From: Gammaproteobacteria bacterium
Lineage (GTDB): Bacteria; Pseudomonadota; Gammaproteobacteria; Steroidobacterales; Steroidobacteraceae
Direction of reading: 5' to 3'
DNA: 58,484 nucleotides
Assembly: GCA_028293725.1 (NCBI GenBank)
Contig: JAQGOE010000043.1
Coordinates: forward strand, 1 to 58,484
Shown here: one piece after another, positions 1-58,484 of the stretch
How positions within the stretch are numbered: position 1 is the first letter of the stretch
Layout: every line of letters starts with the position of its first letter
Notes under the pieces: generated by a model
Database searches by the model: none
What the model saw: only the letters and a program-made list of their open reading frames with translations
Told to the model about the DNA's origin: nothing
Made by a program: the position numbers and the translations under genes

Positions 1-785
1 CCCTCACTGATGCGCCGAGCAGTGTCCACGACGTCCTTTGTAAGTAGCTGCATACGCGCATCGCTCATGTACTGGGCGGCGCTGGCTACGCTGATAGCAG
101 CGATAATCCGGCCGGCCACATCGCGGATGGGAGCCGCTACGCAACGGACCTGATCCTCGTTCTCCTCCAGGTCGAAGGCATACCCCGCTTGCGCATAAGT
201 TTGCATTCGCCCGAGCCACTCACGGAGGGCCATCGGCGTAGGCTGGCCGCCGTTCTCCGCGCGGAAGAAGTTTATCCAGGACTCCTCATCGTGATCGAGA
301 ATCAAAGCCTTACCCAGTCCTGTAGACGAGACGGGTTGCCGCTCGCCGACGCGGGAGCTCAGGTTGATCCGCCGCTTGCCGGAAATCTTATCGAGGTACA
401 ACACCTGCTCGCGGTCGAGGACGCCCAGGTGCACGGTGTCTTCTGTCAGGAGTGCCAGCTGCTCGAGTTGCGGGGCTGCGACGCGCGGCAGATCGAGCTC
501 GTCGCGCACCCGGAAGCCGAGTTCGAGAAGCTTAGGCCCGAGGCTGTAGCCGCTACGGTGCACGAATGTCAGGTAGCGACGATCGGCGAGGGCGGAGGCC
601 AGGCGATGTGTCGTACTCCGCGTGAGTTTCAGACGGTCGGCCAGGTCGCCGAGCGTAATCGGACCTTCGGCCACGAGCTCGATAACGTCCAGGCCGCGGA
701 ATAGCGTCTGACTCCCGAGCCGAGACGGCTCCAGGGTATCGTTAGCCTTGGCGGGCTTGCGGCGGCTTATAGGTGTTCTTCCCAT
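1..785 (-). CDS. IclR-family transcriptional regulator (C-terminus cut by window edge)
   Basis: The minus strand is open from an ATG at 785 to the left edge (261 codons). Residues about 25-85 form a winged helix-turn-helix: ITLGDLADRL, then LTRSTTHRLASAL, then YSLGPKLLELG. The IclR effector domain follows, with TEDTVHLGVLDREQVLYLDK, SSTGLGKA and RCVAAPIRDVAGRIIAAISV. IclR proteins bind palindromic operators and are usually controlled by a sugar acid or aromatic metabolite. The gene diverges from the rhamnonate operon across about 80 bp, so it is inferred to regulate that operon, with an intermediate such as L-rhamnonate or 2-keto-3-deoxyrhamnonate as a plausible effector. Family assignment is firm; target and ligand are inference. 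Confidence 0.9.
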   Translation of the reverse strand, partial: MGRTPISRRKPAKANDTLEPSRLGSQTLFRGLDVIELVAEGPITLGDLADRLKLTRSTTHRLASALADRRYLTFVHRSGYSLGPKLLELGFRVRDELDLPRVAAPQLEQLALLTEDTVHLGVLDREQVLYLDKISGKRRINLSSRVGERQPVSSTGLGKALILDHDEESWINFFRAENGGQPTPMALREWLGRMQTYAQAGYAFDLEENEDQVRCVAAPIRDVAGRIIAAISVASAAQYMSDARMQLLTKDVVDTARRISE

Positions 786-865
786 TATGTGGTACCCATA
801 TTAGTATGTGGGACACGACGTTTCGCCCGCAATGGGCGCCTCACGGTCTCCCCGGAAAATAATCC
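786..865. promoter_or_regulatory. Divergent promoter region with candidate IclR operator
   Basis: This 80-bp gap must hold the promoters of both the IclR gene and the rhamnonate operon. The heptamer TATGTGG occurs at 786-792 and again at 805-811. Between them GTACCCATA faces TATGTGGGAC, an imperfect inverted repeat spanning about 793-814. Operators overlapping the regulator's own start are usual for IclR. No convincing -35/-10 pair was identified. Confidence 0.4.
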
Positions 866-2044
866 ATGACGTTCCCGGTCATCCGACAGGTCCGTGCCAG
901 CGTGATTCGCGGTGGTGGCGCCGATTACCACGACCAGCAGGGCGCCCATTGGATCGACGATCACATCGCCACGCCCATGAGCCGCTATCCCGAGTACCGG
1001 CAGAGCCGCCGCAGCTTTGGCATCAACGTGCTCGGCACCCTGGTGGTTGAGATCGAGGCAGCCGATGGAACGGTGGGATTCGCAGTCACTACGGGCGGTG
1101 AGCCCGCCGCATTCATTGTGGAAAAGCATCTCGCTCGCTTTCTGGAAGGTCGAGACCCGACGCAGATCGAGAAAATCTGGGACCAGATGTATTTCTCGAC
1201 TCAGTACTACGGCCGCAAGGGCCTGGTGGTGAATGCGATCTCCGGCGTCGACCTTGCCCTGTGGGACCTGCTCGGCAAGCTCCGGGGTGAGCCCGTCTAC
1301 CAGATGCTCGGCGGCGCGGTTCGCGACGAGCTCGTGTTCTACGCCACCGGTGCGCGTCCGGACATCGCGAAGCAGTTGGGTTTCATCGGCGGCAAGCTGC
1401 CGCTACATCATGGTCCCGCGGAAGGCGAGGAAGGTTTTGCGAAGAATCTCGCCATGCTAGCTGACATGCGCGGCAAAGTCGGTTCCGACTTCTGGCTCAT
1501 GCTCGATTGCTGGATGAGCCTCGATCTCAACTACGCGATCAGACTGGCTGGGCGCGCGCAGGAATACGGGTTGAAGTGGATCGAAGAGGCGCTGTCTCCC
1601 GATGATTACTGGGGCTACGCCGATTTGAAGCGCAACACGCCACGCGGGATGTTGGTCACCACGGGGGAGCACGAGGCGACGCGCTGGGGCTTTCGGATGC
1701 TGCTCGAGATGGAATGCTGCGACATCATTCAGCCCGACGTCGGTTGGTGCGGTGGGATGACGGAGTTGCTGAAGATTGGCGCGCTCGCGGACAGTCGCGG
1801 TGTGCTCGTCATTCCCCACGGCTCGAGTGTCTACAGCTACCACTTCGTTATCACACGTCACAACAGTCCGTTCGCCGAATTTCTCATGATGGCGCCGGGC
1901 GCCGACAAGGTGGTCCCGATGTTCCATCCGCAGCTTACGGGTGAGCCTGTGCCGGTGAACGGGCGGCTCAAGTTGCCCGACCGACCGGGCTTCGGCGTCG
2001 AGCTCAACCGCAGTGTCGCGCTCCATCGACCCTACAACCACTGA
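866..2044 (+). CDS. rhmD: L-rhamnonate dehydratase
   Basis: This is a 392-residue enolase-superfamily enzyme that dehydrates L-rhamnonate to 2-keto-3-deoxy-L-rhamnonate in the cytoplasm. It matches the RhmD family almost throughout as I remember it, for example GGGADYHDQ near residue 17, [12 protein letters not shown] near 28 and [12 protein letters not shown] near 51. Expected Mg2+ ligands are visible as D214 (LMLDCWMS), E240 (KWIEEAL) and E268 ([11 protein letters not shown]), with H269 beside the last and the catalytic-base candidate H318 in [12 protein letters not shown]. The length is close to the roughly 400 residues usual for the family. It is the first gene of a seven-gene plus-strand operon for L-rhamnose. 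The ATG start has only a weak purine-rich ribosome site (GGAAAA). Confidence 0.95.
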
Positions 2045-2081
2045 TCCAGCCCACCGTCATCACTCGAGGCTCACACCGCCC

Positions 2082-2939
2082 ATGAAACTGCTGCGTTACG
2101 GCCCCGCCGGCCGCGAACAACCCGGACTTCTCGATTCCCGGGGCCAGATCCGCGCGCTCGCGGGACGCTACCCTGACATCGGTCCAGAACAGTTGGCTCC
2201 GGCGACCCTGAAAGCGCTGGCCGCCATCGATCCGGCCACACTGCCGCTGGTACCGGGCAGCCCGCGACTGGGCCTGCCGTTCGCCGGCACCCGAAAATTC
2301 ATTGCCGTCGGTCTCAATTACGCCGACCACGCCGCGGAATCGAATATGCCCATTCCCGCCGAACCGGTGATATTCACCAAGGCTGTGAGTTGCCTGCAGG
2401 GGCCGAACGACCCTGTGATGCTTCCGAAGGATTCGAAAAAGACGGACTGGGAGGTGGAGCTCGGGATCGTCATCGGCACCCGGGCCAGTTATGTTGAGGA
2501 GAGCGAGGCGCTCGAGCATGTCGCGGGCTATGTCGTGGTCAACGACGTGTCGGAGCGCGAATACCAGTTGGAACGGGGCGGTACCTGGGATAAGGGCAAG
2601 GGGTGCGACACCTTCGGTCCGGTCGGTCCGTGGCTCGTTACGCGCGATGAAGTCGGCGACGTGCAGAGCCTGGGTATGTGGCTGGACGTCAACGGGCAGC
2701 GCATGCAGACCGGCAGCACGAAGACCATGATTTTCGGGGTCAAGACGCTCGTGAGTTACATCAGTCGTTTCCTGACCCTCGAGCCCGGCGACATCATCAC
2801 GACGGGCACGCCACCAGGGGTGGGTGCCGGCAAGAAGCCGCAGCCGATTTTCCTCAAGGCTGGCGATTCCATCCGCCTCGGCATCGAGAAGTTGGGTGAG
2901 CAGCAGCAACAGGTCGTTGCCTGGCGGCGCGCCGGCTGA
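2082..2939 (+). CDS. FAH-family hydrolase, probable 2,4-diketo-3-deoxy-L-rhamnonate hydrolase
   Basis: This 285-residue fumarylacetoacetate-hydrolase-family enzyme has the characteristic GLNYADHAAE, the metal-binding WEVELGIVIG and NDVSERE, and the late TTGTPPGVGAG. In the non-phosphorylated rhamnose/fucose routes a FAH-family hydrolase splits 2,4-diketo-3-deoxy-rhamnonate into pyruvate and L-lactate, and that is the inferred role here between rhmD and an SDR dehydrogenase. The reading frame stays open upstream to 2013, but the ATG at 2082 starts the MKLLRYGP sequence typical of the family, so that start was chosen. A general acylpyruvase activity cannot be excluded. Confidence 0.88.
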   Translation: MKLLRYGPAGREQPGLLDSRGQIRALAGRYPDIGPEQLAPATLKALAAIDPATLPLVPGSPRLGLPFAGTRKFIAVGLNYADHAAESNMPIPAEPVIFTKAVSCLQGPNDPVMLPKDSKKTDWEVELGIVIGTRASYVEESEALEHVAGYVVVNDVSEREYQLERGGTWDKGKGCDTFGPVGPWLVTRDEVGDVQSLGMWLDVNGQRMQTGSTKTMIFGVKTLVSYISRFLTLEPGDIITTGTPPGVGAGKKPQPIFLKAGDSIRLGIEKLGEQQQQVVAWRRAG

Positions 2940-2956
2940 GACCTCCGGAGAAGACT

Positions 2957-3703
2957 GTGTATTCCGAGCGATTCAGCAATCGGGTAGCCGTTATCACGGG
3001 CGGCGCGTCCGGCGTAGGTTTGGAGATTGCCATGCGCATCGCCGCCGAAGGCGGCAAGGTGAGCCTGTGGGATCGTGACGCGACGACTTTGGCCAAAGCG
3101 GCGGCGTCGGTCGGCGATGGAACTCACAGCGTGCAGGTCGATGTCACGGATGCCGCGAAGCTGTCGAGCGCTGCCGAAAGTGTTTATGCGAAGTTCGGCC
3201 GGATCGACGTGTTGGTAGGGAGCGCAGGTATCACGGGCCCCACGGCGAAACTGTGGGAGTATCCGCTGGAAGAGTGGCGGCGCGTGATCGACATCGATCT
3301 GAACGGGATTTTCTACACGTGCCGGGCGGTCGTGCCCCAGATGCTGAAGAACGACTACGGCCGTATAGTCAACATCAGCTCCGTGGCGGGCAAGGAAGGC
3401 AACCCGAACGCCTCGGCCTACTCGACCGCGAAGGCTGCGGTGATCGGACTCACGAAGTCGCTGGGAAAGGAGCTCGCCACCACCGGTATCCGGGTGAACT
3501 GCGTGACCCCGGCAACCTTCAACAGCCCGCTGCTCGCGCAGCTGCCCCAGAGCCAGATCGACTACATGAGATCGAAAATTCCCATGGGGCGCCTGGGTGG
3601 GATGGAGGAGGTGGCGGCCCTCGTGTGTTGGTTGGCGAGCGAGGAATGCTCGTTCTCGACAGCCGCGACCTTCGATATTTCGGGCGGTCGTACTACTTAC
3701 TGA
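2957..3703 (+). CDS. SDR-family dehydrogenase of the rhamnose pathway
   Basis: This 248-residue classical short-chain dehydrogenase has the Rossmann glycine motif TGGASGVGLEIA near residue 15, the NAG-like motif as GSAG, catalytic Ser in NISSVAGK and the YSTAK catalytic Tyr/Lys. An acidic WDRD after the second strand favours NAD+ over NADP+. It starts at a GTG preceded by GGAG 6 bp upstream. The pathway needs two oxidations: L-rhamnose to rhamnonolactone, and 2-keto-3-deoxyrhamnonate to the 2,4-diketo acid. The operon has two SDRs, so this enzyme should do one of them. Its place beside the hydrolase mildly suggests the second, but the sequence alone does not decide. Confidence 0.85.
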   Translation: MYSERFSNRVAVITGGASGVGLEIAMRIAAEGGKVSLWDRDATTLAKAAASVGDGTHSVQVDVTDAAKLSSAAESVYAKFGRIDVLVGSAGITGPTAKLWEYPLEEWRRVIDIDLNGIFYTCRAVVPQMLKNDYGRIVNISSVAGKEGNPNASAYSTAKAAVIGLTKSLGKELATTGIRVNCVTPATFNSPLLAQLPQSQIDYMRSKIPMGRLGGMEEVAALVCWLASEECSFSTAATFDISGGRTTY

Positions 3704-3719
3704 GCCATCCGGGGGCGTC

Positions 3720-4625
3720 GTGCAGGACCTGCAAATCGTCGACGCACACATGCATTTGTGGGATCTCGATGAGATCCGCTATCCCTGGCTCACGCCTCCC
3801 TTGCCTGTGGGAGTCACCGGTGACGTGAGGTCGATTGCCAAGACGTACCTGTTCGACGACTACCTGCGCGACGCCGGCGGTGAGGGCGGCAGGATTCGTG
3901 TAGCAAAGGTCGTTCATGTCGAGGCGGGCGCCAATCCCGCCGACTCTTTGAAAGAGACGCGGTGGCTGCAGCGAGTGGCCGATGCCCGTGGATATCCGCA
4001 GGCGCTGGTCGCGCACGCGGAGTTGAATGACCCAAAGGTGGAAGCGCTCCTGGCGGAGCATGCGAGCCACCGCAATGTGCGCGGCATACGCCAGATTCTG
4101 AACTGGCACGCCGACCCGAAGAAAACTTACACACCGCGTGACTTGCTCGCCGACGCCGGCTGGGAGAAGGGATTCGCGCTCCTGCGCAAATACAACCTGT
4201 CCTTCGATCTGCAGGTCTATCCGGGGCAGATGCAGGCCGCCGCGCAGCTCGCGAGTCGTCATCCCGACATACCGATCATTTTGAACCACACGGGTATGCC
4301 GGTGGATCGGGATGGGGCGGGACTGCAGGCCTGGCGCGCCGGCATGCAGGCCCTGGCGCAGCAGCGGAATGTGGCGGTGAAAATCTCCGGTCTGGCCATG
4401 CTCGACTGGCAATGGACTATCGACAGCCTGCGCCCGTTCGTGCTGCAGACGATCGAGCTCTTCGGCACCGAGCGCTGTCTGTTCGCGAGCAACTTTCCGG
4501 TCGATCGTCTGTTCGGCTCATTCGCGCGCCACTACAGCGCCTACCAGTCGCTCACCGCGACTCTGAGCGCCGCCGAGCGGGCGCAGGTCTTTACGACGAA
4601 CGCAGAACGAATTTATCGAATCTGA
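3720..4625 (+). CDS. Amidohydrolase family 2 (COG3618), probable L-rhamnono-lactonase
   Basis: This 301-residue TIM-barrel metal hydrolase has the N-terminal metal motif DAHMHLW near residue 8, HVEAG, the beta-strand motif ILNHTGMP and a late FASNFPVDRLFGSF containing the usual terminal Asp. Members of this family open aldonolactones such as L-fuconolactone. In this operon the expected substrate is L-rhamnono-1,4-lactone, made by a rhamnose dehydrogenase and needed as rhamnonate by RhmD. The GTG at 3720 places the first metal motif close to the N-terminus, as is usual; an open frame reaching back to 3597 would overlap the preceding gene and is not likely to be used. Confidence 0.82.
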   Translation: MQDLQIVDAHMHLWDLDEIRYPWLTPPLPVGVTGDVRSIAKTYLFDDYLRDAGGEGGRIRVAKVVHVEAGANPADSLKETRWLQRVADARGYPQALVAHAELNDPKVEALLAEHASHRNVRGIRQILNWHADPKKTYTPRDLLADAGWEKGFALLRKYNLSFDLQVYPGQMQAAAQLASRHPDIPIILNHTGMPVDRDGAGLQAWRAGMQALAQQRNVAVKISGLAMLDWQWTIDSLRPFVLQTIELFGTERCLFASNFPVDRLFGSFARHYSAYQSLTATLSAAERAQVFTTNAERIYRI

Positions 4626-4652
4626 GCTTTCCGGCCGAGGGGGGTCGCGACA

Positions 4653-5744
4653 GTGCCCAATCCGTTACTTGGTGTTTTCTTTCACTGGCTGGGCGGACTC
4701 GCCTCGGCCAGCTTCTATGTCCCGTTTCGTGGGGTGCGCGGCTGGTCGTGGGAGATTTTCTGGCTCGTCGGGGGGGTGTTCAGTTGGATCATCGCTCCCT
4801 GGCTGTTCGCGGCCGTCCGCACTCATGATCTGCTCGAGGTCCTTGCCGAAACACCGTTGGCGACCCTGGCGTTGTGTTACTTCTTCGGTGCGTTGTGGGG
4901 TTTCGGGGGCCTGACGTTCGGTCTCACGATGCGCTACCTCGGTATCTCGCTCGGAACCGCCATCGCGCTGGGCCTCACCGCTGCGTTTGGAACGCTCATC
5001 CCACCCCTGGTGAGTGGGCAGCTGTTTGGCTCACTGATCCACTCGACTGGCGGGCTCGTCGTGCTCCTTGGCGTGGCGACGGCACTCCTGGGAATCGCCA
5101 TTGTCGGCAAGGCCGGTCATGCCAAGGAATTCGAGCAGGCCGCGCGTCTGGAGATGGCCTCCGGCGGTTGCAGCGATCTTCCCAGGGCCGCGGATTTTCG
5201 CAAGGGAGTGGGGGTCGCGGTGTTTTCCGGAATCATGAGCAGTTGCTTCGCCTATGGTCTTGCCGCGGGTGAGCCGCTGCGCCAATTGACACTCGCTCAC
5301 GGCACTCCTGCGCTGGCGCAGGGCCTGCCGGTCCTGGTCGTCGTCCTGCTCGGCGGGTTCACCACCAACGCAGTGTGGTGTCTGATCCTGATTCTCAAAA
5401 ACCGCAGCGCCCGTGAGCTGGTCGGCGAGCTCAAAGTGGCAGGCGCGGACCTGGTTCCTTCAACGGGCCGCAACTACCTGCTGTGCGCGCTCGCGGGTAC
5501 GGCCTGGTACTTCCAATTCTTCTTCTACACCATGGGCGAGAGCCAGATGGGCCGCTACCACTTTTCGAGCTGGACCCTCCACATGTCCAGCATCATTATT
5601 TTCGCGGCGCTCTGGGGACTCGGCCTGCGGGAGTGGCGTGGTGCGAGCCGGCGCAGCATGGTCCTTCTGACAGTGGGGCTCCTGGTGTTGGTGGGTTCCA
5701 CCGTGGTCATCGGCTTGGGAAACGCCCTCGTGGCGCGGAGTTGA
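4653..5744 (+). CDS. rhaT: L-rhamnose/H+ symporter RhaT
   Basis: This 363-residue inner-membrane protein has about ten hydrophobic segments. It keeps RhaT hallmarks: an N-terminal FHWLGGLASASFYVPF, the VRGWSWEIFW segment, the LTMRYLGISLGTAIALG helix and a late WYFQFFFYTMGES. E. coli RhaT is about 344 residues. It imports L-rhamnose with a proton and is the main evidence that the operon acts on rhamnose and not fucose. The GTG start at 4653 follows a strong GAGGGGGG ribosome site. It lies between the lactonase and the second SDR, and the next gene begins 4 bp after its stop. Confidence 0.92.
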   Translation: MPNPLLGVFFHWLGGLASASFYVPFRGVRGWSWEIFWLVGGVFSWIIAPWLFAAVRTHDLLEVLAETPLATLALCYFFGALWGFGGLTFGLTMRYLGISLGTAIALGLTAAFGTLIPPLVSGQLFGSLIHSTGGLVVLLGVATALLGIAIVGKAGHAKEFEQAARLEMASGGCSDLPRAADFRKGVGVAVFSGIMSSCFAYGLAAGEPLRQLTLAHGTPALAQGLPVLVVVLLGGFTTNAVWCLILILKNRSARELVGELKVAGADLVPSTGRNYLLCALAGTAWYFQFFFYTMGESQMGRYHFSSWTLHMSSIIIFAALWGLGLREWRGASRRSMVLLTVGLLVLVGSTVVIGLGNALVARS

Positions 5745-5748
5745 GAAT

Positions 5749-6477
5749 ATGACCTTGCAGAATAAAACCGCCCTCATAACGGCTGCCGCCCAGGGAATCG
5801 GTCGCGCGAGCGCGGAGGCACTCGCTCGTGCGGGTGCCCGGGTAATCGCTACCGACATAAACGAGGAAAAGCTCTTGGAGCTCCAAGGCGTTAAAGGCAT
5901 TGAAACGCGCAAGCTCGATGTCCTCGACGCAAAGAGTATTGAATCGCTGCTGGCCTCCGTCGGACCGGTCGACGTGCTTTTCAATTGTGCGGGCTTCGTT
6001 CACAACGGCGCGTTGCTCGACTCGACGGAGAAGGAGTTGGATTTCGCCTTCGACCTGAATGTGAAGGCGATGGTCCGGACCATTCGTGCCGTGCTGCCCG
6101 GAATGCTGGCGCGCGGTGACGGCGCCATAATCAATATGGCCTCCGTGGTGAGTAGTGTGAAAGGTGTAGCTTCGCGATTCGTTTATGGCACTACCAAGGC
6201 CGCAGTGATCGGATTGACGAAGTCGGTGGCGGCCGATTACGTCAGCCGGGGTATTCGGTGTAATGCGATCTGCCCGGGTACTGTCGAGACTCCCTCGCTG
6301 GACGATCGGCTGCGGGCGCAAGGCGACTACGCAAAGACCCGCGCTGCCTTCGTTGCTCGTCAACCTATAGGGCGCGTCGGCCGCCCCGAGGAGATCGCGG
6401 ACCTCGTTCTATATCTTGCGGCGGCGACCTATACGACGGGTCAGATTCATATCATCGACGGCGGCTGGAGCATCTAG
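5749..6477 (+). CDS. SDR-family dehydrogenase (2-keto-3-deoxy-sugar-acid or rhamnose dehydrogenase)
   Basis: This 242-residue short-chain dehydrogenase has the cofactor motif TAAAQGIGRASA, D40-type acidic ATDIN suggesting NAD+, NCAG, Ser in NMASVVSS, catalytic YGTTK and a C-terminal IIDGGWSI. It resembles the DHRS6/BDH2-like group that includes 2-keto-3-deoxy-L-fuconate 4-dehydrogenase, which favours the 4-oxidation of 2-keto-3-deoxy-L-rhamnonate. If so, the SDR at 2957 would be the L-rhamnose 1-dehydrogenase. This split is inference. The stop is followed after 1 bp by the GTG of the mutarotase gene, indicating translational coupling. Confidence 0.83.
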   Translation: MTLQNKTALITAAAQGIGRASAEALARAGARVIATDINEEKLLELQGVKGIETRKLDVLDAKSIESLLASVGPVDVLFNCAGFVHNGALLDSTEKELDFAFDLNVKAMVRTIRAVLPGMLARGDGAIINMASVVSSVKGVASRFVYGTTKAAVIGLTKSVAADYVSRGIRCNAICPGTVETPSLDDRLRAQGDYAKTRAAFVARQPIGRVGRPEEIADLVLYLAAATYTTGQIHIIDGGWSI

Positions 6478-6478
6478 C

Positions 6479-7684
6479 GTGAGGATCGCTGACTTGGTCT
6501 ATAAAACCGAGTTTCGCGGCATCAGAGGAGTGCTCGCCTTGCTGTGGCTGGTGCCTGCGCTGTTTCCTGGCCTGTCACCTGGAGCGACTCCCATGTCTGA
6601 CTCCTCTTCTCACAGCTCGATCACCCAAGCCTCCTTCGGCCAGACGAACGCTGGCACTCCTGTCGATCTGTACACCCTGAGGAATCACCAGGGGATGGAA
6701 GCCCGGATTGCGACTTATGGCGGGATTGTCACGACGCTGACCGCGCCCGATCGCAAAGGGCACTATGCCGACGTGGTGCTCGGGTATGACTCCCTGCCGG
6801 AATACATCAAGGGCACTTCCTACTTCGGTGCCATGATCGGCCGCTATGGCAACCGGATCGCGCACGGACAGTTCACCCTCGACGGCAAAAGGTACAGCCT
6901 CGCCACCAACAATGGGCCCAACTCGCTGCATGGCGGGCGGGTCGGATTCGACCGGGTGGTATGGCGGGTGGAGAAGGCAGCTGTGGTCGCGGAGGGTCCG
7001 CAGCTCTCGCTGACGTATCTGAGCCGTGACGGTGAGGAGGGCTATCCCGGGAATCTCAAAGTCAAAGCGGTCTATACCCTGGGTGAAGACAACTCGCTGC
7101 GGCTCGACTACACGGCTGTCACAGATAAAGACACCCCCGTGAATCTCACGCAGCACTCCTACTTCAACCTGCGCGGCCGGGGTGATGTGCTCGGCAACGT
7201 TCTACAGATCCCGGCCGACCAGTTCACGCCCGTGGATAGCACTCTCATCCCTTCGGGAGAGTTGCGGCCGGTAGCGGGCACTCCGTTCGACTTCCGCCAG
7301 CCGACGGCGATCGGCGCACGGATCCGCGCCGCGGATCAGCAACTCGAGTTCGGCAAGGGATATGACCACAACTGGGTGATCGCTATGTCCGATGGAGCCT
7401 TGGCCGCCGGAGCCCTGGCCGTGGTGGCGACGGTCTATGAGCCCGACACGGGACGCGTGCTCGAGGTGTCCTCCACCGAGCCCGGCGTGCAGTTCTACAG
7501 CGGCAATTTTCTCGACGGCAGCAGCACAGGGAAGGGCGGTTGGGCCTATGCTCGCCACGACGGACTGGCGCTGGAGCCCCAACATTTTCCGGACTCTCCC
7601 AACCACGCCAATTTTCCGTCCGTCATCCTGAAGCCCGGACAGACATACCACAACACCATCAGCTACCGATTCTCGGTTCGGTAA
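6479..7684 (+). CDS. Aldose 1-epimerase (mutarotase), apparently exported
   Basis: This 401-residue galactose-mutarotase-like protein interconverts sugar anomers. Visible family motifs are NSLHGGRVGFDRVVW, the catalytic-His segment NLTQHSYFNLRG, GVQFYSGNFLDG with a Glu shortly before it, and LEPQHFPDSPNHANFPS near the end. The GTG at 6479, one base after the previous stop, adds an N-terminus with basic residues, a hydrophobic core (VLALLWLVPALF) and a small-residue region, which looks like a signal peptide. A start at the ATG at 6593 would make a cytoplasmic protein. A periplasmic mutarotase would supply the anomer RhaT takes up. It is the last gene of the rhamnose operon. Confidence 0.9.
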   Translation: MRIADLVYKTEFRGIRGVLALLWLVPALFPGLSPGATPMSDSSSHSSITQASFGQTNAGTPVDLYTLRNHQGMEARIATYGGIVTTLTAPDRKGHYADVVLGYDSLPEYIKGTSYFGAMIGRYGNRIAHGQFTLDGKRYSLATNNGPNSLHGGRVGFDRVVWRVEKAAVVAEGPQLSLTYLSRDGEEGYPGNLKVKAVYTLGEDNSLRLDYTAVTDKDTPVNLTQHSYFNLRGRGDVLGNVLQIPADQFTPVDSTLIPSGELRPVAGTPFDFRQPTAIGARIRAADQQLEFGKGYDHNWVIAMSDGALAAGALAVVATVYEPDTGRVLEVSSTEPGVQFYSGNFLDGSSTGKGGWAYARHDGLALEPQHFPDSPNHANFPSVILKPGQTYHNTISYRFSVR

Positions 7685-7702
7685 GCCGTCTGATCGCCGC
7701 CG

Positions 7703-9970
7703 TCAGTTCGACGGATAGAACCACGAGCGCACAATATCCATATTCTGCTTCAAAAGAATCTGCGGATTGGACATCTGTTGGTATTGAGCGCGGCTGGGTC
7801 CGTTCAACACCGAGTCGATATCGCTACGCGATCGGGCGTTGAGCATCCAATCCATGGAAGGGTCCTGCGAGCCCGCCTGGGCGGAGGGGAGCCGTAGTTC
7901 GGCGAAGTGCTGCGTGCAGCCCCCCACGAGCGAGCGCAACTCCACCTGGGCAGTCACCCCTCGACCCCAGCGAGTGCTGAATGAACCGAGCACTGGTGCC
8001 ACGAAGTCAGGGCCGGGCGGCCAGGGTTGGGGAGCGTTCGACGTGTTGTTTTGGGGCTGCTCCCGGCGCTCGCCCGAGGTGTTACCGGGGATTGGCGCTG
8101 TACAGAGCAGATTCCCGCCGTAGGTCGGCGCGTTGTCCAGAATCAGGATGCGAACCTGATCCCACAGGACGTAGCAGTCGCCGGTGGGTGTGGCGGACGC
8201 CGTAGACGGGGTGCTCGGTGCGCTGCTACCACACACTCCCGGCGTCCCGTCGGCGCGGATAAGTTTCTCGTCCGCCAGCGCTTGAATGATCTGCTCCAGC
8301 GTCAGGGCTCCGCTCGCCTCGACGTAGCCTCCATCCCCGAGGCGATCCCAAATAGAGTGGTCCTTCGCGAGTTTGACCATGCCCCCGGGACTGATGTAGG
8401 GGAAGCGGGCGCTGTTATGGACCGCCTGCGCGAGTGTGAGTGACTTGGTTTCCAACCTCGCGTCGAGTATGTCGTACGCGTCGGTACGCTGCAGACTGAA
8501 CGTGTTCTGAAATACAGCCTGGCCGGCGCCAAGCGCCGTAGTAGACAGTGCCAACGCGGGCAGCCGGGCGCCCGAGCCACCGGATGGGTAGAGTAAGGTG
8601 AACTCACGCTCCCATGGATTGGGCGCGGTGGCGGCCGCGCTACCGCATTTTTTCACGATATCGTCCCAGTCGCGCGCCCACACTTCCTCCAGACCCCGGG
8701 AGCGATCCAGAGAGTCGAACGCCTTGGGAATAAACCTCTGCACCAGGTCTGGAAACAACATGAGCCCGACGACCGTCGACAGATGGTCCATGCCGGTGAA
8801 GCTGTTGGCGACGTCGCGAACCTTGGAGCAAGGACCCGAGGGGCTCCTTCGGACCAGGTCGAGCGATGTGACAAACGCTGCCGACCCCAGGCTGCCACCC
8901 GAAATTCCGCTGATCACAAAGATGTTATCTGCAAAGGTACGGGAGCTACTGCGCGCTTCATCCTCCAGCTTGCCGAGAGAGGACGTGGTCCAATAGGCCG
9001 CGCGTGATGCGCCGCCGGAACTGGAAATGAAAATGACGGGTGCCCGCGGGTTGGGTCGATGGCGCAGCCAGTCGACGAACGCAACGCCCAACTCCCGGCG
9101 CGGCGCGTTGACAATACCCGCCGCCGGAGCCGCGACCACGTGATTTTCATTCCAATGCCAGGAGACGAACACGAGCACCACCACGATCCAGGTCGCCGCC
9201 GGAAGGTGCCACGACTTGGGCACGTAGGTGAGAACGAGGCCGCCGAAAATAGTCCACGACATCAGCGCGAAAAGGAGCAAAGCAGGTGCCCCGATCCAGC
9301 GGGCGAAAGGAGACATCCAGATGGGGAGCGCAATCGCGATTCCAATGGAGGTGATGAAGAGAACGGCAATGAACACCTTGGCCCAACCCGCCAGGTCGTC
9401 GAAGCGCTCGATGTCCTCGAACTCCTTGCGATGCCACCTGGCCACCCACTCATGACCATTGCGGCGTGCCCAGGAGCGGCGAAAGACCAGCCCGACGAAC
9501 ACGGCCACACAGATGAGGCTCGAAGCGACACCAAGCCCCAGGAGTTGCGGAGTACGGAGCAGGAAAACCGCAATGGGCACACCTGCCGCCAGTGCCAGAA
9601 TCCGCGGTAGATGCTTCGCGACGGCCGTGGCGAATGTGGGTGAGCGGCACGCTCCGACCAGGTCCGGGTCGAAGCGTTTCCCTACCAACAGCCGGGCCAC
9701 GTACCACGCGGACATCATCCACATCGTGTAGGCGACCGCGAACGAGAAGGACTGTGGCGTGACGTGCCAACGCGCTTCTGGACCGTCGTCGAACGCTCGC
9801 AACGCTTCCTGCGCCTGGGAAACGTACAGGATCACGAGATTCCCAAGGATGACCGTTGCGAGCGGAAAGAAGCAAAGGTTGAGGATTCGCGCGAGGTAGA
9901 TCAGTCGTGGCAGACCCGCGGCGCGGGTATTGGTCGTCGCGGTCGGAACGGCGACGTCGGAGGTGTTCAT
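7703..9970 (-). CDS. Membrane-anchored patatin-like phospholipase
   Basis: This 755-residue protein has an N-terminal half with about seven predicted membrane segments (residues about 30-275), followed by a patatin-like lipid acyl hydrolase domain. The domain shows an oxyanion-type loop SSSGGASRAAYW near residue 315, the nucleophile motif GISGGSLGSAAF near 357 and the second catalytic residue in LGDGGYVEASG near 545. Patatin domains use a Ser-Asp dyad on phospholipid or lipid esters. A fused polytopic membrane domain is unusual compared with bacterial soluble or outer-membrane patatins. It ends 18 bp from the convergent mutarotase gene. Substrate and physiological role are unknown. Confidence 0.78.
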   Translation of the reverse strand: MNTSDVAVPTATTNTRAAGLPRLIYLARILNLCFFPLATVILGNLVILYVSQAQEALRAFDDGPEARWHVTPQSFSFAVAYTMWMMSAWYVARLLVGKRFDPDLVGACRSPTFATAVAKHLPRILALAAGVPIAVFLLRTPQLLGLGVASSLICVAVFVGLVFRRSWARRNGHEWVARWHRKEFEDIERFDDLAGWAKVFIAVLFITSIGIAIALPIWMSPFARWIGAPALLLFALMSWTIFGGLVLTYVPKSWHLPAATWIVVVLVFVSWHWNENHVVAAPAAGIVNAPRRELGVAFVDWLRHRPNPRAPVIFISSSGGASRAAYWTTSSLGKLEDEARSSSRTFADNIFVISGISGGSLGSAAFVTSLDLVRRSPSGPCSKVRDVANSFTGMDHLSTVVGLMLFPDLVQRFIPKAFDSLDRSRGLEEVWARDWDDIVKKCGSAAATAPNPWEREFTLLYPSGGSGARLPALALSTTALGAGQAVFQNTFSLQRTDAYDILDARLETKSLTLAQAVHNSARFPYISPGGMVKLAKDHSIWDRLGDGGYVEASGALTLEQIIQALADEKLIRADGTPGVCGSSAPSTPSTASATPTGDCYVLWDQVRILILDNAPTYGGNLLCTAPIPGNTSGERREQPQNNTSNAPQPWPPGPDFVAPVLGSFSTRWGRGVTAQVELRSLVGGCTQHFAELRLPSAQAGSQDPSMDWMLNARSRSDIDSVLNGPSRAQYQQMSNPQILLKQNMDIVRSWFYPSN

Positions 9971-10087
9971 GGCCCGGTTCTGTTTGCGTTATTGCGCGGC
10001 GAGTCGTTACCGACTCACGAACTATAGCGTTGCCGGGGAGGATGGCAACTATGAAATCTCGGTTGGCGCGTGCTATTGCCGTCCGGA

Positions 10088-10106
10088 CCGGCCCAATGAG
10101 GGCCGG
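10088..10106. terminator. GC hairpin between patatin and CHRD genes
   Basis: CCGGCCC, a 5-base AATGA loop and GGGCCGG form a perfect 7-bp stem. No U-run follows on either strand. It lies 67 bp beyond the stop of the minus-strand CHRD gene and upstream of the patatin gene, so a terminator or RNA-stability hairpin for the CHRD transcript is plausible. Confidence 0.4.
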
Positions 10107-10172
10107 CCGGTTACGAGCATACCTAACACGAGTGACTTGACTCGGCTAGGCGCCCCGGGCTACGCGCCCCGG

Positions 10173-10715
10173 TTAGAACTCTCGTGTCAGCTGGCCGCGG
10201 ATCTCACCGGCCGGGAAGTTCACGGTGTGTACGTTTACGTACGCCGAGTCCGTCAGCAGCGCAGCGGCGATGGCGTTGAAATCGTTCGCCGGTACGTTCT
10301 GGCCCGGGACCGGCAGCAGGTTGGCGGCGGTCAGAGTGCCGGTTACCGTGCCCCCATTGGCCGGGCAGGGCTGGGTCCCGGCGGGCGCACTGGCGAGGTT
10401 CGAGCAGAAGAACACCATGACTCCGCCCGGCGTATGGACCTTGCCGAAGTGGATGTGCGATTGGGTCACCGGGGAGCTCAGATTTTCGAATTTGAGTGTG
10501 AACGTCAGAGTTTGGCTATTGCGGTCGAGCTTCAGCTCCAACGTGCCGGTGCCGTTGCTCAGAATGGCGCCTGTTTCGGCGTTCAGGGCCCCGACTTCGT
10601 TGAAACCCGTGATGAACGCCCGGAACTCCTCCCTGTCCCTGTCCTGCGAGCTCATCGCCGGCGACGTAACACCTGCTGCGGCTACCAACATACCTATCAA
10701 TATTGCCCGGTACAT
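10173..10715 (-). CDS. Exported CHRD-domain protein
   Basis: This 180-residue protein starts at the ATG at 10715, preceded by GGAGGGAG at the right spacing; an in-frame ATG at 10727 is less likely. Residues 1-23 form a signal peptide ending near SPAMS. The rest is a single CHRD (chordin-like) domain, with FRAFITGFNEVGAL, LTFTLKFENL, SHIHFGKVHTPGGVMVFFC and a C-terminal AYVNVHTVNFPAGEIRGQL. CHRD domains in bacteria are secreted beta-sandwiches of unknown biochemical role, with conserved His residues as here. It is a single gene, in the same direction as the patatin gene. Confidence 0.85.
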   Translation of the reverse strand: MYRAILIGMLVAAAGVTSPAMSSQDRDREEFRAFITGFNEVGALNAETGAILSNGTGTLELKLDRNSQTLTFTLKFENLSSPVTQSHIHFGKVHTPGGVMVFFCSNLASAPAGTQPCPANGGTVTGTLTAANLLPVPGQNVPANDFNAIAAALLTDSAYVNVHTVNFPAGEIRGQLTREF

Positions 10716-10810
10716 AACTCCCTCCATTGAAATCGGATGACGCGTCCGCCTGCGCTGTGATGCGAGGCCGCCGGATGCTAACGCGAAGGAGTGACCAGTG
10801 GATGACGTCG

Positions 10811-10830
10811 CAACGTCCCAATGGACGTTG
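10811..10830. terminator. Perfect hairpin downstream of fumC
   Basis: CAACGTCC, a CAAT loop and GGACGTTG give a perfect 8-bp stem 53 bp beyond the fumC stop. The T-rich run follows it on the plus strand and not on the fumC strand, so it is not a textbook intrinsic terminator for fumC; it could equally be a protein-binding palindrome in the CHRD promoter region. Confidence 0.4.
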
Positions 10831-10882
10831 TTGGTGTGTTTGTCTGTTCCCCGCGTTCCGGCGTTCCCGGGGCGTCAGCTCG

Positions 10883-12289
10883 TCAGTTGTCCGTGGCGAC
10901 GTAGGGCCGCACCATCTTCGCCGGATCGACGACGCGGTCGAATTCGGCCTCGTCAACGAACCCGAGCTGCAGTGCCGCCGCCTTCAGGGTGAGATCATGG
11001 TCCATGGCGTAGTGAGCGATCTTCGAGGCCTTGTCGTAACCGATGACCGGGGCGAGTGCTGTGACGAGCATGAGCGAGCGCTCGACATACTCCTTGATTT
11101 TCTTGAGGTTCGGCCGCGTTCCCTCGACCAGGAACTTGCGGAAGTTGGTGCAGCCGTCGCTCATCAGGGTGATGGAGTGGGTGAGGTTGAAGATGATGAG
11201 CGGCTTGTAGACGTTCATTTCCAGGTAGCCGCTGGCGCCGCCGAACCCGACCGCGACGTCGTTGGCCATCACCTGCACGGCAATCATGGTGAGGGCTTCG
11301 GCCTGGGTCGGATTCACCTTGCCGGGCATGATGGAGGAGCCGGGCTCATTCTCGGGGATCAGCAGCTCGGCGAAGCCGGCGCGCGGGCCGCAGGACATCA
11401 GCCGGATGTCATTGCCGATTTTGTACAGTGAAACGGCGAGCGTGCGCAGCGTGCCTGAAAGTTGCACCAGCGCATCGTGCGCGCCTTGGACGGTGTATTT
11501 GTTCGGGGCGCTGACAAAAGGAAGTCCGGCCAGCTTCGCAATCTGCGCCGCCGCTGCTTCGGCGAAGCCCGGCGCGGCGTTGATTCCCGTGCCCACGGCG
11601 GTGCCACCGAGCGCAAGGCGGTAGACGCTTTTCAGAGCGTCATCGATGCGCTCGAGATCATCCGCCAACATGCCCGAATAACCGGACCATTCCTGTCCGA
11701 GTGTGATGGGTGTCGCGTCCTGCATGTGAGTGCGGCCGATCTTGATGATGTCGTCCCACTCGCGTGCCTTGGCATCGATCGAGTCGTGTAACGCCTTTAC
11801 CGCCGGTATGAGCCGCTGCTTTACACCGATGGCCGCCGCAATGTACATGGCCGAGGGAAACGTGTCGTTTGACGATTGCGACATGTTGACATGATCGTTC
11901 GGATGAACCGGTGTCTTGCTGCCTAATGGTGTGCCCGCGAGCTGGCAGCAGCGGTTCGAGATCACCTCGTTCACGTTCATGTTGAACTGCGTGCCGCTGC
12001 CGGTCATCCAGACGTGCAGAGGAAACATGTCATGATGTTCGCCCGCGAGAATCTCATCGCAGGCCTTTACGATCAGCTCGTACGCCCGGGCATCGAGGCG
12101 CTTACCGTCGTGGTTGGCGCTGGCGGCCGCCTTCTTCAGGATCGAGTAGGCGGTGATCATTTCGCGGGGAATGAGATCCCTGCCTATGCTGAAATGCTCC
12201 AGCGAGCGCTGGGTCTGTGCGCCCCACAATTTATCGGCAGGGACCTCGACCTTCCCCAGGCTGTCGGATTCAACGCGCATGTTGGTCAT
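10883..12289 (-). CDS. fumC: Fumarate hydratase class II
   Basis: This 468-residue class II fumarase converts fumarate and L-malate in the TCA cycle without an iron-sulfur cluster. It has the expected length, the N-terminal [49 protein letters not shown] (active-site region), GTGIN and the superfamily signature [11 protein letters not shown] carrying the catalytic serine. It is a cytoplasmic homotetramer in characterised members. It is divergent from the DUF885 gene across 75 bp. The only start uncertainty is between two adjacent in-frame ATGs (MTNM). Confidence 0.97.
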
Positions 12290-12364
12290 TGGGGCTCGCC
12301 TCGTGGTGTGAGGGCGGTGATACCCCTATGGGCGGCCGGCTGTCAACGGTGTTAACATCGCGCC

Positions 12365-14149
12365 ATGAGAAAAGAAAAGCTTCCGTTCTGGCTCGGGGTG
12401 GCGGTTTGCGTGATGGGTGGCTCGGTGGCGTTCGCCACAGCTCCCGCCGTCGAGGCACGACTTGCGCAGCAGAACGCGCTTTTTGAAGAGCAATATGAAT
12501 CCGATCTCCGGTCTCATCCGGAGCTGGCGACCGCCTACGGGGATTATCGCTACAACGACCAGTTGAACGATTACTCAGTCGCGGGGAGCGCCGCCCAGCA
12601 CGAGCGTGACGCGGACTTCCTCGCGCGATTGCAGCGAATTTCGGTTGCCGGGTTCCCGGAGCAGGACGCGTTGTCGCACCAGGTACTGCAGCGGGTGCTC
12701 GAGCAACGCATCGCGAATTTCGACTTCAAGGAATACGAGATGCCGGTCAACCAGATGGACGGGCCGCAAGTCCATCTGGCCGATCTGCCGCTGGCGGTTC
12801 CCTTGGACACCGTGAAGCAGTATGAAGACTACATTGCGCGGCTCCACCAGATTCCGCGGGCATTCACGCAGACGGAGGAAGTTCTTCGTGCCGGCAAGAG
12901 TGACGGACTCATGCCCGTGCGCTTTCTGCTCGAGAAGGTTCCCGGACAATGCCTGGGGGTGATCGCGGCGGATCCTTTCCTGCTACCCACGAAGAAATTT
13001 CCGAGCGGCATCTCCGCCGAGGACCAACGGCGCCTCACCAAGGCGATCGCCGAGACGGTCGTCAATGAGGTGCTGCCCTCTTACGTGGCTTTCAGCAATT
13101 TCATCGCGGAAGAATACGCTCCCTATGGCCGCACCGCGCTGGCCGTCACTGCTCTGTCCGGTGGTGAGCAGCGTTATCTGAACGATATTCGCAGCCGCAC
13201 CACCCTGAGCAAGCTCACCCCGGATCAGATTCACCAGATCGGGCTGCACGAGATCGAGCGTATCGAGGCCGATATGCTGGCTATCGCGCATCACGAAGGT
13301 TTCGCGGACCTCGCCGCCTTCCGTGAGTCGCTGAAAACCAATCCCAAGTACCAGCCGACCTCGTCGGAGCAGATCGTCGATGACTTCCGCAAGTACATCG
13401 CGCAGATGCAGCCGAAGCTGCCGGAGCTGTTTGGTTTTATCCCGGGATCACCTGTGACGGTCGAGCCGATGCCGGATTTCGAGCCCGGCAATGCCACTCA
13501 TTACCAGACTGGAACTCCCGACGGTAAGCGCCCGGGGCGGGTGGTGGTGGCGACCGCGAATTTCGCGCTACGCTCGCTCATCGATGATGAAGCGACGGCG
13601 TATCACGAAGGCATACCGGGGCACCACATGCAGTTGTCGGTGGCACAGAAGCTCCCCGATCTGCCGAAGTTCCGCCGGCACGGCGGCAATTCCGGCTACG
13701 TCGAGGGCTGGGCGCTCTATTCCGAGCAGCTCGGCAAGGAAGTGGGTTTCTACCAGGATCCGGTCAGCGACTACGGCCGCCTGTCCAGCGAGTTGTTTCG
13801 CGCGGTGCGCCTGGTGGTGGACACAGGCATCCATGCGCAAGGATGGACGCGCGACCAGGTGGTGGAGTTTTTCCGTAAATCCGCCGCTGTTGACGAGCCC
13901 ACTCTGCAGGCCGAGACGGATCGCTACATCGCGTGGCCGGCGCAGGCGCTGTCCTACAAACTCGGACAACTGAAGTTCCGCGAGCTGCGCGAGCGGGCGC
14001 GTAAGGAGTTGGGAGGTCAGTTCGACATCCGCGGCTTTCACGACGAGATGTTGAGTGGCGGCGTGCTGCCCCTGGATCTGTTGGATTCCAGGACCAACAG
14101 CTGGATACGGCAGCAGCAGCATCGCCCTTCGGTCGCCGCAGCGAACTAG
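12365..14149 (+). CDS. Exported DUF885-family putative metallopeptidase
   Basis: This 594-residue protein has an N-terminal signal peptide (hydrophobic stretch about 8-23, ending near AFA) and then the DUF885 fold. The segment TAYHEGIPGHHMQLSV near residue 412 carries the HExxxxHH-type motif and a downstream GYVEGWALYSEQL supplies a possible further ligand Glu, as in zinc metallopeptidases. DUF885 proteins are common exported proteins of environmental proteobacteria; a peptidase role is suggested by the motif but rarely demonstrated. It ends 4 bp before the convergent response-regulator gene, with no room for a separate terminator. Confidence 0.82.
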   Translation: MRKEKLPFWLGVAVCVMGGSVAFATAPAVEARLAQQNALFEEQYESDLRSHPELATAYGDYRYNDQLNDYSVAGSAAQHERDADFLARLQRISVAGFPEQDALSHQVLQRVLEQRIANFDFKEYEMPVNQMDGPQVHLADLPLAVPLDTVKQYEDYIARLHQIPRAFTQTEEVLRAGKSDGLMPVRFLLEKVPGQCLGVIAADPFLLPTKKFPSGISAEDQRRLTKAIAETVVNEVLPSYVAFSNFIAEEYAPYGRTALAVTALSGGEQRYLNDIRSRTTLSKLTPDQIHQIGLHEIERIEADMLAIAHHEGFADLAAFRESLKTNPKYQPTSSEQIVDDFRKYIAQMQPKLPELFGFIPGSPVTVEPMPDFEPGNATHYQTGTPDGKRPGRVVVATANFALRSLIDDEATAYHEGIPGHHMQLSVAQKLPDLPKFRRHGGNSGYVEGWALYSEQLGKEVGFYQDPVSDYGRLSSELFRAVRLVVDTGIHAQGWTRDQVVEFFRKSAAVDEPTLQAETDRYIAWPAQALSYKLGQLKFRELRERARKELGGQFDIRGFHDEMLSGGVLPLDLLDSRTNSWIRQQQHRPSVAAAN

Positions 14150-14153
14150 GCTC

Positions 14154-14807
14154 CTAGCGCTCCAGGTACCCATGGGCCGTCGCAAAGGCGGCGACCGCGG
14201 CGGCTGAGCGAAGGCCGAGCTTTCTCATCAGGCTGCTGCGGTGCTTCTCAATGGTCTTGTGGCTCAATGAGAGTTGCAGCGCGATTTCCCGGGTGCGCAG
14301 GCCAAGCGCAATTTTCCTCATGACCTGGCGCTCGCGCGCACTGAGTCCGTCCACCGAACTGCGCTGCGAGGCGGGCGGCTTGCCGAGATAGCCGCTGACG
14401 GCACGGTCGAACAAGGTTGGGCTGATATAACGCTTTTTATCCGCCACCGCGTGAATCGCCGTCAGCAACTCCGTGCGGCTGTCAGTTTTCAGCAGATAGC
14501 CGTCGGCGCCGGCGCGCAGTGCGGCCTCGAAAAACTCGTCTTCACGCCGGAATGTCAGTACGAGCACGCGCGCTTCCGGCCAGCGGCTCTTGACGACGGC
14601 AACGGTCTCCGAGCCATCCTGGCTGGGCATCGCGAATTCGAGTAGCACCACGTGCGGGCCCGTCTTCGGGGCGGCATCGACGGGCTCGTCGCCACTGCCG
14701 ATCGCGCCCATCATTTCCAGGTCATCTTCGAGCTCGAGCAGGACTCGCAGCCCATCCCGCAACAGGCTTTCCTGGTCGATGATCAGAATCCTGGTTTTGC
14801 GACGCAT
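14154..14807 (-). CDS. NarL/FixJ-type response regulator with Glu in place of phospho-acceptor Asp
   Basis: This 217-residue protein has a receiver domain (about 5-120) and a LuxR-type helix-turn-helix (about 150-215: LSARERQVMRKIALGLRTREIALQLSLSHKTIEKH). At the position of the phosphorylated Asp the sequence reads HVVLLEFAMPSQDG, so residue 57 is Glu. The N-terminal acidic pair is also altered (IIDQE where EDH is usual), while the conserved Lys (YLLKTDS) remains. It may therefore be phosphorylation-independent, since Asp-to-Glu can mimic the active state. It lies downstream of, and on the same strand as, the histidine kinase gene at 15106-16374, separated by about 300 bp. DNA targets are unknown. 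Confidence 0.88.
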   Translation of the reverse strand: MRRKTRILIIDQESLLRDGLRVLLELEDDLEMMGAIGSGDEPVDAAPKTGPHVVLLEFAMPSQDGSETVAVVKSRWPEARVLVLTFRREDEFFEAALRAGADGYLLKTDSRTELLTAIHAVADKKRYISPTLFDRAVSGYLGKPPASQRSSVDGLSARERQVMRKIALGLRTREIALQLSLSHKTIEKHRSSLMRKLGLRSAAAVAAFATAHGYLER

Positions 14808-14980
14808 GAGTCAGAATAGGCGAAGCCCTCGATAAACACCCTACGGGAAAACACCCAGTGGCGGGGGTGTGGTACTGCCGGTCGGCTACGCGTTGTACGC
14901 CTGTGCGGCGGGCAGGCTTCCCGACTACACTCAGCGGAAGTGTCCGCGATGCCGCCTCCTAACCTACCGGAGCCAACACC

Positions 14981-15094
14981 ATGAGTTGGTGGAAAATCCT
15001 GATCCTGTACCTGCTGCTGGTCGGTGGGATGCTGTGGTTCCTGCGCCGCTCACGATCCTTTCATGAGGAGAGTGAGGAGTCACAAGGCGATTAA
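14981..15094 (+). CDS. Small single-span membrane protein (37 aa)
   Basis: A short frame on the strand opposite the flanking kinase and regulator genes encodes MSWWKILILYLLLVGGMLWF, then RRSRS and an acidic tail (EESEESQGD). GGAG lies 8 bp before the ATG. One hydrophobic helix of about 17-19 residues followed by Arg residues predicts an inner-membrane peptide with its C-terminus in the cytoplasm. The hydrophobic-basic-acidic layout and the good ribosome site support a real gene, but no family is recognised. Confidence 0.6.
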   Translation: MSWWKILILYLLLVGGMLWFLRRSRSFHEESEESQGD

Positions 15095-15105
15095 TCGGCG
15101 GGAGG

Positions 15106-16374
15106 TTACTCGACCGCGCTGAGCAGCCATTCGACCCGGGCGCGCGTGCCGCCGCCCTCATTCTCGGACCACGTCAATTTGCCGCCGGTCATCTGTGTGC
15201 GCTCGCGCAGATTGCGCACGCCGTGTCCCATTCCGAAGGATCCGGACGAGTCGGCCGTCGGCATTCCGATGCCGTCGTCGCAAACCATCAAGGTGACGGA
15301 GCCCGCCTCCCGCACCAGCACAACCGTCACCCGCCGCGCCTTGGCGTGTTTGGCAACGTTGTTCAGCAATTCCTGCGCGCACCGGAAGATCGTGGTCGCG
15401 AGCCGCTGCGGGATCTCTTCGTCGGAAGCCGTGATATGTGACCGTACATCGAGGCGTGTATAGGTCTCAGAGAACTCCCGACATAACCACGCCAGTGCGG
15501 AAGCGACCCCAAGGTCATCCAATACGGACGGCCGCAGATTCATGGCGATGGAGCGGATGTCCGTTATGGTCTCCTGAACACGCTCGATCGTCCGCATCAG
15601 CAGTGGCTGGGTATCGGTGTGGCGTGCCTGGCGATGCAGCTCGGCGGCCCGCTCGAGCGAATATTTGATCGCACTCAGGGTCTGTCCCACGGAGTCGTGC
15701 AACTCCTGCGAGATCCGCCGCCGCTCGCTCTCCTGCGCCTTGATGAGCTGTTGGGACAGCAGCTCCAACTCGCTGCTCGAATTGCGCAGCGCGTCTTCGG
15801 CCGATTCGCGCCGGACGATTTCATTCTGCAGGTCACAGTTGGCGTTCTCGAGCTCCTCGGTCCGCGCCAGTACGCGTGCCTCGAGACACTCGTTCATACG
15901 TTCGAGCTCGGCGCGCGCAACATGCAGCGGAGTAACGTCGGCCACCACCATCACTGCACGCGCATGTCCGGCACACCGACGGCCGCTCGGATCCTCGGTG
16001 ATGGGACGAAGCGCCACCGAAACATTCCTGTTCAAGTGAGAATCGAACGTCTCGAATTCCGCCGAGGCGCCGTTTTGCGTTTGCGTCCAGGCTTCGTTCA
16101 GCAATGCGCGCAAGCCGCAGTCGCTGCCGCAGACGCCCGGATGCAGCAAGTCGTGCATATCGCGACCCAGGACTTCGTTTACCCGGCCTAGATGCCAGGT
16201 CTCGATTCCACGATTCACACGCATTGCCTGGCGGTACTCATCCAGCAGGCAGATGACGTGCGGCAGACTGTCGGCGGTGCTTTCCCAGTCCTGCTTGGCG
16301 CGGGCTATCGCCTGGTGGACTTCCTCAATCGAGCGCTCCTCCAGCTCGGCGGGATCGTAGGGACCATGCCTCAA
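15106..16374 (-). CDS. Soluble PAS-domain sensor histidine kinase (NarX/HisKA_3 type)
   Basis: This 422-residue kinase lacks membrane spans. Residues about 31-150 form a PAS domain with the cysteine-bearing LLHPGVCGSDCGL. Residues about 150-218 form a coiled coil. The HisKA_3 dimerisation segment has the phosphorylated His at 226 (SQELHDSVGQ), and a HATPase domain follows, with ELLNNVAKHAKA (N box), VCDDGIGM and GHGVRNLRERTQ. HisKA_3 kinases phosphorylate NarL-type regulators. Candidates here are those at 17190 and 52635, since the adjacent regulator lacks its Asp. Its start overlaps the transglycosylase gene by 4 bp. Two Cys four residues apart in the PAS domain could bind metal or sense redox state; that is inference. 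Confidence 0.9.
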   Translation of the reverse strand: MRHGPYDPAELEERSIEEVHQAIARAKQDWESTADSLPHVICLLDEYRQAMRVNRGIETWHLGRVNEVLGRDMHDLLHPGVCGSDCGLRALLNEAWTQTQNGASAEFETFDSHLNRNVSVALRPITEDPSGRRCAGHARAVMVVADVTPLHVARAELERMNECLEARVLARTEELENANCDLQNEIVRRESAEDALRNSSSELELLSQQLIKAQESERRRISQELHDSVGQTLSAIKYSLERAAELHRQARHTDTQPLLMRTIERVQETITDIRSIAMNLRPSVLDDLGVASALAWLCREFSETYTRLDVRSHITASDEEIPQRLATTIFRCAQELLNNVAKHAKARRVTVVLVREAGSVTLMVCDDGIGMPTADSSGSFGMGHGVRNLRERTQMTGGKLTWSENEGGGTRARVEWLLSAVE

Positions 16375-16988
16375 GGGGTCCGCGCCAGCTCGCGCAAGCG
16401 ACTGTAGATCCGCAACACGCGCGGTACGTAATCGAGGGTTTCCCGCAACGGTGGGATTTTCCCGCCAGACAGGTCGACCGCGGCGGGGCCCGCGTTGTAG
16501 GCAGCCAGTACCAACTCGAGGTCGTTCTGATAGCGATCCGTCAGGTCGCGCAGATATTGCGACGCAGCACGAACGTTCTGCTCAGGATCGAAAACATTGC
16601 GCACGCCATAGAGGCGGGCGGTGGCCGGCATCAGTTGCATCAGGCCACGTGCGCCGTGCTTGGACAACGCGTTCGGATCACCACCGGATTCGGCGACCAT
16701 CACGGCCTGGACTAGCGCCGGCTCGAGCCGGCTCGCCCGGGCGGCGGTTTCGATCACCTTGGAGTATTGAGCGGATTTCCGCAGCAGCGCGCCCAGTGGC
16801 GCTGTTCCGGCAGTAAGTCCTTCATGGGCGGTTTCGATCACGACTTTGTAGCGGGTATCGACCGGGACATTGGAATAGTGGACGGTACCCTGTGCGTCGG
16901 TGAACGCGAAGATCGTGGCGACCGCGGCTCGCGTGCCGAGCAGCGCGACGCACGCGCCTGCTGACAATAAAGAGGAGCGGCTGGTCAT
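16371..16988 (-). CDS. Lytic transglycosylase with N-terminal DUF4124-like domain
   Basis: This 205-residue exported protein has a signal peptide of about 24 residues, a short DUF4124-like strand region (FAFTDAQGTVHYSNVPVD), and an SLT/goose-lysozyme-like domain. The catalytic Glu is near residue 100 in VMVAESGGDPNALS, followed by HGARGLMQLMPATA and AYNAGPAAVD. Such enzymes cleave the glycan strand of peptidoglycan to a 1,6-anhydro product. Small SLT proteins often open the wall for secretion systems or pili, and a T2SS-like operon starts 1 kb away, but no direct link is visible. It overlaps the following kinase gene by 4 bp. Confidence 0.9.
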   Translation of the reverse strand: MTSRSSLLSAGACVALLGTRAAVATIFAFTDAQGTVHYSNVPVDTRYKVVIETAHEGLTAGTAPLGALLRKSAQYSKVIETAARASRLEPALVQAVMVAESGGDPNALSKHGARGLMQLMPATARLYGVRNVFDPEQNVRAASQYLRDLTDRYQNDLELVLAAYNAGPAAVDLSGGKIPPLRETLDYVPRVLRIYSRLRELARTP

Positions 16989-17057
16989 GTCCGCCAGTAT
17001 GCACGGTGACGGGCGGCCGACAGGTAGGTCAACACTGTAGTCGGAAAGTGAGACCGG

Positions 17058-17082
17058 TTACACATTTCTAACATTTGTGTAA
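17058..17082. promoter_or_regulatory. Inverted repeat upstream of the first NarL-type regulator
   Basis: TTACACA at 17058-17064 and TGTGTAA at 17076-17082 are perfect inverted copies with an 11-bp A+T-rich spacer, in a locally A+T-rich part of the 200-bp gap between the transglycosylase and regulator genes. It is followed by GTTAAGTTAAAC. Spacing of about 1.7 helical turns between half-sites suits a dimeric regulator. The binding protein is not known. Confidence 0.5.
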
Positions 17083-17189
17083 AGTTAAGTTAAACTACCC
17101 ACAACGGGCGGCCGAGCTGAGGTTAGGCTCGTACCAGGGCATAGATAAACTAAGAAAGCCGGTCAGATTTCCCGGGGGGCGAGGTCTCG

Positions 17190-17909
17190 ATGGCAGCTGA
17201 ATTACACCCAGTAGACTTTATCGGGGCGGAACACGCAAAAAACCGCCTCGTACTCGTCGAGGATCACGCCATTCTGCGCGAAGGGTTGCGCGCCCTTCTC
17301 GAGCTCGAGCACGATCTGCAGATCGCGGGCGAATCCACCAATGGTCTCGATGCCGTGGAACTGGTGCGGCAGCTCACGCCCGCCCTGGTGATTACCGACA
17401 TCGCCCTGCCTGGAAGGTCGGGAATCGAGCTCATCGGCTGTCTGCGCCAGGTGCAGCCCGGAGTCAAAATTCTCGTCCTGACCGCGCACAATTCCGAGGA
17501 GTACATCCGTGCAGCCCTGAATGCCGGCGCGGACGGTTATGTTCTGAAGGATGCCAGCCGCGTGGAGTTGCTCCAGGCTATTCGCGCCATACTGTCGGGG
17601 CAGACTTTCTTGTGTGCGTCGGTGACCGCCAGAGTCGTCTCGGGCTATTTGCGCCCGAAATCGGCAGATCCGACCCGGTTGTCCGCCGAGCACGTGACCG
17701 GTCGCGAACGCGAAGTTCTGACGCAGGTAGCGCTCGGCAGCTCCAATAAACTCATTGCCAGGGCACTCGGTGTGAGCGTCAAGACGGTGGAAAAGCACCG
17801 GGCGAACCTCATGCGCAAGCTAACCCTACATAACACCGCGGCCGTGACCCGCTTCGCCATCCGCCACGGGATGGTACCCGCGACCGACGCGCAGACACCG
17901 GTAGAGTAA
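17190..17909 (+). CDS. NarL/FixJ-type response regulator (first of a close pair)
   Basis: This 239-residue protein has a receiver domain (about 19-135) with the acidic pair E24/D25, the phospho-acceptor D70 (VITDIALPGRSG) and Lys in YVLKDAS. The LuxR helix-turn-helix follows, with TGREREVLTQVALG and VSVKTVEKHRANLMRKL. It is strikingly similar to the regulator at 52635 through the whole length, with identical residue spacing. It lies directly upstream of the secretion operon, facing it, with a GGGTAG-N5-CTACCC palindrome 13 bp after its stop. It is inferred to control that operon and perhaps the copper-protein genes. The ATG start follows a GGGGGGCGAGG stretch. Confidence 0.92.
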   Translation: MAAELHPVDFIGAEHAKNRLVLVEDHAILREGLRALLELEHDLQIAGESTNGLDAVELVRQLTPALVITDIALPGRSGIELIGCLRQVQPGVKILVLTAHNSEEYIRAALNAGADGYVLKDASRVELLQAIRAILSGQTFLCASVTARVVSGYLRPKSADPTRLSAEHVTGREREVLTQVALGSSNKLIARALGVSVKTVEKHRANLMRKLTLHNTAAVTRFAIRHGMVPATDAQTPVE

Positions 17910-17921
17910 TCCTCAGTAGGT

Positions 17922-17938
17922 GGGTAGTTCCCCTACCC
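17922..17938. promoter_or_regulatory. GGGTAG-N5-CTACCC palindrome before gspG
   Basis: This is a perfect 6-bp inverted repeat with 5-bp spacer TTCCC. A degenerate copy with the same geometry (GGGTAG, CAACC, CTCCCA) lies at 17975-17991, and extra GTAG/CTAC half-sites lie around both. The same palindrome type occurs at 52513-52529 before the second NarL-type gene. It is a candidate binding site for the paralogous regulators, in the likely promoter of the secretion operon (18064 onward). Confidence 0.55.
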
Positions 17939-18063
17939 GCGGCTACGGCCGTCTACTTAGTTGAGTCCACCCCCGGGTAGCAACCCTCCCACTGGCGGCT
18001 GACGGCACCTCGACCGGAACATGGGTCGACGTGACAAGTCCACCACTACCGGATGGGATCAAC

Positions 18064-18504
18064 ATGCGGGGGCGCATTCAGAAGGCGGCAAAGACCGCCC
18101 GGAACCGCGGGTTCACACTCCTCGAACTGCTCGTGGTCATGGTGATCATCGGACTGCTCGCGGGATTCGTGGCGCCGCGGTACTTCTCCCAGGTCGGTAA
18201 GTCGCGGGTCAAGGCGGCCCGGGCGCAGATCGACGCACTCGACAAGGCGATCGAGCAATTCCGCATCGATGTCGGCCGCCTGCCGACGACCGAGGAAGGA
18301 CTAGCGGTACTCAACGTCGCACCCGCGGGTCTCGCCAACTGGGACGGACCCTATCTCAAGAAAGAGGTGCCGGCGGATCCGTGGGGACATCCCTACGTGT
18401 ATGCGCAGCCCGGAACCCATCAGAACGATTTCGATCTCGTGTCCTACGGCAGGGATGGCCAATCGGGCGGCAGCGGCGAAGACGCCGATCTGACGAACTG
18501 GTGA
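18064..18504 (+). CDS. gspG: Major pseudopilin GspG
   Basis: This 146-residue type II secretion pseudopilin carries the prepilin leader and cleavage site NRG|FTLLELLVVMVIIGLLAG with Glu at +5. The GspG core follows: ALDKAIEQFRIDVGRLPTTEEGL, then DGPYLKKEVPADPWGHPYVY, SYGRDGQSGGSGEDADLTNW. The last segment is the calcium-binding loop typical of GspG. The ATG at 18064 is preferred to the GTG at 18031 because it gives a normal leader. Pseudopilins assemble into the piston-like endopilus after processing by a prepilin peptidase, which is not encoded in the window. It is the first gene of the secretion operon. Confidence 0.94.
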   Translation: MRGRIQKAAKTARNRGFTLLELLVVMVIIGLLAGFVAPRYFSQVGKSRVKAARAQIDALDKAIEQFRIDVGRLPTTEEGLAVLNVAPAGLANWDGPYLKKEVPADPWGHPYVYAQPGTHQNDFDLVSYGRDGQSGGSGEDADLTNW

Positions 18505-18510
18505 CATAGG

Positions 18511-19695
18511 ATGGAATTCCGCATCAAGGCGCTCGACCACACTCGCGGCATCGTCGCCTGTGTGGTCGATGCAGTGGACGAGGCGGATGCGCGGCGTCAG
18601 CTCGCGCTGAAAGAGTTCAGGGTTATCTCCCTCTCGCCGGTACGACACTTGCGGTTTCTGGCGCGAGCCCCCCAACTCCAACTGGCGGTCTTCAGCCAGC
18701 AGCTGGTGTCGCTGCTGGATGCCGGACTGTCACTGGTCGAGGCGCTGGAAGCGCTCGCCGAGCGGGAGTCGGCCACCGGAGCTCATCGAACGCTGGAAAG
18801 AGTTCTTGGACGCCTCTACGAAGGCCAGACGCTCGCCACGTCACTCGCCGAGCATCCGCGGACATTTCCGCCTCTGTACATCGCCTCTGTTCGCGCCAGT
18901 GAGCGCAGCGGCGCCCTGCGCGAAGCATTGACCCGCTACATCGCCTATGAAGTACAGGCTGATGCACTGCGCAAGACGTTGGTGAATGCCTGCATCTACC
19001 CGGCCGTTCTGCTCGGAGCCGGAGTACTCGTGATGTTGTTCCTGATGGGATATGTCGTCCCTCGGTTCAGCGCCATCTATGCCGACGTCGGCAGCGACTT
19101 GCCCGCGGCGTCCCGGCTCTTGCTCGAATGGGGGCAGTTGATGGAGGCGCATGCCGGCCTGGTCGCGACCTTCGCGGTCTGTTTTCTGGGCGGCTCGGTT
19201 TATGGCCTGAGTCGGCCGGCGGCGCGTGCCGCGGTCGGTGCCTGGGTTGCCCGCATTCCGGCCGTCGGCCGTCAACTGCACATTTACCAGCTGGCGCGTT
19301 TGTATCGTACGACCGGCATGTTGCTACGAGGGGGAATTCCGGCCGTCACCGCATTGCAGATGTCCGCGGGACTCGTTCGCGCCGGGTCGCAGGCCGCCTA
19401 TGCCGCGGCAACACGGTCGGTCTGCGAAGGGCAGTCGCTCGCGCAAGCCATGGAGCAAAACGGACTCACGACGCCGGTTGCCGCGCGGATGCTGCGTGTC
19501 GGGGAGCGGAGCGGCAACATGGGAGAGATGATGGAGCGGATCGCGTCGTTTTGCGATGAAGAGCTGGCGCGTTGGGTTGCGATCATGACCAAGCTGATCG
19601 AGCCGGTGCTCATGACCGTCATCGGACTCGTCATTGGCCTGATCGTGGTTCTGATGTATTTCCCCATCTTTCAACTCGCGGGGAGCATCCGTTGA
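18511..19695 (+). CDS. gspF: Inner-membrane platform protein GspF
   Basis: This 394-residue polytopic protein has two T2SSF domains. The first holds FSQQLVSLLDAGLSLVEALE and the second YQLARLYRTTGMLLRGGIPAVTAL and MLRVGERSGNMGEMMERIA. Three membrane segments lie near residues 160-185, 210-235 and 365-390. The N-terminal FRIKALDHTRG region is normal for GspF/PilC. It anchors the endopilus at the inner membrane and contacts the GspE ATPase. Its stop overlaps the TTG start of gspE in a TTGA arrangement. Confidence 0.93.
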   Translation: MEFRIKALDHTRGIVACVVDAVDEADARRQLALKEFRVISLSPVRHLRFLARAPQLQLAVFSQQLVSLLDAGLSLVEALEALAERESATGAHRTLERVLGRLYEGQTLATSLAEHPRTFPPLYIASVRASERSGALREALTRYIAYEVQADALRKTLVNACIYPAVLLGAGVLVMLFLMGYVVPRFSAIYADVGSDLPAASRLLLEWGQLMEAHAGLVATFAVCFLGGSVYGLSRPAARAAVGAWVARIPAVGRQLHIYQLARLYRTTGMLLRGGIPAVTALQMSAGLVRAGSQAAYAAATRSVCEGQSLAQAMEQNGLTTPVAARMLRVGERSGNMGEMMERIASFCDEELARWVAIMTKLIEPVLMTVIGLVIGLIVVLMYFPIFQLAGSIR

Positions 19696-21452
19696 ACGCC
19701 GCGGTCGATGAGCTCAAGCAGGTCGCGGCACCCGGCGAGGTCGATGCGCCGGCCCGGGAAACGACGCCCGCACTGACCCCCGTATCGGCGGCGATTCTCG
19801 ATGAAGCGCTCATCGCACGAGCGATGTCAGAAGCGGACGCGTCGGGCAAGTCCGCCCGCGAAATCCTGGCGCGTGCCACCGGGTTATCCGGATCGGGCTA
19901 CGCGAAGGCGCTGGCGGCGGCATTCGATTATCGATTCGTGGCCTCCAACGAGCTCGTGCACCTGGAGCCCGACTTCGCCCTCCTTGCTCCGGCCGAGGCG
20001 ACCCGCAGACACTGCCTGGTCGTGCACGAGGGAGATCGGCTGCTGGCGATCTTCGCGGATCCTTTCGACGCGACTCTGCGCGGCTGGTTGGAGATCCGCG
20101 TGTCGAGACCGATCGAGTGGGCGCTCGCTGCCCGCGAAGAGATCGCCAACCTGATCGCGCGCCGTTCCGAAGCACTGCGGGCCATCGATGCCGTGTTACC
20201 TGCGACACAGCGCGGTGCGCAGCACGAGCAGGGGATCGACACACTCTCGTATGTCTCTATCAGCGAGGACGCTAGCCCGGTCGTTCGACTCGTGCACTCG
20301 ACGGTCTACGACGCCTTGAAGGCGGGCGCCAGCGACATTCACCTGGAATCGACGGCTTCCGGACTCGTAGTTCGCTATCGTGTCGACGGAGTACTCGCGA
20401 GCATCGCGTCTATTCCCGGTGTGGAGCTGGCAGAGCAGGTCATCTCGCGTATCAAGGTCATGTCGGAACTCGACATCGCCGAACGGCGCGTGCCGCAGGA
20501 CGGCCGGTTCAAGATCTCGTATGACGGTCGCCCAATCGATTTCCGCGTCTCCATCATTCCAAGCGTCTTTGGTGAGGATGGCGTACTTCGGGTGCTCGAC
20601 AAGAAGGCGCTGACGCAGCAAATGAACGGGCTGCGACTCGACGTGTTGGGATTCGCGCCGGACGTCGTTGCCGAGCTGCGCCGCTTGAGCGCGCTCCCCT
20701 ACGGCATGTTGCTCGTGACGGGGCCGACCGGCAGCGGTAAGACGACCACGCTCTACGCCGCGATTTCCGAGACGCAGACCGGAAGAGACAAGATCGTGAC
20801 CATCGAGGATCCGGTGGAATACCAACTGCCGGGCGTTCTCCAGATTCCGGTCAACGAAAAAAAGGGGCTGACCTTCGCCCGTGGTCTGCGCTCGATTCTC
20901 CGGCACGACCCGGACAAGATCATGGTCGGCGAGATCCGTGACCCGGAAACGGCACAGATTGCAATCCAGTCCGCTCTGACCGGGCACCTGGTATTCACCA
21001 CCGTGCACGCCAACAACGTGTTCGATGTCGTCAGCCGTTTCGTGCACATGGGCGTTGACACCTATAGCTTCGTTTCCGCGCTGTCAGGCGTGCTGGCCCA
21101 GCGACTCATACGCGTAATCTGCGCCCAGTGCTGCGAGGCCTACATGCCCGAGCGGGAGCTCATCGAAAAGTCAGGCGTGACGGTCGTCAACACTGCGTCG
21201 TACCGGTTCCGCCGGGGCCAGGGCTGCAAACATTGTCGCGGCACGGGGTACCGGGGGCGTAAGGCGGTTGGGGAGCTGCTCGTCCTCAACGACGAGATGC
21301 GCGAAGCGATCATCAATCGTGCACCGATGCGGCAGCTCAAGGAGCTGGCCCAACAGGCGGGGGTGCGCCTGCTGCGGCAATCGGCGCTCGATCTCGTCCG
21401 GCGCGGCAATACCACGCTCGAGGAGGTGAACCGTGTCACCATTATGGCGTGA
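19692..21452 (+). CDS. gspE: Secretion ATPase GspE
   Basis: This 586-residue GspE/PilB-type hexameric ATPase has an N-terminal T2SSE_N-like domain (about 35-165), then SDIHLES near 214, Walker A GPTGSGKT at 344-351, an Asp-box region TIEDPVEYQLPG, Walker B KIMVGE at 409-414 and the His-box TTVHANN. The zinc-binding four-cysteine module typical of GspE is present as CAQC at 477-480 and CKHC at 512-515. The TTG at 19692, overlapping the gspF stop, is the only start that avoids a long overlap and gives a normal N-terminus; it implies translational coupling. The gene's 3' end overlaps the next gene by 20 bp. Confidence 0.93.
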   Translation: MNAAVDELKQVAAPGEVDAPARETTPALTPVSAAILDEALIARAMSEADASGKSAREILARATGLSGSGYAKALAAAFDYRFVASNELVHLEPDFALLAPAEATRRHCLVVHEGDRLLAIFADPFDATLRGWLEIRVSRPIEWALAAREEIANLIARRSEALRAIDAVLPATQRGAQHEQGIDTLSYVSISEDASPVVRLVHSTVYDALKAGASDIHLESTASGLVVRYRVDGVLASIASIPGVELAEQVISRIKVMSELDIAERRVPQDGRFKISYDGRPIDFRVSIIPSVFGEDGVLRVLDKKALTQQMNGLRLDVLGFAPDVVAELRRLSALPYGMLLVTGPTGSGKTTTLYAAISETQTGRDKIVTIEDPVEYQLPGVLQIPVNEKKGLTFARGLRSILRHDPDKIMVGEIRDPETAQIAIQSALTGHLVFTTVHANNVFDVVSRFVHMGVDTYSFVSALSGVLAQRLIRVICAQCCEAYMPERELIEKSGVTVVNTASYRFRRGQGCKHCRGTGYRGRKAVGELLVLNDEMREAIINRAPMRQLKELAQQAGVRLLRQSALDLVRRGNTTLEEVNRVTIMA

Positions 21453-22248
21453 TGAGATCGGCGCGCACCTTTCACCGCGCCGATTGTGTCTGGTTCGCAT
21501 GAAACGTGGCGTGAAGCCCACGCTGGGCACGGAGTACGAGGAAGAATTCGAGCCGCAGCAGTTAACCGACTGGGCGGCGGCGCTGCAGGCGCTCGAGGGC
21601 GTGTTGACGCAGCCCGAGTGGCAGGGCGCGCCCTTACGGGTCGTTGTCGCGGATTCCTGGGTTCGCTACGCGATCGTGCCCTGGGTGGCGGAGTTGAATT
21701 CGAGCGACGAGAAAGTGGCGCACGCCCGCCAACTGCTCGTAAGCGCGTACGGCGACGCCGTCAACGATTGGGAGGTTCGCCTGTCAGAGGCACCTCCGGG
21801 ATTTCCGCGTGTGGCGTGCACGATTCCTGTGGCGCTGGTCGAGGGTGTACGCGCGGTCTGCGTGAAACAACAGGCCAAACTGCTCTCTCTACAACCCCAA
21901 CTCGTGGCCGCATACGACGGCTGGCGCCATCGGCTGCCATCTGCCGGAGCCTGGTTCGTTACGGTGGACGAGGGCACCCTGGCCGCGGCACGGATTGGGC
22001 CAAGCGGCTGGGATCGTGTTTACAGTGTGCGGATTGGCGCCGATTGGACCCGCGAGCTCAAGCGGCTGCAGACTTTCGGACGACTCGCCAGCGTCAGCCC
22101 GGACGAGGGACAGGTGTTCGTCGATGCGCCGCAGGCCTGGCGCGCAGTGGCCGGTGCCGCGGCCCAGGATCTTCAATGGTTGGAAGAGGAGGCCGGGGAG
22201 TTGACGACCCTGCAACGGCTGGGACGCGCGCGGAGGTTGGCGGCATGA
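21433..22248 (+). CDS. PilM/GspL-like assembly platform protein
   Basis: This 271-residue protein starts at a GTG inside the end of gspE. It lacks membrane segments and shows an actin-like PilM/GspL cytoplasmic layout: an N-terminal strand pair (RLCLVRMKRG), LRVVVADSWVRYAIVPW, a central VDEGTLAAARIG and a C-terminal helical region. Sequence identity to known members looks low, so the assignment rests on operon order (ATPase, then PilM-, PilN-, PilO-like). MshI or PilM proteins link the ATPase to the inner-membrane complex. It overlaps the next gene by 4 bp. Confidence 0.68.
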   Translation: MSPLWRDEIGAHLSPRRLCLVRMKRGVKPTLGTEYEEEFEPQQLTDWAAALQALEGVLTQPEWQGAPLRVVVADSWVRYAIVPWVAELNSSDEKVAHARQLLVSAYGDAVNDWEVRLSEAPPGFPRVACTIPVALVEGVRAVCVKQQAKLLSLQPQLVAAYDGWRHRLPSAGAWFVTVDEGTLAAARIGPSGWDRVYSVRIGADWTRELKRLQTFGRLASVSPDEGQVFVDAPQAWRAVAGAAAQDLQWLEEEAGELTTLQRLGRARRLAA

Positions 22249-22775
22249 AAGCGCCGGCAGTCAGACTCGACTTCGCCGCGCCCCGCGTACGGACCACGCT
22301 TCCGGGCGTGTTGCTGTTAGTCGTGGGCATCGGAGCCGTCACCGCGACTTATCTCGAGTATCGCGCTGTGGAGGCGCGTAAAGCCGGACTGGAGCTCAGA
22401 CTCGCGGCATCTGTTCGCCACTCAACGCCCGATCCGGCTTCCGGTGCGCGAGCGCTACGCTTGAACGAAGACGGCGGAAAGATCGTCGGCGAGCTGGGAA
22501 GGCCCTGGACCGCGGTGTTGTCGGATCTCGAGGTGGCGAGCCGGGATTCCGGCGGCGCGATTTCGGTGCTGTCCGTTGAGCCCGATCCCGACAAGCGCCG
22601 AGTCCGTATCGATGGTGAATCGAAAGATCTGGGCGCCGCACTGGTCTACCTGGCGAAGCTGCAGGCCAGCCGCACGTTGAGCTATCCCATGCTGGATAGC
22701 CACGAAGTCAAGGCCGATGACAAGGATCACCCGGTGCGGTTCGCCATGACGGCGCAGTGGCGGGAGCTGCCATGA
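22245..22775 (+). CDS. PilN-like inner-membrane assembly protein
   Basis: This 176-residue bitopic protein has a short cytoplasmic N-terminus (MKAPAVRLDFA), one membrane helix (about 20-38, LPGVLLLVVGIGAVTATYL), a coiled segment and a small periplasmic ferredoxin-like domain (AVLSDLEVASRDSGGAISVLSVE). This layout matches PilN or the C-terminal part of GspL. It partners with the PilM-like protein before it and the PilO-like one after it; start and stop codons overlap by 4 bp on both sides. Confidence 0.68.
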   Translation: MKAPAVRLDFAAPRVRTTLPGVLLLVVGIGAVTATYLEYRAVEARKAGLELRLAASVRHSTPDPASGARALRLNEDGGKIVGELGRPWTAVLSDLEVASRDSGGAISVLSVEPDPDKRRVRIDGESKDLGAALVYLAKLQASRTLSYPMLDSHEVKADDKDHPVRFAMTAQWRELP

Positions 22776-23485
22776 TTGAAGTAGCGGGAACTGTGGTGGA
22801 CGCGGAGGTCGAGACGGCTGCGCCGGTCACGTCATTGTCCACCGTGCGGGGGCTCCCGACACCGCCTTCTGTGGAGCCCGTCGTCAGTCCGACGCCAACA
22901 AAACAACCTCCGGCCGCCACCGCCCGCGTCGACTTCATTACGCGCCTTCGTGGAACGGTCGGCGGGATCGTTCCACACGCGCAATATCAACTCACCCGGC
23001 TCGGCGCTCTCGGAATGACAGGTCTTGCCGCCATGCTCGCCGCGGTCGTCATCGGGCTCGGCGCTCTCATCCCCGGACAAAACGCAATTCGCGCCCTCGA
23101 CGCGGATATCGCCCGGGCGAAGCAGCATCATCCGCCCTCTGAGGTAACACCCGAAGAGGGGATCGGACGACTCGTCGCCGCTCTTCCGACGCGCGGCCAG
23201 ATTCCTGCAGTGATCGGCCTGGTTCTGCAACAGGCTCAGCAGGCAGGCGTGCCGCTCGACGTCGGCCACTATGCTTTCGTCCCCGCCAAATCGGGAGGCG
23301 TGGGTCGCTACGAGCTCGAATTCCCCGTACACGCGAGCTATCCGCAGGTCCGTGATTTCATCAATCGGACACTGACGGCAATTCCCGCCGCGGGCCTCGA
23401 CAAGCTGCGCATCGAACGCAAGACGGTTGCGGATCAGGCCGTCAATGCGGACGTTCGCTTCGTCGTCTTCGTCCGGGGCGAGTGA
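22772..23485 (+). CDS. PilO/GspM-like inner-membrane assembly protein
   Basis: This 237-residue protein has a Pro/Thr-rich cytoplasmic N-terminus (about 1-50), one membrane helix near 85-105 (LAAMLAAVVIGLGALIPG), a coiled-coil stretch and a periplasmic domain with IPAVIGLVLQQAQQAGV and YPQVRDFINRTLTAIPAAGLDKLRIER. This is the PilO/GspM arrangement. The proline-rich N-terminal extension is longer than usual. Start and stop codons overlap by 4 bp on both sides. Confidence 0.68.
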   Translation: MIEVAGTVVDAEVETAAPVTSLSTVRGLPTPPSVEPVVSPTPTKQPPAATARVDFITRLRGTVGGIVPHAQYQLTRLGALGMTGLAAMLAAVVIGLGALIPGQNAIRALDADIARAKQHHPPSEVTPEEGIGRLVAALPTRGQIPAVIGLVLQQAQQAGVPLDVGHYAFVPAKSGGVGRYELEFPVHASYPQVRDFINRTLTAIPAAGLDKLRIERKTVADQAVNADVRFVVFVRGE

Positions 23486-24027
23486 CACTCATGAAGGCCA
23501 AAACGCGCACCAACGCTCTGATCGCCACGGCTCTCGCGATTGCAGCTTATGTCGTTTTCGGGCCTACGGATGCGCCGATCGCCGCTGTTGCCCGTAACAG
23601 CCCGTCCCTGCCAAGCAGTCGTGAGCCGCAGACCAAAGCGGCGCCCCGGCAGAGCACGATGCACTCGCTGTTACTGCTTGCTCATCGTGTCAGTAACACG
23701 GTCGAGGCCGACGCGTTGTTCGCGACACACTCATGGTACGCACCGCCGCCACCACCGCCGCCCCCGTCGACCACAGCAACGACAGAATCGCTTGCGCCGC
23801 CGGCTCCCACGGCGCCACCGCTGCCCTTTGCCTACATGGGTACGTTCACACCGGACGGCGGCACGCCCGTATTCTTTCTAACCGCGGGCGATCGTGTTTT
23901 CGATGTACGCATCGGCGAAGCACTGGACAATCTGTACAGCGTCGATGGGCTCAACGGCGGGCAGCTGCAGCTGACCTACAAGCCTCTCAATATAAAACAA
24001 CAATTAACGGTCGGAGGCGCTCCGTGA
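23482..24027 (+). CDS. PilP/GspC-like periplasmic linker protein
   Basis: This protein of about 181 residues has an N-terminal membrane anchor (NALIATALAIAAYVVFG), a low-complexity proline run (eight Pro near residue 90) and a small C-terminal beta domain (PFAYMGTFTPDGGTPVFFLTAGDRVFDVRIGEAL), like the homology region of GspC or MshK/PilP. Such proteins link the inner-membrane platform to the secretin N-domains. The GTG at 23482 overlaps the preceding TGA (GTGA); an ATG at 23491 is an alternative. It is immediately followed by the secretin gene with another GTGA overlap. Confidence 0.65.
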   Translation: MTLMKAKTRTNALIATALAIAAYVVFGPTDAPIAAVARNSPSLPSSREPQTKAAPRQSTMHSLLLLAHRVSNTVEADALFATHSWYAPPPPPPPPSTTATTESLAPPAPTAPPLPFAYMGTFTPDGGTPVFFLTAGDRVFDVRIGEALDNLYSVDGLNGGQLQLTYKPLNIKQQLTVGGAP

Positions 24028-26525
24028 CGACATTCTCGCGCCGCCTGGCAGGCGCAGTAGCGATCCTGGCTCTCATCGCCGGTTGTGCGGCCAACCGGCT
24101 GCACGAAGAGGGTCTCAAGGCAGTAGCAAGAGGGGATTACGAGGACGGCGTTGCCAAGCTCAGCGAAGCGGTCCGCAGCGACCCGCGGAACATGGGCTAC
24201 CGCCTGGATCTGGCGGCACGGCGCGACGAGGCAGTACAGCGGCTGATCGGTATCGCCGATGATGCAAGAGCCGCGGGACAATTCGATGCCGCGGCTTTGG
24301 CCTATCGGCGCGTGCTGGTGATCGACCCGGCCAACGACCGTGCGCACCGCGGACTCGCCATGCTCGATGGCGATGCGCGCCAGAGCGCCACGGTCGCCGC
24401 GGCCCGCCAGGACTTCGAGCGCAAGGATTACGACTCGGCGGAGGCGAAGCTGCGGGTCATCCTCGGGGCGGATCCGGGGTTCAAGCCCGCACAGGATCTG
24501 GCCGCCGCAATCACCGCGGCGCGTGGGCCGACGACGGTCGCGCCACGCCTGAAAACACGGGACAACCGCAAAGTGACGCTGCAGTTCCGCGATGCGCCCA
24601 CCAAGATGGTGTTCGAAGTGCTGTCCCGGGAGACCGGCATCAACTTCATCCTCGACAAGGACATCAAGAGCGACGGCAAGACCACCATATTCGTCCAGGA
24701 CGTGGCGGTCGAGGAGGCGATCGACCTGGTGCTCGATCAGAGTGCCCTGGCGCGCCAGGTCCTCTCCTCCAACATGGTGATGGTCTACCCGAACAACCCC
24801 AACAAGCAGAAGGAGTACGAGCAACAGATGGTCCGGACTTTCTACCTCACGAACGCGGAGCCGAAGGAAGTCGAGTCCATGCTGAAGGCGGTCCTGGGCG
24901 CAAAGACCCTGTTCATCGACGAGCGCTCCTCAGCAGTGATCCTGCGCGACACGCCGGATGCGGTGCGCATGGCCGAAAAGCTCGTGGCCTCCGTCGATGT
25001 TCCCGAGGCGGAGGTCATGCTGGAAGTGGAAGTCCTGGAGATTTCCTCGAGCAAGCTGCAGGATCTCGGCATCCTGTACCCGAGCACGGCAACGCTGACT
25101 CCCACGGCAGTCGGCACCGGCGTGGCGGCTTCCGGCCTCGTGCTGTCGGATCTGTCGCATCAGAATTCGCATACCATCACGGTCACACCGCTCAGCGTCA
25201 CGCTCAACGCCATGAAGCAGGCGGGCCTCACCAAAACACTGGCGAGCCCGCGCATCCGCGCCCACAACAAGGAGAAGGCCAAAATCCTGATCGGCAGCCG
25301 GCTGCCGGTGATTACCAACAGTGTGACACCGACGGCCGCCGGAACTCCGGTGGTCACCGGCAGTGTCCAGTACCTGGACGTGGGCCTGACGCTCGAGGTG
25401 CAATCGACGGTTCATCTGGACGGCGACGTCGGCATCAAGGTCAGCCTCGAGGTGAGCTCGCTCCTCAAGCAGATCACGACGGCCTCCGGCACGATTGCCT
25501 ACGAGATCGGGACGCGCAACGCCAATACGATGCTGCGGCTGAAGGACGGAGAGACCCAGATTCTGGCCGGACTCATCCAGGATTCCGACACGCGCACGGC
25601 CAACACTATTCCCGGGCTCGGCGATATTCCGTTGCTCGGACGTCTGTTCGGCACGCACCACACGGACCGCGAGAAGGACGAGATCGTCCTGTCCATCACG
25701 CCCCGGATTATCCGCATGCAGCCGCGTCCCGCCAGCGACATGACCGAATTCTGGTACGGCAGCGAATCGCGAACCCGCACTGGCCCGTACGCTGCTGATT
25801 CCGGCGCCGGCAGTGAGGGTCGCCGGGCGGCGCCGGTGCAAGCCCCGCCGCCCGTGCCGAATTACGGAAGTCCGCAGCCGGTGAATCCGTCAGTGCCTGC
25901 CGGGAATGTTTCGGCGCCGCTGAGCGGAACGTCGACTGCTGAACCCCCCGGTGACACGGCGAAGTCGATGGCCCTCCCGACATCGCCGTCTCCGCAGGGA
26001 CTGGCCGCAACGGCGCTTCCGGCACCCGTCGCCCCTGTATCTCCTCCACCGGACTCCGAAAGTAGCGATTCGAGCGGGTCGGGCGCGACGGACACGCCCA
26101 CACGTCCGGCATCACCAACGGGTGCGCGTTCGGCATTGAGCCTGGATGGACCGTCGGAGGCCAAAGTGGGTGACGAGTTTCAAGTTGTCGTGCAGCTCTC
26201 CAGCCAGGAAGGTATTACCCGTCTGCGCTCGCAGTTGCGCTTTGATGCCTCGGCGCTCCAGCTCACCAGCGCGACGGTCGGCGATCTGGTTCCTGCCGCT
26301 GCGGGTAGCCCTTCCGTCAACACCAAAGGGGGCGGTGCTCAGCTGGATCTCGTCACCAGCCCACAGGAACCGGTTCAGGGCACTGGCTCATTGATGATCC
26401 TGCACTTCAAGGCACTCGCGCCCCGGGCCACCAACATCGCGGCGATGTTGAACGTACTGGGCGGCACCGGTGCGGCGGTCGGCAGTAGCTCGGCGCAACC
26501 TCTGAAAGTTGCCATCCAACCGTGA
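24024..26525 (+). CDS. gspD: Secretin GspD/MshL-like lipoprotein with TPR and cohesin-like domains
   Basis: This 833-residue outer-membrane secretin has a signal peptide ending in a lipobox (LIAGC), suggesting lipidation. TPR-like helices follow (about 30-150, DYEDGVAKLSEAVRSDP, QFDAAALAYRRVLVIDP), then an N0/STN-like domain (VTLQFRDAPTKMVFEVL), an N1 domain and the secretin core with VEVLEISSSKLQDLGI, SPRIRAHNKEKAKILIG and TIPGLGDIPLLGRLFG. After a long Pro/Ser/Thr linker (about 580-700) the C-terminus is cohesin-like (LDGPSEAKVGDEFQVVVQLSS, LRFDASALQLTSATVGD). The TPR and cohesin parts are not in textbook GspD, but similar fusions occur in atypical secretion operons. Confidence 0.9.
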   Translation: MTTFSRRLAGAVAILALIAGCAANRLHEEGLKAVARGDYEDGVAKLSEAVRSDPRNMGYRLDLAARRDEAVQRLIGIADDARAAGQFDAAALAYRRVLVIDPANDRAHRGLAMLDGDARQSATVAAARQDFERKDYDSAEAKLRVILGADPGFKPAQDLAAAITAARGPTTVAPRLKTRDNRKVTLQFRDAPTKMVFEVLSRETGINFILDKDIKSDGKTTIFVQDVAVEEAIDLVLDQSALARQVLSSNMVMVYPNNPNKQKEYEQQMVRTFYLTNAEPKEVESMLKAVLGAKTLFIDERSSAVILRDTPDAVRMAEKLVASVDVPEAEVMLEVEVLEISSSKLQDLGILYPSTATLTPTAVGTGVAASGLVLSDLSHQNSHTITVTPLSVTLNAMKQAGLTKTLASPRIRAHNKEKAKILIGSRLPVITNSVTPTAAGTPVVTGSVQYLDVGLTLEVQSTVHLDGDVGIKVSLEVSSLLKQITTASGTIAYEIGTRNANTMLRLKDGETQILAGLIQDSDTRTANTIPGLGDIPLLGRLFGTHHTDREKDEIVLSITPRIIRMQPRPASDMTEFWYGSESRTRTGPYAADSGAGSEGRRAAPVQAPPPVPNYGSPQPVNPSVPAGNVSAPLSGTSTAEPPGDTAKSMALPTSPSPQGLAATALPAPVAPVSPPPDSESSDSSGSGATDTPTRPASPTGARSALSLDGPSEAKVGDEFQVVVQLSSQEGITRLRSQLRFDASALQLTSATVGDLVPAAAGSPSVNTKGGGAQLDLVTSPQEPVQGTGSLMILHFKALAPRATNIAAMLNVLGGTGAAVGSSSAQPLKVAIQP

Positions 26526-27001
26526 TGTCAAAGCGCATGCGCGGCTTTACGCTCATCGAGCTCGTGATCACGCTGGCGATTGTCGGACTGCTGGCCAGCG
26601 CGGCGATGCCGCTCGCACAGCTGGTGGCTAAGCGTGAGAAGGAGGCGGAGCTTCGCGCGGCGCTGCGAGATATACGCACCGCTCTGGATGCGTACCGCAA
26701 GGAGGCACAAACCGGGCACATCAAGCAGGAGCTCGGGGCGTCAGGCTACCCTCCGGATCTCAGGGCGCTGTACGCCGGGGTGGAGGACGCCGCAAGGGAA
26801 GACAAGGTGAACCTTTACTTCCTGCGCCGCATTCCGCGCGATCCTTTCTTTCCGGACGCAGCCGTTGTGGCGGAAGAGACCTGGGGACTGCGCAGCTACC
26901 AAAGTCCTCCCGATGACCCACAGCCGGGCGATGACGTCTTTGACGTGTATTCACTGTCGACGGATAAGGGCCTGAACGGGGTTCGCTATCGTGACTGGTG
27001 A
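26522..27001 (+). CDS. GspG-like pseudopilin (second)
   Basis: This 159-residue pseudopilin has a very short leader cleaved at MRG|FTLIELVITLAIVGLLASA, with Glu at +5. The globular part (LRDIRTALDAYRKEAQTG, NLYFLRRIPRDPFFPD, GLRSYQSPPDDPQPGDDVFDVYS) resembles GspG, and the protein ends in YRDW like the Trp-ending GspG. The GTG start overlaps the secretin stop; an ATG at 26525 is equally possible. It may be a second structural or cargo-specific pseudopilin. Confidence 0.88.
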   Translation: MMSKRMRGFTLIELVITLAIVGLLASAAMPLAQLVAKREKEAELRAALRDIRTALDAYRKEAQTGHIKQELGASGYPPDLRALYAGVEDAAREDKVNLYFLRRIPRDPFFPDAAVVAEETWGLRSYQSPPDDPQPGDDVFDVYSLSTDKGLNGVRYRDW

Positions 27002-27399
27002 CAGACATGACGCGTAACAACCGACGCAGGTCGAAGTGCGGCTTCACACTGATCGAGCTGCTGATCGTCATGGCAATCATCGGTACTCTGTTGAGCATCG
27101 CGGTGCCGAGATATTTTCGCACGCTCGAGCGTGCCCGCGAGACGGTTCTAAAGCAGGATCTGTCGATTCTGCGCGAGGCGATCGACAAGCACTACGCCGA
27201 TCTCAACGAATATCCGGACACGTTATTGGTTTTGGTCGAGAAGCGTTACGTCCGGTCCGTGCCGCTCGATCCTTTCACCAAGCTAGCGGACACGTGGACT
27301 CTGATCCCCTCTGACGACCCCGATCACGCCGGCATCCGTGACATTCATAGCGGCGCTGCGGAGACCGCTGCCGACGGAACTCCGGTCGCGTCCTGGTGA
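26998..27399 (+). CDS. GspG-like pseudopilin (third)
   Basis: This 133-residue pseudopilin is processed after KCG|FTLIELLIVMAIIGTLLS with Glu at +5. The mature part has LSILREAIDKHYADLNEYPDTLL and SVPLDPFTKLADTWTLIP and ends in ASW. It is small and close to the GspG fold, but lacks the clear calcium loop of the first gspG. The GTG start overlaps the preceding stop (GTGA), continuing the coupled pattern of the operon. Confidence 0.88.
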   Translation: MTDMTRNNRRRSKCGFTLIELLIVMAIIGTLLSIAVPRYFRTLERARETVLKQDLSILREAIDKHYADLNEYPDTLLVLVEKRYVRSVPLDPFTKLADTWTLIPSDDPDHAGIRDIHSGAAETAADGTPVASW

Positions 27400-27403
27400 C
27401 GAG

Positions 27404-28018
27404 ATGGGCGGACGCTCAAGCGCGCAACGCGGATTCACCTATGTCGGTCTACTCGTGGCCGTCGTAATGATGGGACTCGTGCTTACGGCGGTGAGTCGTG
27501 TGTGGAGGACGACCGAGCAGCGCGAACGGGAAACACAGCTGCTGTTCGTGGGTCACGCCTTCCGCATGGCAATCGCCTCCTATTATGCGAGCGGCCATCG
27601 ATTTCCCAACGCCCTGGAAGAGCTGCTTCAGGATGAGCGTTTTCCCATTCCAAAACGCCACTTGCGACGTCTTTATCCCGATCCCATCACGGGCCGGGCG
27701 GACTGGACCCTGGTCCTCACTCCCGACGGTAACGGCATTATGGGCATAGGCAGCAGCTCCACACGCGCACCGTTCAAGCGAGCTGGCTTCGATACCGTCG
27801 ATGACGCCTTCAAGGATGCGGACTGCTACTGCTCGTGGCAGTTCGTCTACTATCCGAGCCGCTACAACCGAGCCACCGGCCCCAACGGTACGGGTACTCT
27901 GGCGCCGGGGAACACCAACACCCTCGCACCCCGCACTCTCGGCACTTTCACGCCGGGCAGCCTGACGACCCTCCCGTCCGGTGGCGCCACATCTTCTAAC
28001 GGCGCCTCTACTAACTAA
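27404..28018 (+). CDS. Minor pseudopilin lacking Glu at +5
   Basis: This 204-residue protein has a prepilin-type N-terminus QRG|FTYVGLLVAVVMMGLVLTA in which position +5 is Gly, not Glu. Pseudopilins without Glu5, such as GspK, sit at the tip of the endopilus, so a tip role is inferred. A globular domain follows (FRMAIASYYASGHRFPNALEELL, RADWTLVLTPDGNGIMG, WQFVYYPSRY). The C-terminal 45 residues are a Gly/Thr/Pro/Asn-rich tail with repeated TLAP/TLGTFTPG phrases. It is the last secretion gene before the copper-protein block. Confidence 0.82.
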   Translation: MGGRSSAQRGFTYVGLLVAVVMMGLVLTAVSRVWRTTEQRERETQLLFVGHAFRMAIASYYASGHRFPNALEELLQDERFPIPKRHLRRLYPDPITGRADWTLVLTPDGNGIMGIGSSSTRAPFKRAGFDTVDDAFKDADCYCSWQFVYYPSRYNRATGPNGTGTLAPGNTNTLAPRTLGTFTPGSLTTLPSGGATSSNGASTN

Positions 28019-28167
28019 CCCCACTATCCGGCATACGGATTTGTGCCATCGGCGACTCCGGCTTCACATCTATGGTTTCGCGGGGCCGGCTCGCGCACAT
28101 TAACCCCACCAAGAACCAATCTAATCATCAGGGTCTATCGTGCCGGCAGTTCTCGGGTGGAGGCGTT

Positions 28168-30090
28168 ATGTTTAGTACTCGCTGTTGGGTTGTATTGACG
28201 TTTCTGAGCGTCGTTGCGGCACCTACCATGGCTCAGTCGTTCCGGGTTCAATGCCCGACGAGCACGCCTACGCACCCGACCGCGCCCGCCACGGACCCGG
28301 CTTATACGGGTCCGACCTACACCGGGGCGTCTACCGACTACACGACCGGTAAGGCGGGCCCCGTGAACGGCGCGATCAAGTGCCAGCAGATCTCGGGTGG
28401 TGACGGTTACGCGACGATGGCGGACGGCACGCAGACCTATCTGTTCTCGTTCGGTCCGCTCTCGGGGATTGCGAACATCGCTCAGGGCTTGCCGGGTACG
28501 ACCACCGCGGGGGAGTTCAATACTCCCATCAAGGACCCGACCGTGCTGGTGCCGGGTTTCCCGGCGAATCTCACGGATCTGACGCAGCGTATGAACTACG
28601 GCAATGACGCCGATGTGGCCTCCGCCTACAACGGGGCTATCGGCCTCATCAGCAACAACGTGGCATATACGTCAAACATCTACTCGATCTTCGCAGGCAG
28701 TAGCGCAGCGGCTGGTGTCACGGCACCCGCAAAGACCGTCACCGTGGTGCAGAACTCGCCCGTGTTCTTCAAGGCGGGTGACGCGGTCGTGATCGGAGAG
28801 GGAGCAGGTATCGATCTGAACGGTTATACGGGAACCTTTACCGTCACGGCGATCGGAATCACCAACAAGTATCTGCCCGCCAACTACGCTTTCCAGTATG
28901 TCTTGACAGGCAGCGGCGCTGGCCTTGCGGAAGTGACGACCTCAGCTGATGGGACGGCGTCCTCGGTACCTGCGACGGACGGCCACGTCGATCCGCGTCA
29001 GATCATGGACGTCGCGGTGATGAACGGAAACATTCCGGCGCCGATGATGGCGATCGACGAGGACGACGAGTTCTTCCTGACGCTGACCAACGTTGGCATG
29101 ATCATGCGACCGGACCTGTTCGAGCAGCACACGGTCCACTTCCACGGTTATCCGAACGCTTCGTCGCTGTTCGACGGCGTGCCGGACGCCTCGGTCGCTA
29201 TCAACATCGGCGGCAGCTTCACCTACTACTATCTTGCGCCGGATGCCGGCACCTACTTCTTTCACTGTCACATCTCGCCGCCGGAGCACTTGCAAATGGG
29301 CATGGTGGGCCAGCTATACGTGCGCCCGCGGCAGAACCGCTGGACCGGCGATCTTTATGCCGGTCTGCAGAAGCAGCAAGGCGACCTACGCACGGCCTGC
29401 AACTCGAAGACCGACGTGCTGTGCTCGAATCCGCTGCCGGTGGTCATTACGGGTGCGGCAAACGATGGTACCCGGAAGTACGCCTACAACGACGGGGACG
29501 GGTCGACTCGCTACGACGTCGAATACCCACTGCAGCTGCACGGCTTCGACCCGAACTTCCACTTCGTTGGCATGACGTTCAACCCCGAAGGCTTCGCCGA
29601 CATGAAGGACAAGTACTTCCTGATGAACGGCCGCAGCTACCCCGATACCGTCGCCGATCCGGGGCCGCTCTCAACCCAGTCGGCGGACGGAGTGAACCAC
29701 TTCTCGCAGCCGCTCAGTTCGGTCATCAACATCCCGGCTGGCGGCAAAGCGCTGCTGCGTATTTCGGAACTCAACGTCTCGGAGTATCACACGCTCGCTT
29801 CGCTGGGAGTCCCCATGCATGTCATCGGCTGGAACGCCAAACTGCTGCGTGACCAGAGCGGCAATAACATGGCCTATGACACGAACTCGATCACCATGGG
29901 CGGCGGCGAGTCGGCCGACGTGATCCTCGACGCGTCTGATCAGACGAAATTTCCGAAGGGCAGCGTCTTCTACCTGTACACGTCCAACCTCGACCATCTG
30001 TCGAACGACGCCGAGAACTTTGGCGGGCAGATGACCGAAGTCCACATCTGCACATCGGTCGATCCCAACACCAAAGCGTGCTCGATCTAG
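28168..30090 (+). CDS. Exported multicopper-oxidase-like protein 1 (type 1 copper site present)
   Basis: This 640-residue protein has a signal peptide (about 1-22, ending PTMAQ) and starts at an ATG with GGAGG 4 bp upstream. Cupredoxin motifs are H324-F-H326 (VHFHGYP) and H366-C-H368 followed by H374 and M379 (HCHISPPEHLQMGM), a spacing that could form a type 1 copper site. An insertion of about 200 residues precedes them. The C-terminal domain (PMHVIGWNAKLL) has few clear copper ligands. It is probably secreted by the T2SS encoded just upstream; MCO export by T2SS is known in Mn(II) oxidisers and Geobacter. Oxidase activity is unproven because a complete trinuclear site is not evident. Confidence 0.8.
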   Translation: MFSTRCWVVLTFLSVVAAPTMAQSFRVQCPTSTPTHPTAPATDPAYTGPTYTGASTDYTTGKAGPVNGAIKCQQISGGDGYATMADGTQTYLFSFGPLSGIANIAQGLPGTTTAGEFNTPIKDPTVLVPGFPANLTDLTQRMNYGNDADVASAYNGAIGLISNNVAYTSNIYSIFAGSSAAAGVTAPAKTVTVVQNSPVFFKAGDAVVIGEGAGIDLNGYTGTFTVTAIGITNKYLPANYAFQYVLTGSGAGLAEVTTSADGTASSVPATDGHVDPRQIMDVAVMNGNIPAPMMAIDEDDEFFLTLTNVGMIMRPDLFEQHTVHFHGYPNASSLFDGVPDASVAINIGGSFTYYYLAPDAGTYFFHCHISPPEHLQMGMVGQLYVRPRQNRWTGDLYAGLQKQQGDLRTACNSKTDVLCSNPLPVVITGAANDGTRKYAYNDGDGSTRYDVEYPLQLHGFDPNFHFVGMTFNPEGFADMKDKYFLMNGRSYPDTVADPGPLSTQSADGVNHFSQPLSSVINIPAGGKALLRISELNVSEYHTLASLGVPMHVIGWNAKLLRDQSGNNMAYDTNSITMGGGESADVILDASDQTKFPKGSVFYLYTSNLDHLSNDAENFGGQMTEVHICTSVDPNTKACSI

Positions 30091-30100
30091 GAGCTCTGCC

Positions 30101-31735
30101 GTGAATAAAACCAAGACTGGCACCTGGATCGCCACCCTCGTTACAGCGGCCGGCGCCTTCCTGACCCAGGCGCAGGCTGCCGTGCCCGGAATCACCGGTC
30201 CCACCTTCAATCTGACGGCAGCCCCGGCGTACATCACCCAACCAGACGGCCAGGCGATCTACTCGTGGGGCTACGGTTGTACGGGCGGGCCCGCGCCGGG
30301 CTTCGCGCCGTCGACGATCACCACTACCGCGTTCTGCAACAACATGCAGATCCCCGGGCCCACGTTGATCGTCACCGAAGGTCAGACCGTGACCGTGACG
30401 CTCACCAACAATCTGCCCACGGCGGCCGGTAATACGTCGGTCCTGTTTCCGGGCTTCACGCTGACCAGCACGTGTTCCTCGGGACAGCAGGGCCTGTTGA
30501 CTTGCGAGGCCGCCCCGGGCGGTACGGTGACCTACACATTCACCGCCGGCTCGCCAGGCACGCGCGCGTACTACAGCGGCACGCAGGGCGATCTGCAGGT
30601 CGAAATGGGGCTTTACGGCGCCATCGTCGTGCTGCCGAACAAGGTTCCCGCCAACTGCACCACCGGATTGCCTGCGACCAATCCGGGCAACAACGCGGCA
30701 GCGATGGGCAAGTGGGGCGAGAGCGACTTCCGCCTGGCTGCGGCTGCCTATGACAACGCGAACACCTGTTATGACCGCGAATACCTGTTCCAGTTCTCGG
30801 AGATGGACCCCAGCATCCATTACGCAGCGCTAGCGCAGGTGCAAGCGAAAGCAGCCACCCTTCAGGTCCCTACGGAGCCTTACCACCCGGCTTATTACAT
30901 GATCAACGGACGCTCGATGCCGGATGACATGGATCCGAACTACTCGCCCCAGTATCCGAACCAGCCTTACAACGGCAATCCGCACATGCACCCGGGCGAG
31001 ATCACGCTGCTGCGGATCATCGGCCAGGGACGCTGGCAGCACCCGTTCCATGAGCACGCCAACCACGTCCGCATTCTGGCCCGTGACGGCAACTTGCTGA
31101 CCAGTGCAACCGATCCAACCGCACTCGCCGGTCCGCTCATGTTCACCACGACGACCACGCCGGGCCAGGCAATGGACGGACTGTTCTATTTCACCGGCAA
31201 GGGCCTCAACTGGGACATGTACGGCCACAACCCGTCCTCGAGCGACCCGAACGCGAAGCTGCCCTGCACGCCGGACGCGAACGGATACAACACGGTGGCG
31301 CCGACCGCAGTCAATTACTTCGAGTGGTGCCAGGATCATGACAAGCCGATGCAGGCGGCGCCCTTCGGGGACGTACCCGCGGGTGGTCCGGTTTCACTAC
31401 CCGATCCGAACATCTTCACCAACGGTGCGTGGTGGGGCGGTAGCCCGTACCTGGGCCCCAATGCAACAGCACGCGCGACGTTTAGCGGTTGTACACCCGG
31501 GTACCCAGGACCCGTCACGGGCTCGAACCCTCCGATACCAGGATCGTGTGGCACCTCAGGCACGACGCCCCCATCGGGAACCATTGCCAACAGCCCCTCG
31601 AGTGAGGCCGGTTACGCGTTCATGTGGCACTCGCATAACGAGCGCGAGATCACTACGAACAACATATTTCCCGGGGGCATGCTCATGATGATGCTCGTCG
31701 ATTCGCGGGAATTCGTCATCGACGAGTCCCTGTAA
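30101..31735 (+). CDS. Exported multicopper-oxidase-like protein 2 (type 1 Cys missing)
   Basis: This 544-residue protein has a GTG start, a signal peptide of about 27 residues and two or three cupredoxin domains. The second-domain motif reads QHPFHEHANHVRILARDGN (H314, H317, H319, H322), and the last motif WHSHNEREITTNN (H510, H512) has Ser where the type 1 copper Cys should be. In the first domain the expected HSH is replaced by YYSG (157-160). It therefore keeps some His ligands but lacks a canonical type 1 centre. It follows protein 1 by 10 bp and may form a complex with it. The N-terminal phrase QPDGQAIYSWGYGC recurs in the giant protein downstream, so the two are related. Confidence 0.78.
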   Translation: MNKTKTGTWIATLVTAAGAFLTQAQAAVPGITGPTFNLTAAPAYITQPDGQAIYSWGYGCTGGPAPGFAPSTITTTAFCNNMQIPGPTLIVTEGQTVTVTLTNNLPTAAGNTSVLFPGFTLTSTCSSGQQGLLTCEAAPGGTVTYTFTAGSPGTRAYYSGTQGDLQVEMGLYGAIVVLPNKVPANCTTGLPATNPGNNAAAMGKWGESDFRLAAAAYDNANTCYDREYLFQFSEMDPSIHYAALAQVQAKAATLQVPTEPYHPAYYMINGRSMPDDMDPNYSPQYPNQPYNGNPHMHPGEITLLRIIGQGRWQHPFHEHANHVRILARDGNLLTSATDPTALAGPLMFTTTTTPGQAMDGLFYFTGKGLNWDMYGHNPSSSDPNAKLPCTPDANGYNTVAPTAVNYFEWCQDHDKPMQAAPFGDVPAGGPVSLPDPNIFTNGAWWGGSPYLGPNATARATFSGCTPGYPGPVTGSNPPIPGSCGTSGTTPPSGTIANSPSSEAGYAFMWHSHNEREITTNNIFPGGMLMMMLVDSREFVIDESL

Positions 31736-31752
31736 GAGGCCGGAGAGCGTAA

Positions 31753-34700
31753 ATGCAAACCAATAATTCCAAATCCGCCACCCTGCTCAAGTCGGTACTG
31801 GCGGCTTCCGTTCTCCTGCTGGGTGGGGGGGCCGCGCTGGCTCAGCAACAAGTCAACCTGACGGCAGCGGCGTCCAATGCGGTGATGCCCGACGGTACTG
31901 CCGTACCCATGTGGGGTTACAGCTGCGGAGCTGCGGTCAGTGGCTCGACTGCTACCTGCGCGGCGCTGAACTCCCAGGCCGCCCAGTCCTGGTCCCCGGT
32001 GATCATCACGGTGTCCAGCGGCCAGGACCTGAAGATCAATCTGAGGAACAGCCTGCCGACCGGGGTTCCAACTTCGCTTGTTATTGTAGGCCAGGTGGGT
32101 GGCGGCCTCGGTTCGGCTCGTGTGGCTGTCCCGAGCCCCGTTCACGCGCCTCAGGGGGCTACCTGGCCGATCGTCGGAGCACCTGACACCGGCACCCCGG
32201 ATACGGCCGGCAATCCGACATTCAATCCACCGCCCCAGCCTGATCGCGTGCAGTCCTTCTCGACCGAGGTTGCCACCGGCGCGACGACGGCGCTGACCTG
32301 GACGAAACCCCGGCCGGGTACTTACCTCATCGAGTCGGGCACGCACCCGTCGATCCAGGCCCCGATGGGGCTCATCGGCATGGTGGTCGTCACCTGCGCT
32401 CCGGGAGATACGACGGGCTGCACGGCAGGTAACGCCTATCCGAACGTCGCCTACGACGCTGATCTGGCGATTCTGCTTAGCGAAGTCGACCCGGTGCAGA
32501 ACGCGGGAGTCAACGCAGCTGTCAGCACGGCCGGATTCCTCGAAACCAACTCTTTCGCCGGCTACACCGCCACGGGTAGCCCGGCGTGGCATTGCAAGAA
32601 CAACACCGGCGCCACCGTCACCGACAACGCGTGCTATCCCCCAGCGGTCAACTACACACCGACCTATTACCTGATCAATGGTCGTGGGTTCGACAGGACC
32701 AATGCGAGCGCGTCACTCTATCCGATCAATCCGTCCACGGTGACCAGCGGCAAGCTCCTGGTGCGACTGGTCAACGCCGGCCTGCGGATGCACGTGCCTT
32801 CGATCGTCGGCGCGACGAGCCAGGGCACGGCCGCTGCCCCCGGCATAACCCTGATCGCCGAGGACGGCAACGTGCTGCCTGGAGCGCCCCGCGTCCAGAG
32901 CGAAGTCTTCATGGCCGCCGGCAAGACATATGACGTGACGATCAACGTGCCGACCAGCGCGAAGGCCCTGCCGATCTTCGACCGCCAGTTGAGTCTGTCG
33001 GCAAATACGACCGCGCGGGACGCCGGCATGCTGGCGTACATCGGGGCCAACGGCGCAACGGCGCCGGTCGTCGGTTCGCAAGCCACGGCAAAAGCGAACA
33101 ACGACACGTACTCCCTGCTGCTCGGACAGAGCCTGTCGGTCTCTGATGCGTCCAAGGGTGTCATCGCCAACGACACGAACGTAACCGGTGTTGCGCTGCT
33201 ATCAGCGCCGACGGCCGGAACGGTGACCCTGAACACGAATGGAACCTTCGCCTACTTCCCGAATGACCCGACGACAATCACGGCTGACTCGTTCCAGTAC
33301 TGTGCCAACGGCAGCGTCACTGCGACCGCCTGCTCATCAGGGCTGACCGCGACGGTAAACCTCGGTAAGTCGAGCGTGGCGGGTTCGGGTGTTAACTGCG
33401 GCGGTGGCACGGGTAGCGCCGCGACGGCGACGTTCACCGCGAGCGTCGCGAACCAGATCACTGTCACGCCTCCCGGCATTCTGGCGGGGTGCACTGACGG
33501 CGCCGGTCTGGCGCTGACGATCAAGGGCGCCACGGCCTCGGCGCCCCTGACGGTCGGCGGAGGCGGGGCGACGGTTTCTGCCGACGGCGGCTTCACGGCG
33601 GCGAGCGGCTCCGGCACGCAGACCTTCAATGTCACTGCCCAGAACGGAAAGGGAGAGACCGCCGACGTTGCGGTGACTGTCAACTACCCGACCGGAAGCA
33701 ACTTGCAGGTCACCGTACTGGACGGCACCGACCACAAGACCCAACTCAGCGACTACCGCTGGGTCATCGAGGAAGACCGGACGTTCTATGTCGACCCGAA
33801 GTGCACGACGAACCCACTGCCTTCCGGATGCCCCATTGCGATCCAGAGCGGTCCGGCAGCGGGCGCACCCGTCAACTATGGGACGAATTTCCACACGAGC
33901 TACATGCCGCTGGTGGCCGCAGGTTGCACGGGCCCACTGTCGTGCGAGAGCGGCCAGACAATGCAGGGTGCGGGTGTGGTCTGTGACGTCGGCAACGGTG
34001 TATGCCGAGCCGGCGCCGCGCAGAACGTGACCCTACCCGGGCAGGTGCCACTGGATCCGACCAAACGCTACTACATCTCGGTGCTGCCGGGCGACGCAGC
34101 CAACCCGTTCATGGGCGGCAATCTGAGCGCGCCGGCCAACTGCGCTCCGGCCCCCGGCGTTCAGCAGGGTTATAACGCTGATGGTTCGCTGAACACGGAT
34201 TGCGGCCACGGCATGGGCGGTGCGCCGATCCCCGCCGGCGTGACATCGGTAACGGTCTTGACGGTTCCGACGCCGCTGCCCACCGCGACCATGTCCGTGT
34301 TCGTGTACGAAGATGACTGGCCGCTGAATGGCGAACAGGGCGCCGGCGGCGGTGTCGACGTGCTGGCGACGAATGAGCCGGGACTCGGTGGCTTTCAGGT
34401 CACGATCTTCGACCAGGCCGGCGGTACCGGTGATGCAACCGGCCAGCCGACCTACGACATGTTCAACCAGCCGCTCTCAAACAGCCTGGCGGGCACGATC
34501 GATCCGATCACCGGCTTGGACGCATGCCCGATCTCGAACTCCGTCACGAACAGCGTTCGAGCTCAGATCAGCGCGAACCTGACCAGGAATTCGGCGACTT
34601 TCACCTACACCCTGGCACCTGGTTCAACAAATCTGCCGCCGCCGCTGGTGGCCGGCTCGACGTTGAGCGACGGCTCTCCCTCCGGTGCAATCCCCGCGGG

Positions 34701-37700
34701 GACCACCATCACGAGCGTCACCCAGGTCGGGACGTCGTCTTCTTACCGGATCACGATGAGCGCAGCCGCTACTGCCAGGGTGAATGCTGACAAGATCCTC
34801 GTCTTCAACGGCACCCAGCAGGGCATCGTCGGCATGATCGTGACGTGTCCGAAGTTCGAATCGGACGGCAAGACGCTCTCGCCGATGGCAGGGCAGGCCA
34901 TCATCAAGAACCTTTATCCCGGGCGCTACGGCGTCTCTGCGCTGCCAGGCTCCGATCGCATCGCGCTCGGCGAAGAATGGATTCAAACCAACACGCTGGA
35001 CGGCCAGAAGTCGCACGACTCGTTCATGCGAGTCGGCGAGCCGGGTTATTTCCAGGAATTCGGCCCGGCCGGCTATCACGTCTCGATCGGGTTCGTCAAT
35101 CCCAAGATCATCAACGATCGCCGCATCAACACTGCCAGCACCGGCATATGCGATTCGAAGGCCAGCGGTGGCCAGCTGACCTGTAACTGGGAAATCAAGG
35201 GCAAGGTGTTCGGCTCGAGGCTGAGCCGCACGCCGGATCAGCGCCTGTACTCGAGCGGCAGCCGTGACGCGCTCTCGTTCACACAATGCTACGTCGGCCT
35301 GGGCGACCCCGATGGCGCCGAAATCGCCTTCACGAAGTGCGATAGCGACGGCAACTTTGATTTCAAGAGTATCCCGGCAGGCAACTGGGCGCTCACGACC
35401 TTTGACCAGTGGAACGACCAGATCATCGACGGCATCACGCAAGGCGTCGGGGTGGGTTGTGTACCGAGCGCTCCGGGTGTGACGTCTTCGGGACCCTGCG
35501 CATCGGGTTCCACGACCGGGACGACCGGGTGCAACGGTACCGGCACCACCGGCACCGTGTGTGACATGGGTGAAATCGGCGTGCACCAATGGCAGGCCGA
35601 CTTGTACACGCGGACTTTCATCGATACCGATGGCTCTGGCGTGTCGAACGATTCGAAGCCCGGGCTGTCCTTGGTTGCGACCAACGTCCGCTTCCGCGAT
35701 GGCAGCTATTCGAACTTCAACAGCACCGACTTGAGCGGTAACGCGGGCTTCAACGAGGTCTTCCCGCTATTCAACTGGTACGTGGTCGAGACGGACAGCA
35801 CGCGTTACAAGACGACCGGCGTGCACGTCATCTACGACGCCGGCGGCCCCTCGGACGGATCAGCTTCGTGCGATCCGGCCGCCAGCCCCTGCGGCAATTC
35901 CCAAACCGCGCAGTTCTTCGCGAACACGTACGAGAAGTTCCCGCTGCCTCCGGAGCTGATGCCGCCCGGGTCCGTGCCCTGCGCCAACGCAGACTGCTCG
36001 AGCGAAACCATCGCCAACGGCTTGAAGCGCCCCACAGCGGTCTACAACTCGACCGGCCGCATCGATCCGCCGTACTGGTTCGGCTCGTACGGTTGGCAGG
36101 GCTACATCGGCCAGGGCAACTTCCTGGAGTTCGGTAAGAAGCCGTTCGCCGCCGGTGAGACGGGCCCGATCCATGGGCACGTCATCTACGCTTCGACCCG
36201 ACCGTTCGACGACCCGCAGTTGCTGCTGCAGTTGAGTTGGGAGCCGATGATCCCGCACGTCCGGGTGAATCTGTACCAGGAAGGTGTTGCCGCCGACGGT
36301 GTTACCCCGACACTGACCCTCGTCGACCACACGGAGACGACCAGCTTCGACGACTGGGCGCAGGGCTTCCGCAAGGACGCCAGCGGGAACCCGGTCCTGG
36401 CCGCCGATGGTAAGGGCTACATCCCGAACATCAGCTGCCCGGGTCAGACGGCGAATGCCGCCGGTACCCAGTTCGATCCGTTCTACTACGCGCTGCAGGA
36501 CCAGCCGAGCTACCTGGACTTGTACAACAAGCAGCATGCGGTACCGGGCACCATCAACGCTGCAGCGACCGGAACGCCCCTACCGTATGACTCGCAGTAC
36601 AAGTGCTACGACGGCATGCATAGCTGGAATCAGTTACAGCCGGCGCCGTACGACGGCATGTACAGCTTCCCCAGCACGAACACACTGGACCCGGCGACCG
36701 GCAAGCCGGTCGGCACGAACTGCTCGGTCTGCGCCCCGAACCCGGATTCGAACGATCCGTATCGCGCTGGCACGCCCATGCTGCCGCCGGGCAAGTACGT
36801 CGTTGAAGTGGTCGTGCCGCCCGGCTACGAGCTGGTGAAGGAAGAGGACAAGAACATCCTCATCGGCGACAACTACATCGCGCCGGCCACAGTCCAGTTC
36901 CCGGGCCTTGGTGGTTCGATCTTCATCCTTCCTGACCAGGCCTCGCTCAGCGCCACTTACAACTCGGCCAACGCGCAGAACGCCACGGTCAACCTCGGTC
37001 GCAACCCCAGCCTCGTGAGCCACGAGGGTGATACCGGCAGTGATGAATCGTACTGGCCCTGCGTCGGTACTGTGCGCCAGGTGCCGGACTTCATCAGCCT
37101 CTACCCGCAGTCGGGCGAGGTCTCACCGTTCGCCGGTGCGATGCGGCCGCTGTGCGACCGTAAGGAAGTCAACCTGACCGAGCAGTCCTCCGCGCTGGTG
37201 AAGTTCTACCTCTTCACCTCGACGCATGTCGCGGCACACTTCCAGGGCATCATCCTCGATGACTTCACGGCCGAGTTCGATCCCTTCTCGCCGCAGTTCG
37301 GTGAGAAGTTCGCGCCCTCGTACCTGCCGATCGGGATCAAGGACTGGACGGGCAACGAGATCAACCGCGTCTACTCGGACCAGTTCGGTCTGTACAACGG
37401 CCTGAACTACTCGACCTGGGAAGTCAATCCGCCTAACCCGACCGGGTACGGGCCGACGATGATGGTCTACTGCATGAACGACGCGGGCCTGACGAACGGC
37501 CCGAACGGGCAGTCCACGCCGGACGCGTTGTTCCAGCCTGGCTACAGCCAGTTCTGCTACGAGCTACCGTCCATGCCCGGCCAGACCGGTTACTTCGATA
37601 CGCCGGTCGTTCCGGTGCAGGCCTTCTCGGAGGGCTACAACCATCCAGACTGCTCTTATCCGGACACGACACCGGCGATCGGCAGCGTGGCGGGTGATTT

Positions 37701-40700
37701 GGCGGGTCCGTGGGTCTCGGCGGCCGGTCATACGATCACGGTCAACTCGCTGGGTGACCAGTCAGTGGAGTGGTACGGGTACACCGGACCCGCCATTACA
37801 ACCGCGCCGTACAACAAGCCAAAGACCACGCGCCATTACGGGTTTGGCTCGGCGAAGGGCACCGTCAAAATCGGCAACGTCACCGTGCCTGCGGCCAGCG
37901 TGACGTGGGGCGACACGACGATCTCCTTCCCGGCCCCCTCGGGCGTGTCGGCTTGCGCTGTCCAGCAGCAGAGCAAGTACGGCGGCCCGGCCGGCAACAA
38001 CCCGCCAGTCTCGACGGCAAACTGCGGCGAGCTCGTGATCACGACGGCGGCTGGCAAACAATCGATCGACACGGTCACCGTGACGATCGGCGGCAAGCAG
38101 CCGACGGTGATGACGGCCGGCCAGACGATCCAGTCCGCGATCGACGCGGCGAAGCCGGGCGACATGATCATCGTTCCGCCGGGCACCTACAATGAGATGG
38201 TCGTGATGTGGAAGCCGATCCGCCTGCAAGGCGTCGGTGCGGCGTCCGCGGTGATCGATGCCAACACCCAGCCGGCCGGCAAGCTGCTCACTCCGTGGCG
38301 GCAGAAGATCGTGTGCCTGTTCGGCCTGACGGTCGACGGCCGTCCACGCTCTTCGTCCGACAGGGCCTGCGACACCGGTATGAACTTCGCGCTGATCGGC
38401 GACGCGAACCAGAATTTCGCGACCATGACGGTCGATCGTCTGCCCTTCGAAGCGACCCTTGGCTGGGACGCGAGCCTGAATGGCAATCTCGCCGAACAGT
38501 TGAGTGAGCCGAGTCTCCTGGGAGCGTACGAAGGCGCCGCGATCACGGTGGTTGCCAAGGGCGTGAAGTTCCCGAGGGGCACGGCCATCAACGATGCCTT
38601 CGGTGCGACGACCGGTGCAGCCTTCCCCGACAACACGGCCCTGCTCACTGCGTCGGACTGCGGCGGCTCGAATGCGAATTCAGCCAATCCGTACCCGACG
38701 AACTACTTCTGCAACCCCTCGAGCATCGATGGTCTCGGTATTCGCGACAGCTCGCAGGGCGGCGGCGGTATCTTCGTCCACGGCTACGCACACAACCTGC
38801 AGATCGCCAACAACCGTGTGCACAACAACACCGGCACGATGGCGGGCGGCATCACGATCGGCGTGGGTGAGCACCCGGATGTGGAGCTTGCAGGCACCGC
38901 GACCGTGCTGAGCTACCCCGAGTCGTGCGAGATCAGCAACGTCACCAACCTGGCGCTGCCGTTCTGCTTCAACCTTCACGTCAACATCCATAACAACGCG
39001 GTGGTGGGCAACTCGTCCATGGGCGATGAGCTCTTCTCGTCGACCCCGGCCGGCGCGGGCGGCGTCAGCATCAACAGCGGCGCCGACTACTACAAATTCA
39101 CCAACAACCTGGTGTGCGGCAACATCAGCACCGGTGACGGTGGCGGCTTCTCCCACATCGGCTTCATCAAGAACGGCGACATCGAGAACAACACCATCAT
39201 CTTCAACCAGAGCACGAATCCGACCATCACGACCAATGGCGGCGGCGTCCTGGTGATGGGTGCGCCGGATGCCGACCCGACCACCTGCGGCGTGACGACG
39301 GACCAGGACTGCCTGCCGCCTCCGGGAACGATCAGCCCCAGCGACGGCACCGGCCAGGGGCTGATCATCAACGCGAACCTGATCCTGGGCAACGCGGCTG
39401 ATTCCGGCAGCGGTGGCGGTGTGCGCATGCAGGGGGTCAATGGGACCGACGTGCTGAACTTCCCGAACGGCGCCTCCGCTTGCGCGGCTGACCTTGGAAC
39501 GGGGTCCGGGCATCACTGCTACTGGAACTCGGCCAACGTGACGAACAACATCATCGTCAACAACGTGGCGGGCTGGGACGGCGCCGGGGTTTCGCTGGTC
39601 GACTCGCTGGCGGTCAATATCGTGAACAACACGATTGCGGCCAACGACTCGACAGCCTCCTCCGGCACGCTGTTCCAGACGCTGTTCGCGCCCTTGGCGA
39701 GCTCAACGCCGGTGGCCAACATTACGTGCGGTGCCACGGGCGGCCAGTCCTGCCCGCAGGTCTCCGGCCTGGTGAGCGTCGAGAACAGTCCAGTGCTGGT
39801 GGCCAACGTGAACCAGACGGTCGGTACGAAGACCTGTCCGCAAGGCCATGGGATCTCCGGCGCATGCTTCAGCCACTCGATTCCGCTGATGTTCAACGAT
39901 GCAATCTGGCAGAACCGCTCGTTCTACATCGGTGTCGGCGGCTTCGGTCCGGCGACGAGCGGCCAGAATCAGCAGCACATGGTATCGCTGTACAACGCCG
40001 CGCAGGAGACGGGCGCGGGCAACCCACAAGCGATGACGACGGGCGCCGGGACAGCAGTTCTCAACCAGGCGACGACGGGTGCTTGCCCGGCCGGTTCTAC
40101 CTACTGGGAGATTGGTTTCCGCGGTGACACGCAAGCCGGCTCGCACAGTCCTCAGGGCTTCGCGCCCTTGAACTCCGTGCTGTCGAGCTCGATCTACGGT
40201 GGAACCGCCAACCCGACGGGCTCCCCGGCCTTCACGAGCCAGTATTGCAACGGCTCGCGCACGCCGCCGGAGGCCGGTGGTACCGGCTGGCAGGTTCCCC
40301 CGGGCACGAACGAGACCAATGCCTTCCCGAATCCGGTGTTCAGCCTGACGCCCGCAGCCGTGGTCGACGAAGGCAACAACTGGGTCAACCTGCGCTGGGG
40401 CCCGCTGTCGCTGTATCCGATCGACGGGACTAACAGCCCGTCGTATCAGGGAACGAGCCCGCTGGCCAACTACGTGCCGCAGACCGGATCGTCGGCGATC
40501 AACGCGGGCGCGGCCAGCGTCACCTTCGGGACCGGCAACAACGCCATCGCGGTGAGTGCGCCGAAGACGGACTTCTACGGCAACACGCGTCCGGGCGGTG
40601 CCGGCTACGACATCGGTGCCGTCGAGGTGGCGGGGGCCGCAAACGTGACCGATCTTTCGGTGACGAAGGTCGATGATCACGGCGGCAGGCTCGGCAGCGG

Positions 40701-41355
40701 CCCGACTATCACCTACACGGTTGTTGTGACCAACAACGGAACGCAGCTCGTGTCGGGCGCCGCACTGACCGACACACTGCCCGCGATCGGCATTGTTCCG
40801 CTGCTGACGGTCAACAGCTGGACTTGTGCCACGGCGGGTGCAGGTGCGTCCTGCACGGCGACCGGAGGCGGCAACTCGACACGTTCGGGCAGCGTGACGC
40901 TGCCGGCTGGCGGATCGGCGACGTACACGTTGCGTGCAAGCCTGTCGATGCTCGGACAGGTTACGATTGTGCTAGCCAATGCCAGCTCGATGTCGAACGT
41001 TGTCAGCGTGGCGACACCGGCAGGGGTCACGGATTCGAACACTGCCAACAACGCGGCGACCGACACGACGAACTTCGTGAAGCTCTCGTCGATCTTGCCG
41101 ACCTCAGGTTCGCGCGGCAGTGTGGTTCCGGTGACCATCACGGGTACTAACCTGACAGGCGCGACGGGCGTGACGATGTCCGGCGGTGGTGTGACCTGCA
41201 GTGGGGTTGCTGCCACCGGCGCGGGCACGAGCGTTACAGCAAACTGCTCGATCTCGTCCACTGCGGCAAACGGAGCGTTGACCGGCATCAGAACGGTGAC
41301 GGTCGCCACACCGGCTGGAAACTCACTCGGCGCGGTCACCTTCAAGGTGAACTGA
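31753..41355 (+). CDS. Giant secreted protein: cupredoxin-like N-terminus, beta-helix, DUF11-like and IPT/TIG-like domains
   Basis: This 3200-residue single frame has a signal peptide (about 1-30). Residues about 31-430 are cupredoxin-like (MPDGTAVPMWGYSCG), but GTYLIESGTHPSIQAPMG lacks copper His/Cys ligands. A tandem-95/cadherin-like repeat follows (about 440-535), then long Cys-containing SdrD-B or carboxypeptidase-regulatory-like segments (about 650-1900: YPGRYGVSALPG, KSIPAGNWALTTFD). Next are an IPT-like segment, a right-handed beta-helix (about 2115-2960: TIQSAIDAAKPGDMIIVPPG, many NNxIxxN turns), a DUF11-like domain (about 2966-3105) and a final IPT/TIG-like domain. No haem motif or outer-membrane barrel is seen. 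It is 17 bp after protein 2, so probably co-transcribed and a T2SS cargo or surface scaffold. Its function is unknown. Confidence 0.8.
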   Translation: MQTNNSKSATLLKSVLAASVLLLGGGAALAQQQVNLTAAASNAVMPDGTAVPMWGYSCGAAVSGSTATCAALNSQAAQSWSPVIITVSSGQDLKINLRNSLPTGVPTSLVIVGQVGGGLGSARVAVPSPVHAPQGATWPIVGAPDTGTPDTAGNPTFNPPPQPDRVQSFSTEVATGATTALTWTKPRPGTYLIESGTHPSIQAPMGLIGMVVVTCAPGDTTGCTAGNAYPNVAYDADLAILLSEVDPVQNAGVNAAVSTAGFLETNSFAGYTATGSPAWHCKNNTGATVTDNACYPPAVNYTPTYYLINGRGFDRTNASASLYPINPSTVTSGKLLVRLVNAGLRMHVPSIVGATSQGTAAAPGITLIAEDGNVLPGAPRVQSEVFMAAGKTYDVTINVPTSAKALPIFDRQLSLSANTTARDAGMLAYIGANGATAPVVGSQATAKANNDTYSLLLGQSLSVSDASKGVIANDTNVTGVALLSAPTAGTVTLNTNGTFAYFPNDPTTITADSFQYCANGSVTATACSSGLTATVNLGKSSVAGSGVNCGGGTGSAATATFTASVANQITVTPPGILAGCTDGAGLALTIKGATASAPLTVGGGGATVSADGGFTAASGSGTQTFNVTAQNGKGETADVAVTVNYPTGSNLQVTVLDGTDHKTQLSDYRWVIEEDRTFYVDPKCTTNPLPSGCPIAIQSGPAAGAPVNYGTNFHTSYMPLVAAGCTGPLSCESGQTMQGAGVVCDVGNGVCRAGAAQNVTLPGQVPLDPTKRYYISVLPGDAANPFMGGNLSAPANCAPAPGVQQGYNADGSLNTDCGHGMGGAPIPAGVTSVTVLTVPTPLPTATMSVFVYEDDWPLNGEQGAGGGVDVLATNEPGLGGFQVTIFDQAGGTGDATGQPTYDMFNQPLSNSLAGTIDPITGLDACPISNSVTNSVRAQISANLTRNSATFTYTLAPGSTNLPPPLVAGSTLSDGSPSGAIPAGTTITSVTQVGTSSSYRITMSAAATARVNADKILVFNGTQQGIVGMIVTCPKFESDGKTLSPMAGQAIIKNLYPGRYGVSALPGSDRIALGEEWIQTNTLDGQKSHDSFMRVGEPGYFQEFGPAGYHVSIGFVNPKIINDRRINTASTGICDSKASGGQLTCNWEIKGKVFGSRLSRTPDQRLYSSGSRDALSFTQCYVGLGDPDGAEIAFTKCDSDGNFDFKSIPAGNWALTTFDQWNDQIIDGITQGVGVGCVPSAPGVTSSGPCASGSTTGTTGCNGTGTTGTVCDMGEIGVHQWQADLYTRTFIDTDGSGVSNDSKPGLSLVATNVRFRDGSYSNFNSTDLSGNAGFNEVFPLFNWYVVETDSTRYKTTGVHVIYDAGGPSDGSASCDPAASPCGNSQTAQFFANTYEKFPLPPELMPPGSVPCANADCSSETIANGLKRPTAVYNSTGRIDPPYWFGSYGWQGYIGQGNFLEFGKKPFAAGETGPIHGHVIYASTRPFDDPQLLLQLSWEPMIPHVRVNLYQEGVAADGVTPTLTLVDHTETTSFDDWAQGFRKDASGNPVLAADGKGYIPNISCPGQTANAAGTQFDPFYYALQDQPSYLDLYNKQHAVPGTINAAATGTPLPYDSQYKCYDGMHSWNQLQPAPYDGMYSFPSTNTLDPATGKPVGTNCSVCAPNPDSNDPYRAGTPMLPPGKYVVEVVVPPGYELVKEEDKNILIGDNYIAPATVQFPGLGGSIFILPDQASLSATYNSANAQNATVNLGRNPSLVSHEGDTGSDESYWPCVGTVRQVPDFISLYPQSGEVSPFAGAMRPLCDRKEVNLTEQSSALVKFYLFTSTHVAAHFQGIILDDFTAEFDPFSPQFGEKFAPSYLPIGIKDWTGNEINRVYSDQFGLYNGLNYSTWEVNPPNPTGYGPTMMVYCMNDAGLTNGPNGQSTPDALFQPGYSQFCYELPSMPGQTGYFDTPVVPVQAFSEGYNHPDCSYPDTTPAIGSVAGDLAGPWVSAAGHTITVNSLGDQSVEWYGYTGPAITTAPYNKPKTTRHYGFGSAKGTVKIGNVTVPAASVTWGDTTISFPAPSGVSACAVQQQSKYGGPAGNNPPVSTANCGELVITTAAGKQSIDTVTVTIGGKQPTVMTAGQTIQSAIDAAKPGDMIIVPPGTYNEMVVMWKPIRLQGVGAASAVIDANTQPAGKLLTPWRQKIVCLFGLTVDGRPRSSSDRACDTGMNFALIGDANQNFATMTVDRLPFEATLGWDASLNGNLAEQLSEPSLLGAYEGAAITVVAKGVKFPRGTAINDAFGATTGAAFPDNTALLTASDCGGSNANSANPYPTNYFCNPSSIDGLGIRDSSQGGGGIFVHGYAHNLQIANNRVHNNTGTMAGGITIGVGEHPDVELAGTATVLSYPESCEISNVTNLALPFCFNLHVNIHNNAVVGNSSMGDELFSSTPAGAGGVSINSGADYYKFTNNLVCGNISTGDGGGFSHIGFIKNGDIENNTIIFNQSTNPTITTNGGGVLVMGAPDADPTTCGVTTDQDCLPPPGTISPSDGTGQGLIINANLILGNAADSGSGGGVRMQGVNGTDVLNFPNGASACAADLGTGSGHHCYWNSANVTNNIIVNNVAGWDGAGVSLVDSLAVNIVNNTIAANDSTASSGTLFQTLFAPLASSTPVANITCGATGGQSCPQVSGLVSVENSPVLVANVNQTVGTKTCPQGHGISGACFSHSIPLMFNDAIWQNRSFYIGVGGFGPATSGQNQQHMVSLYNAAQETGAGNPQAMTTGAGTAVLNQATTGACPAGSTYWEIGFRGDTQAGSHSPQGFAPLNSVLSSSIYGGTANPTGSPAFTSQYCNGSRTPPEAGGTGWQVPPGTNETNAFPNPVFSLTPAAVVDEGNNWVNLRWGPLSLYPIDGTNSPSYQGTSPLANYVPQTGSSAINAGAASVTFGTGNNAIAVSAPKTDFYGNTRPGGAGYDIGAVEVAGAANVTDLSVTKVDDHGGRLGSGPTITYTVVVTNNGTQLVSGAALTDTLPAIGIVPLLTVNSWTCATAGAGASCTATGGGNSTRSGSVTLPAGGSATYTLRASLSMLGQVTIVLANASSMSNVVSVATPAGVTDSNTANNAATDTTNFVKLSSILPTSGSRGSVVPVTITGTNLTGATGVTMSGGGVTCSGVAATGAGTSVTANCSISSTAANGALTGIRTVTVATPAGNSLGAVTFKVN

Positions 41356-41372
41356 GGGCGAAGTAACCCTAC

Positions 41373-41407
41373 GGGACCGGCGTGAGCCGGTCCCTGGGGA
41401 AGGCCCC
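41373..41407 (+). terminator. Two hairpins after the giant gene
   Basis: GGGACCGGC (41373-41381), loop GTGA, GCCGGTCCC (41386-41394) is a perfect 9-bp stem, followed by a smaller GGGG-AAGG-CCCC stem (41396-41407). No U-run follows, and the next gene starts 8-10 bp later. An RNA-stability element or partial (factor-assisted) terminator that lowers expression of the downstream genes is more likely than a full stop. Confidence 0.6.
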
Positions 41408-41414
41408 AACATCA

Positions 41415-41987
41415 ATGACAGACGGCATCTCAGCGCATATCGAGCCTCGGAAGAAGGCCTTGCGGTTGAATCCAAACCCAACCCTGACAGGACGGACGGT
41501 ACTGTTGGCGTTGCTGTTCGCACTGGGCGCCGCCGACCGTTGCGATGCGCAGGCGGAGCAGGGGGATGCGCCTTCTGTCGAGTCACCAACCAGCGCGCCT
41601 GCCGGCAGCGCGGTCAGATCAAGATCTCATCGGCCGTCACGCCGCACTCCCGCACAGGTCATCGACGCCAATGTGCGGCGTCTAGCGCAGGGACTGAAGT
41701 TGGATCAAGAACAGCAGGCGAAGCTGCGCGAGATCCTGGTGGACCAGTATGCGCAGCTGATGAAGCTCCGCACCGAGTCGGCTTCCGCCACGGACCGCAC
41801 GGGGGCGATGCGCGCGATCCTGGATCGCACCCGGGAAAGGATCCGGGAGATGCTGAATGACGAGCAGAAAAGGCAGTACGTGACAGACGTGCCGCGGGAG
41901 GTCACCGCCGCTACGCGAGCCGATCTCGAGCACTGGCTCGATGTGCGCGATGCACAACGAAGAGAGGATACGGAAGAGTCGAAATGA
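41415..41987 (+). CDS. Small periplasmic helical protein, Spy/LTxxQ-like
   Basis: This 190-residue protein has a signal-like hydrophobic stretch (TVLLALLFALGAADRCDAQA, about 30-50). The helical C-terminal part resembles Spy/CpxP/ZraP-type periplasmic proteins: NVRRLAQGLKLDQEQQAKLREIL, then DRTRERIREMLNDEQKRQY, with paired helices rich in Arg/Gln/Glu. Members act as periplasmic chaperones or metal-stress sensors; that role is only suggested here. The ATG at 41415 is favoured over a GTG at 41382, which falls within the preceding hairpin. Its stop overlaps the next ATG (ATGA). Confidence 0.65.
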   Translation: MTDGISAHIEPRKKALRLNPNPTLTGRTVLLALLFALGAADRCDAQAEQGDAPSVESPTSAPAGSAVRSRSHRPSRRTPAQVIDANVRRLAQGLKLDQEQQAKLREILVDQYAQLMKLRTESASATDRTGAMRAILDRTRERIREMLNDEQKRQYVTDVPREVTAATRADLEHWLDVRDAQRREDTEESK

Positions 41988-42562
41988 TGCTTTCAAATCC
42001 GAGAGGAGCTGCTACCGTGGAGACCATGGCCAAGAAGAACGTGCGACGCTTCGCACTCAACACGCGGGTTCTGGCCGGCTTGCTGACCGGTAGCCTGCTG
42101 TCCGGGACAGTCGTCTGGGCGGCCGATACGCCGCTTCCTGCCAAGGCATCGCGGAGCTCCGCAGCAACAAAGGGCAAGGCGCACCCGACCCGTTACGCGC
42201 CGGACCGCTTCGCGGGGCGCGCGGGCAAGTTCTACGAGCTGACCTGGGGGGTCGACTCCCTCAACGTCAAGCTGGTGGAGTCGGGCGAGCTCGTCCGCTT
42301 CAGTTACCGAGTGCTCGATCCGGTCAAGGCGCGCTCGTTGAACGACAAGCAGAACGAGGCGTCGCTGATCGATCCGAAGGCCGGTGTCAGGCTCGCGGTC
42401 CCAACCATGGAGAAGGTCGGACAGCTACGCCAGAGCGCCCCGCCTGAGGCAGGCCGTTCCTACTGGATGACCTTCTCCAACAAGGGTGGCCACGTCGTTC
42501 GCGGCGATCGTGTCGACGTGGCGATCGGCACGTTCAAGGCCAGTTTCCTCGCCGTCGATTGA
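41984..42562 (+). CDS. Exported protein of unknown function
   Basis: This protein of up to 192 residues has a basic N-terminus and a hydrophobic signal (TRVLAGLLTGSLLSGTVVWA). The mature domain of about 110 residues is beta-rich: FYELTWGVDSLNVKLVESGE, LVRFSYRVLDPVKARSLND, RSYWMTFSNKGGHVVRGDRV, VDVAIGTFKASFLAVD. No family with known function is recognised. Three in-frame starts are possible: ATG 41984 (overlapping the previous stop), GTG 42017 with GAGGAG upstream, and ATG 42026. It lies between the Spy-like and LolA-like genes, in the same transcription unit as the copper proteins. Confidence 0.7.
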   Translation: MMLSNPRGAATVETMAKKNVRRFALNTRVLAGLLTGSLLSGTVVWAADTPLPAKASRSSAATKGKAHPTRYAPDRFAGRAGKFYELTWGVDSLNVKLVESGELVRFSYRVLDPVKARSLNDKQNEASLIDPKAGVRLAVPTMEKVGQLRQSAPPEAGRSYWMTFSNKGGHVVRGDRVDVAIGTFKASFLAVD

Positions 42563-42603
42563 CCCGTGTCAGTCGAAGGCCGAATTCTCCAGGAGTGTTG
42601 ATA

Positions 42604-43518
42604 ATGTCCCCAGTTAGACCGCTCTTCACAGTGTTGGCCATCGGTGCCACTTCCCTGCTGTTGACAACAGGCCTGGTCATCGCGGCGGACGCGCCCGACG
42701 CCGCAGCGCCGGCACCGCAGGCACAGGTGCCCAGCCTCACTGCTGCACAGGTGCTCGACAAACACATTGCCGCCCGCGGTGGCGCACAGGCCTGGAAAGC
42801 GGTCCAGGGACTGCAGCTCACCGGCAAGATCGATGCTGGCACGGCCGACAATAACGCACGCGCCATGAAGATCGTGGAAGCCGGCAAGAAGGCAACCGGC
42901 CGCGGCACCAATGCCGAGATTGCGGCCGCGAACGGCCCGAAGGACACTGACACGCAGGCGCAGCTGCCCTTCACGCTCGACCTGAAGCGCCCGAACAAGA
43001 TGCGGCTGGAAATCCTGGTCGGCGGCAAGCCCGCCGTGCAGGTGTATGACGGGCAGCAGGGGTGGAAGCTGCGACCGTTCCTGAATCGAACGGACTCCGA
43101 GCCATTCACGAAGGAAGAGGCCAAGACGGAGGCTTCGCGAGATGATCTGGACGGCCCGTTGATCGGGTCGGCGGCGAGAGGGGCCAAGGTCGACTTGGAC
43201 GGCTCCGAAGTGGTGGACGGGCAGCCTGCGTACAGGCTGAAGGTCATCCAGAAGAATGGTGACGTGAGGCACGTGTGGGTCGACGCCAAAACTTTCCTGG
43301 ACGTCAAGATAGACGGATTTCCGCGCCGCATGGACGGCAAGGTGCACAACGTCTACGTATATCAGCGCGACTTCCGCAAGGTGGAAGGTGGCGTGATGAT
43401 TCCCTTCGTGCAGGAGACCGCGGTGGACGGCTACTCGGATAAGCACAAACTGATGATAGAGAAGGCGACAGTCAATCCGCGCCTGGACGACGCGCTGTTC
43501 GCGAAGCCACACGCGTAG
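42604..43518 (+). CDS. Outer-membrane lipoprotein-sorting-like (LolA/LolB-fold) protein
   Basis: This 304-residue exported protein starts at an ATG with AGGAG 8 bp upstream and has a signal peptide ending near VIAAD. The mature part resembles COG2834: LTAAQVLDKHIAARGGAQAWKA, FTLDLKRPNKMRLEI, AVQVYDGQQGWKLRPF, then YRLKVIQKNGDVRHVWVDAKTFLDVKIDG. These are half-barrel carriers that hold a hydrophobic ligand in the periplasm. Specialised copies next to secretion or redox clusters may move a particular lipoprotein or lipid. Its cargo here is unknown. It is followed by the first cytochrome-fusion gene 5 bp after its stop. Confidence 0.78.
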   Translation: MSPVRPLFTVLAIGATSLLLTTGLVIAADAPDAAAPAPQAQVPSLTAAQVLDKHIAARGGAQAWKAVQGLQLTGKIDAGTADNNARAMKIVEAGKKATGRGTNAEIAAANGPKDTDTQAQLPFTLDLKRPNKMRLEILVGGKPAVQVYDGQQGWKLRPFLNRTDSEPFTKEEAKTEASRDDLDGPLIGSAARGAKVDLDGSEVVDGQPAYRLKVIQKNGDVRHVWVDAKTFLDVKIDGFPRRMDGKVHNVYVYQRDFRKVEGGVMIPFVQETAVDGYSDKHKLMIEKATVNPRLDDALFAKPHA

Positions 43519-43523
43519 TTGCC

Positions 43524-45176
43524 GTGGGCCGCTGGCGCGCAAGGTCCGGTGCGCTGCTGCTGTTGATCGGCTTGTCCGTCTGTCAAGCGGGGCCGATGTC
43601 GGCGCAGACAGCCGGGGGCATCGGGCGAGAGATTTACCTGCACGGTGTCCTCGGCTCGGGGCAGCCGCTCGAAGGAAACCGTGGGTCGAGCGGCGCGCCC
43701 GCCTCGGGGTCGGATGCCGCCTGTGTCAATTGTCACCAGCGCAGTGGGTTTGGTGACGCCGAAGGTTTGCTTGGAATTCCTCCGATCGCGGGGGCCTACC
43801 TGTTCCACGCCCGTGCCCGCACGTCGGAGCAGCGCGATCTACCCTACGTCGAATCCATACGGGCCGATCGCGAGCCCTACACGCCGGAGACCCTGGCCAG
43901 CGCCATTCGCGAAGGCACCGACTCCCGGGGCAGGCCGCTCAGCCCCCTGATGCCGCGCTTCCGGTTAGGGGATTCCGACATGGATGCGTTGGTTTCATAC
44001 CTGAAGTCCCTCAAGGTGGGGTCTTCACCGGGCGTGACTAACACAGAAATTCATTTTGCGACCGTCATTACGCCGGAAGCGGATCCCGTGAAGCGCACGG
44101 CCATGTTGAATGTCATGCGCCAGTATTTCGCTGAGCGCAATGCTCGTCAGATGGTCCCGAGCCGGCGCCTGCTGGCCTCCGGCAAGACCATGTATGCAGA
44201 TACCATGTTCATGGTGCATCGCCAGTGGGAATTGCACGTCTGGGAACTGACCGGGCCACCTTCGGGCTGGAGCATGCAGCTCGCACAGCATCTCGCCCAG
44301 CAGCCGGTGCTCGCCGTGGTTGCGGGATTGGGTCGCAGCCATTGGCAACCCGTGCACGAGTTCTGTGAACGAAACGAGTTGCCCTGCCTGTTTCCCAATA
44401 TCGAGGTGCCCATCGAGTCCCGCGACGACTTCTACTCGCTGTATTTCTCCAAGGGAGTGTTGCTGGAAGCTGACTTGATGGCGGATCGTATTCTGACCTC
44501 CGCCAGGGCGGCACCGGGAGCGATCGAGCAGGTGTACCGCGCGGGCGATGCCGGCGAGGCCGCAGCGGCTATCTTGAGCGAGCGACTTGCCGGCCGTGGA
44601 GCTACTGTCCACGACCATGTACTGCCAGCAGGCGCGCCGGCGGCGGAAGTCGCAGCGGCGACACGTGGAGCCTCGGGAGCGGAGACGCTGATCCTTTGGC
44701 TGCGACCGCCGGACATTGCGGCGCTCGGGTCTGTGCCCTCCGGCCCCCAGAGTATCTATGTTTCCGGTCTAATGGCGGGTCTCGAGCACGCTGCCCTGCC
44801 TGTGGACTGGCGCCCGCGCGCCAGACTTACATATCCTTTCGACTTGCCCGAGAAGCGCGGCGTGCGCGTGGGGTATCCGTTGAACTGGTTCGCCATCCGC
44901 CACATTCCAGTCGTTGCTGAGCAGGTGCAGGCAGATACCTATCTTGCGTGTGGATTGGTTTCGGAGGCTCTCAGTCACATGGCCGACAATTTCAATCGGA
45001 CGTATCTGATCGAGCGCCTCCAGGGCATGCTCGAGCACCGGATCGTTACGGGCTACTATCCGCGGCTGACGCTTGCGACCCATCAGCGCTTTGCCTCCAA
45101 GGGCGGTTACATCGTTCACTTCGCCGACACGAACGGGTTGCGTTTGATCGCCGATACGGCCTGGATGACCCCCTGA
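43524..45176 (+). CDS. Cytochrome c fused to periplasmic binding-protein fold, copy 1
   Basis: This 550-residue exported protein starts at a GTG 5 bp after the previous stop and has a signal peptide of about 27 residues. Residues about 30-165 are a monohaem class I cytochrome c, with C67-V-N-C70-H71 and the probable axial M143 (PLMPRFRL). From about 175 the protein resembles a type I periplasmic binding protein (LIVBP/Peripla_BP_6-like): VLAVVAGLGRSHWQPVHEFCE, ELPCLFPNIEVP, YSLYFSKGVLLEADLMA, IYVSGLMAG. No transport partner is encoded nearby. It could be a haem-bearing ligand sensor or an electron-transfer protein gated by ligand binding. The next gene is a clear paralog. Confidence 0.85.
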   Translation: MGRWRARSGALLLLIGLSVCQAGPMSAQTAGGIGREIYLHGVLGSGQPLEGNRGSSGAPASGSDAACVNCHQRSGFGDAEGLLGIPPIAGAYLFHARARTSEQRDLPYVESIRADREPYTPETLASAIREGTDSRGRPLSPLMPRFRLGDSDMDALVSYLKSLKVGSSPGVTNTEIHFATVITPEADPVKRTAMLNVMRQYFAERNARQMVPSRRLLASGKTMYADTMFMVHRQWELHVWELTGPPSGWSMQLAQHLAQQPVLAVVAGLGRSHWQPVHEFCERNELPCLFPNIEVPIESRDDFYSLYFSKGVLLEADLMADRILTSARAAPGAIEQVYRAGDAGEAAAAILSERLAGRGATVHDHVLPAGAPAAEVAAATRGASGAETLILWLRPPDIAALGSVPSGPQSIYVSGLMAGLEHAALPVDWRPRARLTYPFDLPEKRGVRVGYPLNWFAIRHIPVVAEQVQADTYLACGLVSEALSHMADNFNRTYLIERLQGMLEHRIVTGYYPRLTLATHQRFASKGGYIVHFADTNGLRLIADTAWMTP

Positions 45177-45193
45177 CTGCCGGCGAGGGCTCG

Positions 45194-46846
45194 ATGAGGA
45201 CCGTGCGATTGGCTGCTGTGATTTGCGGGCTGGCGGCAACGGCGTGTCTTCGTGCGGCGCCCACGCCCCCTGAGCGGGCGGCCGCCACTATGGGTGCGGC
45301 GATCTACCTGCGCGGCATGTTGCCCTCGGGTGCGCCCCTGGAGGGCACACAATCCAGATTGGGTGTCCGCCTGCGGGATGGCGATGCGGCCTGTGTAAAC
45401 TGCCATCAACGCAGCGGCCTGGGTTCACATGAGGGCAGCTCGGGCATCCCGCCCATCACTGGCGAGTATTTGTTCAGCCCACGCGTGTCTCCCGCCCACG
45501 AGCCAGCGGTGCCCGAGCTGCAAGGTTTGCATGGCGACCGCGCTTCGTACACGGAACCCACGCTCGCTCGAGCGATCCGTTCAGGTGTCGACTCAGAGTC
45601 TCGCCCGCTCGGCGACCTGATGCCGCGTTTCGAGCTGGATGATAGCTCGATGATCGCGTTGACCGCCTACTTGAAGCAGCTCACACCACGTAGTCCGCCG
45701 GGGCTCGAGAACGGGCTGCTGCATCTTGCCACCGTCGTGACACCGGACTCGGACCCGGTCAGGCGCCGCGGCGCTCTCGATGTCCTCGAGCATTTCGTTG
45801 CCGAGAAGAACGCATCCCCGTTGAAGTCGGGTCCTGTTCCGGGTGCCGCCGGGATGACAGGTCACTCCGACAGAGCGGGTTTGGCGAGCCGGCGCTGGCA
45901 GTTGCATGTCTGGACGCTGACAGGCGCACCGGATACCTGGGGTGCACAGCTTGACCGGCAGTTCGCCTCTCAACCTGTCTTTGCGTTGCTTTCCGGGATC
46001 GGGGGTCCCGAGTGGGCGCCGGTACACGAGTTCTGCGAGCAGCACTCGGTTCCGTGTCTCTTTCCCAACCTGGAGGTACCCGTCGTTTCGGAGCAGGACT
46101 TCTATTCGGTGTACTTTTCCAAGGGCGTGTTGCTCGAGGCGGAGTTGATGGCCAGATCGATCCGAGCCGATAACGCCGGCACCGGTGCGATCGGGGTACA
46201 CCAAATCTATCGGCGCGGAGACAGCGGCGAAGTGGGCGCTGCCGCCCTGGCAACCGCGCTGCGCGACCCACGTATCACGGTGAGCGAGGAGGCCGTGCCT
46301 GCCACTGCCGCATCGCGGCGTCTCGGTGAATTGCTATCACGCCGGCCCGCCGGGGCGGTCGTTGTGCTGTGGTTGCGCCCGGCCGACATCGCGGCGCTCA
46401 GCTCTGGCGCACCACCTGAGCGTGTCTACCTGTCAGGTCTGATGAGTGGCCTGGAGAACGCGCCCCTGCCACCGCGCTGGCGCGAGCACGCTGCGTTGAC
46501 TTATCCCTTCGAGCTCCCGCAGCGGCGCCGAGTGCAGCTCGATTATGCCCTCGGCTGGTTTGCCTTTAGACATATCCCAGTCGTGGACCTGCGGGTTCAG
46601 GCGGACACGTTTCTCGCGTGCAGCCTGTTCGCTGACACACTCAGGCTCATGGGCGATCACGCTTCGCCGCCCTACCTGCTCGAGCAGCTGCAAGGGCTTT
46701 TGGAGCACCGCGCGCTCACCGGGTACTATCCGCGGCTTGCCCTCGCTGCGCATCAGCATTTTGCCTCCAAAGGCGGGTACCTCGTTCATTTTGGCGTGCC
46801 TCAGGGAACCGCCGTGATGGCCGACACGCCGTGGCTGGTGCCCTGA
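45194..46846 (+). CDS. Cytochrome c fused to periplasmic binding-protein fold, copy 2
   Basis: This 550-residue paralog has the same length and identical haem numbering as copy 1: C67, C70, H71 and M143. The N-terminus (MRTVRLAAVICGLAATAC) is a signal peptide with a weak lipobox-like ATAC. The binding-fold half keeps the same phrases with substitutions: FALLSGIGGPEWAPVHEFCEQ, VPCLFPNLEVPVVSEQDFYS, FSKGVLLEAELMARS. The ATG at 45194 with GGCGAGGG upstream was chosen; an open frame further upstream lies inside copy 1. The pair arose by tandem duplication and has since diverged considerably, suggesting different ligands or partners. Confidence 0.85.
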   Translation: MRTVRLAAVICGLAATACLRAAPTPPERAAATMGAAIYLRGMLPSGAPLEGTQSRLGVRLRDGDAACVNCHQRSGLGSHEGSSGIPPITGEYLFSPRVSPAHEPAVPELQGLHGDRASYTEPTLARAIRSGVDSESRPLGDLMPRFELDDSSMIALTAYLKQLTPRSPPGLENGLLHLATVVTPDSDPVRRRGALDVLEHFVAEKNASPLKSGPVPGAAGMTGHSDRAGLASRRWQLHVWTLTGAPDTWGAQLDRQFASQPVFALLSGIGGPEWAPVHEFCEQHSVPCLFPNLEVPVVSEQDFYSVYFSKGVLLEAELMARSIRADNAGTGAIGVHQIYRRGDSGEVGAAALATALRDPRITVSEEAVPATAASRRLGELLSRRPAGAVVVLWLRPADIAALSSGAPPERVYLSGLMSGLENAPLPPRWREHAALTYPFELPQRRRVQLDYALGWFAFRHIPVVDLRVQADTFLACSLFADTLRLMGDHASPPYLLEQLQGLLEHRALTGYYPRLALAAHQHFASKGGYLVHFGVPQGTAVMADTPWLVP

Positions 46847-46869
46847 CTCCCGGTTTCCAGCCGACTTCG

Positions 46870-46886
46870 AGGTAGGGTATCTCGGT
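46870..46886. promoter_or_regulatory. Degenerate AGGTAG-type half-site before the SCO gene
   Basis: AGGTAGGGTATCT matches the left half and spacer of the 52513 palindrome (AGGTAGGGTTTCT) at 12 of 13 positions, but the right half reads CTCGGT instead of CTACCT. It lies about 65 bp upstream of the SCO1 gene start. It is a weak candidate for the same regulator. Confidence 0.3.
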
Positions 46887-46935
46887 ATTTGGACTGGGGT
46901 AATCCTGCCGGCGCAGGGGGGGGATCGGGCTCAGT

Positions 46936-47655
46936 GTGACAGCGGCGCCCCCGGGCTATCGTATGGCCATGTCTGCTGAATCCACCTCCACAGAACTGAT
47001 ATCCGCTCAGGCTGATCTGCCTATCGGCCGCGGGTGCGCCCGCTCCACCTTCTGGCTGGCAATGCTGCTCGCAGCGCTCCCGGTCGGTGCTGCCCCAAGC
47101 GAGCCGACTGTTGAAGCAGCCCCGGTAATCAGCACCGCGGCGGTGCGATACGCCGTGCCCGCCGTGCGGCTGGTGCGGGACGACGGAAAGGCGGTGTCAC
47201 TACCTGAGGAGATGAACGACGGACGTCCCGTGGTTCTCAACTTCATCTTCACGAGCTGCAGCTCGATCTGTCCGCTCATGAGTCAGGTGTTTGCACAGTT
47301 TCAGAAGCGACTCGGTGCAGAGAGTGCGAGCGTTCATCTCATGTCAATTTCCGTGGATCCCGAGGAAGATACGCCCGCTCGGTTACGAGAGTACGCGCGC
47401 AAGTTCCACGCGGGAGCGGGCTGGCAGCACTACACCGGCACGATCGAGGCGAGCCTTGCCGCACAGCGCGCCTTCAATGTCTGGCGCGGAGACAAGATGA
47501 GCCATACGTCGGTTACGTTCCTGCGTGTCGGTCCGGATGCACCGTGGTTGCGCATCGACGGCTTCGTCACTCCGGACGAGCTGCTTCAGCGGTATCACCA
47601 GCTGCGAAAATCGTCGCAGTCAAACCTGGCACCGCAAAGCCTGGCGGTACGCTGA
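46936..47655 (+). CDS. SCO1/SenC-type copper chaperone
   Basis: This protein of up to 239 residues has an N-terminal membrane anchor or signal (about 36-52, STFWLAMLLAALPVGA) and a thioredoxin-like domain. The copper ligands are visible: C108 and C112 in FTSCSSICPL and H190 in KMSHTSVTFLR. SCO proteins deliver or reduce copper for CuA and related sites in the periplasm. No cytochrome oxidase genes are adjacent, so its position after three cupredoxin-type genes suggests service to those proteins. The GTG at 46936 follows a G-rich Shine-Dalgarno; ATGs at 46963 and 46969 are alternatives. Confidence 0.9.
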   Translation: MTAAPPGYRMAMSAESTSTELISAQADLPIGRGCARSTFWLAMLLAALPVGAAPSEPTVEAAPVISTAAVRYAVPAVRLVRDDGKAVSLPEEMNDGRPVVLNFIFTSCSSICPLMSQVFAQFQKRLGAESASVHLMSISVDPEEDTPARLREYARKFHAGAGWQHYTGTIEASLAAQRAFNVWRGDKMSHTSVTFLRVGPDAPWLRIDGFVTPDELLQRYHQLRKSSQSNLAPQSLAVR

Positions 47656-47702
47656 GCGGTTGGTGTAACTCAAGCTCAACTCAAAAAGGACGCGCCGGGA
47701 AT

Positions 47703-48359
47703 ATGAAAACAACAAAACTGCCGCTGCTCTTCGCCCTCCTGCTGGCTCCAGCCCTCACTCTGGCAAATACGGTGGCGATCGATTGGTCGGGACAGATCGC
47801 CGCGTACGACTCGGCGGGCAGCGGTTTTCCGCAGAGCCCGTTGTCGGACACGAATGTCTCGGCTGTCATCAACTTGAATCTTGACCTCCTGCCCGCACCG
47901 GATGCGGGGAACCCGACCGGGGTGGTGTCCTTCACGGGCACCGATTTTCTGCAGTCGAGCGTGCAATGGGCCGGCGGGACCTTCCAACCCGATGCGTCCG
48001 GCGCCGGATCGGACAGCCTGTATCTCGATCTCCTGGGCGGTCAATGCACCATTACCGATAGTGGCACGTATCTCGACGACCAGGGCCTAGGGCACCTTGC
48101 ACTCGTGTCGATCAGCCTCATGGGGCTGCTGAATTTTACGCCGGACCAAGGGCCGAGTTTCGGCGGTGACGTGAGCGGCATTGGGGTGTTCGGAGATTCG
48201 AACGCAGACGGCTCGCAGGGCTTCATCAGCGAAGTCCAGTTGGATAGGGTCAAAGTAACCACGGTAGCGGTTCCTGAACCCGATGCCGCGTCGCTCGGTG
48301 TCGGGATGCTACTCGCCCTCATTGTGGTTTTGATTCGAGTACGTCGCCAGCCGGTGTGA
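47703..48359 (+). CDS. PEP-CTERM-type exported protein
   Basis: This 218-residue protein starts at an ATG after AAAAAGGA. It has a signal peptide ending TLA (about 1-21), a beta-rich body (VAIDWSGQIAAYDSAGSG, SLYLDLLGGQCTI) and a C-terminal sorting tail: VPEPDAASLGVG, a hydrophobic helix and RVRRQPV. PEP-CTERM tails are processed by an exosortase and often mark extracellular-matrix proteins. The exosortase is not in the window. It ends the plus-strand run that began with the secretion operon. Confidence 0.8.
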   Translation: MKTTKLPLLFALLLAPALTLANTVAIDWSGQIAAYDSAGSGFPQSPLSDTNVSAVINLNLDLLPAPDAGNPTGVVSFTGTDFLQSSVQWAGGTFQPDASGAGSDSLYLDLLGGQCTITDSGTYLDDQGLGHLALVSISLMGLLNFTPDQGPSFGGDVSGIGVFGDSNADGSQGFISEVQLDRVKVTTVAVPEPDAASLGVGMLLALIVVLIRVRRQPV

Positions 48360-48390
48360 CCGCGACGGTGAGCGCCGCGCAAGACTCCGG

Positions 48391-48915
48391 TTACTGCTGC
48401 GGGCTCTGCTTCAAGAAGGATGGCGGGTTCGCGCGTTTCGATTTGGGAATCCCGAGGAGTCCGACGTCGGCGCACTCGCCGAGTCGCACGGCATCGATCG
48501 TCGTGCGTACGACCTGCTCATCACTGTGTGCCTCACTCACGGTCTGATAGGTCGTATCGCTTTGCGAAATCAACACGTCGCGGAATCTCATTGGTCCAGC
48601 TGGCGTCGGACAGGTCCACTGAGAGATATAGCCCTGCTGGTTTCGCTCGGCTGGCAAGAACTGACAGCCTTTCTTTTCGAGTTCCGCCATCTTCTGCCGG
48701 AACTCGGTAGTAGGATTACTGCATCTTTGGAACGTGGACACCTGGGGTTGGCCTGCCCCGGGCTTCATGAGGGTCCGCCGGTATTCCCATAACCCGGGTT
48801 GAAAGTGCGGGAGATCATCAGCCCCGGCCGATGCCGCCCATCGAGGGCCTGCAACCAACAGGAGGCTGCAGATCAGGATTGTTGCAGGCGCAAACCTCAC
48901 TTGGGGACACGACAT
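48391..48915 (-). CDS. Exported DUF3617-family protein
   Basis: This 174-residue protein starts at the ATG at 48915 with GAGAAGCG upstream; the frame is open further back, but that stretch lacks protein character. It has a signal peptide (ILICSLLLVAGPRWAASA), then the DUF3617 pattern: FQPGLWEYRRTLMKPG, FQRCSNPTTEFRQKMAELEKKGCQFLPAE, ISQWTCP, with conserved cysteines likely forming disulfides. Function is unknown. It is convergent with the PEP-CTERM gene 31 bp away and oppositely oriented to its neighbours. Confidence 0.82.
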   Translation of the reverse strand: MSCPQVRFAPATILICSLLLVAGPRWAASAGADDLPHFQPGLWEYRRTLMKPGAGQPQVSTFQRCSNPTTEFRQKMAELEKKGCQFLPAERNQQGYISQWTCPTPAGPMRFRDVLISQSDTTYQTVSEAHSDEQVVRTTIDAVRLGECADVGLLGIPKSKRANPPSFLKQSPQQ

Positions 48916-49123
48916 GGGGCGCTTCTCACGATGCAATATCCAGCGTTTCCTATAGTGCACCGGATGTCTCGCGCTGTACATCCACCGGGGACAATGCTGT
49001 AGTACGACCCAGTTCAATAAACAATTACAACGACCTCCCCAGGCGGGCGTAACGCGATCCAGTCGACGGTTTGGCGCCCCGGTATTTGTCTTAATGGAAG
49101 GGGGCCGAATTTCGGGGGGGCGG
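48916..49123. promoter_or_regulatory. Divergent intergenic region
   Basis: These 208 bp separate the DUF3617 gene (minus) from the outer-membrane barrel gene (plus) and must contain both promoters. An A+T-richer stretch around 49010-49030 (CAATAAACAATTACAAC) could hold a -10 region. No convincing palindrome of the GGTAG type was found. Confidence 0.3.
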
Positions 49124-50194
49124 ATGCGCGTTTCTCGGCTGGTGATCGTGTTATCCGTGCTGTGCTCGCCGTTTGCGCGGGGTGACCCGCTGCAGCACGA
49201 ATTTCTGCTGTTGCCCAGCGCCCAAGCCGTGGGCACTTTCGACCGGCAGTCGCCCGAAACGCAGCTCTACGATCAGGTCGTACAGGCGGATGCCCTCCTG
49301 ACCCTGCAGAAGGGGCCCTTCAAGCTGTTCGGCGAGTACCTGATCTCCGACCACGAAGGCGACCTCGAGCGCTTCCAGCTCGGTTGGCAACTCTCCAGCG
49401 ATACGGTCATCTGGGTCGGCCGCTATCACCAGCCGACCAGCGTCTGGAATCACGATCATCACCATGGGCAGTACCTCCAGACCAGTATCACCCGTCCCAA
49501 TATCGACGAATGGGAGGACCTGCGCGGCGTCCTGCCACAGCATTTCACAGGCGTCCTGATCGAGTCGAGCCGGGAAGTGTTGGGCGACTGGCGGCTGCGC
49601 ACGGCGGCCGCCGGCGGCGTGGCGCCGAAAATCACCGACGACGGCCTCCAGCCATTCGATCTCGTGCACCCGGACGGCGGGCGCCGCATGGGTTATCAGG
49701 CACGCGCCTCGTTGCATCCAGGCGAGTTCACCGAAACGGGTGTGGGCATCCTGGCGTCCGACAATCAACTGGCCGTGGAGGGTCCGCTCCCTCTGCGCCT
49801 GGTCGGACTCGACCACGTGGATCTCAGGTTGTATGGACTGTTCGGGGCCTATGCGGGCGACTCGTGGAACGTGACGGCGACGGTCTACTTCGCCCAGGCG
49901 CAGCTGCATTACACGGGATCCGTCGCAGCGGACACCTTCGGCGTCGGTTATGTCGAGGCGGAACGCCACTTCGCGCACAACTTGACCGGCTTCGCGCGGT
50001 ATGAGGAATCCGCCGGTGTCGGCAATTCCACCTACTTGAGTTTGTTCAGGCAGTTCGCCCGCTCCCGCTATGTTGGCGGAGTGCGTTGGGACTTCACCGA
50101 GCGGCAGGCGCTCACAACGCAACTTACCGCCACGCACTTGCTGAATGGACATTACACCGATGTCCGGCTGCAATGGAGCGCAGCGCTGTTTTGA
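49124..50194 (+). CDS. Outer-membrane beta-barrel protein with His-rich loop
   Basis: This 356-residue protein starts at an ATG right after GGGGGGGCGG and has a signal peptide of about 20 residues. Alternating beta-strand patterns run to a C-terminal Phe (LQWSAALF), as in outer-membrane barrels. A conserved-looking segment near residue 110 reads VWNHDHHHGQYLQTSI, with four His that could bind metal. I recall a WNxxxHHGxxLQT motif in a porin-like family without known function. It is followed 2 bp later by a PstS-like gene and then a kinase and receiver, so it may work as the outer-membrane part of a sensing or uptake unit. Confidence 0.72.
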   Translation: MRVSRLVIVLSVLCSPFARGDPLQHEFLLLPSAQAVGTFDRQSPETQLYDQVVQADALLTLQKGPFKLFGEYLISDHEGDLERFQLGWQLSSDTVIWVGRYHQPTSVWNHDHHHGQYLQTSITRPNIDEWEDLRGVLPQHFTGVLIESSREVLGDWRLRTAAAGGVAPKITDDGLQPFDLVHPDGGRRMGYQARASLHPGEFTETGVGILASDNQLAVEGPLPLRLVGLDHVDLRLYGLFGAYAGDSWNVTATVYFAQAQLHYTGSVAADTFGVGYVEAERHFAHNLTGFARYEESAGVGNSTYLSLFRQFARSRYVGGVRWDFTERQALTTQLTATHLLNGHYTDVRLQWSAALF

Positions 50195-50196
50195 TC

Positions 50197-50631
50197 ATGC
50201 AACGCGCACTTCTGCTGCTCGCTCTGCTGCTCAGCGCCCCGCTCGGGGCGGCCGGCTCGCAGAGCGTCGTGCTGGTGGTGCGCGCGGACAGCGCTGTCGT
50301 CGATCTCGACCCGGTGAGCGTTCGCAAACTGTTTCTCGGCGTGCCGGTGCTGGTCAACGGCAGTCCGTTGCACCCGATCCGCAACCGCAGCGACACGCGG
50401 CTCGACCAGATCTTCCTCCAAGTGATCGCCGCAATGTCGCAGTCGGTCTATGACCGGCAGATTCTCATAGGCCTCAACCGGCATGGGTGGCTGCGCCCGC
50501 TGGAGCTCGATTCGAGCGGCAGCATTCTCGACAAGCTGGCGATGGATCCCAACGCGGTGACGTTCATGTGGCAACGGGATGTGGCGCGCAATCCGAAGAT
50601 CCGCGTGATCCGGGTGTTATGGACCGATTGA
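50197..50631 (+). CDS. Small PstS/phosphate-binding-like periplasmic protein
   Basis: This 144-residue protein has a signal peptide (about 1-20) and a single domain like the short 'phosphate ABC transporter substrate-binding' family: VVRADSAVVDLDPVSVRKLFLG, LHPIRNRSDTRLDQIFLQVI, then VTFMWQRDVARNPKIRVIRVLWTD. It is about half the size of a full PstS and has no permease genes beside it, so it probably presents a signal to the following kinase instead of feeding a transporter. It starts 2 bp after the barrel gene and overlaps the kinase gene by 13 bp. Confidence 0.75.
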   Translation: MQRALLLLALLLSAPLGAAGSQSVVLVVRADSAVVDLDPVSVRKLFLGVPVLVNGSPLHPIRNRSDTRLDQIFLQVIAAMSQSVYDRQILIGLNRHGWLRPLELDSSGSILDKLAMDPNAVTFMWQRDVARNPKIRVIRVLWTD

Positions 50632-52094
50632 TCAACAGTTTGCGCGTACGCCTGATCGGCGTGGTGCTCGTCATTCACGCAGCTCTCGTGCCACTGCTGT
50701 ATCTGGGGGTCTCGGTCATCATCCAGGAGGGTTATGCCGAGCTGTTCGTCAACTCGGTACGCTCCTTCAGCAGGCTCACCGCGGACGAGCTCGAGGCCTC
50801 GGGCGAGCGGGAATTCGAGCAGCGCGCGGCGGCTTTACTGGATGGCGCCATGCTCACCGGGCAGGTGGTGTTCTCCGAGATCACCGATGGCCAGCGCAAG
50901 CTACACAGCTCGTTGGCGACCGATGTCGCGCCCGTGCCGCGAGCCGACGACTTTGACTTCGGCGACCACGGCGACCAGGTTTACTACATCACCCATCGCG
51001 TCAAGCGGGGCGACCGCTCGATCATGCTCCGGCTCGGCTTCGATGAGGGTCCCACGCTCGAGCGCATCGTTGGCGCGAAGCGCCGCGTGCTGCTGGCGGT
51101 ACTCACCTTCACATTGGTCTCGATTGCGGTGTCGGTCTGGTTGTCCGCGGTCATCGCGCGGCCGATGGTGCGCCTGCAGGAAGCGGCCAAGCGGGTCGCC
51201 GGCGGAGATGTACACGCGCACCTGGACATGAAGAGCTCGATTCGGGAGGTACAGGAGCTCACCCATCACCTGGAGTCGATGCGCGAGGAGCTGGTGGGCG
51301 CGAACGAGCGGCTGGCCAGTGAGATCCGTGAGCGCGAGGTTTCGGAGCGCAAGCGCCTGGACCTGGAGCGGCAGCTATTACATCGCGAGCGTATCGCGAC
51401 GATCGGTACGCTCGCCGGCGGCGTCGCGCATGAGTTCAACAATATCCTGACACCGATCCTGCTGTATTCGCAGGTCGCCCTCGACGACACCCCTCCCGAC
51501 AGCGCGGTCGCCAAGGACCTCACGCGCATCGTTGCTGCAGCGCACAGGGCGCGTAGCCTCGTCTCGCGGATTCTGACTTTCAGCCGCCAGATGGACGTTC
51601 CGCAAACCAGCGTCTTTCCGCTGCGTCCTACGGTAGAGGAAGCGCTCGCCCTGCTGCGGGCGATCGTTCCCGCGAACATCGACATCGTGTTCGATCCGTC
51701 GGAGGATGACAGCATGATATCGGGTGATGCGAGCCTGATACACCAGGTCATCATCAACCTGTGCACGAACGGCTATCAGTCTATGCGCCGGACGGGTGGC
51801 ACGCTTGCCGTCAGATTGCGCGTGGCAGAGAATCCAACGGTCGCGCAGCTCGATCCGGGCAAGTATGCAATGCTGGAAGTAGGCGATTCGGGGCACGGGA
51901 TGGATCCGGCTGTGATGGCGCACATCTTCGAGCCGTTCTTCACGACACGAGGGGTTGGGGAAGGGACGGGTTTAGGGCTTTCCGTCGTGCACGGAATAGT
52001 CACATCCATGGGCGGTAGTATCACGGTAGAGTCCACTATCGGTAGCGGGTCGACATTTCGTGTTTACCTCCCGGCCGCGACGGGAAGTCACTGA
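50619..52094 (+). CDS. Membrane sensor histidine kinase
   Basis: This 491-residue kinase has two membrane spans (about 11-35 and 157-178) enclosing a periplasmic sensor domain of about 120 residues (EREFEQRAAALLDGAMLTG, GDQVYYITHRVKRGDRS). Then come HAMP (about 179-232), a coiled coil, HisKA with H271 (AGGVAHEFNNILTPI) and HATPase with INLCTNGYQSM, VGDSGHGMD, FEPFFTTRGVGEGTGLGLSVV. The HEFNN type phospho-box is the NtrB/RpfC-like class. It overlaps the PstS-like gene by 13 bp, and the receiver gene starts 1 bp after its stop. It is the likely sensor for a periplasmic signal relayed by the barrel and PstS-like proteins. Confidence 0.93.
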   Translation: MDRLINSLRVRLIGVVLVIHAALVPLLYLGVSVIIQEGYAELFVNSVRSFSRLTADELEASGEREFEQRAAALLDGAMLTGQVVFSEITDGQRKLHSSLATDVAPVPRADDFDFGDHGDQVYYITHRVKRGDRSIMLRLGFDEGPTLERIVGAKRRVLLAVLTFTLVSIAVSVWLSAVIARPMVRLQEAAKRVAGGDVHAHLDMKSSIREVQELTHHLESMREELVGANERLASEIREREVSERKRLDLERQLLHRERIATIGTLAGGVAHEFNNILTPILLYSQVALDDTPPDSAVAKDLTRIVAAAHRARSLVSRILTFSRQMDVPQTSVFPLRPTVEEALALLRAIVPANIDIVFDPSEDDSMISGDASLIHQVIINLCTNGYQSMRRTGGTLAVRLRVAENPTVAQLDPGKYAMLEVGDSGHGMDPAVMAHIFEPFFTTRGVGEGTGLGLSVVHGIVTSMGGSITVESTIGSGSTFRVYLPAATGSH

Positions 52095-52095
52095 C

Positions 52096-52494
52096 ATGGC
52101 AGCTATTCTGGTCGTCGATGACGAGTTGGAGGTTGGCGAGGCGATCCAGCGGGTCCTGGAGCGCGCCGGCTTCACGGTCGTCGTGGCGAACAGCGCGGAT
52201 GCAGCCTTGCAGGCCCTGGAGGGCCACCAGCCTGACATCGTCGTGACGGATGTCATCATGCCGAAGGTGCACGGGTTGGAGCTCATAAGAATCGTGCGCG
52301 GCCAGTATCCCCGGGTGCGCGTCGTTGCCATTTCCGGTGGAGGCAGCTTTGGGCCGCTGGCCTACAAGCCTGACGCCATCAGCACCCACGCGTACCTGGC
52401 AGGCGCCCGGGAAGCCGGGGCGGACGAAGTTCTGACAAAACCCTTCGATATGGGTGACCTGCTGTCTACCATTCGACGGCTGCTACCCAACTGA
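52096..52494 (+). CDS. Single-domain response regulator (CheY-like)
   Basis: This 132-residue receiver has no output domain. It has acidic residues D8/D9 (VVDDE), phospho-acceptor D52 (VVTDVIMPKVHG) and the conserved Lys in VLTKPFDMGD. It starts one base after the histidine kinase stop, so the two form a pair. Lone receivers commonly pass phosphate to another protein, and the NarL-type gene 140 bp downstream is the obvious candidate output, though a phosphotransfer protein is not seen here. Confidence 0.92.
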   Translation: MAAILVVDDELEVGEAIQRVLERAGFTVVVANSADAALQALEGHQPDIVVTDVIMPKVHGLELIRIVRGQYPRVRVVAISGGGSFGPLAYKPDAISTHAYLAGAREAGADEVLTKPFDMGDLLSTIRRLLPN

Positions 52495-52512
52495 AGGCGC
52501 TGCGGCGCCACA

Positions 52513-52529
52513 AGGTAGGGTTTCTACCT
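52513..52529. promoter_or_regulatory. AGGTAG-N5-CTACCT palindrome before the second NarL-type gene
   Basis: This is a perfect 6-bp inverted repeat with spacer GGTTT. Core GGTAG, 5 bp and CTACC are the same as in the site at 17922-17938. It lies 19 bp after the receiver stop and about 105 bp before the regulator start. Autoregulation or cross-regulation by the two paralogous regulators is the simplest reading. Confidence 0.55.
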
Positions 52530-52634
52530 ACTACTAAAGACGCGCACGAACCGCCCAGTCACCGTATGATCTTCCTCAAACACGAACCAAGGCCGTGCCG
52601 TCAGGGAAGCAGATCTCGGTCAGGGGGTTTGAGG

Positions 52635-53381
52635 TTGAGCATTACCGACGCGAGCCACCAAGGTGTGCTGGCCGCGGGGTCTAAAATCCGGATTGTCCTG
52701 GTCGAGGATCACGCCATCCTGCGCGACGGGTTGCGCGCGCTTCTCGAGATGGAGCGCGACCTGGCGGTGGTCGGATCGGTGGGCGATGCCGCCGCGTCGG
52801 TTGTCCTGGTCCGCGATCTCAAACCGCAGCTCATTATCTCGGACGTGGCTCTCCCCGGTCGTTCCGGCATAGCGTTGATCGGCGAGTTGCTGGCGGTCAA
52901 TCCCGACACGCGTCTCCTCGTACTCACCGCTCATGGCGAGGAGGAATACATTCGGGCGGCGCTCAACGCCGGGGCCCATGGTTATGTGTTGAAAGACTCC
53001 GGTCGCGAGGATCTCATCAGGGCCATCCGTGCGGTGGTTTCCGGGCGTCAATACCTGTGCGCATCCGTGGCGGCCAAAGTTGTGTCCGGTTTCGTGAGCG
53101 GCCTGGCGCCCAAGCGAGCCCTGTCCGCGGAAGGGCTGGTGACCGGCCGTGAGCGCCAGGTTCTGACCCGGATCGCCCTGGGGCAGTCCAACAAGTCGAT
53201 TGCCAGGGAGCTGGGACTGAGTGTGAAGACGATCGAGAAACACCGTGCCAACCTGATGCGCAAGCTCACCTTGCACAACACCGCCGCGGTGACGCTCTAT
53301 GCGCTCCGGCACGGATTCATCGATGCCGGCGTGTTCGATTCCGGTCCGACCGAGTCGGATCTGCCATCCACTATCGCCTGA
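52635..53381 (+). CDS. NarL/FixJ-type response regulator (second of a close pair)
   Basis: This 248-residue protein starts at a TTG with AGGGGG 7 bp upstream. With this start its residue numbering matches the regulator at 17190 exactly: E24, D25 and phospho-acceptor D70 (IISDVALPGRSG). The frame is open back to 52566. The output domain VTGRERQVLTRIALGQ and LSVKTIEKHRANLMRKLTLHNTAAVT is nearly identical to the paralog, so both probably read the same DNA site. It sits after a kinase-receiver pair and converges on the cytochrome operon, overlapping the lipoprotein gene's end by 11 bp. Confidence 0.9.
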   Translation: MSITDASHQGVLAAGSKIRIVLVEDHAILRDGLRALLEMERDLAVVGSVGDAAASVVLVRDLKPQLIISDVALPGRSGIALIGELLAVNPDTRLLVLTAHGEEEYIRAALNAGAHGYVLKDSGREDLIRAIRAVVSGRQYLCASVAAKVVSGFVSGLAPKRALSAEGLVTGRERQVLTRIALGQSNKSIARELGLSVKTIEKHRANLMRKLTLHNTAAVTLYALRHGFIDAGVFDSGPTESDLPSTIA

Positions 53382-53991
53382 GATCGCCCGCGCGGCCCTC
53401 CTGGCCGCCGCTCAGCAGATCGACAAAAACACCCAGCGCGGCCCTCTGGTCGTCCCAAATCGTGTAGGCCGTCGCCGCGGCGTCGGACTGTTTCAATACC
53501 GCCAGGTGGCGGGCGGCGGCGATGAAGCGCATCGTCGCGAGATCCGTCCGGTAGATGTCGGGTGTTGCCGAGCCGGCCGGGGGAGGGTGCACCGGTGTCC
53601 CTATCCCCACATCGTGTGCGGAATGACCTGCCAGGTTGAGTGTGATGCGCCGGTCGTCCGCCGCGACGACGAGAGCGGTAGTGGCGCTGTGAGTTTCTCC
53701 GGAGCGACCGTGCTCATCGAAGGTCGTCCAATCGTAGGCGACGAGGACATAGTCGGTCTTGCCACTGCGATTGACAGCCGCAGCCGCCAACGTCACGTAG
53801 TCGCGCATGTGCGCCGCCCGCTCCGGGCGCTCGTGTGCGAATACCAGCGGCTTGCCGACAATGCTGATGGTGGCTGCGGTCTCCGGGTCGAGATATTCCT
53901 CGGGGCTGGCGGTGCCGGGCAGCGTCGTGCAGGCGGACAGCGCAACCGCCAGGATGACTGCTCGAGACGCGAGCCGGGATAGGGTTGTCAT
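53371..53991 (-). CDS. Lipoprotein of the multihaem cytochrome operon
   Basis: This 206-residue protein has a signal peptide and lipobox (AVALSAC, Cys at about 21). The mature part (TISIVGKPLVFAHERPERAAHMRDYVTLAAAAVN, DYVLVAYDWTTFDEHG, ITLNLAGHSAHDVGIG) is a beta-rich domain with several His. No known family is recognised. Its ATG lies 2 bp after the stop of the outer-membrane barrel gene, so it is translationally coupled and probably part of the same envelope complex. Confidence 0.75.
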   Translation of the reverse strand: MTTLSRLASRAVILAVALSACTTLPGTASPEEYLDPETAATISIVGKPLVFAHERPERAAHMRDYVTLAAAAVNRSGKTDYVLVAYDWTTFDEHGRSGETHSATTALVVAADDRRITLNLAGHSAHDVGIGTPVHPPPAGSATPDIYRTDLATMRFIAAARHLAVLKQSDAAATAYTIWDDQRAALGVFVDLLSGGQEGRAGDLRR

Positions 53992-53993
53992 AC

Positions 53994-56453
53994 CTAGAAA
54001 CTGAAGCGATAGGCGAGGCTCGCATAGTAGCGCTTCGTATTCTGGCTCTGTAGCAGTGCGTCGCGCTTGCCGAGCTGGCCACCGACCTCGAACTGCAGCA
54101 GCCTGCGATCTTTCTGATAGTCGATCAGCACCGAAGGGATGTACGTGAGTTCCGTACTGTCGTCGATAGTGAGGTTGCGTCGGTCGATGGTCAGGCGCGG
54201 CCCGATACGCCAGGCGCCGTTCACCGGGAAGCGGCTGCTCGCGCTCACCCCCATGAGCTTGCCGATCTCGGTGTTGGAATAGGTTGCCGTCAGGACGCTG
54301 AAATCGCCTGTCCGCCACAGGCTCGAGGTGTAGATCTGTGCCTGGTAGGTGAGCTCGAGGCCGGTGGCGGGCTGTGCGTCGACGCCTCCGGATTCGGGAG
54401 TCGCGCCGGTTTGCGTGGCGGACACTGTGGTGGAGAACTGGAATCGCTGGCCCAGCGGACGGGTCGCCGTAATACTGTAGTCCGTCGTGTAGGGAGTGCG
54501 GTCACGCGCGAGTTGGTATATCTGCTGTACCGTGAAAACCTGCTCCAGCTGCGCGAGGGTGTTGTCCGGCTGCCCGATGAGCGAGTTGCGTGTCGTGAGG
54601 ACGGGCGAGTTGCGCCGCTCCGCGTCGAAGCTCAGGCTCCAGTGCGCGGGGAGTTGCACAGTGCCGAGCAACGATCCCGTGTTGAGCGAACGGTAGAAGG
54701 TGTCGTAGTCGACGATAGCGATGAGCGATGCCCATGACGCCAGGTAACGGCTCTCGATCCCGACGGCCTGGCGATCGCGGATGCCGTCGAATTGTTGTAG
54801 CGCGACGAACACGCTGGCGTCCCAATGCGCCCGGGGCGGAGTGAACGCCAGCGCTACCGATTCGAATCGCCGTGCGGTCCGCACCCCGGAGTTGGTTTCC
54901 TCCACGGGATAGCCGGCTGCGACGTTGATTCCCCAGGAAGGCCGCCATTGATAGGACACGAACATCCCGTCGAACGTACCGAGAACGCCGTCCTGGTTGC
55001 GTGTCTGGCGCCCGAGCCGCGCCAGCAGGCCGAGCGAGCGGTCGACCATCTCGATCGAGGCGATGCTGATGCGCCGGTCGTCGCCGAGGCCGTTCTGCAC
55101 GAAGCTCTTTTCGTACCCGGCGCTCAGGCGCGCCATCCAATCGACATTCTCGCCCCGGCGCCGGGCGAGCAGATCCACATCGGTGAAGAGTGAGTTGTCG
55201 GTCGTCGTCTGGATCGAATTGGGGGGCAGGATCGTGCCCGGTGGCACATTGCCGGCGGGCGTGTTGTTGTCGACCCTCGTGCCGTCATAGCGGAAGAGTT
55301 GCGCGACGCCGCCCGTCAGGTGCCAGCCCTTGTCACTGGCACTTCCCGGCGCGCCACCGCGCGAGGCGGCGGTCGCGGTGCGCAGAGTGCGCAGGCGCAG
55401 CGCAACCCGCTCGGCCGCCTCGCCACTCGGATACCGGCGCAGATACTCCTCGTACTCCGCTTTGGCGTGCGCAAGCTGGCCCGAGCGCTCGCGCGCCAGG
55501 CCAATGAGCTCCTGCACGCGGGCGCGATCTGGAAATTCCGGCTGGCGTTGCAACTTTGTCAGCAGGGTGATCGCCTTCGGATAGTCGCGCGCCGCCATGG
55601 ACGCCCTGACCTGCGCCAGCATCGATTTGAGCGTTCCGGGATCCAACGGTGGATCGCTGCCGATGCGCTCGACGGCTGGCAGGGGAGCTTCGCTCGCCGT
55701 TGCGTTGGGGTCTGTGGTGACGGCATCGTCGCCGACGGCGACCCAGGCGCGCGGATAGTCGGGTAAAGCACGATTCAGCAGCCGCTCGGCGTCGGCGCGC
55801 CGATCGATCGGGCCGATCCGCAGCCGGTACCATTTCTCGCCGTCGATGATGGCCTCGGAGACGAACGCCGGAGCCTGCAACCGCTCGTGTGCGGTCTGCA
55901 CGGCCTGGGGGTCGAAAGGCTTGGGCTGCGAGTCGAGATTGATCGCAAAGTTACTCACCGTATCGGTGGGTTGAGACAACAGGATCTTGCCGTGCCCAAT
56001 CGCGCGATCGATCAACCGCATACGCAGGCCGCGCGGATCGACGCCCTGGGCTATTACGAAGCGCTCGCTCTTCTTGAAGTCGAACACGAGTGTGATTTGC
56101 CCCGGTACGTCGCCGTCCACGCGCACGGCCCTGACGATTCCCGCACCCCCCGAGACTGGCGGAAGCTCGCTGGCAATCTGGCTCCCCGGGAATACACCGC
56201 AGTCCCCGAGAGGCTGCAATTGCACCCGTACCTCCGCTCCTTCGCTGGCGGGAAGATGGGTTATATACCGGACCGAGCAGTTGAATTGAACCGTCAGATC
56301 GACCTGGTCTTCGTGATCCGTGACCTCCACGATATCGACGAAGCGTCCGGCGCTCGGCGCCGCCCCGATCTGCCCGACCGCGACACTCGTCAACAGGACA
56401 CCGAGTGAAGCCATCGCTCGTAGTGCGGCGCCCCTAATGCTTGAACGTCGCAT
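53994..56453 (-). CDS. Outer-membrane beta-barrel with SPOR-like and TPR regions
   Basis: This 819-residue exported protein has a signal peptide (about 1-31), a first beta domain (FVDIVEVTDHEDQVDLTVQF), a SPOR-like segment (WYRLRIGPIDRRADAERLLNRAL) and TPR-like helices (DYPKAITLLTKLQRQPEFPD, LAHAKAEYEEYLRRYPSGEAAERV). From about residue 385 it is a long series of amphipathic strands ending YYASLAYRFSF, the terminal Phe signature of outer-membrane barrels. It overlaps the multihaem cytochrome gene by 20 bp. A barrel paired with a multihaem cytochrome recalls porin-cytochrome conduits such as MtrAB, but this barrel is not recognisably MtrB and the SPOR/TPR arm is different. Confidence 0.8.
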   Translation of the reverse strand: MRRSSIRGAALRAMASLGVLLTSVAVGQIGAAPSAGRFVDIVEVTDHEDQVDLTVQFNCSVRYITHLPASEGAEVRVQLQPLGDCGVFPGSQIASELPPVSGGAGIVRAVRVDGDVPGQITLVFDFKKSERFVIAQGVDPRGLRMRLIDRAIGHGKILLSQPTDTVSNFAINLDSQPKPFDPQAVQTAHERLQAPAFVSEAIIDGEKWYRLRIGPIDRRADAERLLNRALPDYPRAWVAVGDDAVTTDPNATASEAPLPAVERIGSDPPLDPGTLKSMLAQVRASMAARDYPKAITLLTKLQRQPEFPDRARVQELIGLARERSGQLAHAKAEYEEYLRRYPSGEAAERVALRLRTLRTATAASRGGAPGSASDKGWHLTGGVAQLFRYDGTRVDNNTPAGNVPPGTILPPNSIQTTTDNSLFTDVDLLARRRGENVDWMARLSAGYEKSFVQNGLGDDRRISIASIEMVDRSLGLLARLGRQTRNQDGVLGTFDGMFVSYQWRPSWGINVAAGYPVEETNSGVRTARRFESVALAFTPPRAHWDASVFVALQQFDGIRDRQAVGIESRYLASWASLIAIVDYDTFYRSLNTGSLLGTVQLPAHWSLSFDAERRNSPVLTTRNSLIGQPDNTLAQLEQVFTVQQIYQLARDRTPYTTDYSITATRPLGQRFQFSTTVSATQTGATPESGGVDAQPATGLELTYQAQIYTSSLWRTGDFSVLTATYSNTEIGKLMGVSASSRFPVNGAWRIGPRLTIDRRNLTIDDSTELTYIPSVLIDYQKDRRLLQFEVGGQLGKRDALLQSQNTKRYYASLAYRFSF

Positions 56454-58484
56454 CAGTTACCCGATGATGCGGGCCCGGTATGCGTCGCGCGATCGTGTCC
56501 AACTTCGTGTCGTTATACAGATGACAGGCGCCAGTACAGTTGTGCAGCTCGCTCGCCGTGTAATTGACGCCCTTGACGATCTTGGGATGCGCCTCCGGCT
56601 TGAAGTCCTTCGCATGGCACCCGGCGCAGGTGCCCGCATTCGCCGCGGACTGATAGGGTATTCCGTCCGTATCGGTCGTATGACACGCGGCGCAGCCCAA
56701 CGGGGCGCGATGGATGCCCGGATAGGCCACCGAGATGTGCGTGAAGCGGATGGCGCTCCAATCCGGATACGTATGACAGGTGGCGCAGTCCCGTTTCGTA
56801 ACCATGTGGCCGGATGGAACCCCAACGGCACTCGAGTTGTTGTGGCAGCCAGCGCAGCCCGCCGTCAGGGTTGAATGATCGAGTTTCACCGGCGCCCAGG
56901 CGGTGGTGTTGTGGCAGCTGCCACACGGCATGGTGGTTCGAATGTGATTCCGTGGCATGCCGATCGCCCGCACTGCATTGTGGCAGGTGACGCACGACTG
57001 GGCCGCCATGATCCGCAGGGTCGCGTGATCGAAACGTGCCGGCATCCAGGCATTTGTGGTGTGGCAGCTGTCGCATCCGGCTTTCGTCGCGATATGCGCG
57101 GACGCCTTGCCCTTGGCGATAGTTCCGTTGTGGCAGGTCGCGCAGGCCCCGATGACCTGTGTGTGATCTACCTTGCTCACGGGCAGCCATGCTACGGCGG
57201 TGTGGCAGGACGCGCACGAATTGCTGGTCGCAATGTGTGTAGCTGGCTTCGTGCCGGCGACGGTTGCGGCTGTCGTCGTCGACGTGGTTTTCGCTACCGC
57301 TGGCGGCCGGACCGCGTGCTTGTCTCTGGAGGTGTGACACCCGGAGCCGCCGCAATCCTGCCCCGCGTGGTGGTTGGCGCTCGGCCGTACCCAGAGTTGT
57401 ACCCCGGTGTTTGTTCTCCAGGTCATGCCGCGCTCGTGGCAGCTATCGCAGGCGTTGGCGCGTACCGGCGCGTGTTTCATCACCGTTCCGGCGAACGTCG
57501 TGAAGTTGGTCACCGAATGGCATTGCTCGCAGGCGATACTGCCCACGGGGATGTGACCGGTCGGACCCGTGGGCGGCTCGACCAGGGTGGGTGGGGCCAT
57601 GTTCGCGAACGATAGTCCGTTGGCATGACACAGTGCGCACCCGCTGGTAATGCCGGTGTGTCCTGTCGCGCCCATTACGTAGGCACCGTAGTTGCCGGCC
57701 GTCGTGTGACACTGGGTGCAGGGCGCGTTAGTCGGAATGTGATTGGCAGGCTTGCTGCCGCTGGTGACGTTCGCTGCGAACGTCGGCGTTGATGTGTGGC
57801 AGCCGCCGCAATCGCCGGTAGTGGGGTGACTCTTGTCGAACGCAGTCGGTCTCGAGTCGGCTGCGGAGGTTGCCGTACTTGCGATCATCCCTTGATAAGG
57901 GGCGGTCTGGTGACAGGTCTGGCACGCCGGAACCGCGGCAACTATCGTGGTGTGCCCGGCAGTGGTCAGCGTCGGGCTGTTGATGTTGGCCGCGCCGATG
58001 TGGAAACCGCCCGAGCTGACATTACTGGTGGTGTGGCAGCCGGAACCGTTGCAGTCGAGGGCGCCGATCGGAATGTGGCCGCTCGAGAGCGTGGTGATCG
58101 TAATGTTGGCAAAAGTCGTCGCCACCGACGGGCCGTGGCAGCTGAGGCAATTCGTGACGCCCTGGTGTGTACCGGTGACTGAATAGAGAGCGTAGTTGCC
58201 GGCCGTCGTGTGGCACTGCGCGCACGCCGCGGTGGTCGGAATGTGATTCGCCGGTTTCGCCGAGCTCGTGACATCGGAGGAGAACGTCGGCGTCGTCGTA
58301 TGGCAGCCGCCGCAATCGCCGCTCGTCGGGTGATTCTTATCGAACGCCGTCGGTCGTGAATCTCCAGCAGCGGCGGCCGAGCTAGCGAGCATCCCCTGGT
58401 AGGGTGCCGACTCGTGGCAGGTCTGGCACGCCGCCACAGCGGCAGCCACCGTCGTATGTCCCGCAACGGTCAGCGTCGGGCTGT
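56434..58484 (-). CDS. Multihaem c-type cytochrome (N-terminus beyond window)
   Basis: The minus-strand frame is open to the right edge, so the N-terminus is missing; 683 residues are visible. I count 19 CxxCH motifs plus two Cx4CH (CNGSGCH, CGGSGCH) and one Cx3CH (CTGACH), so at least 22 potential haems. The N-terminal part consists of units of about 168 residues carrying five haem motifs each. The C-terminal part has shorter units (CxxCH, about 20-30 residues, then a lone His as in KVDHTQVIGACATCH) like cytochrome c3/c7-type arrays with bis-His ligation. It is likely periplasmic or at the outer membrane, in an operon with a beta-barrel and a lipoprotein. Confidence 0.9.
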   Translation of the reverse strand, partial: SPTLTVAGHTTVAAAVAACQTCHESAPYQGMLASSAAAAGDSRPTAFDKNHPTSGDCGGCHTTTPTFSSDVTSSAKPANHIPTTAACAQCHTTAGNYALYSVTGTHQGVTNCLSCHGPSVATTFANITITTLSSGHIPIGALDCNGSGCHTTSNVSSGGFHIGAANINSPTLTTAGHTTIVAAVPACQTCHQTAPYQGMIASTATSAADSRPTAFDKSHPTTGDCGGCHTSTPTFAANVTSGSKPANHIPTNAPCTQCHTTAGNYGAYVMGATGHTGITSGCALCHANGLSFANMAPPTLVEPPTGPTGHIPVGSIACEQCHSVTNFTTFAGTVMKHAPVRANACDSCHERGMTWRTNTGVQLWVRPSANHHAGQDCGGSGCHTSRDKHAVRPPAVAKTTSTTTAATVAGTKPATHIATSNSCASCHTAVAWLPVSKVDHTQVIGACATCHNGTIAKGKASAHIATKAGCDSCHTTNAWMPARFDHATLRIMAAQSCVTCHNAVRAIGMPRNHIRTTMPCGSCHNTTAWAPVKLDHSTLTAGCAGCHNNSSAVGVPSGHMVTKRDCATCHTYPDWSAIRFTHISVAYPGIHRAPLGCAACHTTDTDGIPYQSAANAGTCAGCHAKDFKPEAHPKIVKGVNYTASELHNCTGACHLYNDTKLDTIARRIPGPHHRVTDATFKH
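57670..58484 (-). repeat. Tandem 504-bp repeat inside the multihaem cytochrome gene
   Basis: Identical landmarks recur 504 bp apart: GTTGCCGGCCGTCGTGTG at 57691 and 58195, and GGTCTGGCACGCCG at 57917 and 58421. The period equals 168 codons and preserves the frame. Protein phrases are kept (DSRPTAFDK, CGGCHT, NHIPT, CQTCH, APYQGM). At least two copies are visible, the outer one running off the window edge; the 3' copy degrades after its third haem motif. Confidence 0.85.

Follow-up and report, generated by a model that had tools for sequence, protein, structure and literature searches.

A gene cluster for a putative extracellular copper oxidase with ligands divided over two chains, adjoining a type II secretion-like exporter, in a Steroidobacteraceae bacterium

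The 58,484-nucleotide stretch of Steroidobacteraceae DNA analyzed here (the window) carries a type II secretion system (T2SS)-like operon at positions 18031 to 28018, followed by genes for two multicopper oxidase (MCO) chains (MCO1 and MCO2), a 3200-residue giant protein, a LolA-like protein, two haem c/binding-protein fusions (cyt1 and cyt2), and an SCO protein. We lean slightly toward the reading that this cluster encodes a copper oxidase that works outside the cell, with an active site shared by MCO1 and MCO2, export through the T2SS-like machinery, and a substrate of the Fe(II) type. The gene parts named in the original prediction were found where they had been placed (Table 1). The exporter genes overlap or lie no more than 6 bases apart, and those from MCO1 to cyt2 overlap or lie no more than 26 bases apart; wider gaps separate the third minor pseudopilin-like gene from MCO1 (149 bases, or 53 with the earlier MCO1 start) and cyt2 from the SCO gene (89 bases). 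This arrangement is not due to chance, because its order recurs in distant genomes.

Table 1. Coordinates of the features in the window and the basis of their assignment
Feature	Coordinates	Strand	Basis
NarL/LuxR-type response regulator, upstream of exporter operon	17190..17909	+	Pfam Response_reg and GerE
GspG-type major pseudopilin	18031..18504	+	T2SSG E 3.5e-40; TIGR01710 above cut-off
GspF-type inner-membrane protein	18511..19695	+	T2SSF; GspF model 266 bits, below cut-off of 424
GspE/PilB-type ATPase with MshEN domain	19695..21452	+	T2SSE E 1.3e-124; 499 bits, below GspE cut-off of 630
Four assembly proteins, PilM/N/O/P-like by position only	21433..22248, 22239..22775, 22757..23485, 23482..24027	+	
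Secretin with N-terminal TPR and C-terminal cohesin domain	24018..26525	+	Secretin E 2.7e-39, TPR, STN, Cohesin
Three minor pseudopilin-like genes	26522..27001, 26998..27399, 27338..28018	+	First two N_methyl; third by place and homologues
MCO1 oxidase chain	28072..30090	+	Cu-oxidase_3; conserved ligands; alignment to 3g5w domain 1
MCO2 two-domain oxidase chain	30101..31735	+	Cu-oxidase_3; ligands; 3g5w and 2zwn matches
Giant, 3200 aa	31753..41355	+	Cupredoxin-like N-terminal pair, Ig-like, SdrD-like, NosD/beta-helix-like, choice-of-anchor Q, DUF11
Spy-like small periplasmic protein	41382..41987	+	Weak NCBIfam Spy match, E 5.8e-5, below cut-off
Small exported protein, conserved in cluster	41984..42562	+	No Pfam match
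LolA-like protein	42559..43518	+	LolA_like E 7e-4, weak, below Pfam cut-off
cyt1, one haem c plus type I binding-protein-like domain	43524..45176	+	Cytochrom_C; one CxxCH
cyt2, tandem paralogue of cyt1, about 50% identical	45191..46846	+	One CxxCH
SCO1/SenC copper chaperone	46936..47655	+	E 5.9e-22
Barrel-like outer-membrane protein with SPOR and TPR	53994..56453	-	SPOR and TPR by Pfam; barrel by reading
Multihaem cytochrome, 19 CxxCH in visible part	56434..58449	-	Cytochrome_C7 and MtrC/MtrF domain matches

The T2SS core (GspG, GspE, GspF, and secretin) was present by Pfam, whose cut-offs were passed by these four proteins and by two of the three minor pilin-like proteins; the NCBIfam cut-off was reached by GspG and missed by GspE, GspF, and the secretin. 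The four assembly proteins had no Pfam or NCBIfam match and have homologues at the equivalent place in other loci, and the third minor pseudopilin-like protein was without a Pfam match. The full classical set (GspC, GspH to -K, GspL, GspM, and prepilin peptidase) was not found, with no peptidase match among the operon genes scanned. Regulators related to that upstream of the operon lie near it in several other loci. In 17 of the 21 genomes with a close secretin, this gene was on the same contig as the cluster, within about 30 kb; the exporter also shared a contig with the cluster in three more genomes of the Sideroxydans genus and lies upstream of it in a genome (G624) that is probably that of Sideroxydans lithotrophicus ES-1. 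Acidobacteria with MCO1, MCO2, and the giant (the trio) had no close homologue of the window's secretin (28 to 34% matches at best, in 9 of 34 genomes), and export there must therefore differ. The prediction of an exported copper redox system that has a T2SS-like exporter of its own receives good support. T2SS-dependent export of MCOs occurs in Mn-oxidizing Pseudomonas, and the OxpG/OmpB system of Geobacter is a case of T2SS-like export of an extracellular copper protein. Set beside these by description, the window shares a predicted T2SS-like export of extracellular copper proteins, although here, unlike in those cases, the exporter genes adjoin the cargo genes.

The trio was found in order and on one strand, with MCO1 in 78 and the giant in 79 of 80 loci, and all three absences from the trio were at contig ends. 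By record titles, the holders are Acidobacteria, Burkholderiaceae, and Gammaproteobacteria. Cupriavidus basilensis OR16 is one holder, and homologues of the trio chains number in the thousands. Joint conservation of copper proteins, haem fusions, and T2SS genes, on which the original prediction depended, indeed recurs in distant genomes outside Acidobacteria. In the two groups sampled for background rates, MCO2 was matched in 3 of 300 Burkholderiales genomes (centre genome G007 included) and in 8 of 297 Acidobacteriota genomes (including centre G002 and the earlier-reached G020), two of the latter eight (G339 and G343) being distant or partial matches, and the haem fusion was matched at E ≤ 1e-30 in 8 of 300 Burkholderiales genomes, again counting G007.

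The cluster had been thought possibly undescribed, which is wrong: it matches the Slit_1812-1818 cluster of S. lithotrophicus ES-1 (PMC12016527, PMC5566968). In 2017, a tandem of three extracellular copper proteins, together with a mofC-like cytochrome and a copper chaperone, was published for ES-1 (PMC5566968), and in 2025 the Slit_1812-1818 proteins, predicted to be extracellular, were described as raised on magnetite, two of them with MCO motifs and a third large with adhesin-like parts, with Steroidobacteraceae named among the holders of similar clusters (PMC12016527). Keffer et al. proposed a possible role for the ES-1 cluster in solid Fe(II) oxidation. Like that cluster, the window has three tandem cupredoxin genes, the third large, with SCO and haem c genes, and G624 has MCO1, MCO2, the giant, two small proteins, SCO, and a haem c protein in matching content and order. 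Two further genes 3' of the cluster in G624, for glycogen branching and phosphoglucose isomerase, were set aside. Identity between the trio proteins of the window and G624 is moderate (61, 52, and 36%), and the window differs in having two haem fusions, a Spy-like gene, SCO in last place, and a multihaem-barrel operon nearby. The main text of PMC12016527 contains neither "type II secretion" nor "secret," and the parts of PMC10734462 and PMC13386937 that discuss mofA-type genes have nothing on this cluster. As far as our searches go, the linkage of exporter and cluster and the three related chains with ligands divided over MCO1 and MCO2 are new.

The full set of copper ligands of the putative oxidase was found in MCO1 and MCO2 combined and in neither singly, with the alignment of the MCO2 second half being weak. 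The copper domain of MCO1 (numbered from the start at 28168) holds the type-1 ligands H321, C367, H374, and M379 together with histidines H324, H326, H366, and H368, and this type-1 site plus half of a trinuclear site was complete in 76 of 77 ungapped sequences, the exception (L057) having Ser in place of H326. The second half of MCO2 keeps H314, H317, H319, H510, and H512, with Ser at the place of the type-1 Cys, and these ligands, corresponding to the other trinuclear half, were complete in 83 of 83 sequences. Ligands were absent from the second half of MCO1 and the first half of MCO2. MCO1 aligned with domain 1 of 3g5w (E 1.3e-15), which we take to be a type C two-domain multicopper oxidase. 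In 3g5w and the related 2zwn the type-1 site is in domain 1 and an HDH motif without Cys in domain 2; MCO1 resembles the first half well and MCO2 the second half weakly. MCO2 matched domain 1 of both structures strongly and domain 2 weakly, its HPFHEH stretch scoring 9.0 bits against 3g5w and 5.0 bits against 2zwn and its HSH stretch scoring negatively (-2.2 bits, 2zwn only). The two monomer structure models were poor (mean pLDDT, 58.5 and 55.3), worst in the copper regions, and were left out of the copper-site analysis; one was used in a search with the overall fold of MCO2, which pointed, as did its sequence, to two-domain oxidases and nitrite reductases. An apparent MCO1-MCO2 fusion (G020 C153, an 811-aa open reading frame) was rejected, since its first half is not MCO1-like and the MCO1 pieces belong to a different open frame. 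The long open frames that run across MCO1 in L006, L038, and L072 may be an artefact of the same kind.

These ligands suggest a single active site shared by MCO1 and MCO2 on a hetero-oligomer. H314 of MCO2, conserved though without a type-1 Cys partner, counts against a shared site, and the two proteins might instead act alone or as homomers, MCO1 as a type-1 electron carrier or nitrite reductase-like enzyme and MCO2 as a structural or copper storage partner. Such a division of labor would suit the full type-1 site in MCO1 by itself, the weak match of the MCO2 second half to known oxidases, and the matches of MCO1, like MCO2, to both oxidases and copper nitrite reductases; we nevertheless think it unlikely, given complementary ligand halves kept in all ungapped cases except one and MCO1 and MCO2 genes adjacent in 78 of 80 loci, the remaining two being cut.

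The N-terminal cupredoxin-like pair of the giant, which is exactly 3200 residues long, has no copper motifs or ligands. It is related to MCO2 (hhalign E 9e-25) and, at only 65% probability, to MCO1. MCO1, MCO2, and the giant's N terminus appear to be relatives, each a two-domain oxidase chain. The SdrD, Big_9, and NosD matches in its body were below cut-off. In one divergent relative the giant body is fused to MCO1, and in another the cupredoxin part of the giant is a separate gene. Known two-domain oxidases form trimers from a single chain, and the trinuclear site lies where domain 1 of one protomer faces domain 2 of the next (PMC13151041), whereas in the window the live halves are on different, otherwise ligand-free chains; it differs from the type C enzymes also in the fusion of the third chain to a giant. 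Somewhat more tentatively than the overall reading, we propose a hetero-trimeric MCO in which three paralogous chains decayed complementarily, leaving one live site per ring and a third chain as the root of a giant adhesin, preassembled with copper and exported by the T2SS-like machine encoded beside it. On the model of the two-domain trimers, the sole live junction would be that between the MCO1 copper domain and the MCO2 second domain, with MCO1 supplying the type-1 copper and four histidines and MCO2 the other four; the trinuclear site formed between the two would be where O2 is reduced. Beyond its N terminus, the giant, with beta-helix, Ig-like, and adhesin-like parts, may act as a tether at the surface or bind minerals. 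The chains would cross via Sec, gain copper in the periplasm with the help of SCO, and exit folded and copper loaded through the adjacent exporter.

Downstream of the trio, homologues of the small exported protein were found in 29 of 80 loci (10-kb flanks), and the LolA-like gene is duplicated at several other loci. The binding-protein half of cyt1 and cyt2 had no Pfam match in the window copies, PF13458 was carried by 9 of 120 haem-fusion homologues among the matches listed, and a PDB search with the fusions gave nothing but cytochromes at E < 0.01. By domain layout and description, cyt1 and cyt2 fit what was printed as "MofC-like" (PMC5566968). The MofABC and OmpB systems of Leptothrix and Geobacter, compared here by description and not by alignment to MofA, MofC, or OmpB sequences, likewise combine an extracellular MCO with a MofC-like haem c/binding-domain protein and, in some, SCO (PMC5566968), but MofA carries four MCO motifs on one chain (PMC8218464), whereas in the window they are divided over MCO1 and MCO2. 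No Pfam match to a peptidyl-prolyl isomerase such as mofB was found among the cluster genes scanned; the Geobacter ompB cluster is likewise without mofB (PMC5566968).

The haem proteins bear on the alternative that the copper proteins take electrons from solid Fe(II) and pass them via the haem c fusions into the cell. Haem fusion and MCO1 match shared a contig in 18 of 22 genomes with both, in line with such uptake, as are the rise of the extracellularly predicted Slit_1812-1818 proteins on magnetite (PMC12016527) and the multihaem-barrel operon adjoining the cluster here and at two further loci. Electron transfer into the cell is harder to explain, however, because the oxygen-reducing ligand site is complete and its conserved set would spend electrons outside, and the haem fusion was missing at E ≤ 1e-3 from 6 of 28 trio genomes, including Granulicella and Occallatibacter; we regard uptake as rather unlikely. 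Many holders, moreover, are not known to oxidize iron. The multihaem-barrel operon, originally counted as part of the system, held up in its convergent layout, which is repeated in two related loci (G027 and G015). With the window's barrel as query in the 34 trio genomes, no match at E ≤ 1e-10 was obtained in 22, and no porin-cytochrome conduit (Mtr/Mto/PCC) was found as an integral part; the operon is an optional, lineage-limited neighbor and not a general part of the cluster. Its multihaem reading frame begins 35 bases inside the edge of the window and may be cut.

A surface oxidase for copper or metal detoxification seems improbable. The SCO gene would fit it, as would the CusB- and CusA-like genes that follow the LolA-like gene in a Granulicella genome, yet CusBA was identified in one locus, the one scanned for it, and the CopA/CueO-type systems we know of are periplasmic and need neither a giant adhesin nor a T2SS.

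The shared-site oxidase would draw on a reductant outside the cell, with mineral Fe(II), other metals, or humic reductants as the most probable substrates; an Fe(II) mineral is presently the best lead. Should this reading be correct, it accounts for the joint occurrence of three copper proteins in a cluster that iron-oxidizer researchers flagged without a mechanism, and it predicts O2 reduction outside the cell. The cluster, linked to a co-encoded exporter and distributed well beyond known iron oxidizers, would then represent a secreted, mineral-anchored oxidase that has spread between phyla.

Twenty genes on the forward strand are packed tightly enough to be read as one to three operons. The series begins with the exporter (GspG, GspF and GspE, then four assembly proteins, all short, a secretin that bears TPR and cohesin parts, and a set of three pilin-like genes), which we call T2SS-like rather than classical because only GspG scored above its curated NCBIfam cut-off and GspE, GspF and the secretin fell below theirs. 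Downstream lie MCO1, MCO2 and a 3200-aa giant (together, the trio), a Spy-like protein, one that belongs to no known family, a LolA-like protein, a pair of haem-c/binding-protein fusions (cyt1 and cyt2) and SCO1; beyond SCO1 come sensor genes and then a reverse-strand barrel-multihaem pair. Similar NarL/LuxR-type regulators flank the cluster on both sides, and related regulators adjoin it in other genomes too. The window also carries apparent sugar-acid catabolism genes (dehydratase, FAH-like, SDR, amidohydrolase and RhaT-like), assigned by reading only.

Coordinates of the features discussed, in the window and in other loci
Feature	Sequence	Position	Strand
Apparent sugar-acid catabolism genes	window	866-6477	
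NarL/LuxR-type regulator	window	17190-17909	
Twenty-gene series	window	18031-47655	+
T2SS-like exporter	window	18031-28018	+
Secretin	window	24018..26525	+
MCO1	window	28072..30090	+
MCO2	window	30101..31735	+
Giant	window	31753..41355	+
cyt1	window	43524..45176	+
cyt2	window	45191..46846	+
SCO1	window	46936..47655	+
NarL/LuxR-type regulator	window	52566-53381	
Barrel	window	53994..56453	-
Multihaem cytochrome	window	56434..58449	-
CusB- and CusA-like genes	L099	7989-12712	
Multihaem cytochrome, 39 CxxCH	L123	1828-6279	
Multihaem cytochrome, 21 CxxCH	L123	6060-8405	
Single-chain MCO	L103	352-7884	

In sets that were unique by sequence, yet included same-genome stretches fetched twice, the MCO1 ligands H321, H324, H326, H366, C367, H368, H374 and M379 (numbered from a start at 28168) were kept in 76 of 77 ungapped sequences (three further cut sequences left out), and the MCO2 ligands H314, H317, H319, H510 and H512 in 83 of 83 (one more was gapped). 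In alignment, those of MCO1 fall on the type-1 ligands of the two-domain oxidase structure 3g5w and on the trinuclear ligands of its first domain; no equivalent ligands were found in the second half of MCO1, where position 551 is His in 27/81. MCO2 lacks ligands in its first half and has Ser at position 511, at the place of the type-1 Cys. Its HPFHEH stretch matched second-domain histidines weakly (9.0 bits for 3g5w and 5.0 bits for a second such structure, 2zwn), and its HSH stretch scored negatively when aligned to HDH in 2zwn, so that the second-half assignment draws more on conservation and order than on score. Both halves were complete in 62 of the 66 loci among L001-L080 in which both were scored; three exceptions were cut by contig ends and the fourth was L057, whose MCO1 is the only ungapped one with a ligand lost (Ser for H326). 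MCO1 is related to MCO2 (E 1e-10). For residues 1-430 of the giant, a relationship to MCO2 is supported (hhalign E 9e-25) and one to MCO1 is possible (E 6e-5, 65% probability); none of the MCO1 or MCO2 copper motifs was found in them.

The closest named relatives were from Steroidobacteraceae (P0006, 72% over the giant; P0135, 83% over MCO2), which makes a host of this family probable. In the protein collection, the giant had 2376 relatives at E 1e-3 among 7991 candidates scored, and MCO2 had 7308 among 8000. A bacterial genome scan with MCO2 gave 139 relatives. That the genes are kept together across genomes, as the original prediction expected, was borne out for the trio: of the best 80 loci among the 139, 78 have MCO1 and 79 have the giant, with order and strand kept, and the three absences (in L061, L078 and L045) all fall at contig ends. 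Record titles among these 80 include Acidobacteria (Granulicella, Occallatibacter), Paraburkholderia, Cupriavidus, Pandoraea, Trinickia, Collimonas and Sideroxydans. MCO2 was nevertheless rare, in 3/300 Burkholderiales and 8/297 Acidobacteriota genomes; each count takes in its centre genome, and among the eight are two distant or partial matches. High cross-phylum identity together with patchy presence suggests that the cluster may have been transferred between phyla. One genome, Acidobacteria bacterium AB60 (G017), has four MCO2 loci, each on its own contig (L030, L056, L058 and L079), and five strong MCO1 matches; these copies suggest substrate or surface variants. In a Granulicella genome, CusB- and CusA-like efflux genes lie directly 3' of the LolA-like gene.

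Among 34 trio genomes, the secretin was close (39-70% identity) in 21, only distant (28-34%) in 9 and not found at E 1e-30 in 4 (G023, G025, G026 and G028, all metagenome records). By coordinates, the close secretin was on the contig of MCO1, MCO2 or a haem fusion, within about 30 kb, in 17 of the 21: upstream of the trio in 11 (G007, G008, G010, G012-G016, G019, G027 and G210), past the haem fusion in 5 (G004, G005, G006, G009 and G018), and in G021 on a contig with a haem fusion and no trio member. The remaining four (G003, G011, G022 and G194) have it on a separate contig. Cupriavidus, Pandoraea and Trinickia have the whole series of exporter, MCO1, MCO2, giant, small protein, LolA-like protein, haem fusion and SCO. 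The 9 distant-secretin genomes are Acidobacteria by record title or search group. A secretin gene of weak similarity lay within 10 kb of the trio in 9/80 loci, all labelled Acidobacteria, and the three of these scanned (L018, L022 and L055) had a TPR-secretin. Outside Acidobacteria the exporter appears to belong to the cluster, and the expected linkage also held there.

A cyt1 relative was found in 22/28 trio genomes at E<=1e-3, with at least one on the contig of an MCO1 match in 18 of the 22, a count that takes in G016 and G020 via divergent copies and G027 via a contig-edge MCO1 fragment; the background for the haem fusion was 8/300 Burkholderiales at a stricter E 1e-30. Haem-motif cysteines and histidine were invariant in 13/13 aligned rows. 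The fusions fit the printed description of MofC-like proteins, in which Cyt c is joined to a periplasmic binding domain (PMC5566968, section 13), a likeness by description. In L103, an MCO that bears all four motifs on a single chain of 2510 aa adjoins a relative of the fusion; this may be a MofA-like cluster, and the genome has the split one too. A barrel relative occurred in 12/34 trio genomes (E<=1e-10). In G027 and the second copy of G015 the barrel is, as in the window, a convergent neighbour of the cluster with multihaem genes behind; from both observations the multihaem-barrel operon looks like a lineage habit rather than a core part. Two multihaem cytochromes lie behind the G027 barrel gene (mechanical ORFs in L123).

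The cluster had been taken as possibly undescribed, a view that no longer stands. For Sideroxydans lithotrophicus ES-1, a set of three extracellular copper proteins in tandem, accompanied by a mofC-like cytochrome and a copper chaperone, was already in print in 2017 (PMC5566968). According to PMC12016527, the Slit_1812-1818 cluster of this strain was higher on magnetite than on Fe(II)-citrate; its third protein is large, with parts resembling adhesins and lyases, and comparable clusters are noted in Paraburkholderia, Ralstonia, Anaeromyxobacter and Steroidobacteraceae. The same gene order was found in a Sideroxydans genome (G624, a single 3,003,656-base contig) at 61% (MCO1), 52% (MCO2) and 36% (giant) identity to the window; by its gene order, this is probably ES-1. 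Upstream of its trio is a T2SS-like operon, with three regulator-like genes in between, and the main text of PMC12016527 contains neither 'type II secretion' nor 'secret'. Among the titles and abstracts listed for open-licence PMC papers, we found no description of the split-site arrangement or of this T2SS link.

According to PMC13151041, two-domain oxidases are trimers in which the trinuclear site sits where domain 1 of a chain meets domain 2 of its neighbour, and in type C the N-terminal domain carries T1. MCO1, MCO2 and the giant's N-terminus would form such a ring having a single live junction; we infer this from three related, co-encoded chains, of which MCO1 has its live half first, MCO2 has it second and the giant's N-terminus has none. 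Monomer structure models of MCO1 and MCO2 were of poor quality. In one divergent relative (G016 C228) MCO1 and the body of the giant make up a single fusion, with both ligand halves readable, and in another (G020 C153) the body is separate from the cupredoxin part, with only the MCO2 half read; both arrangements would be expected of members of one complex. As a substrate lead, protein data were found for Fe(II) mineral alone, and they come from another organism. From sequence, the complete ligand set would predict extracellular O2 reduction.
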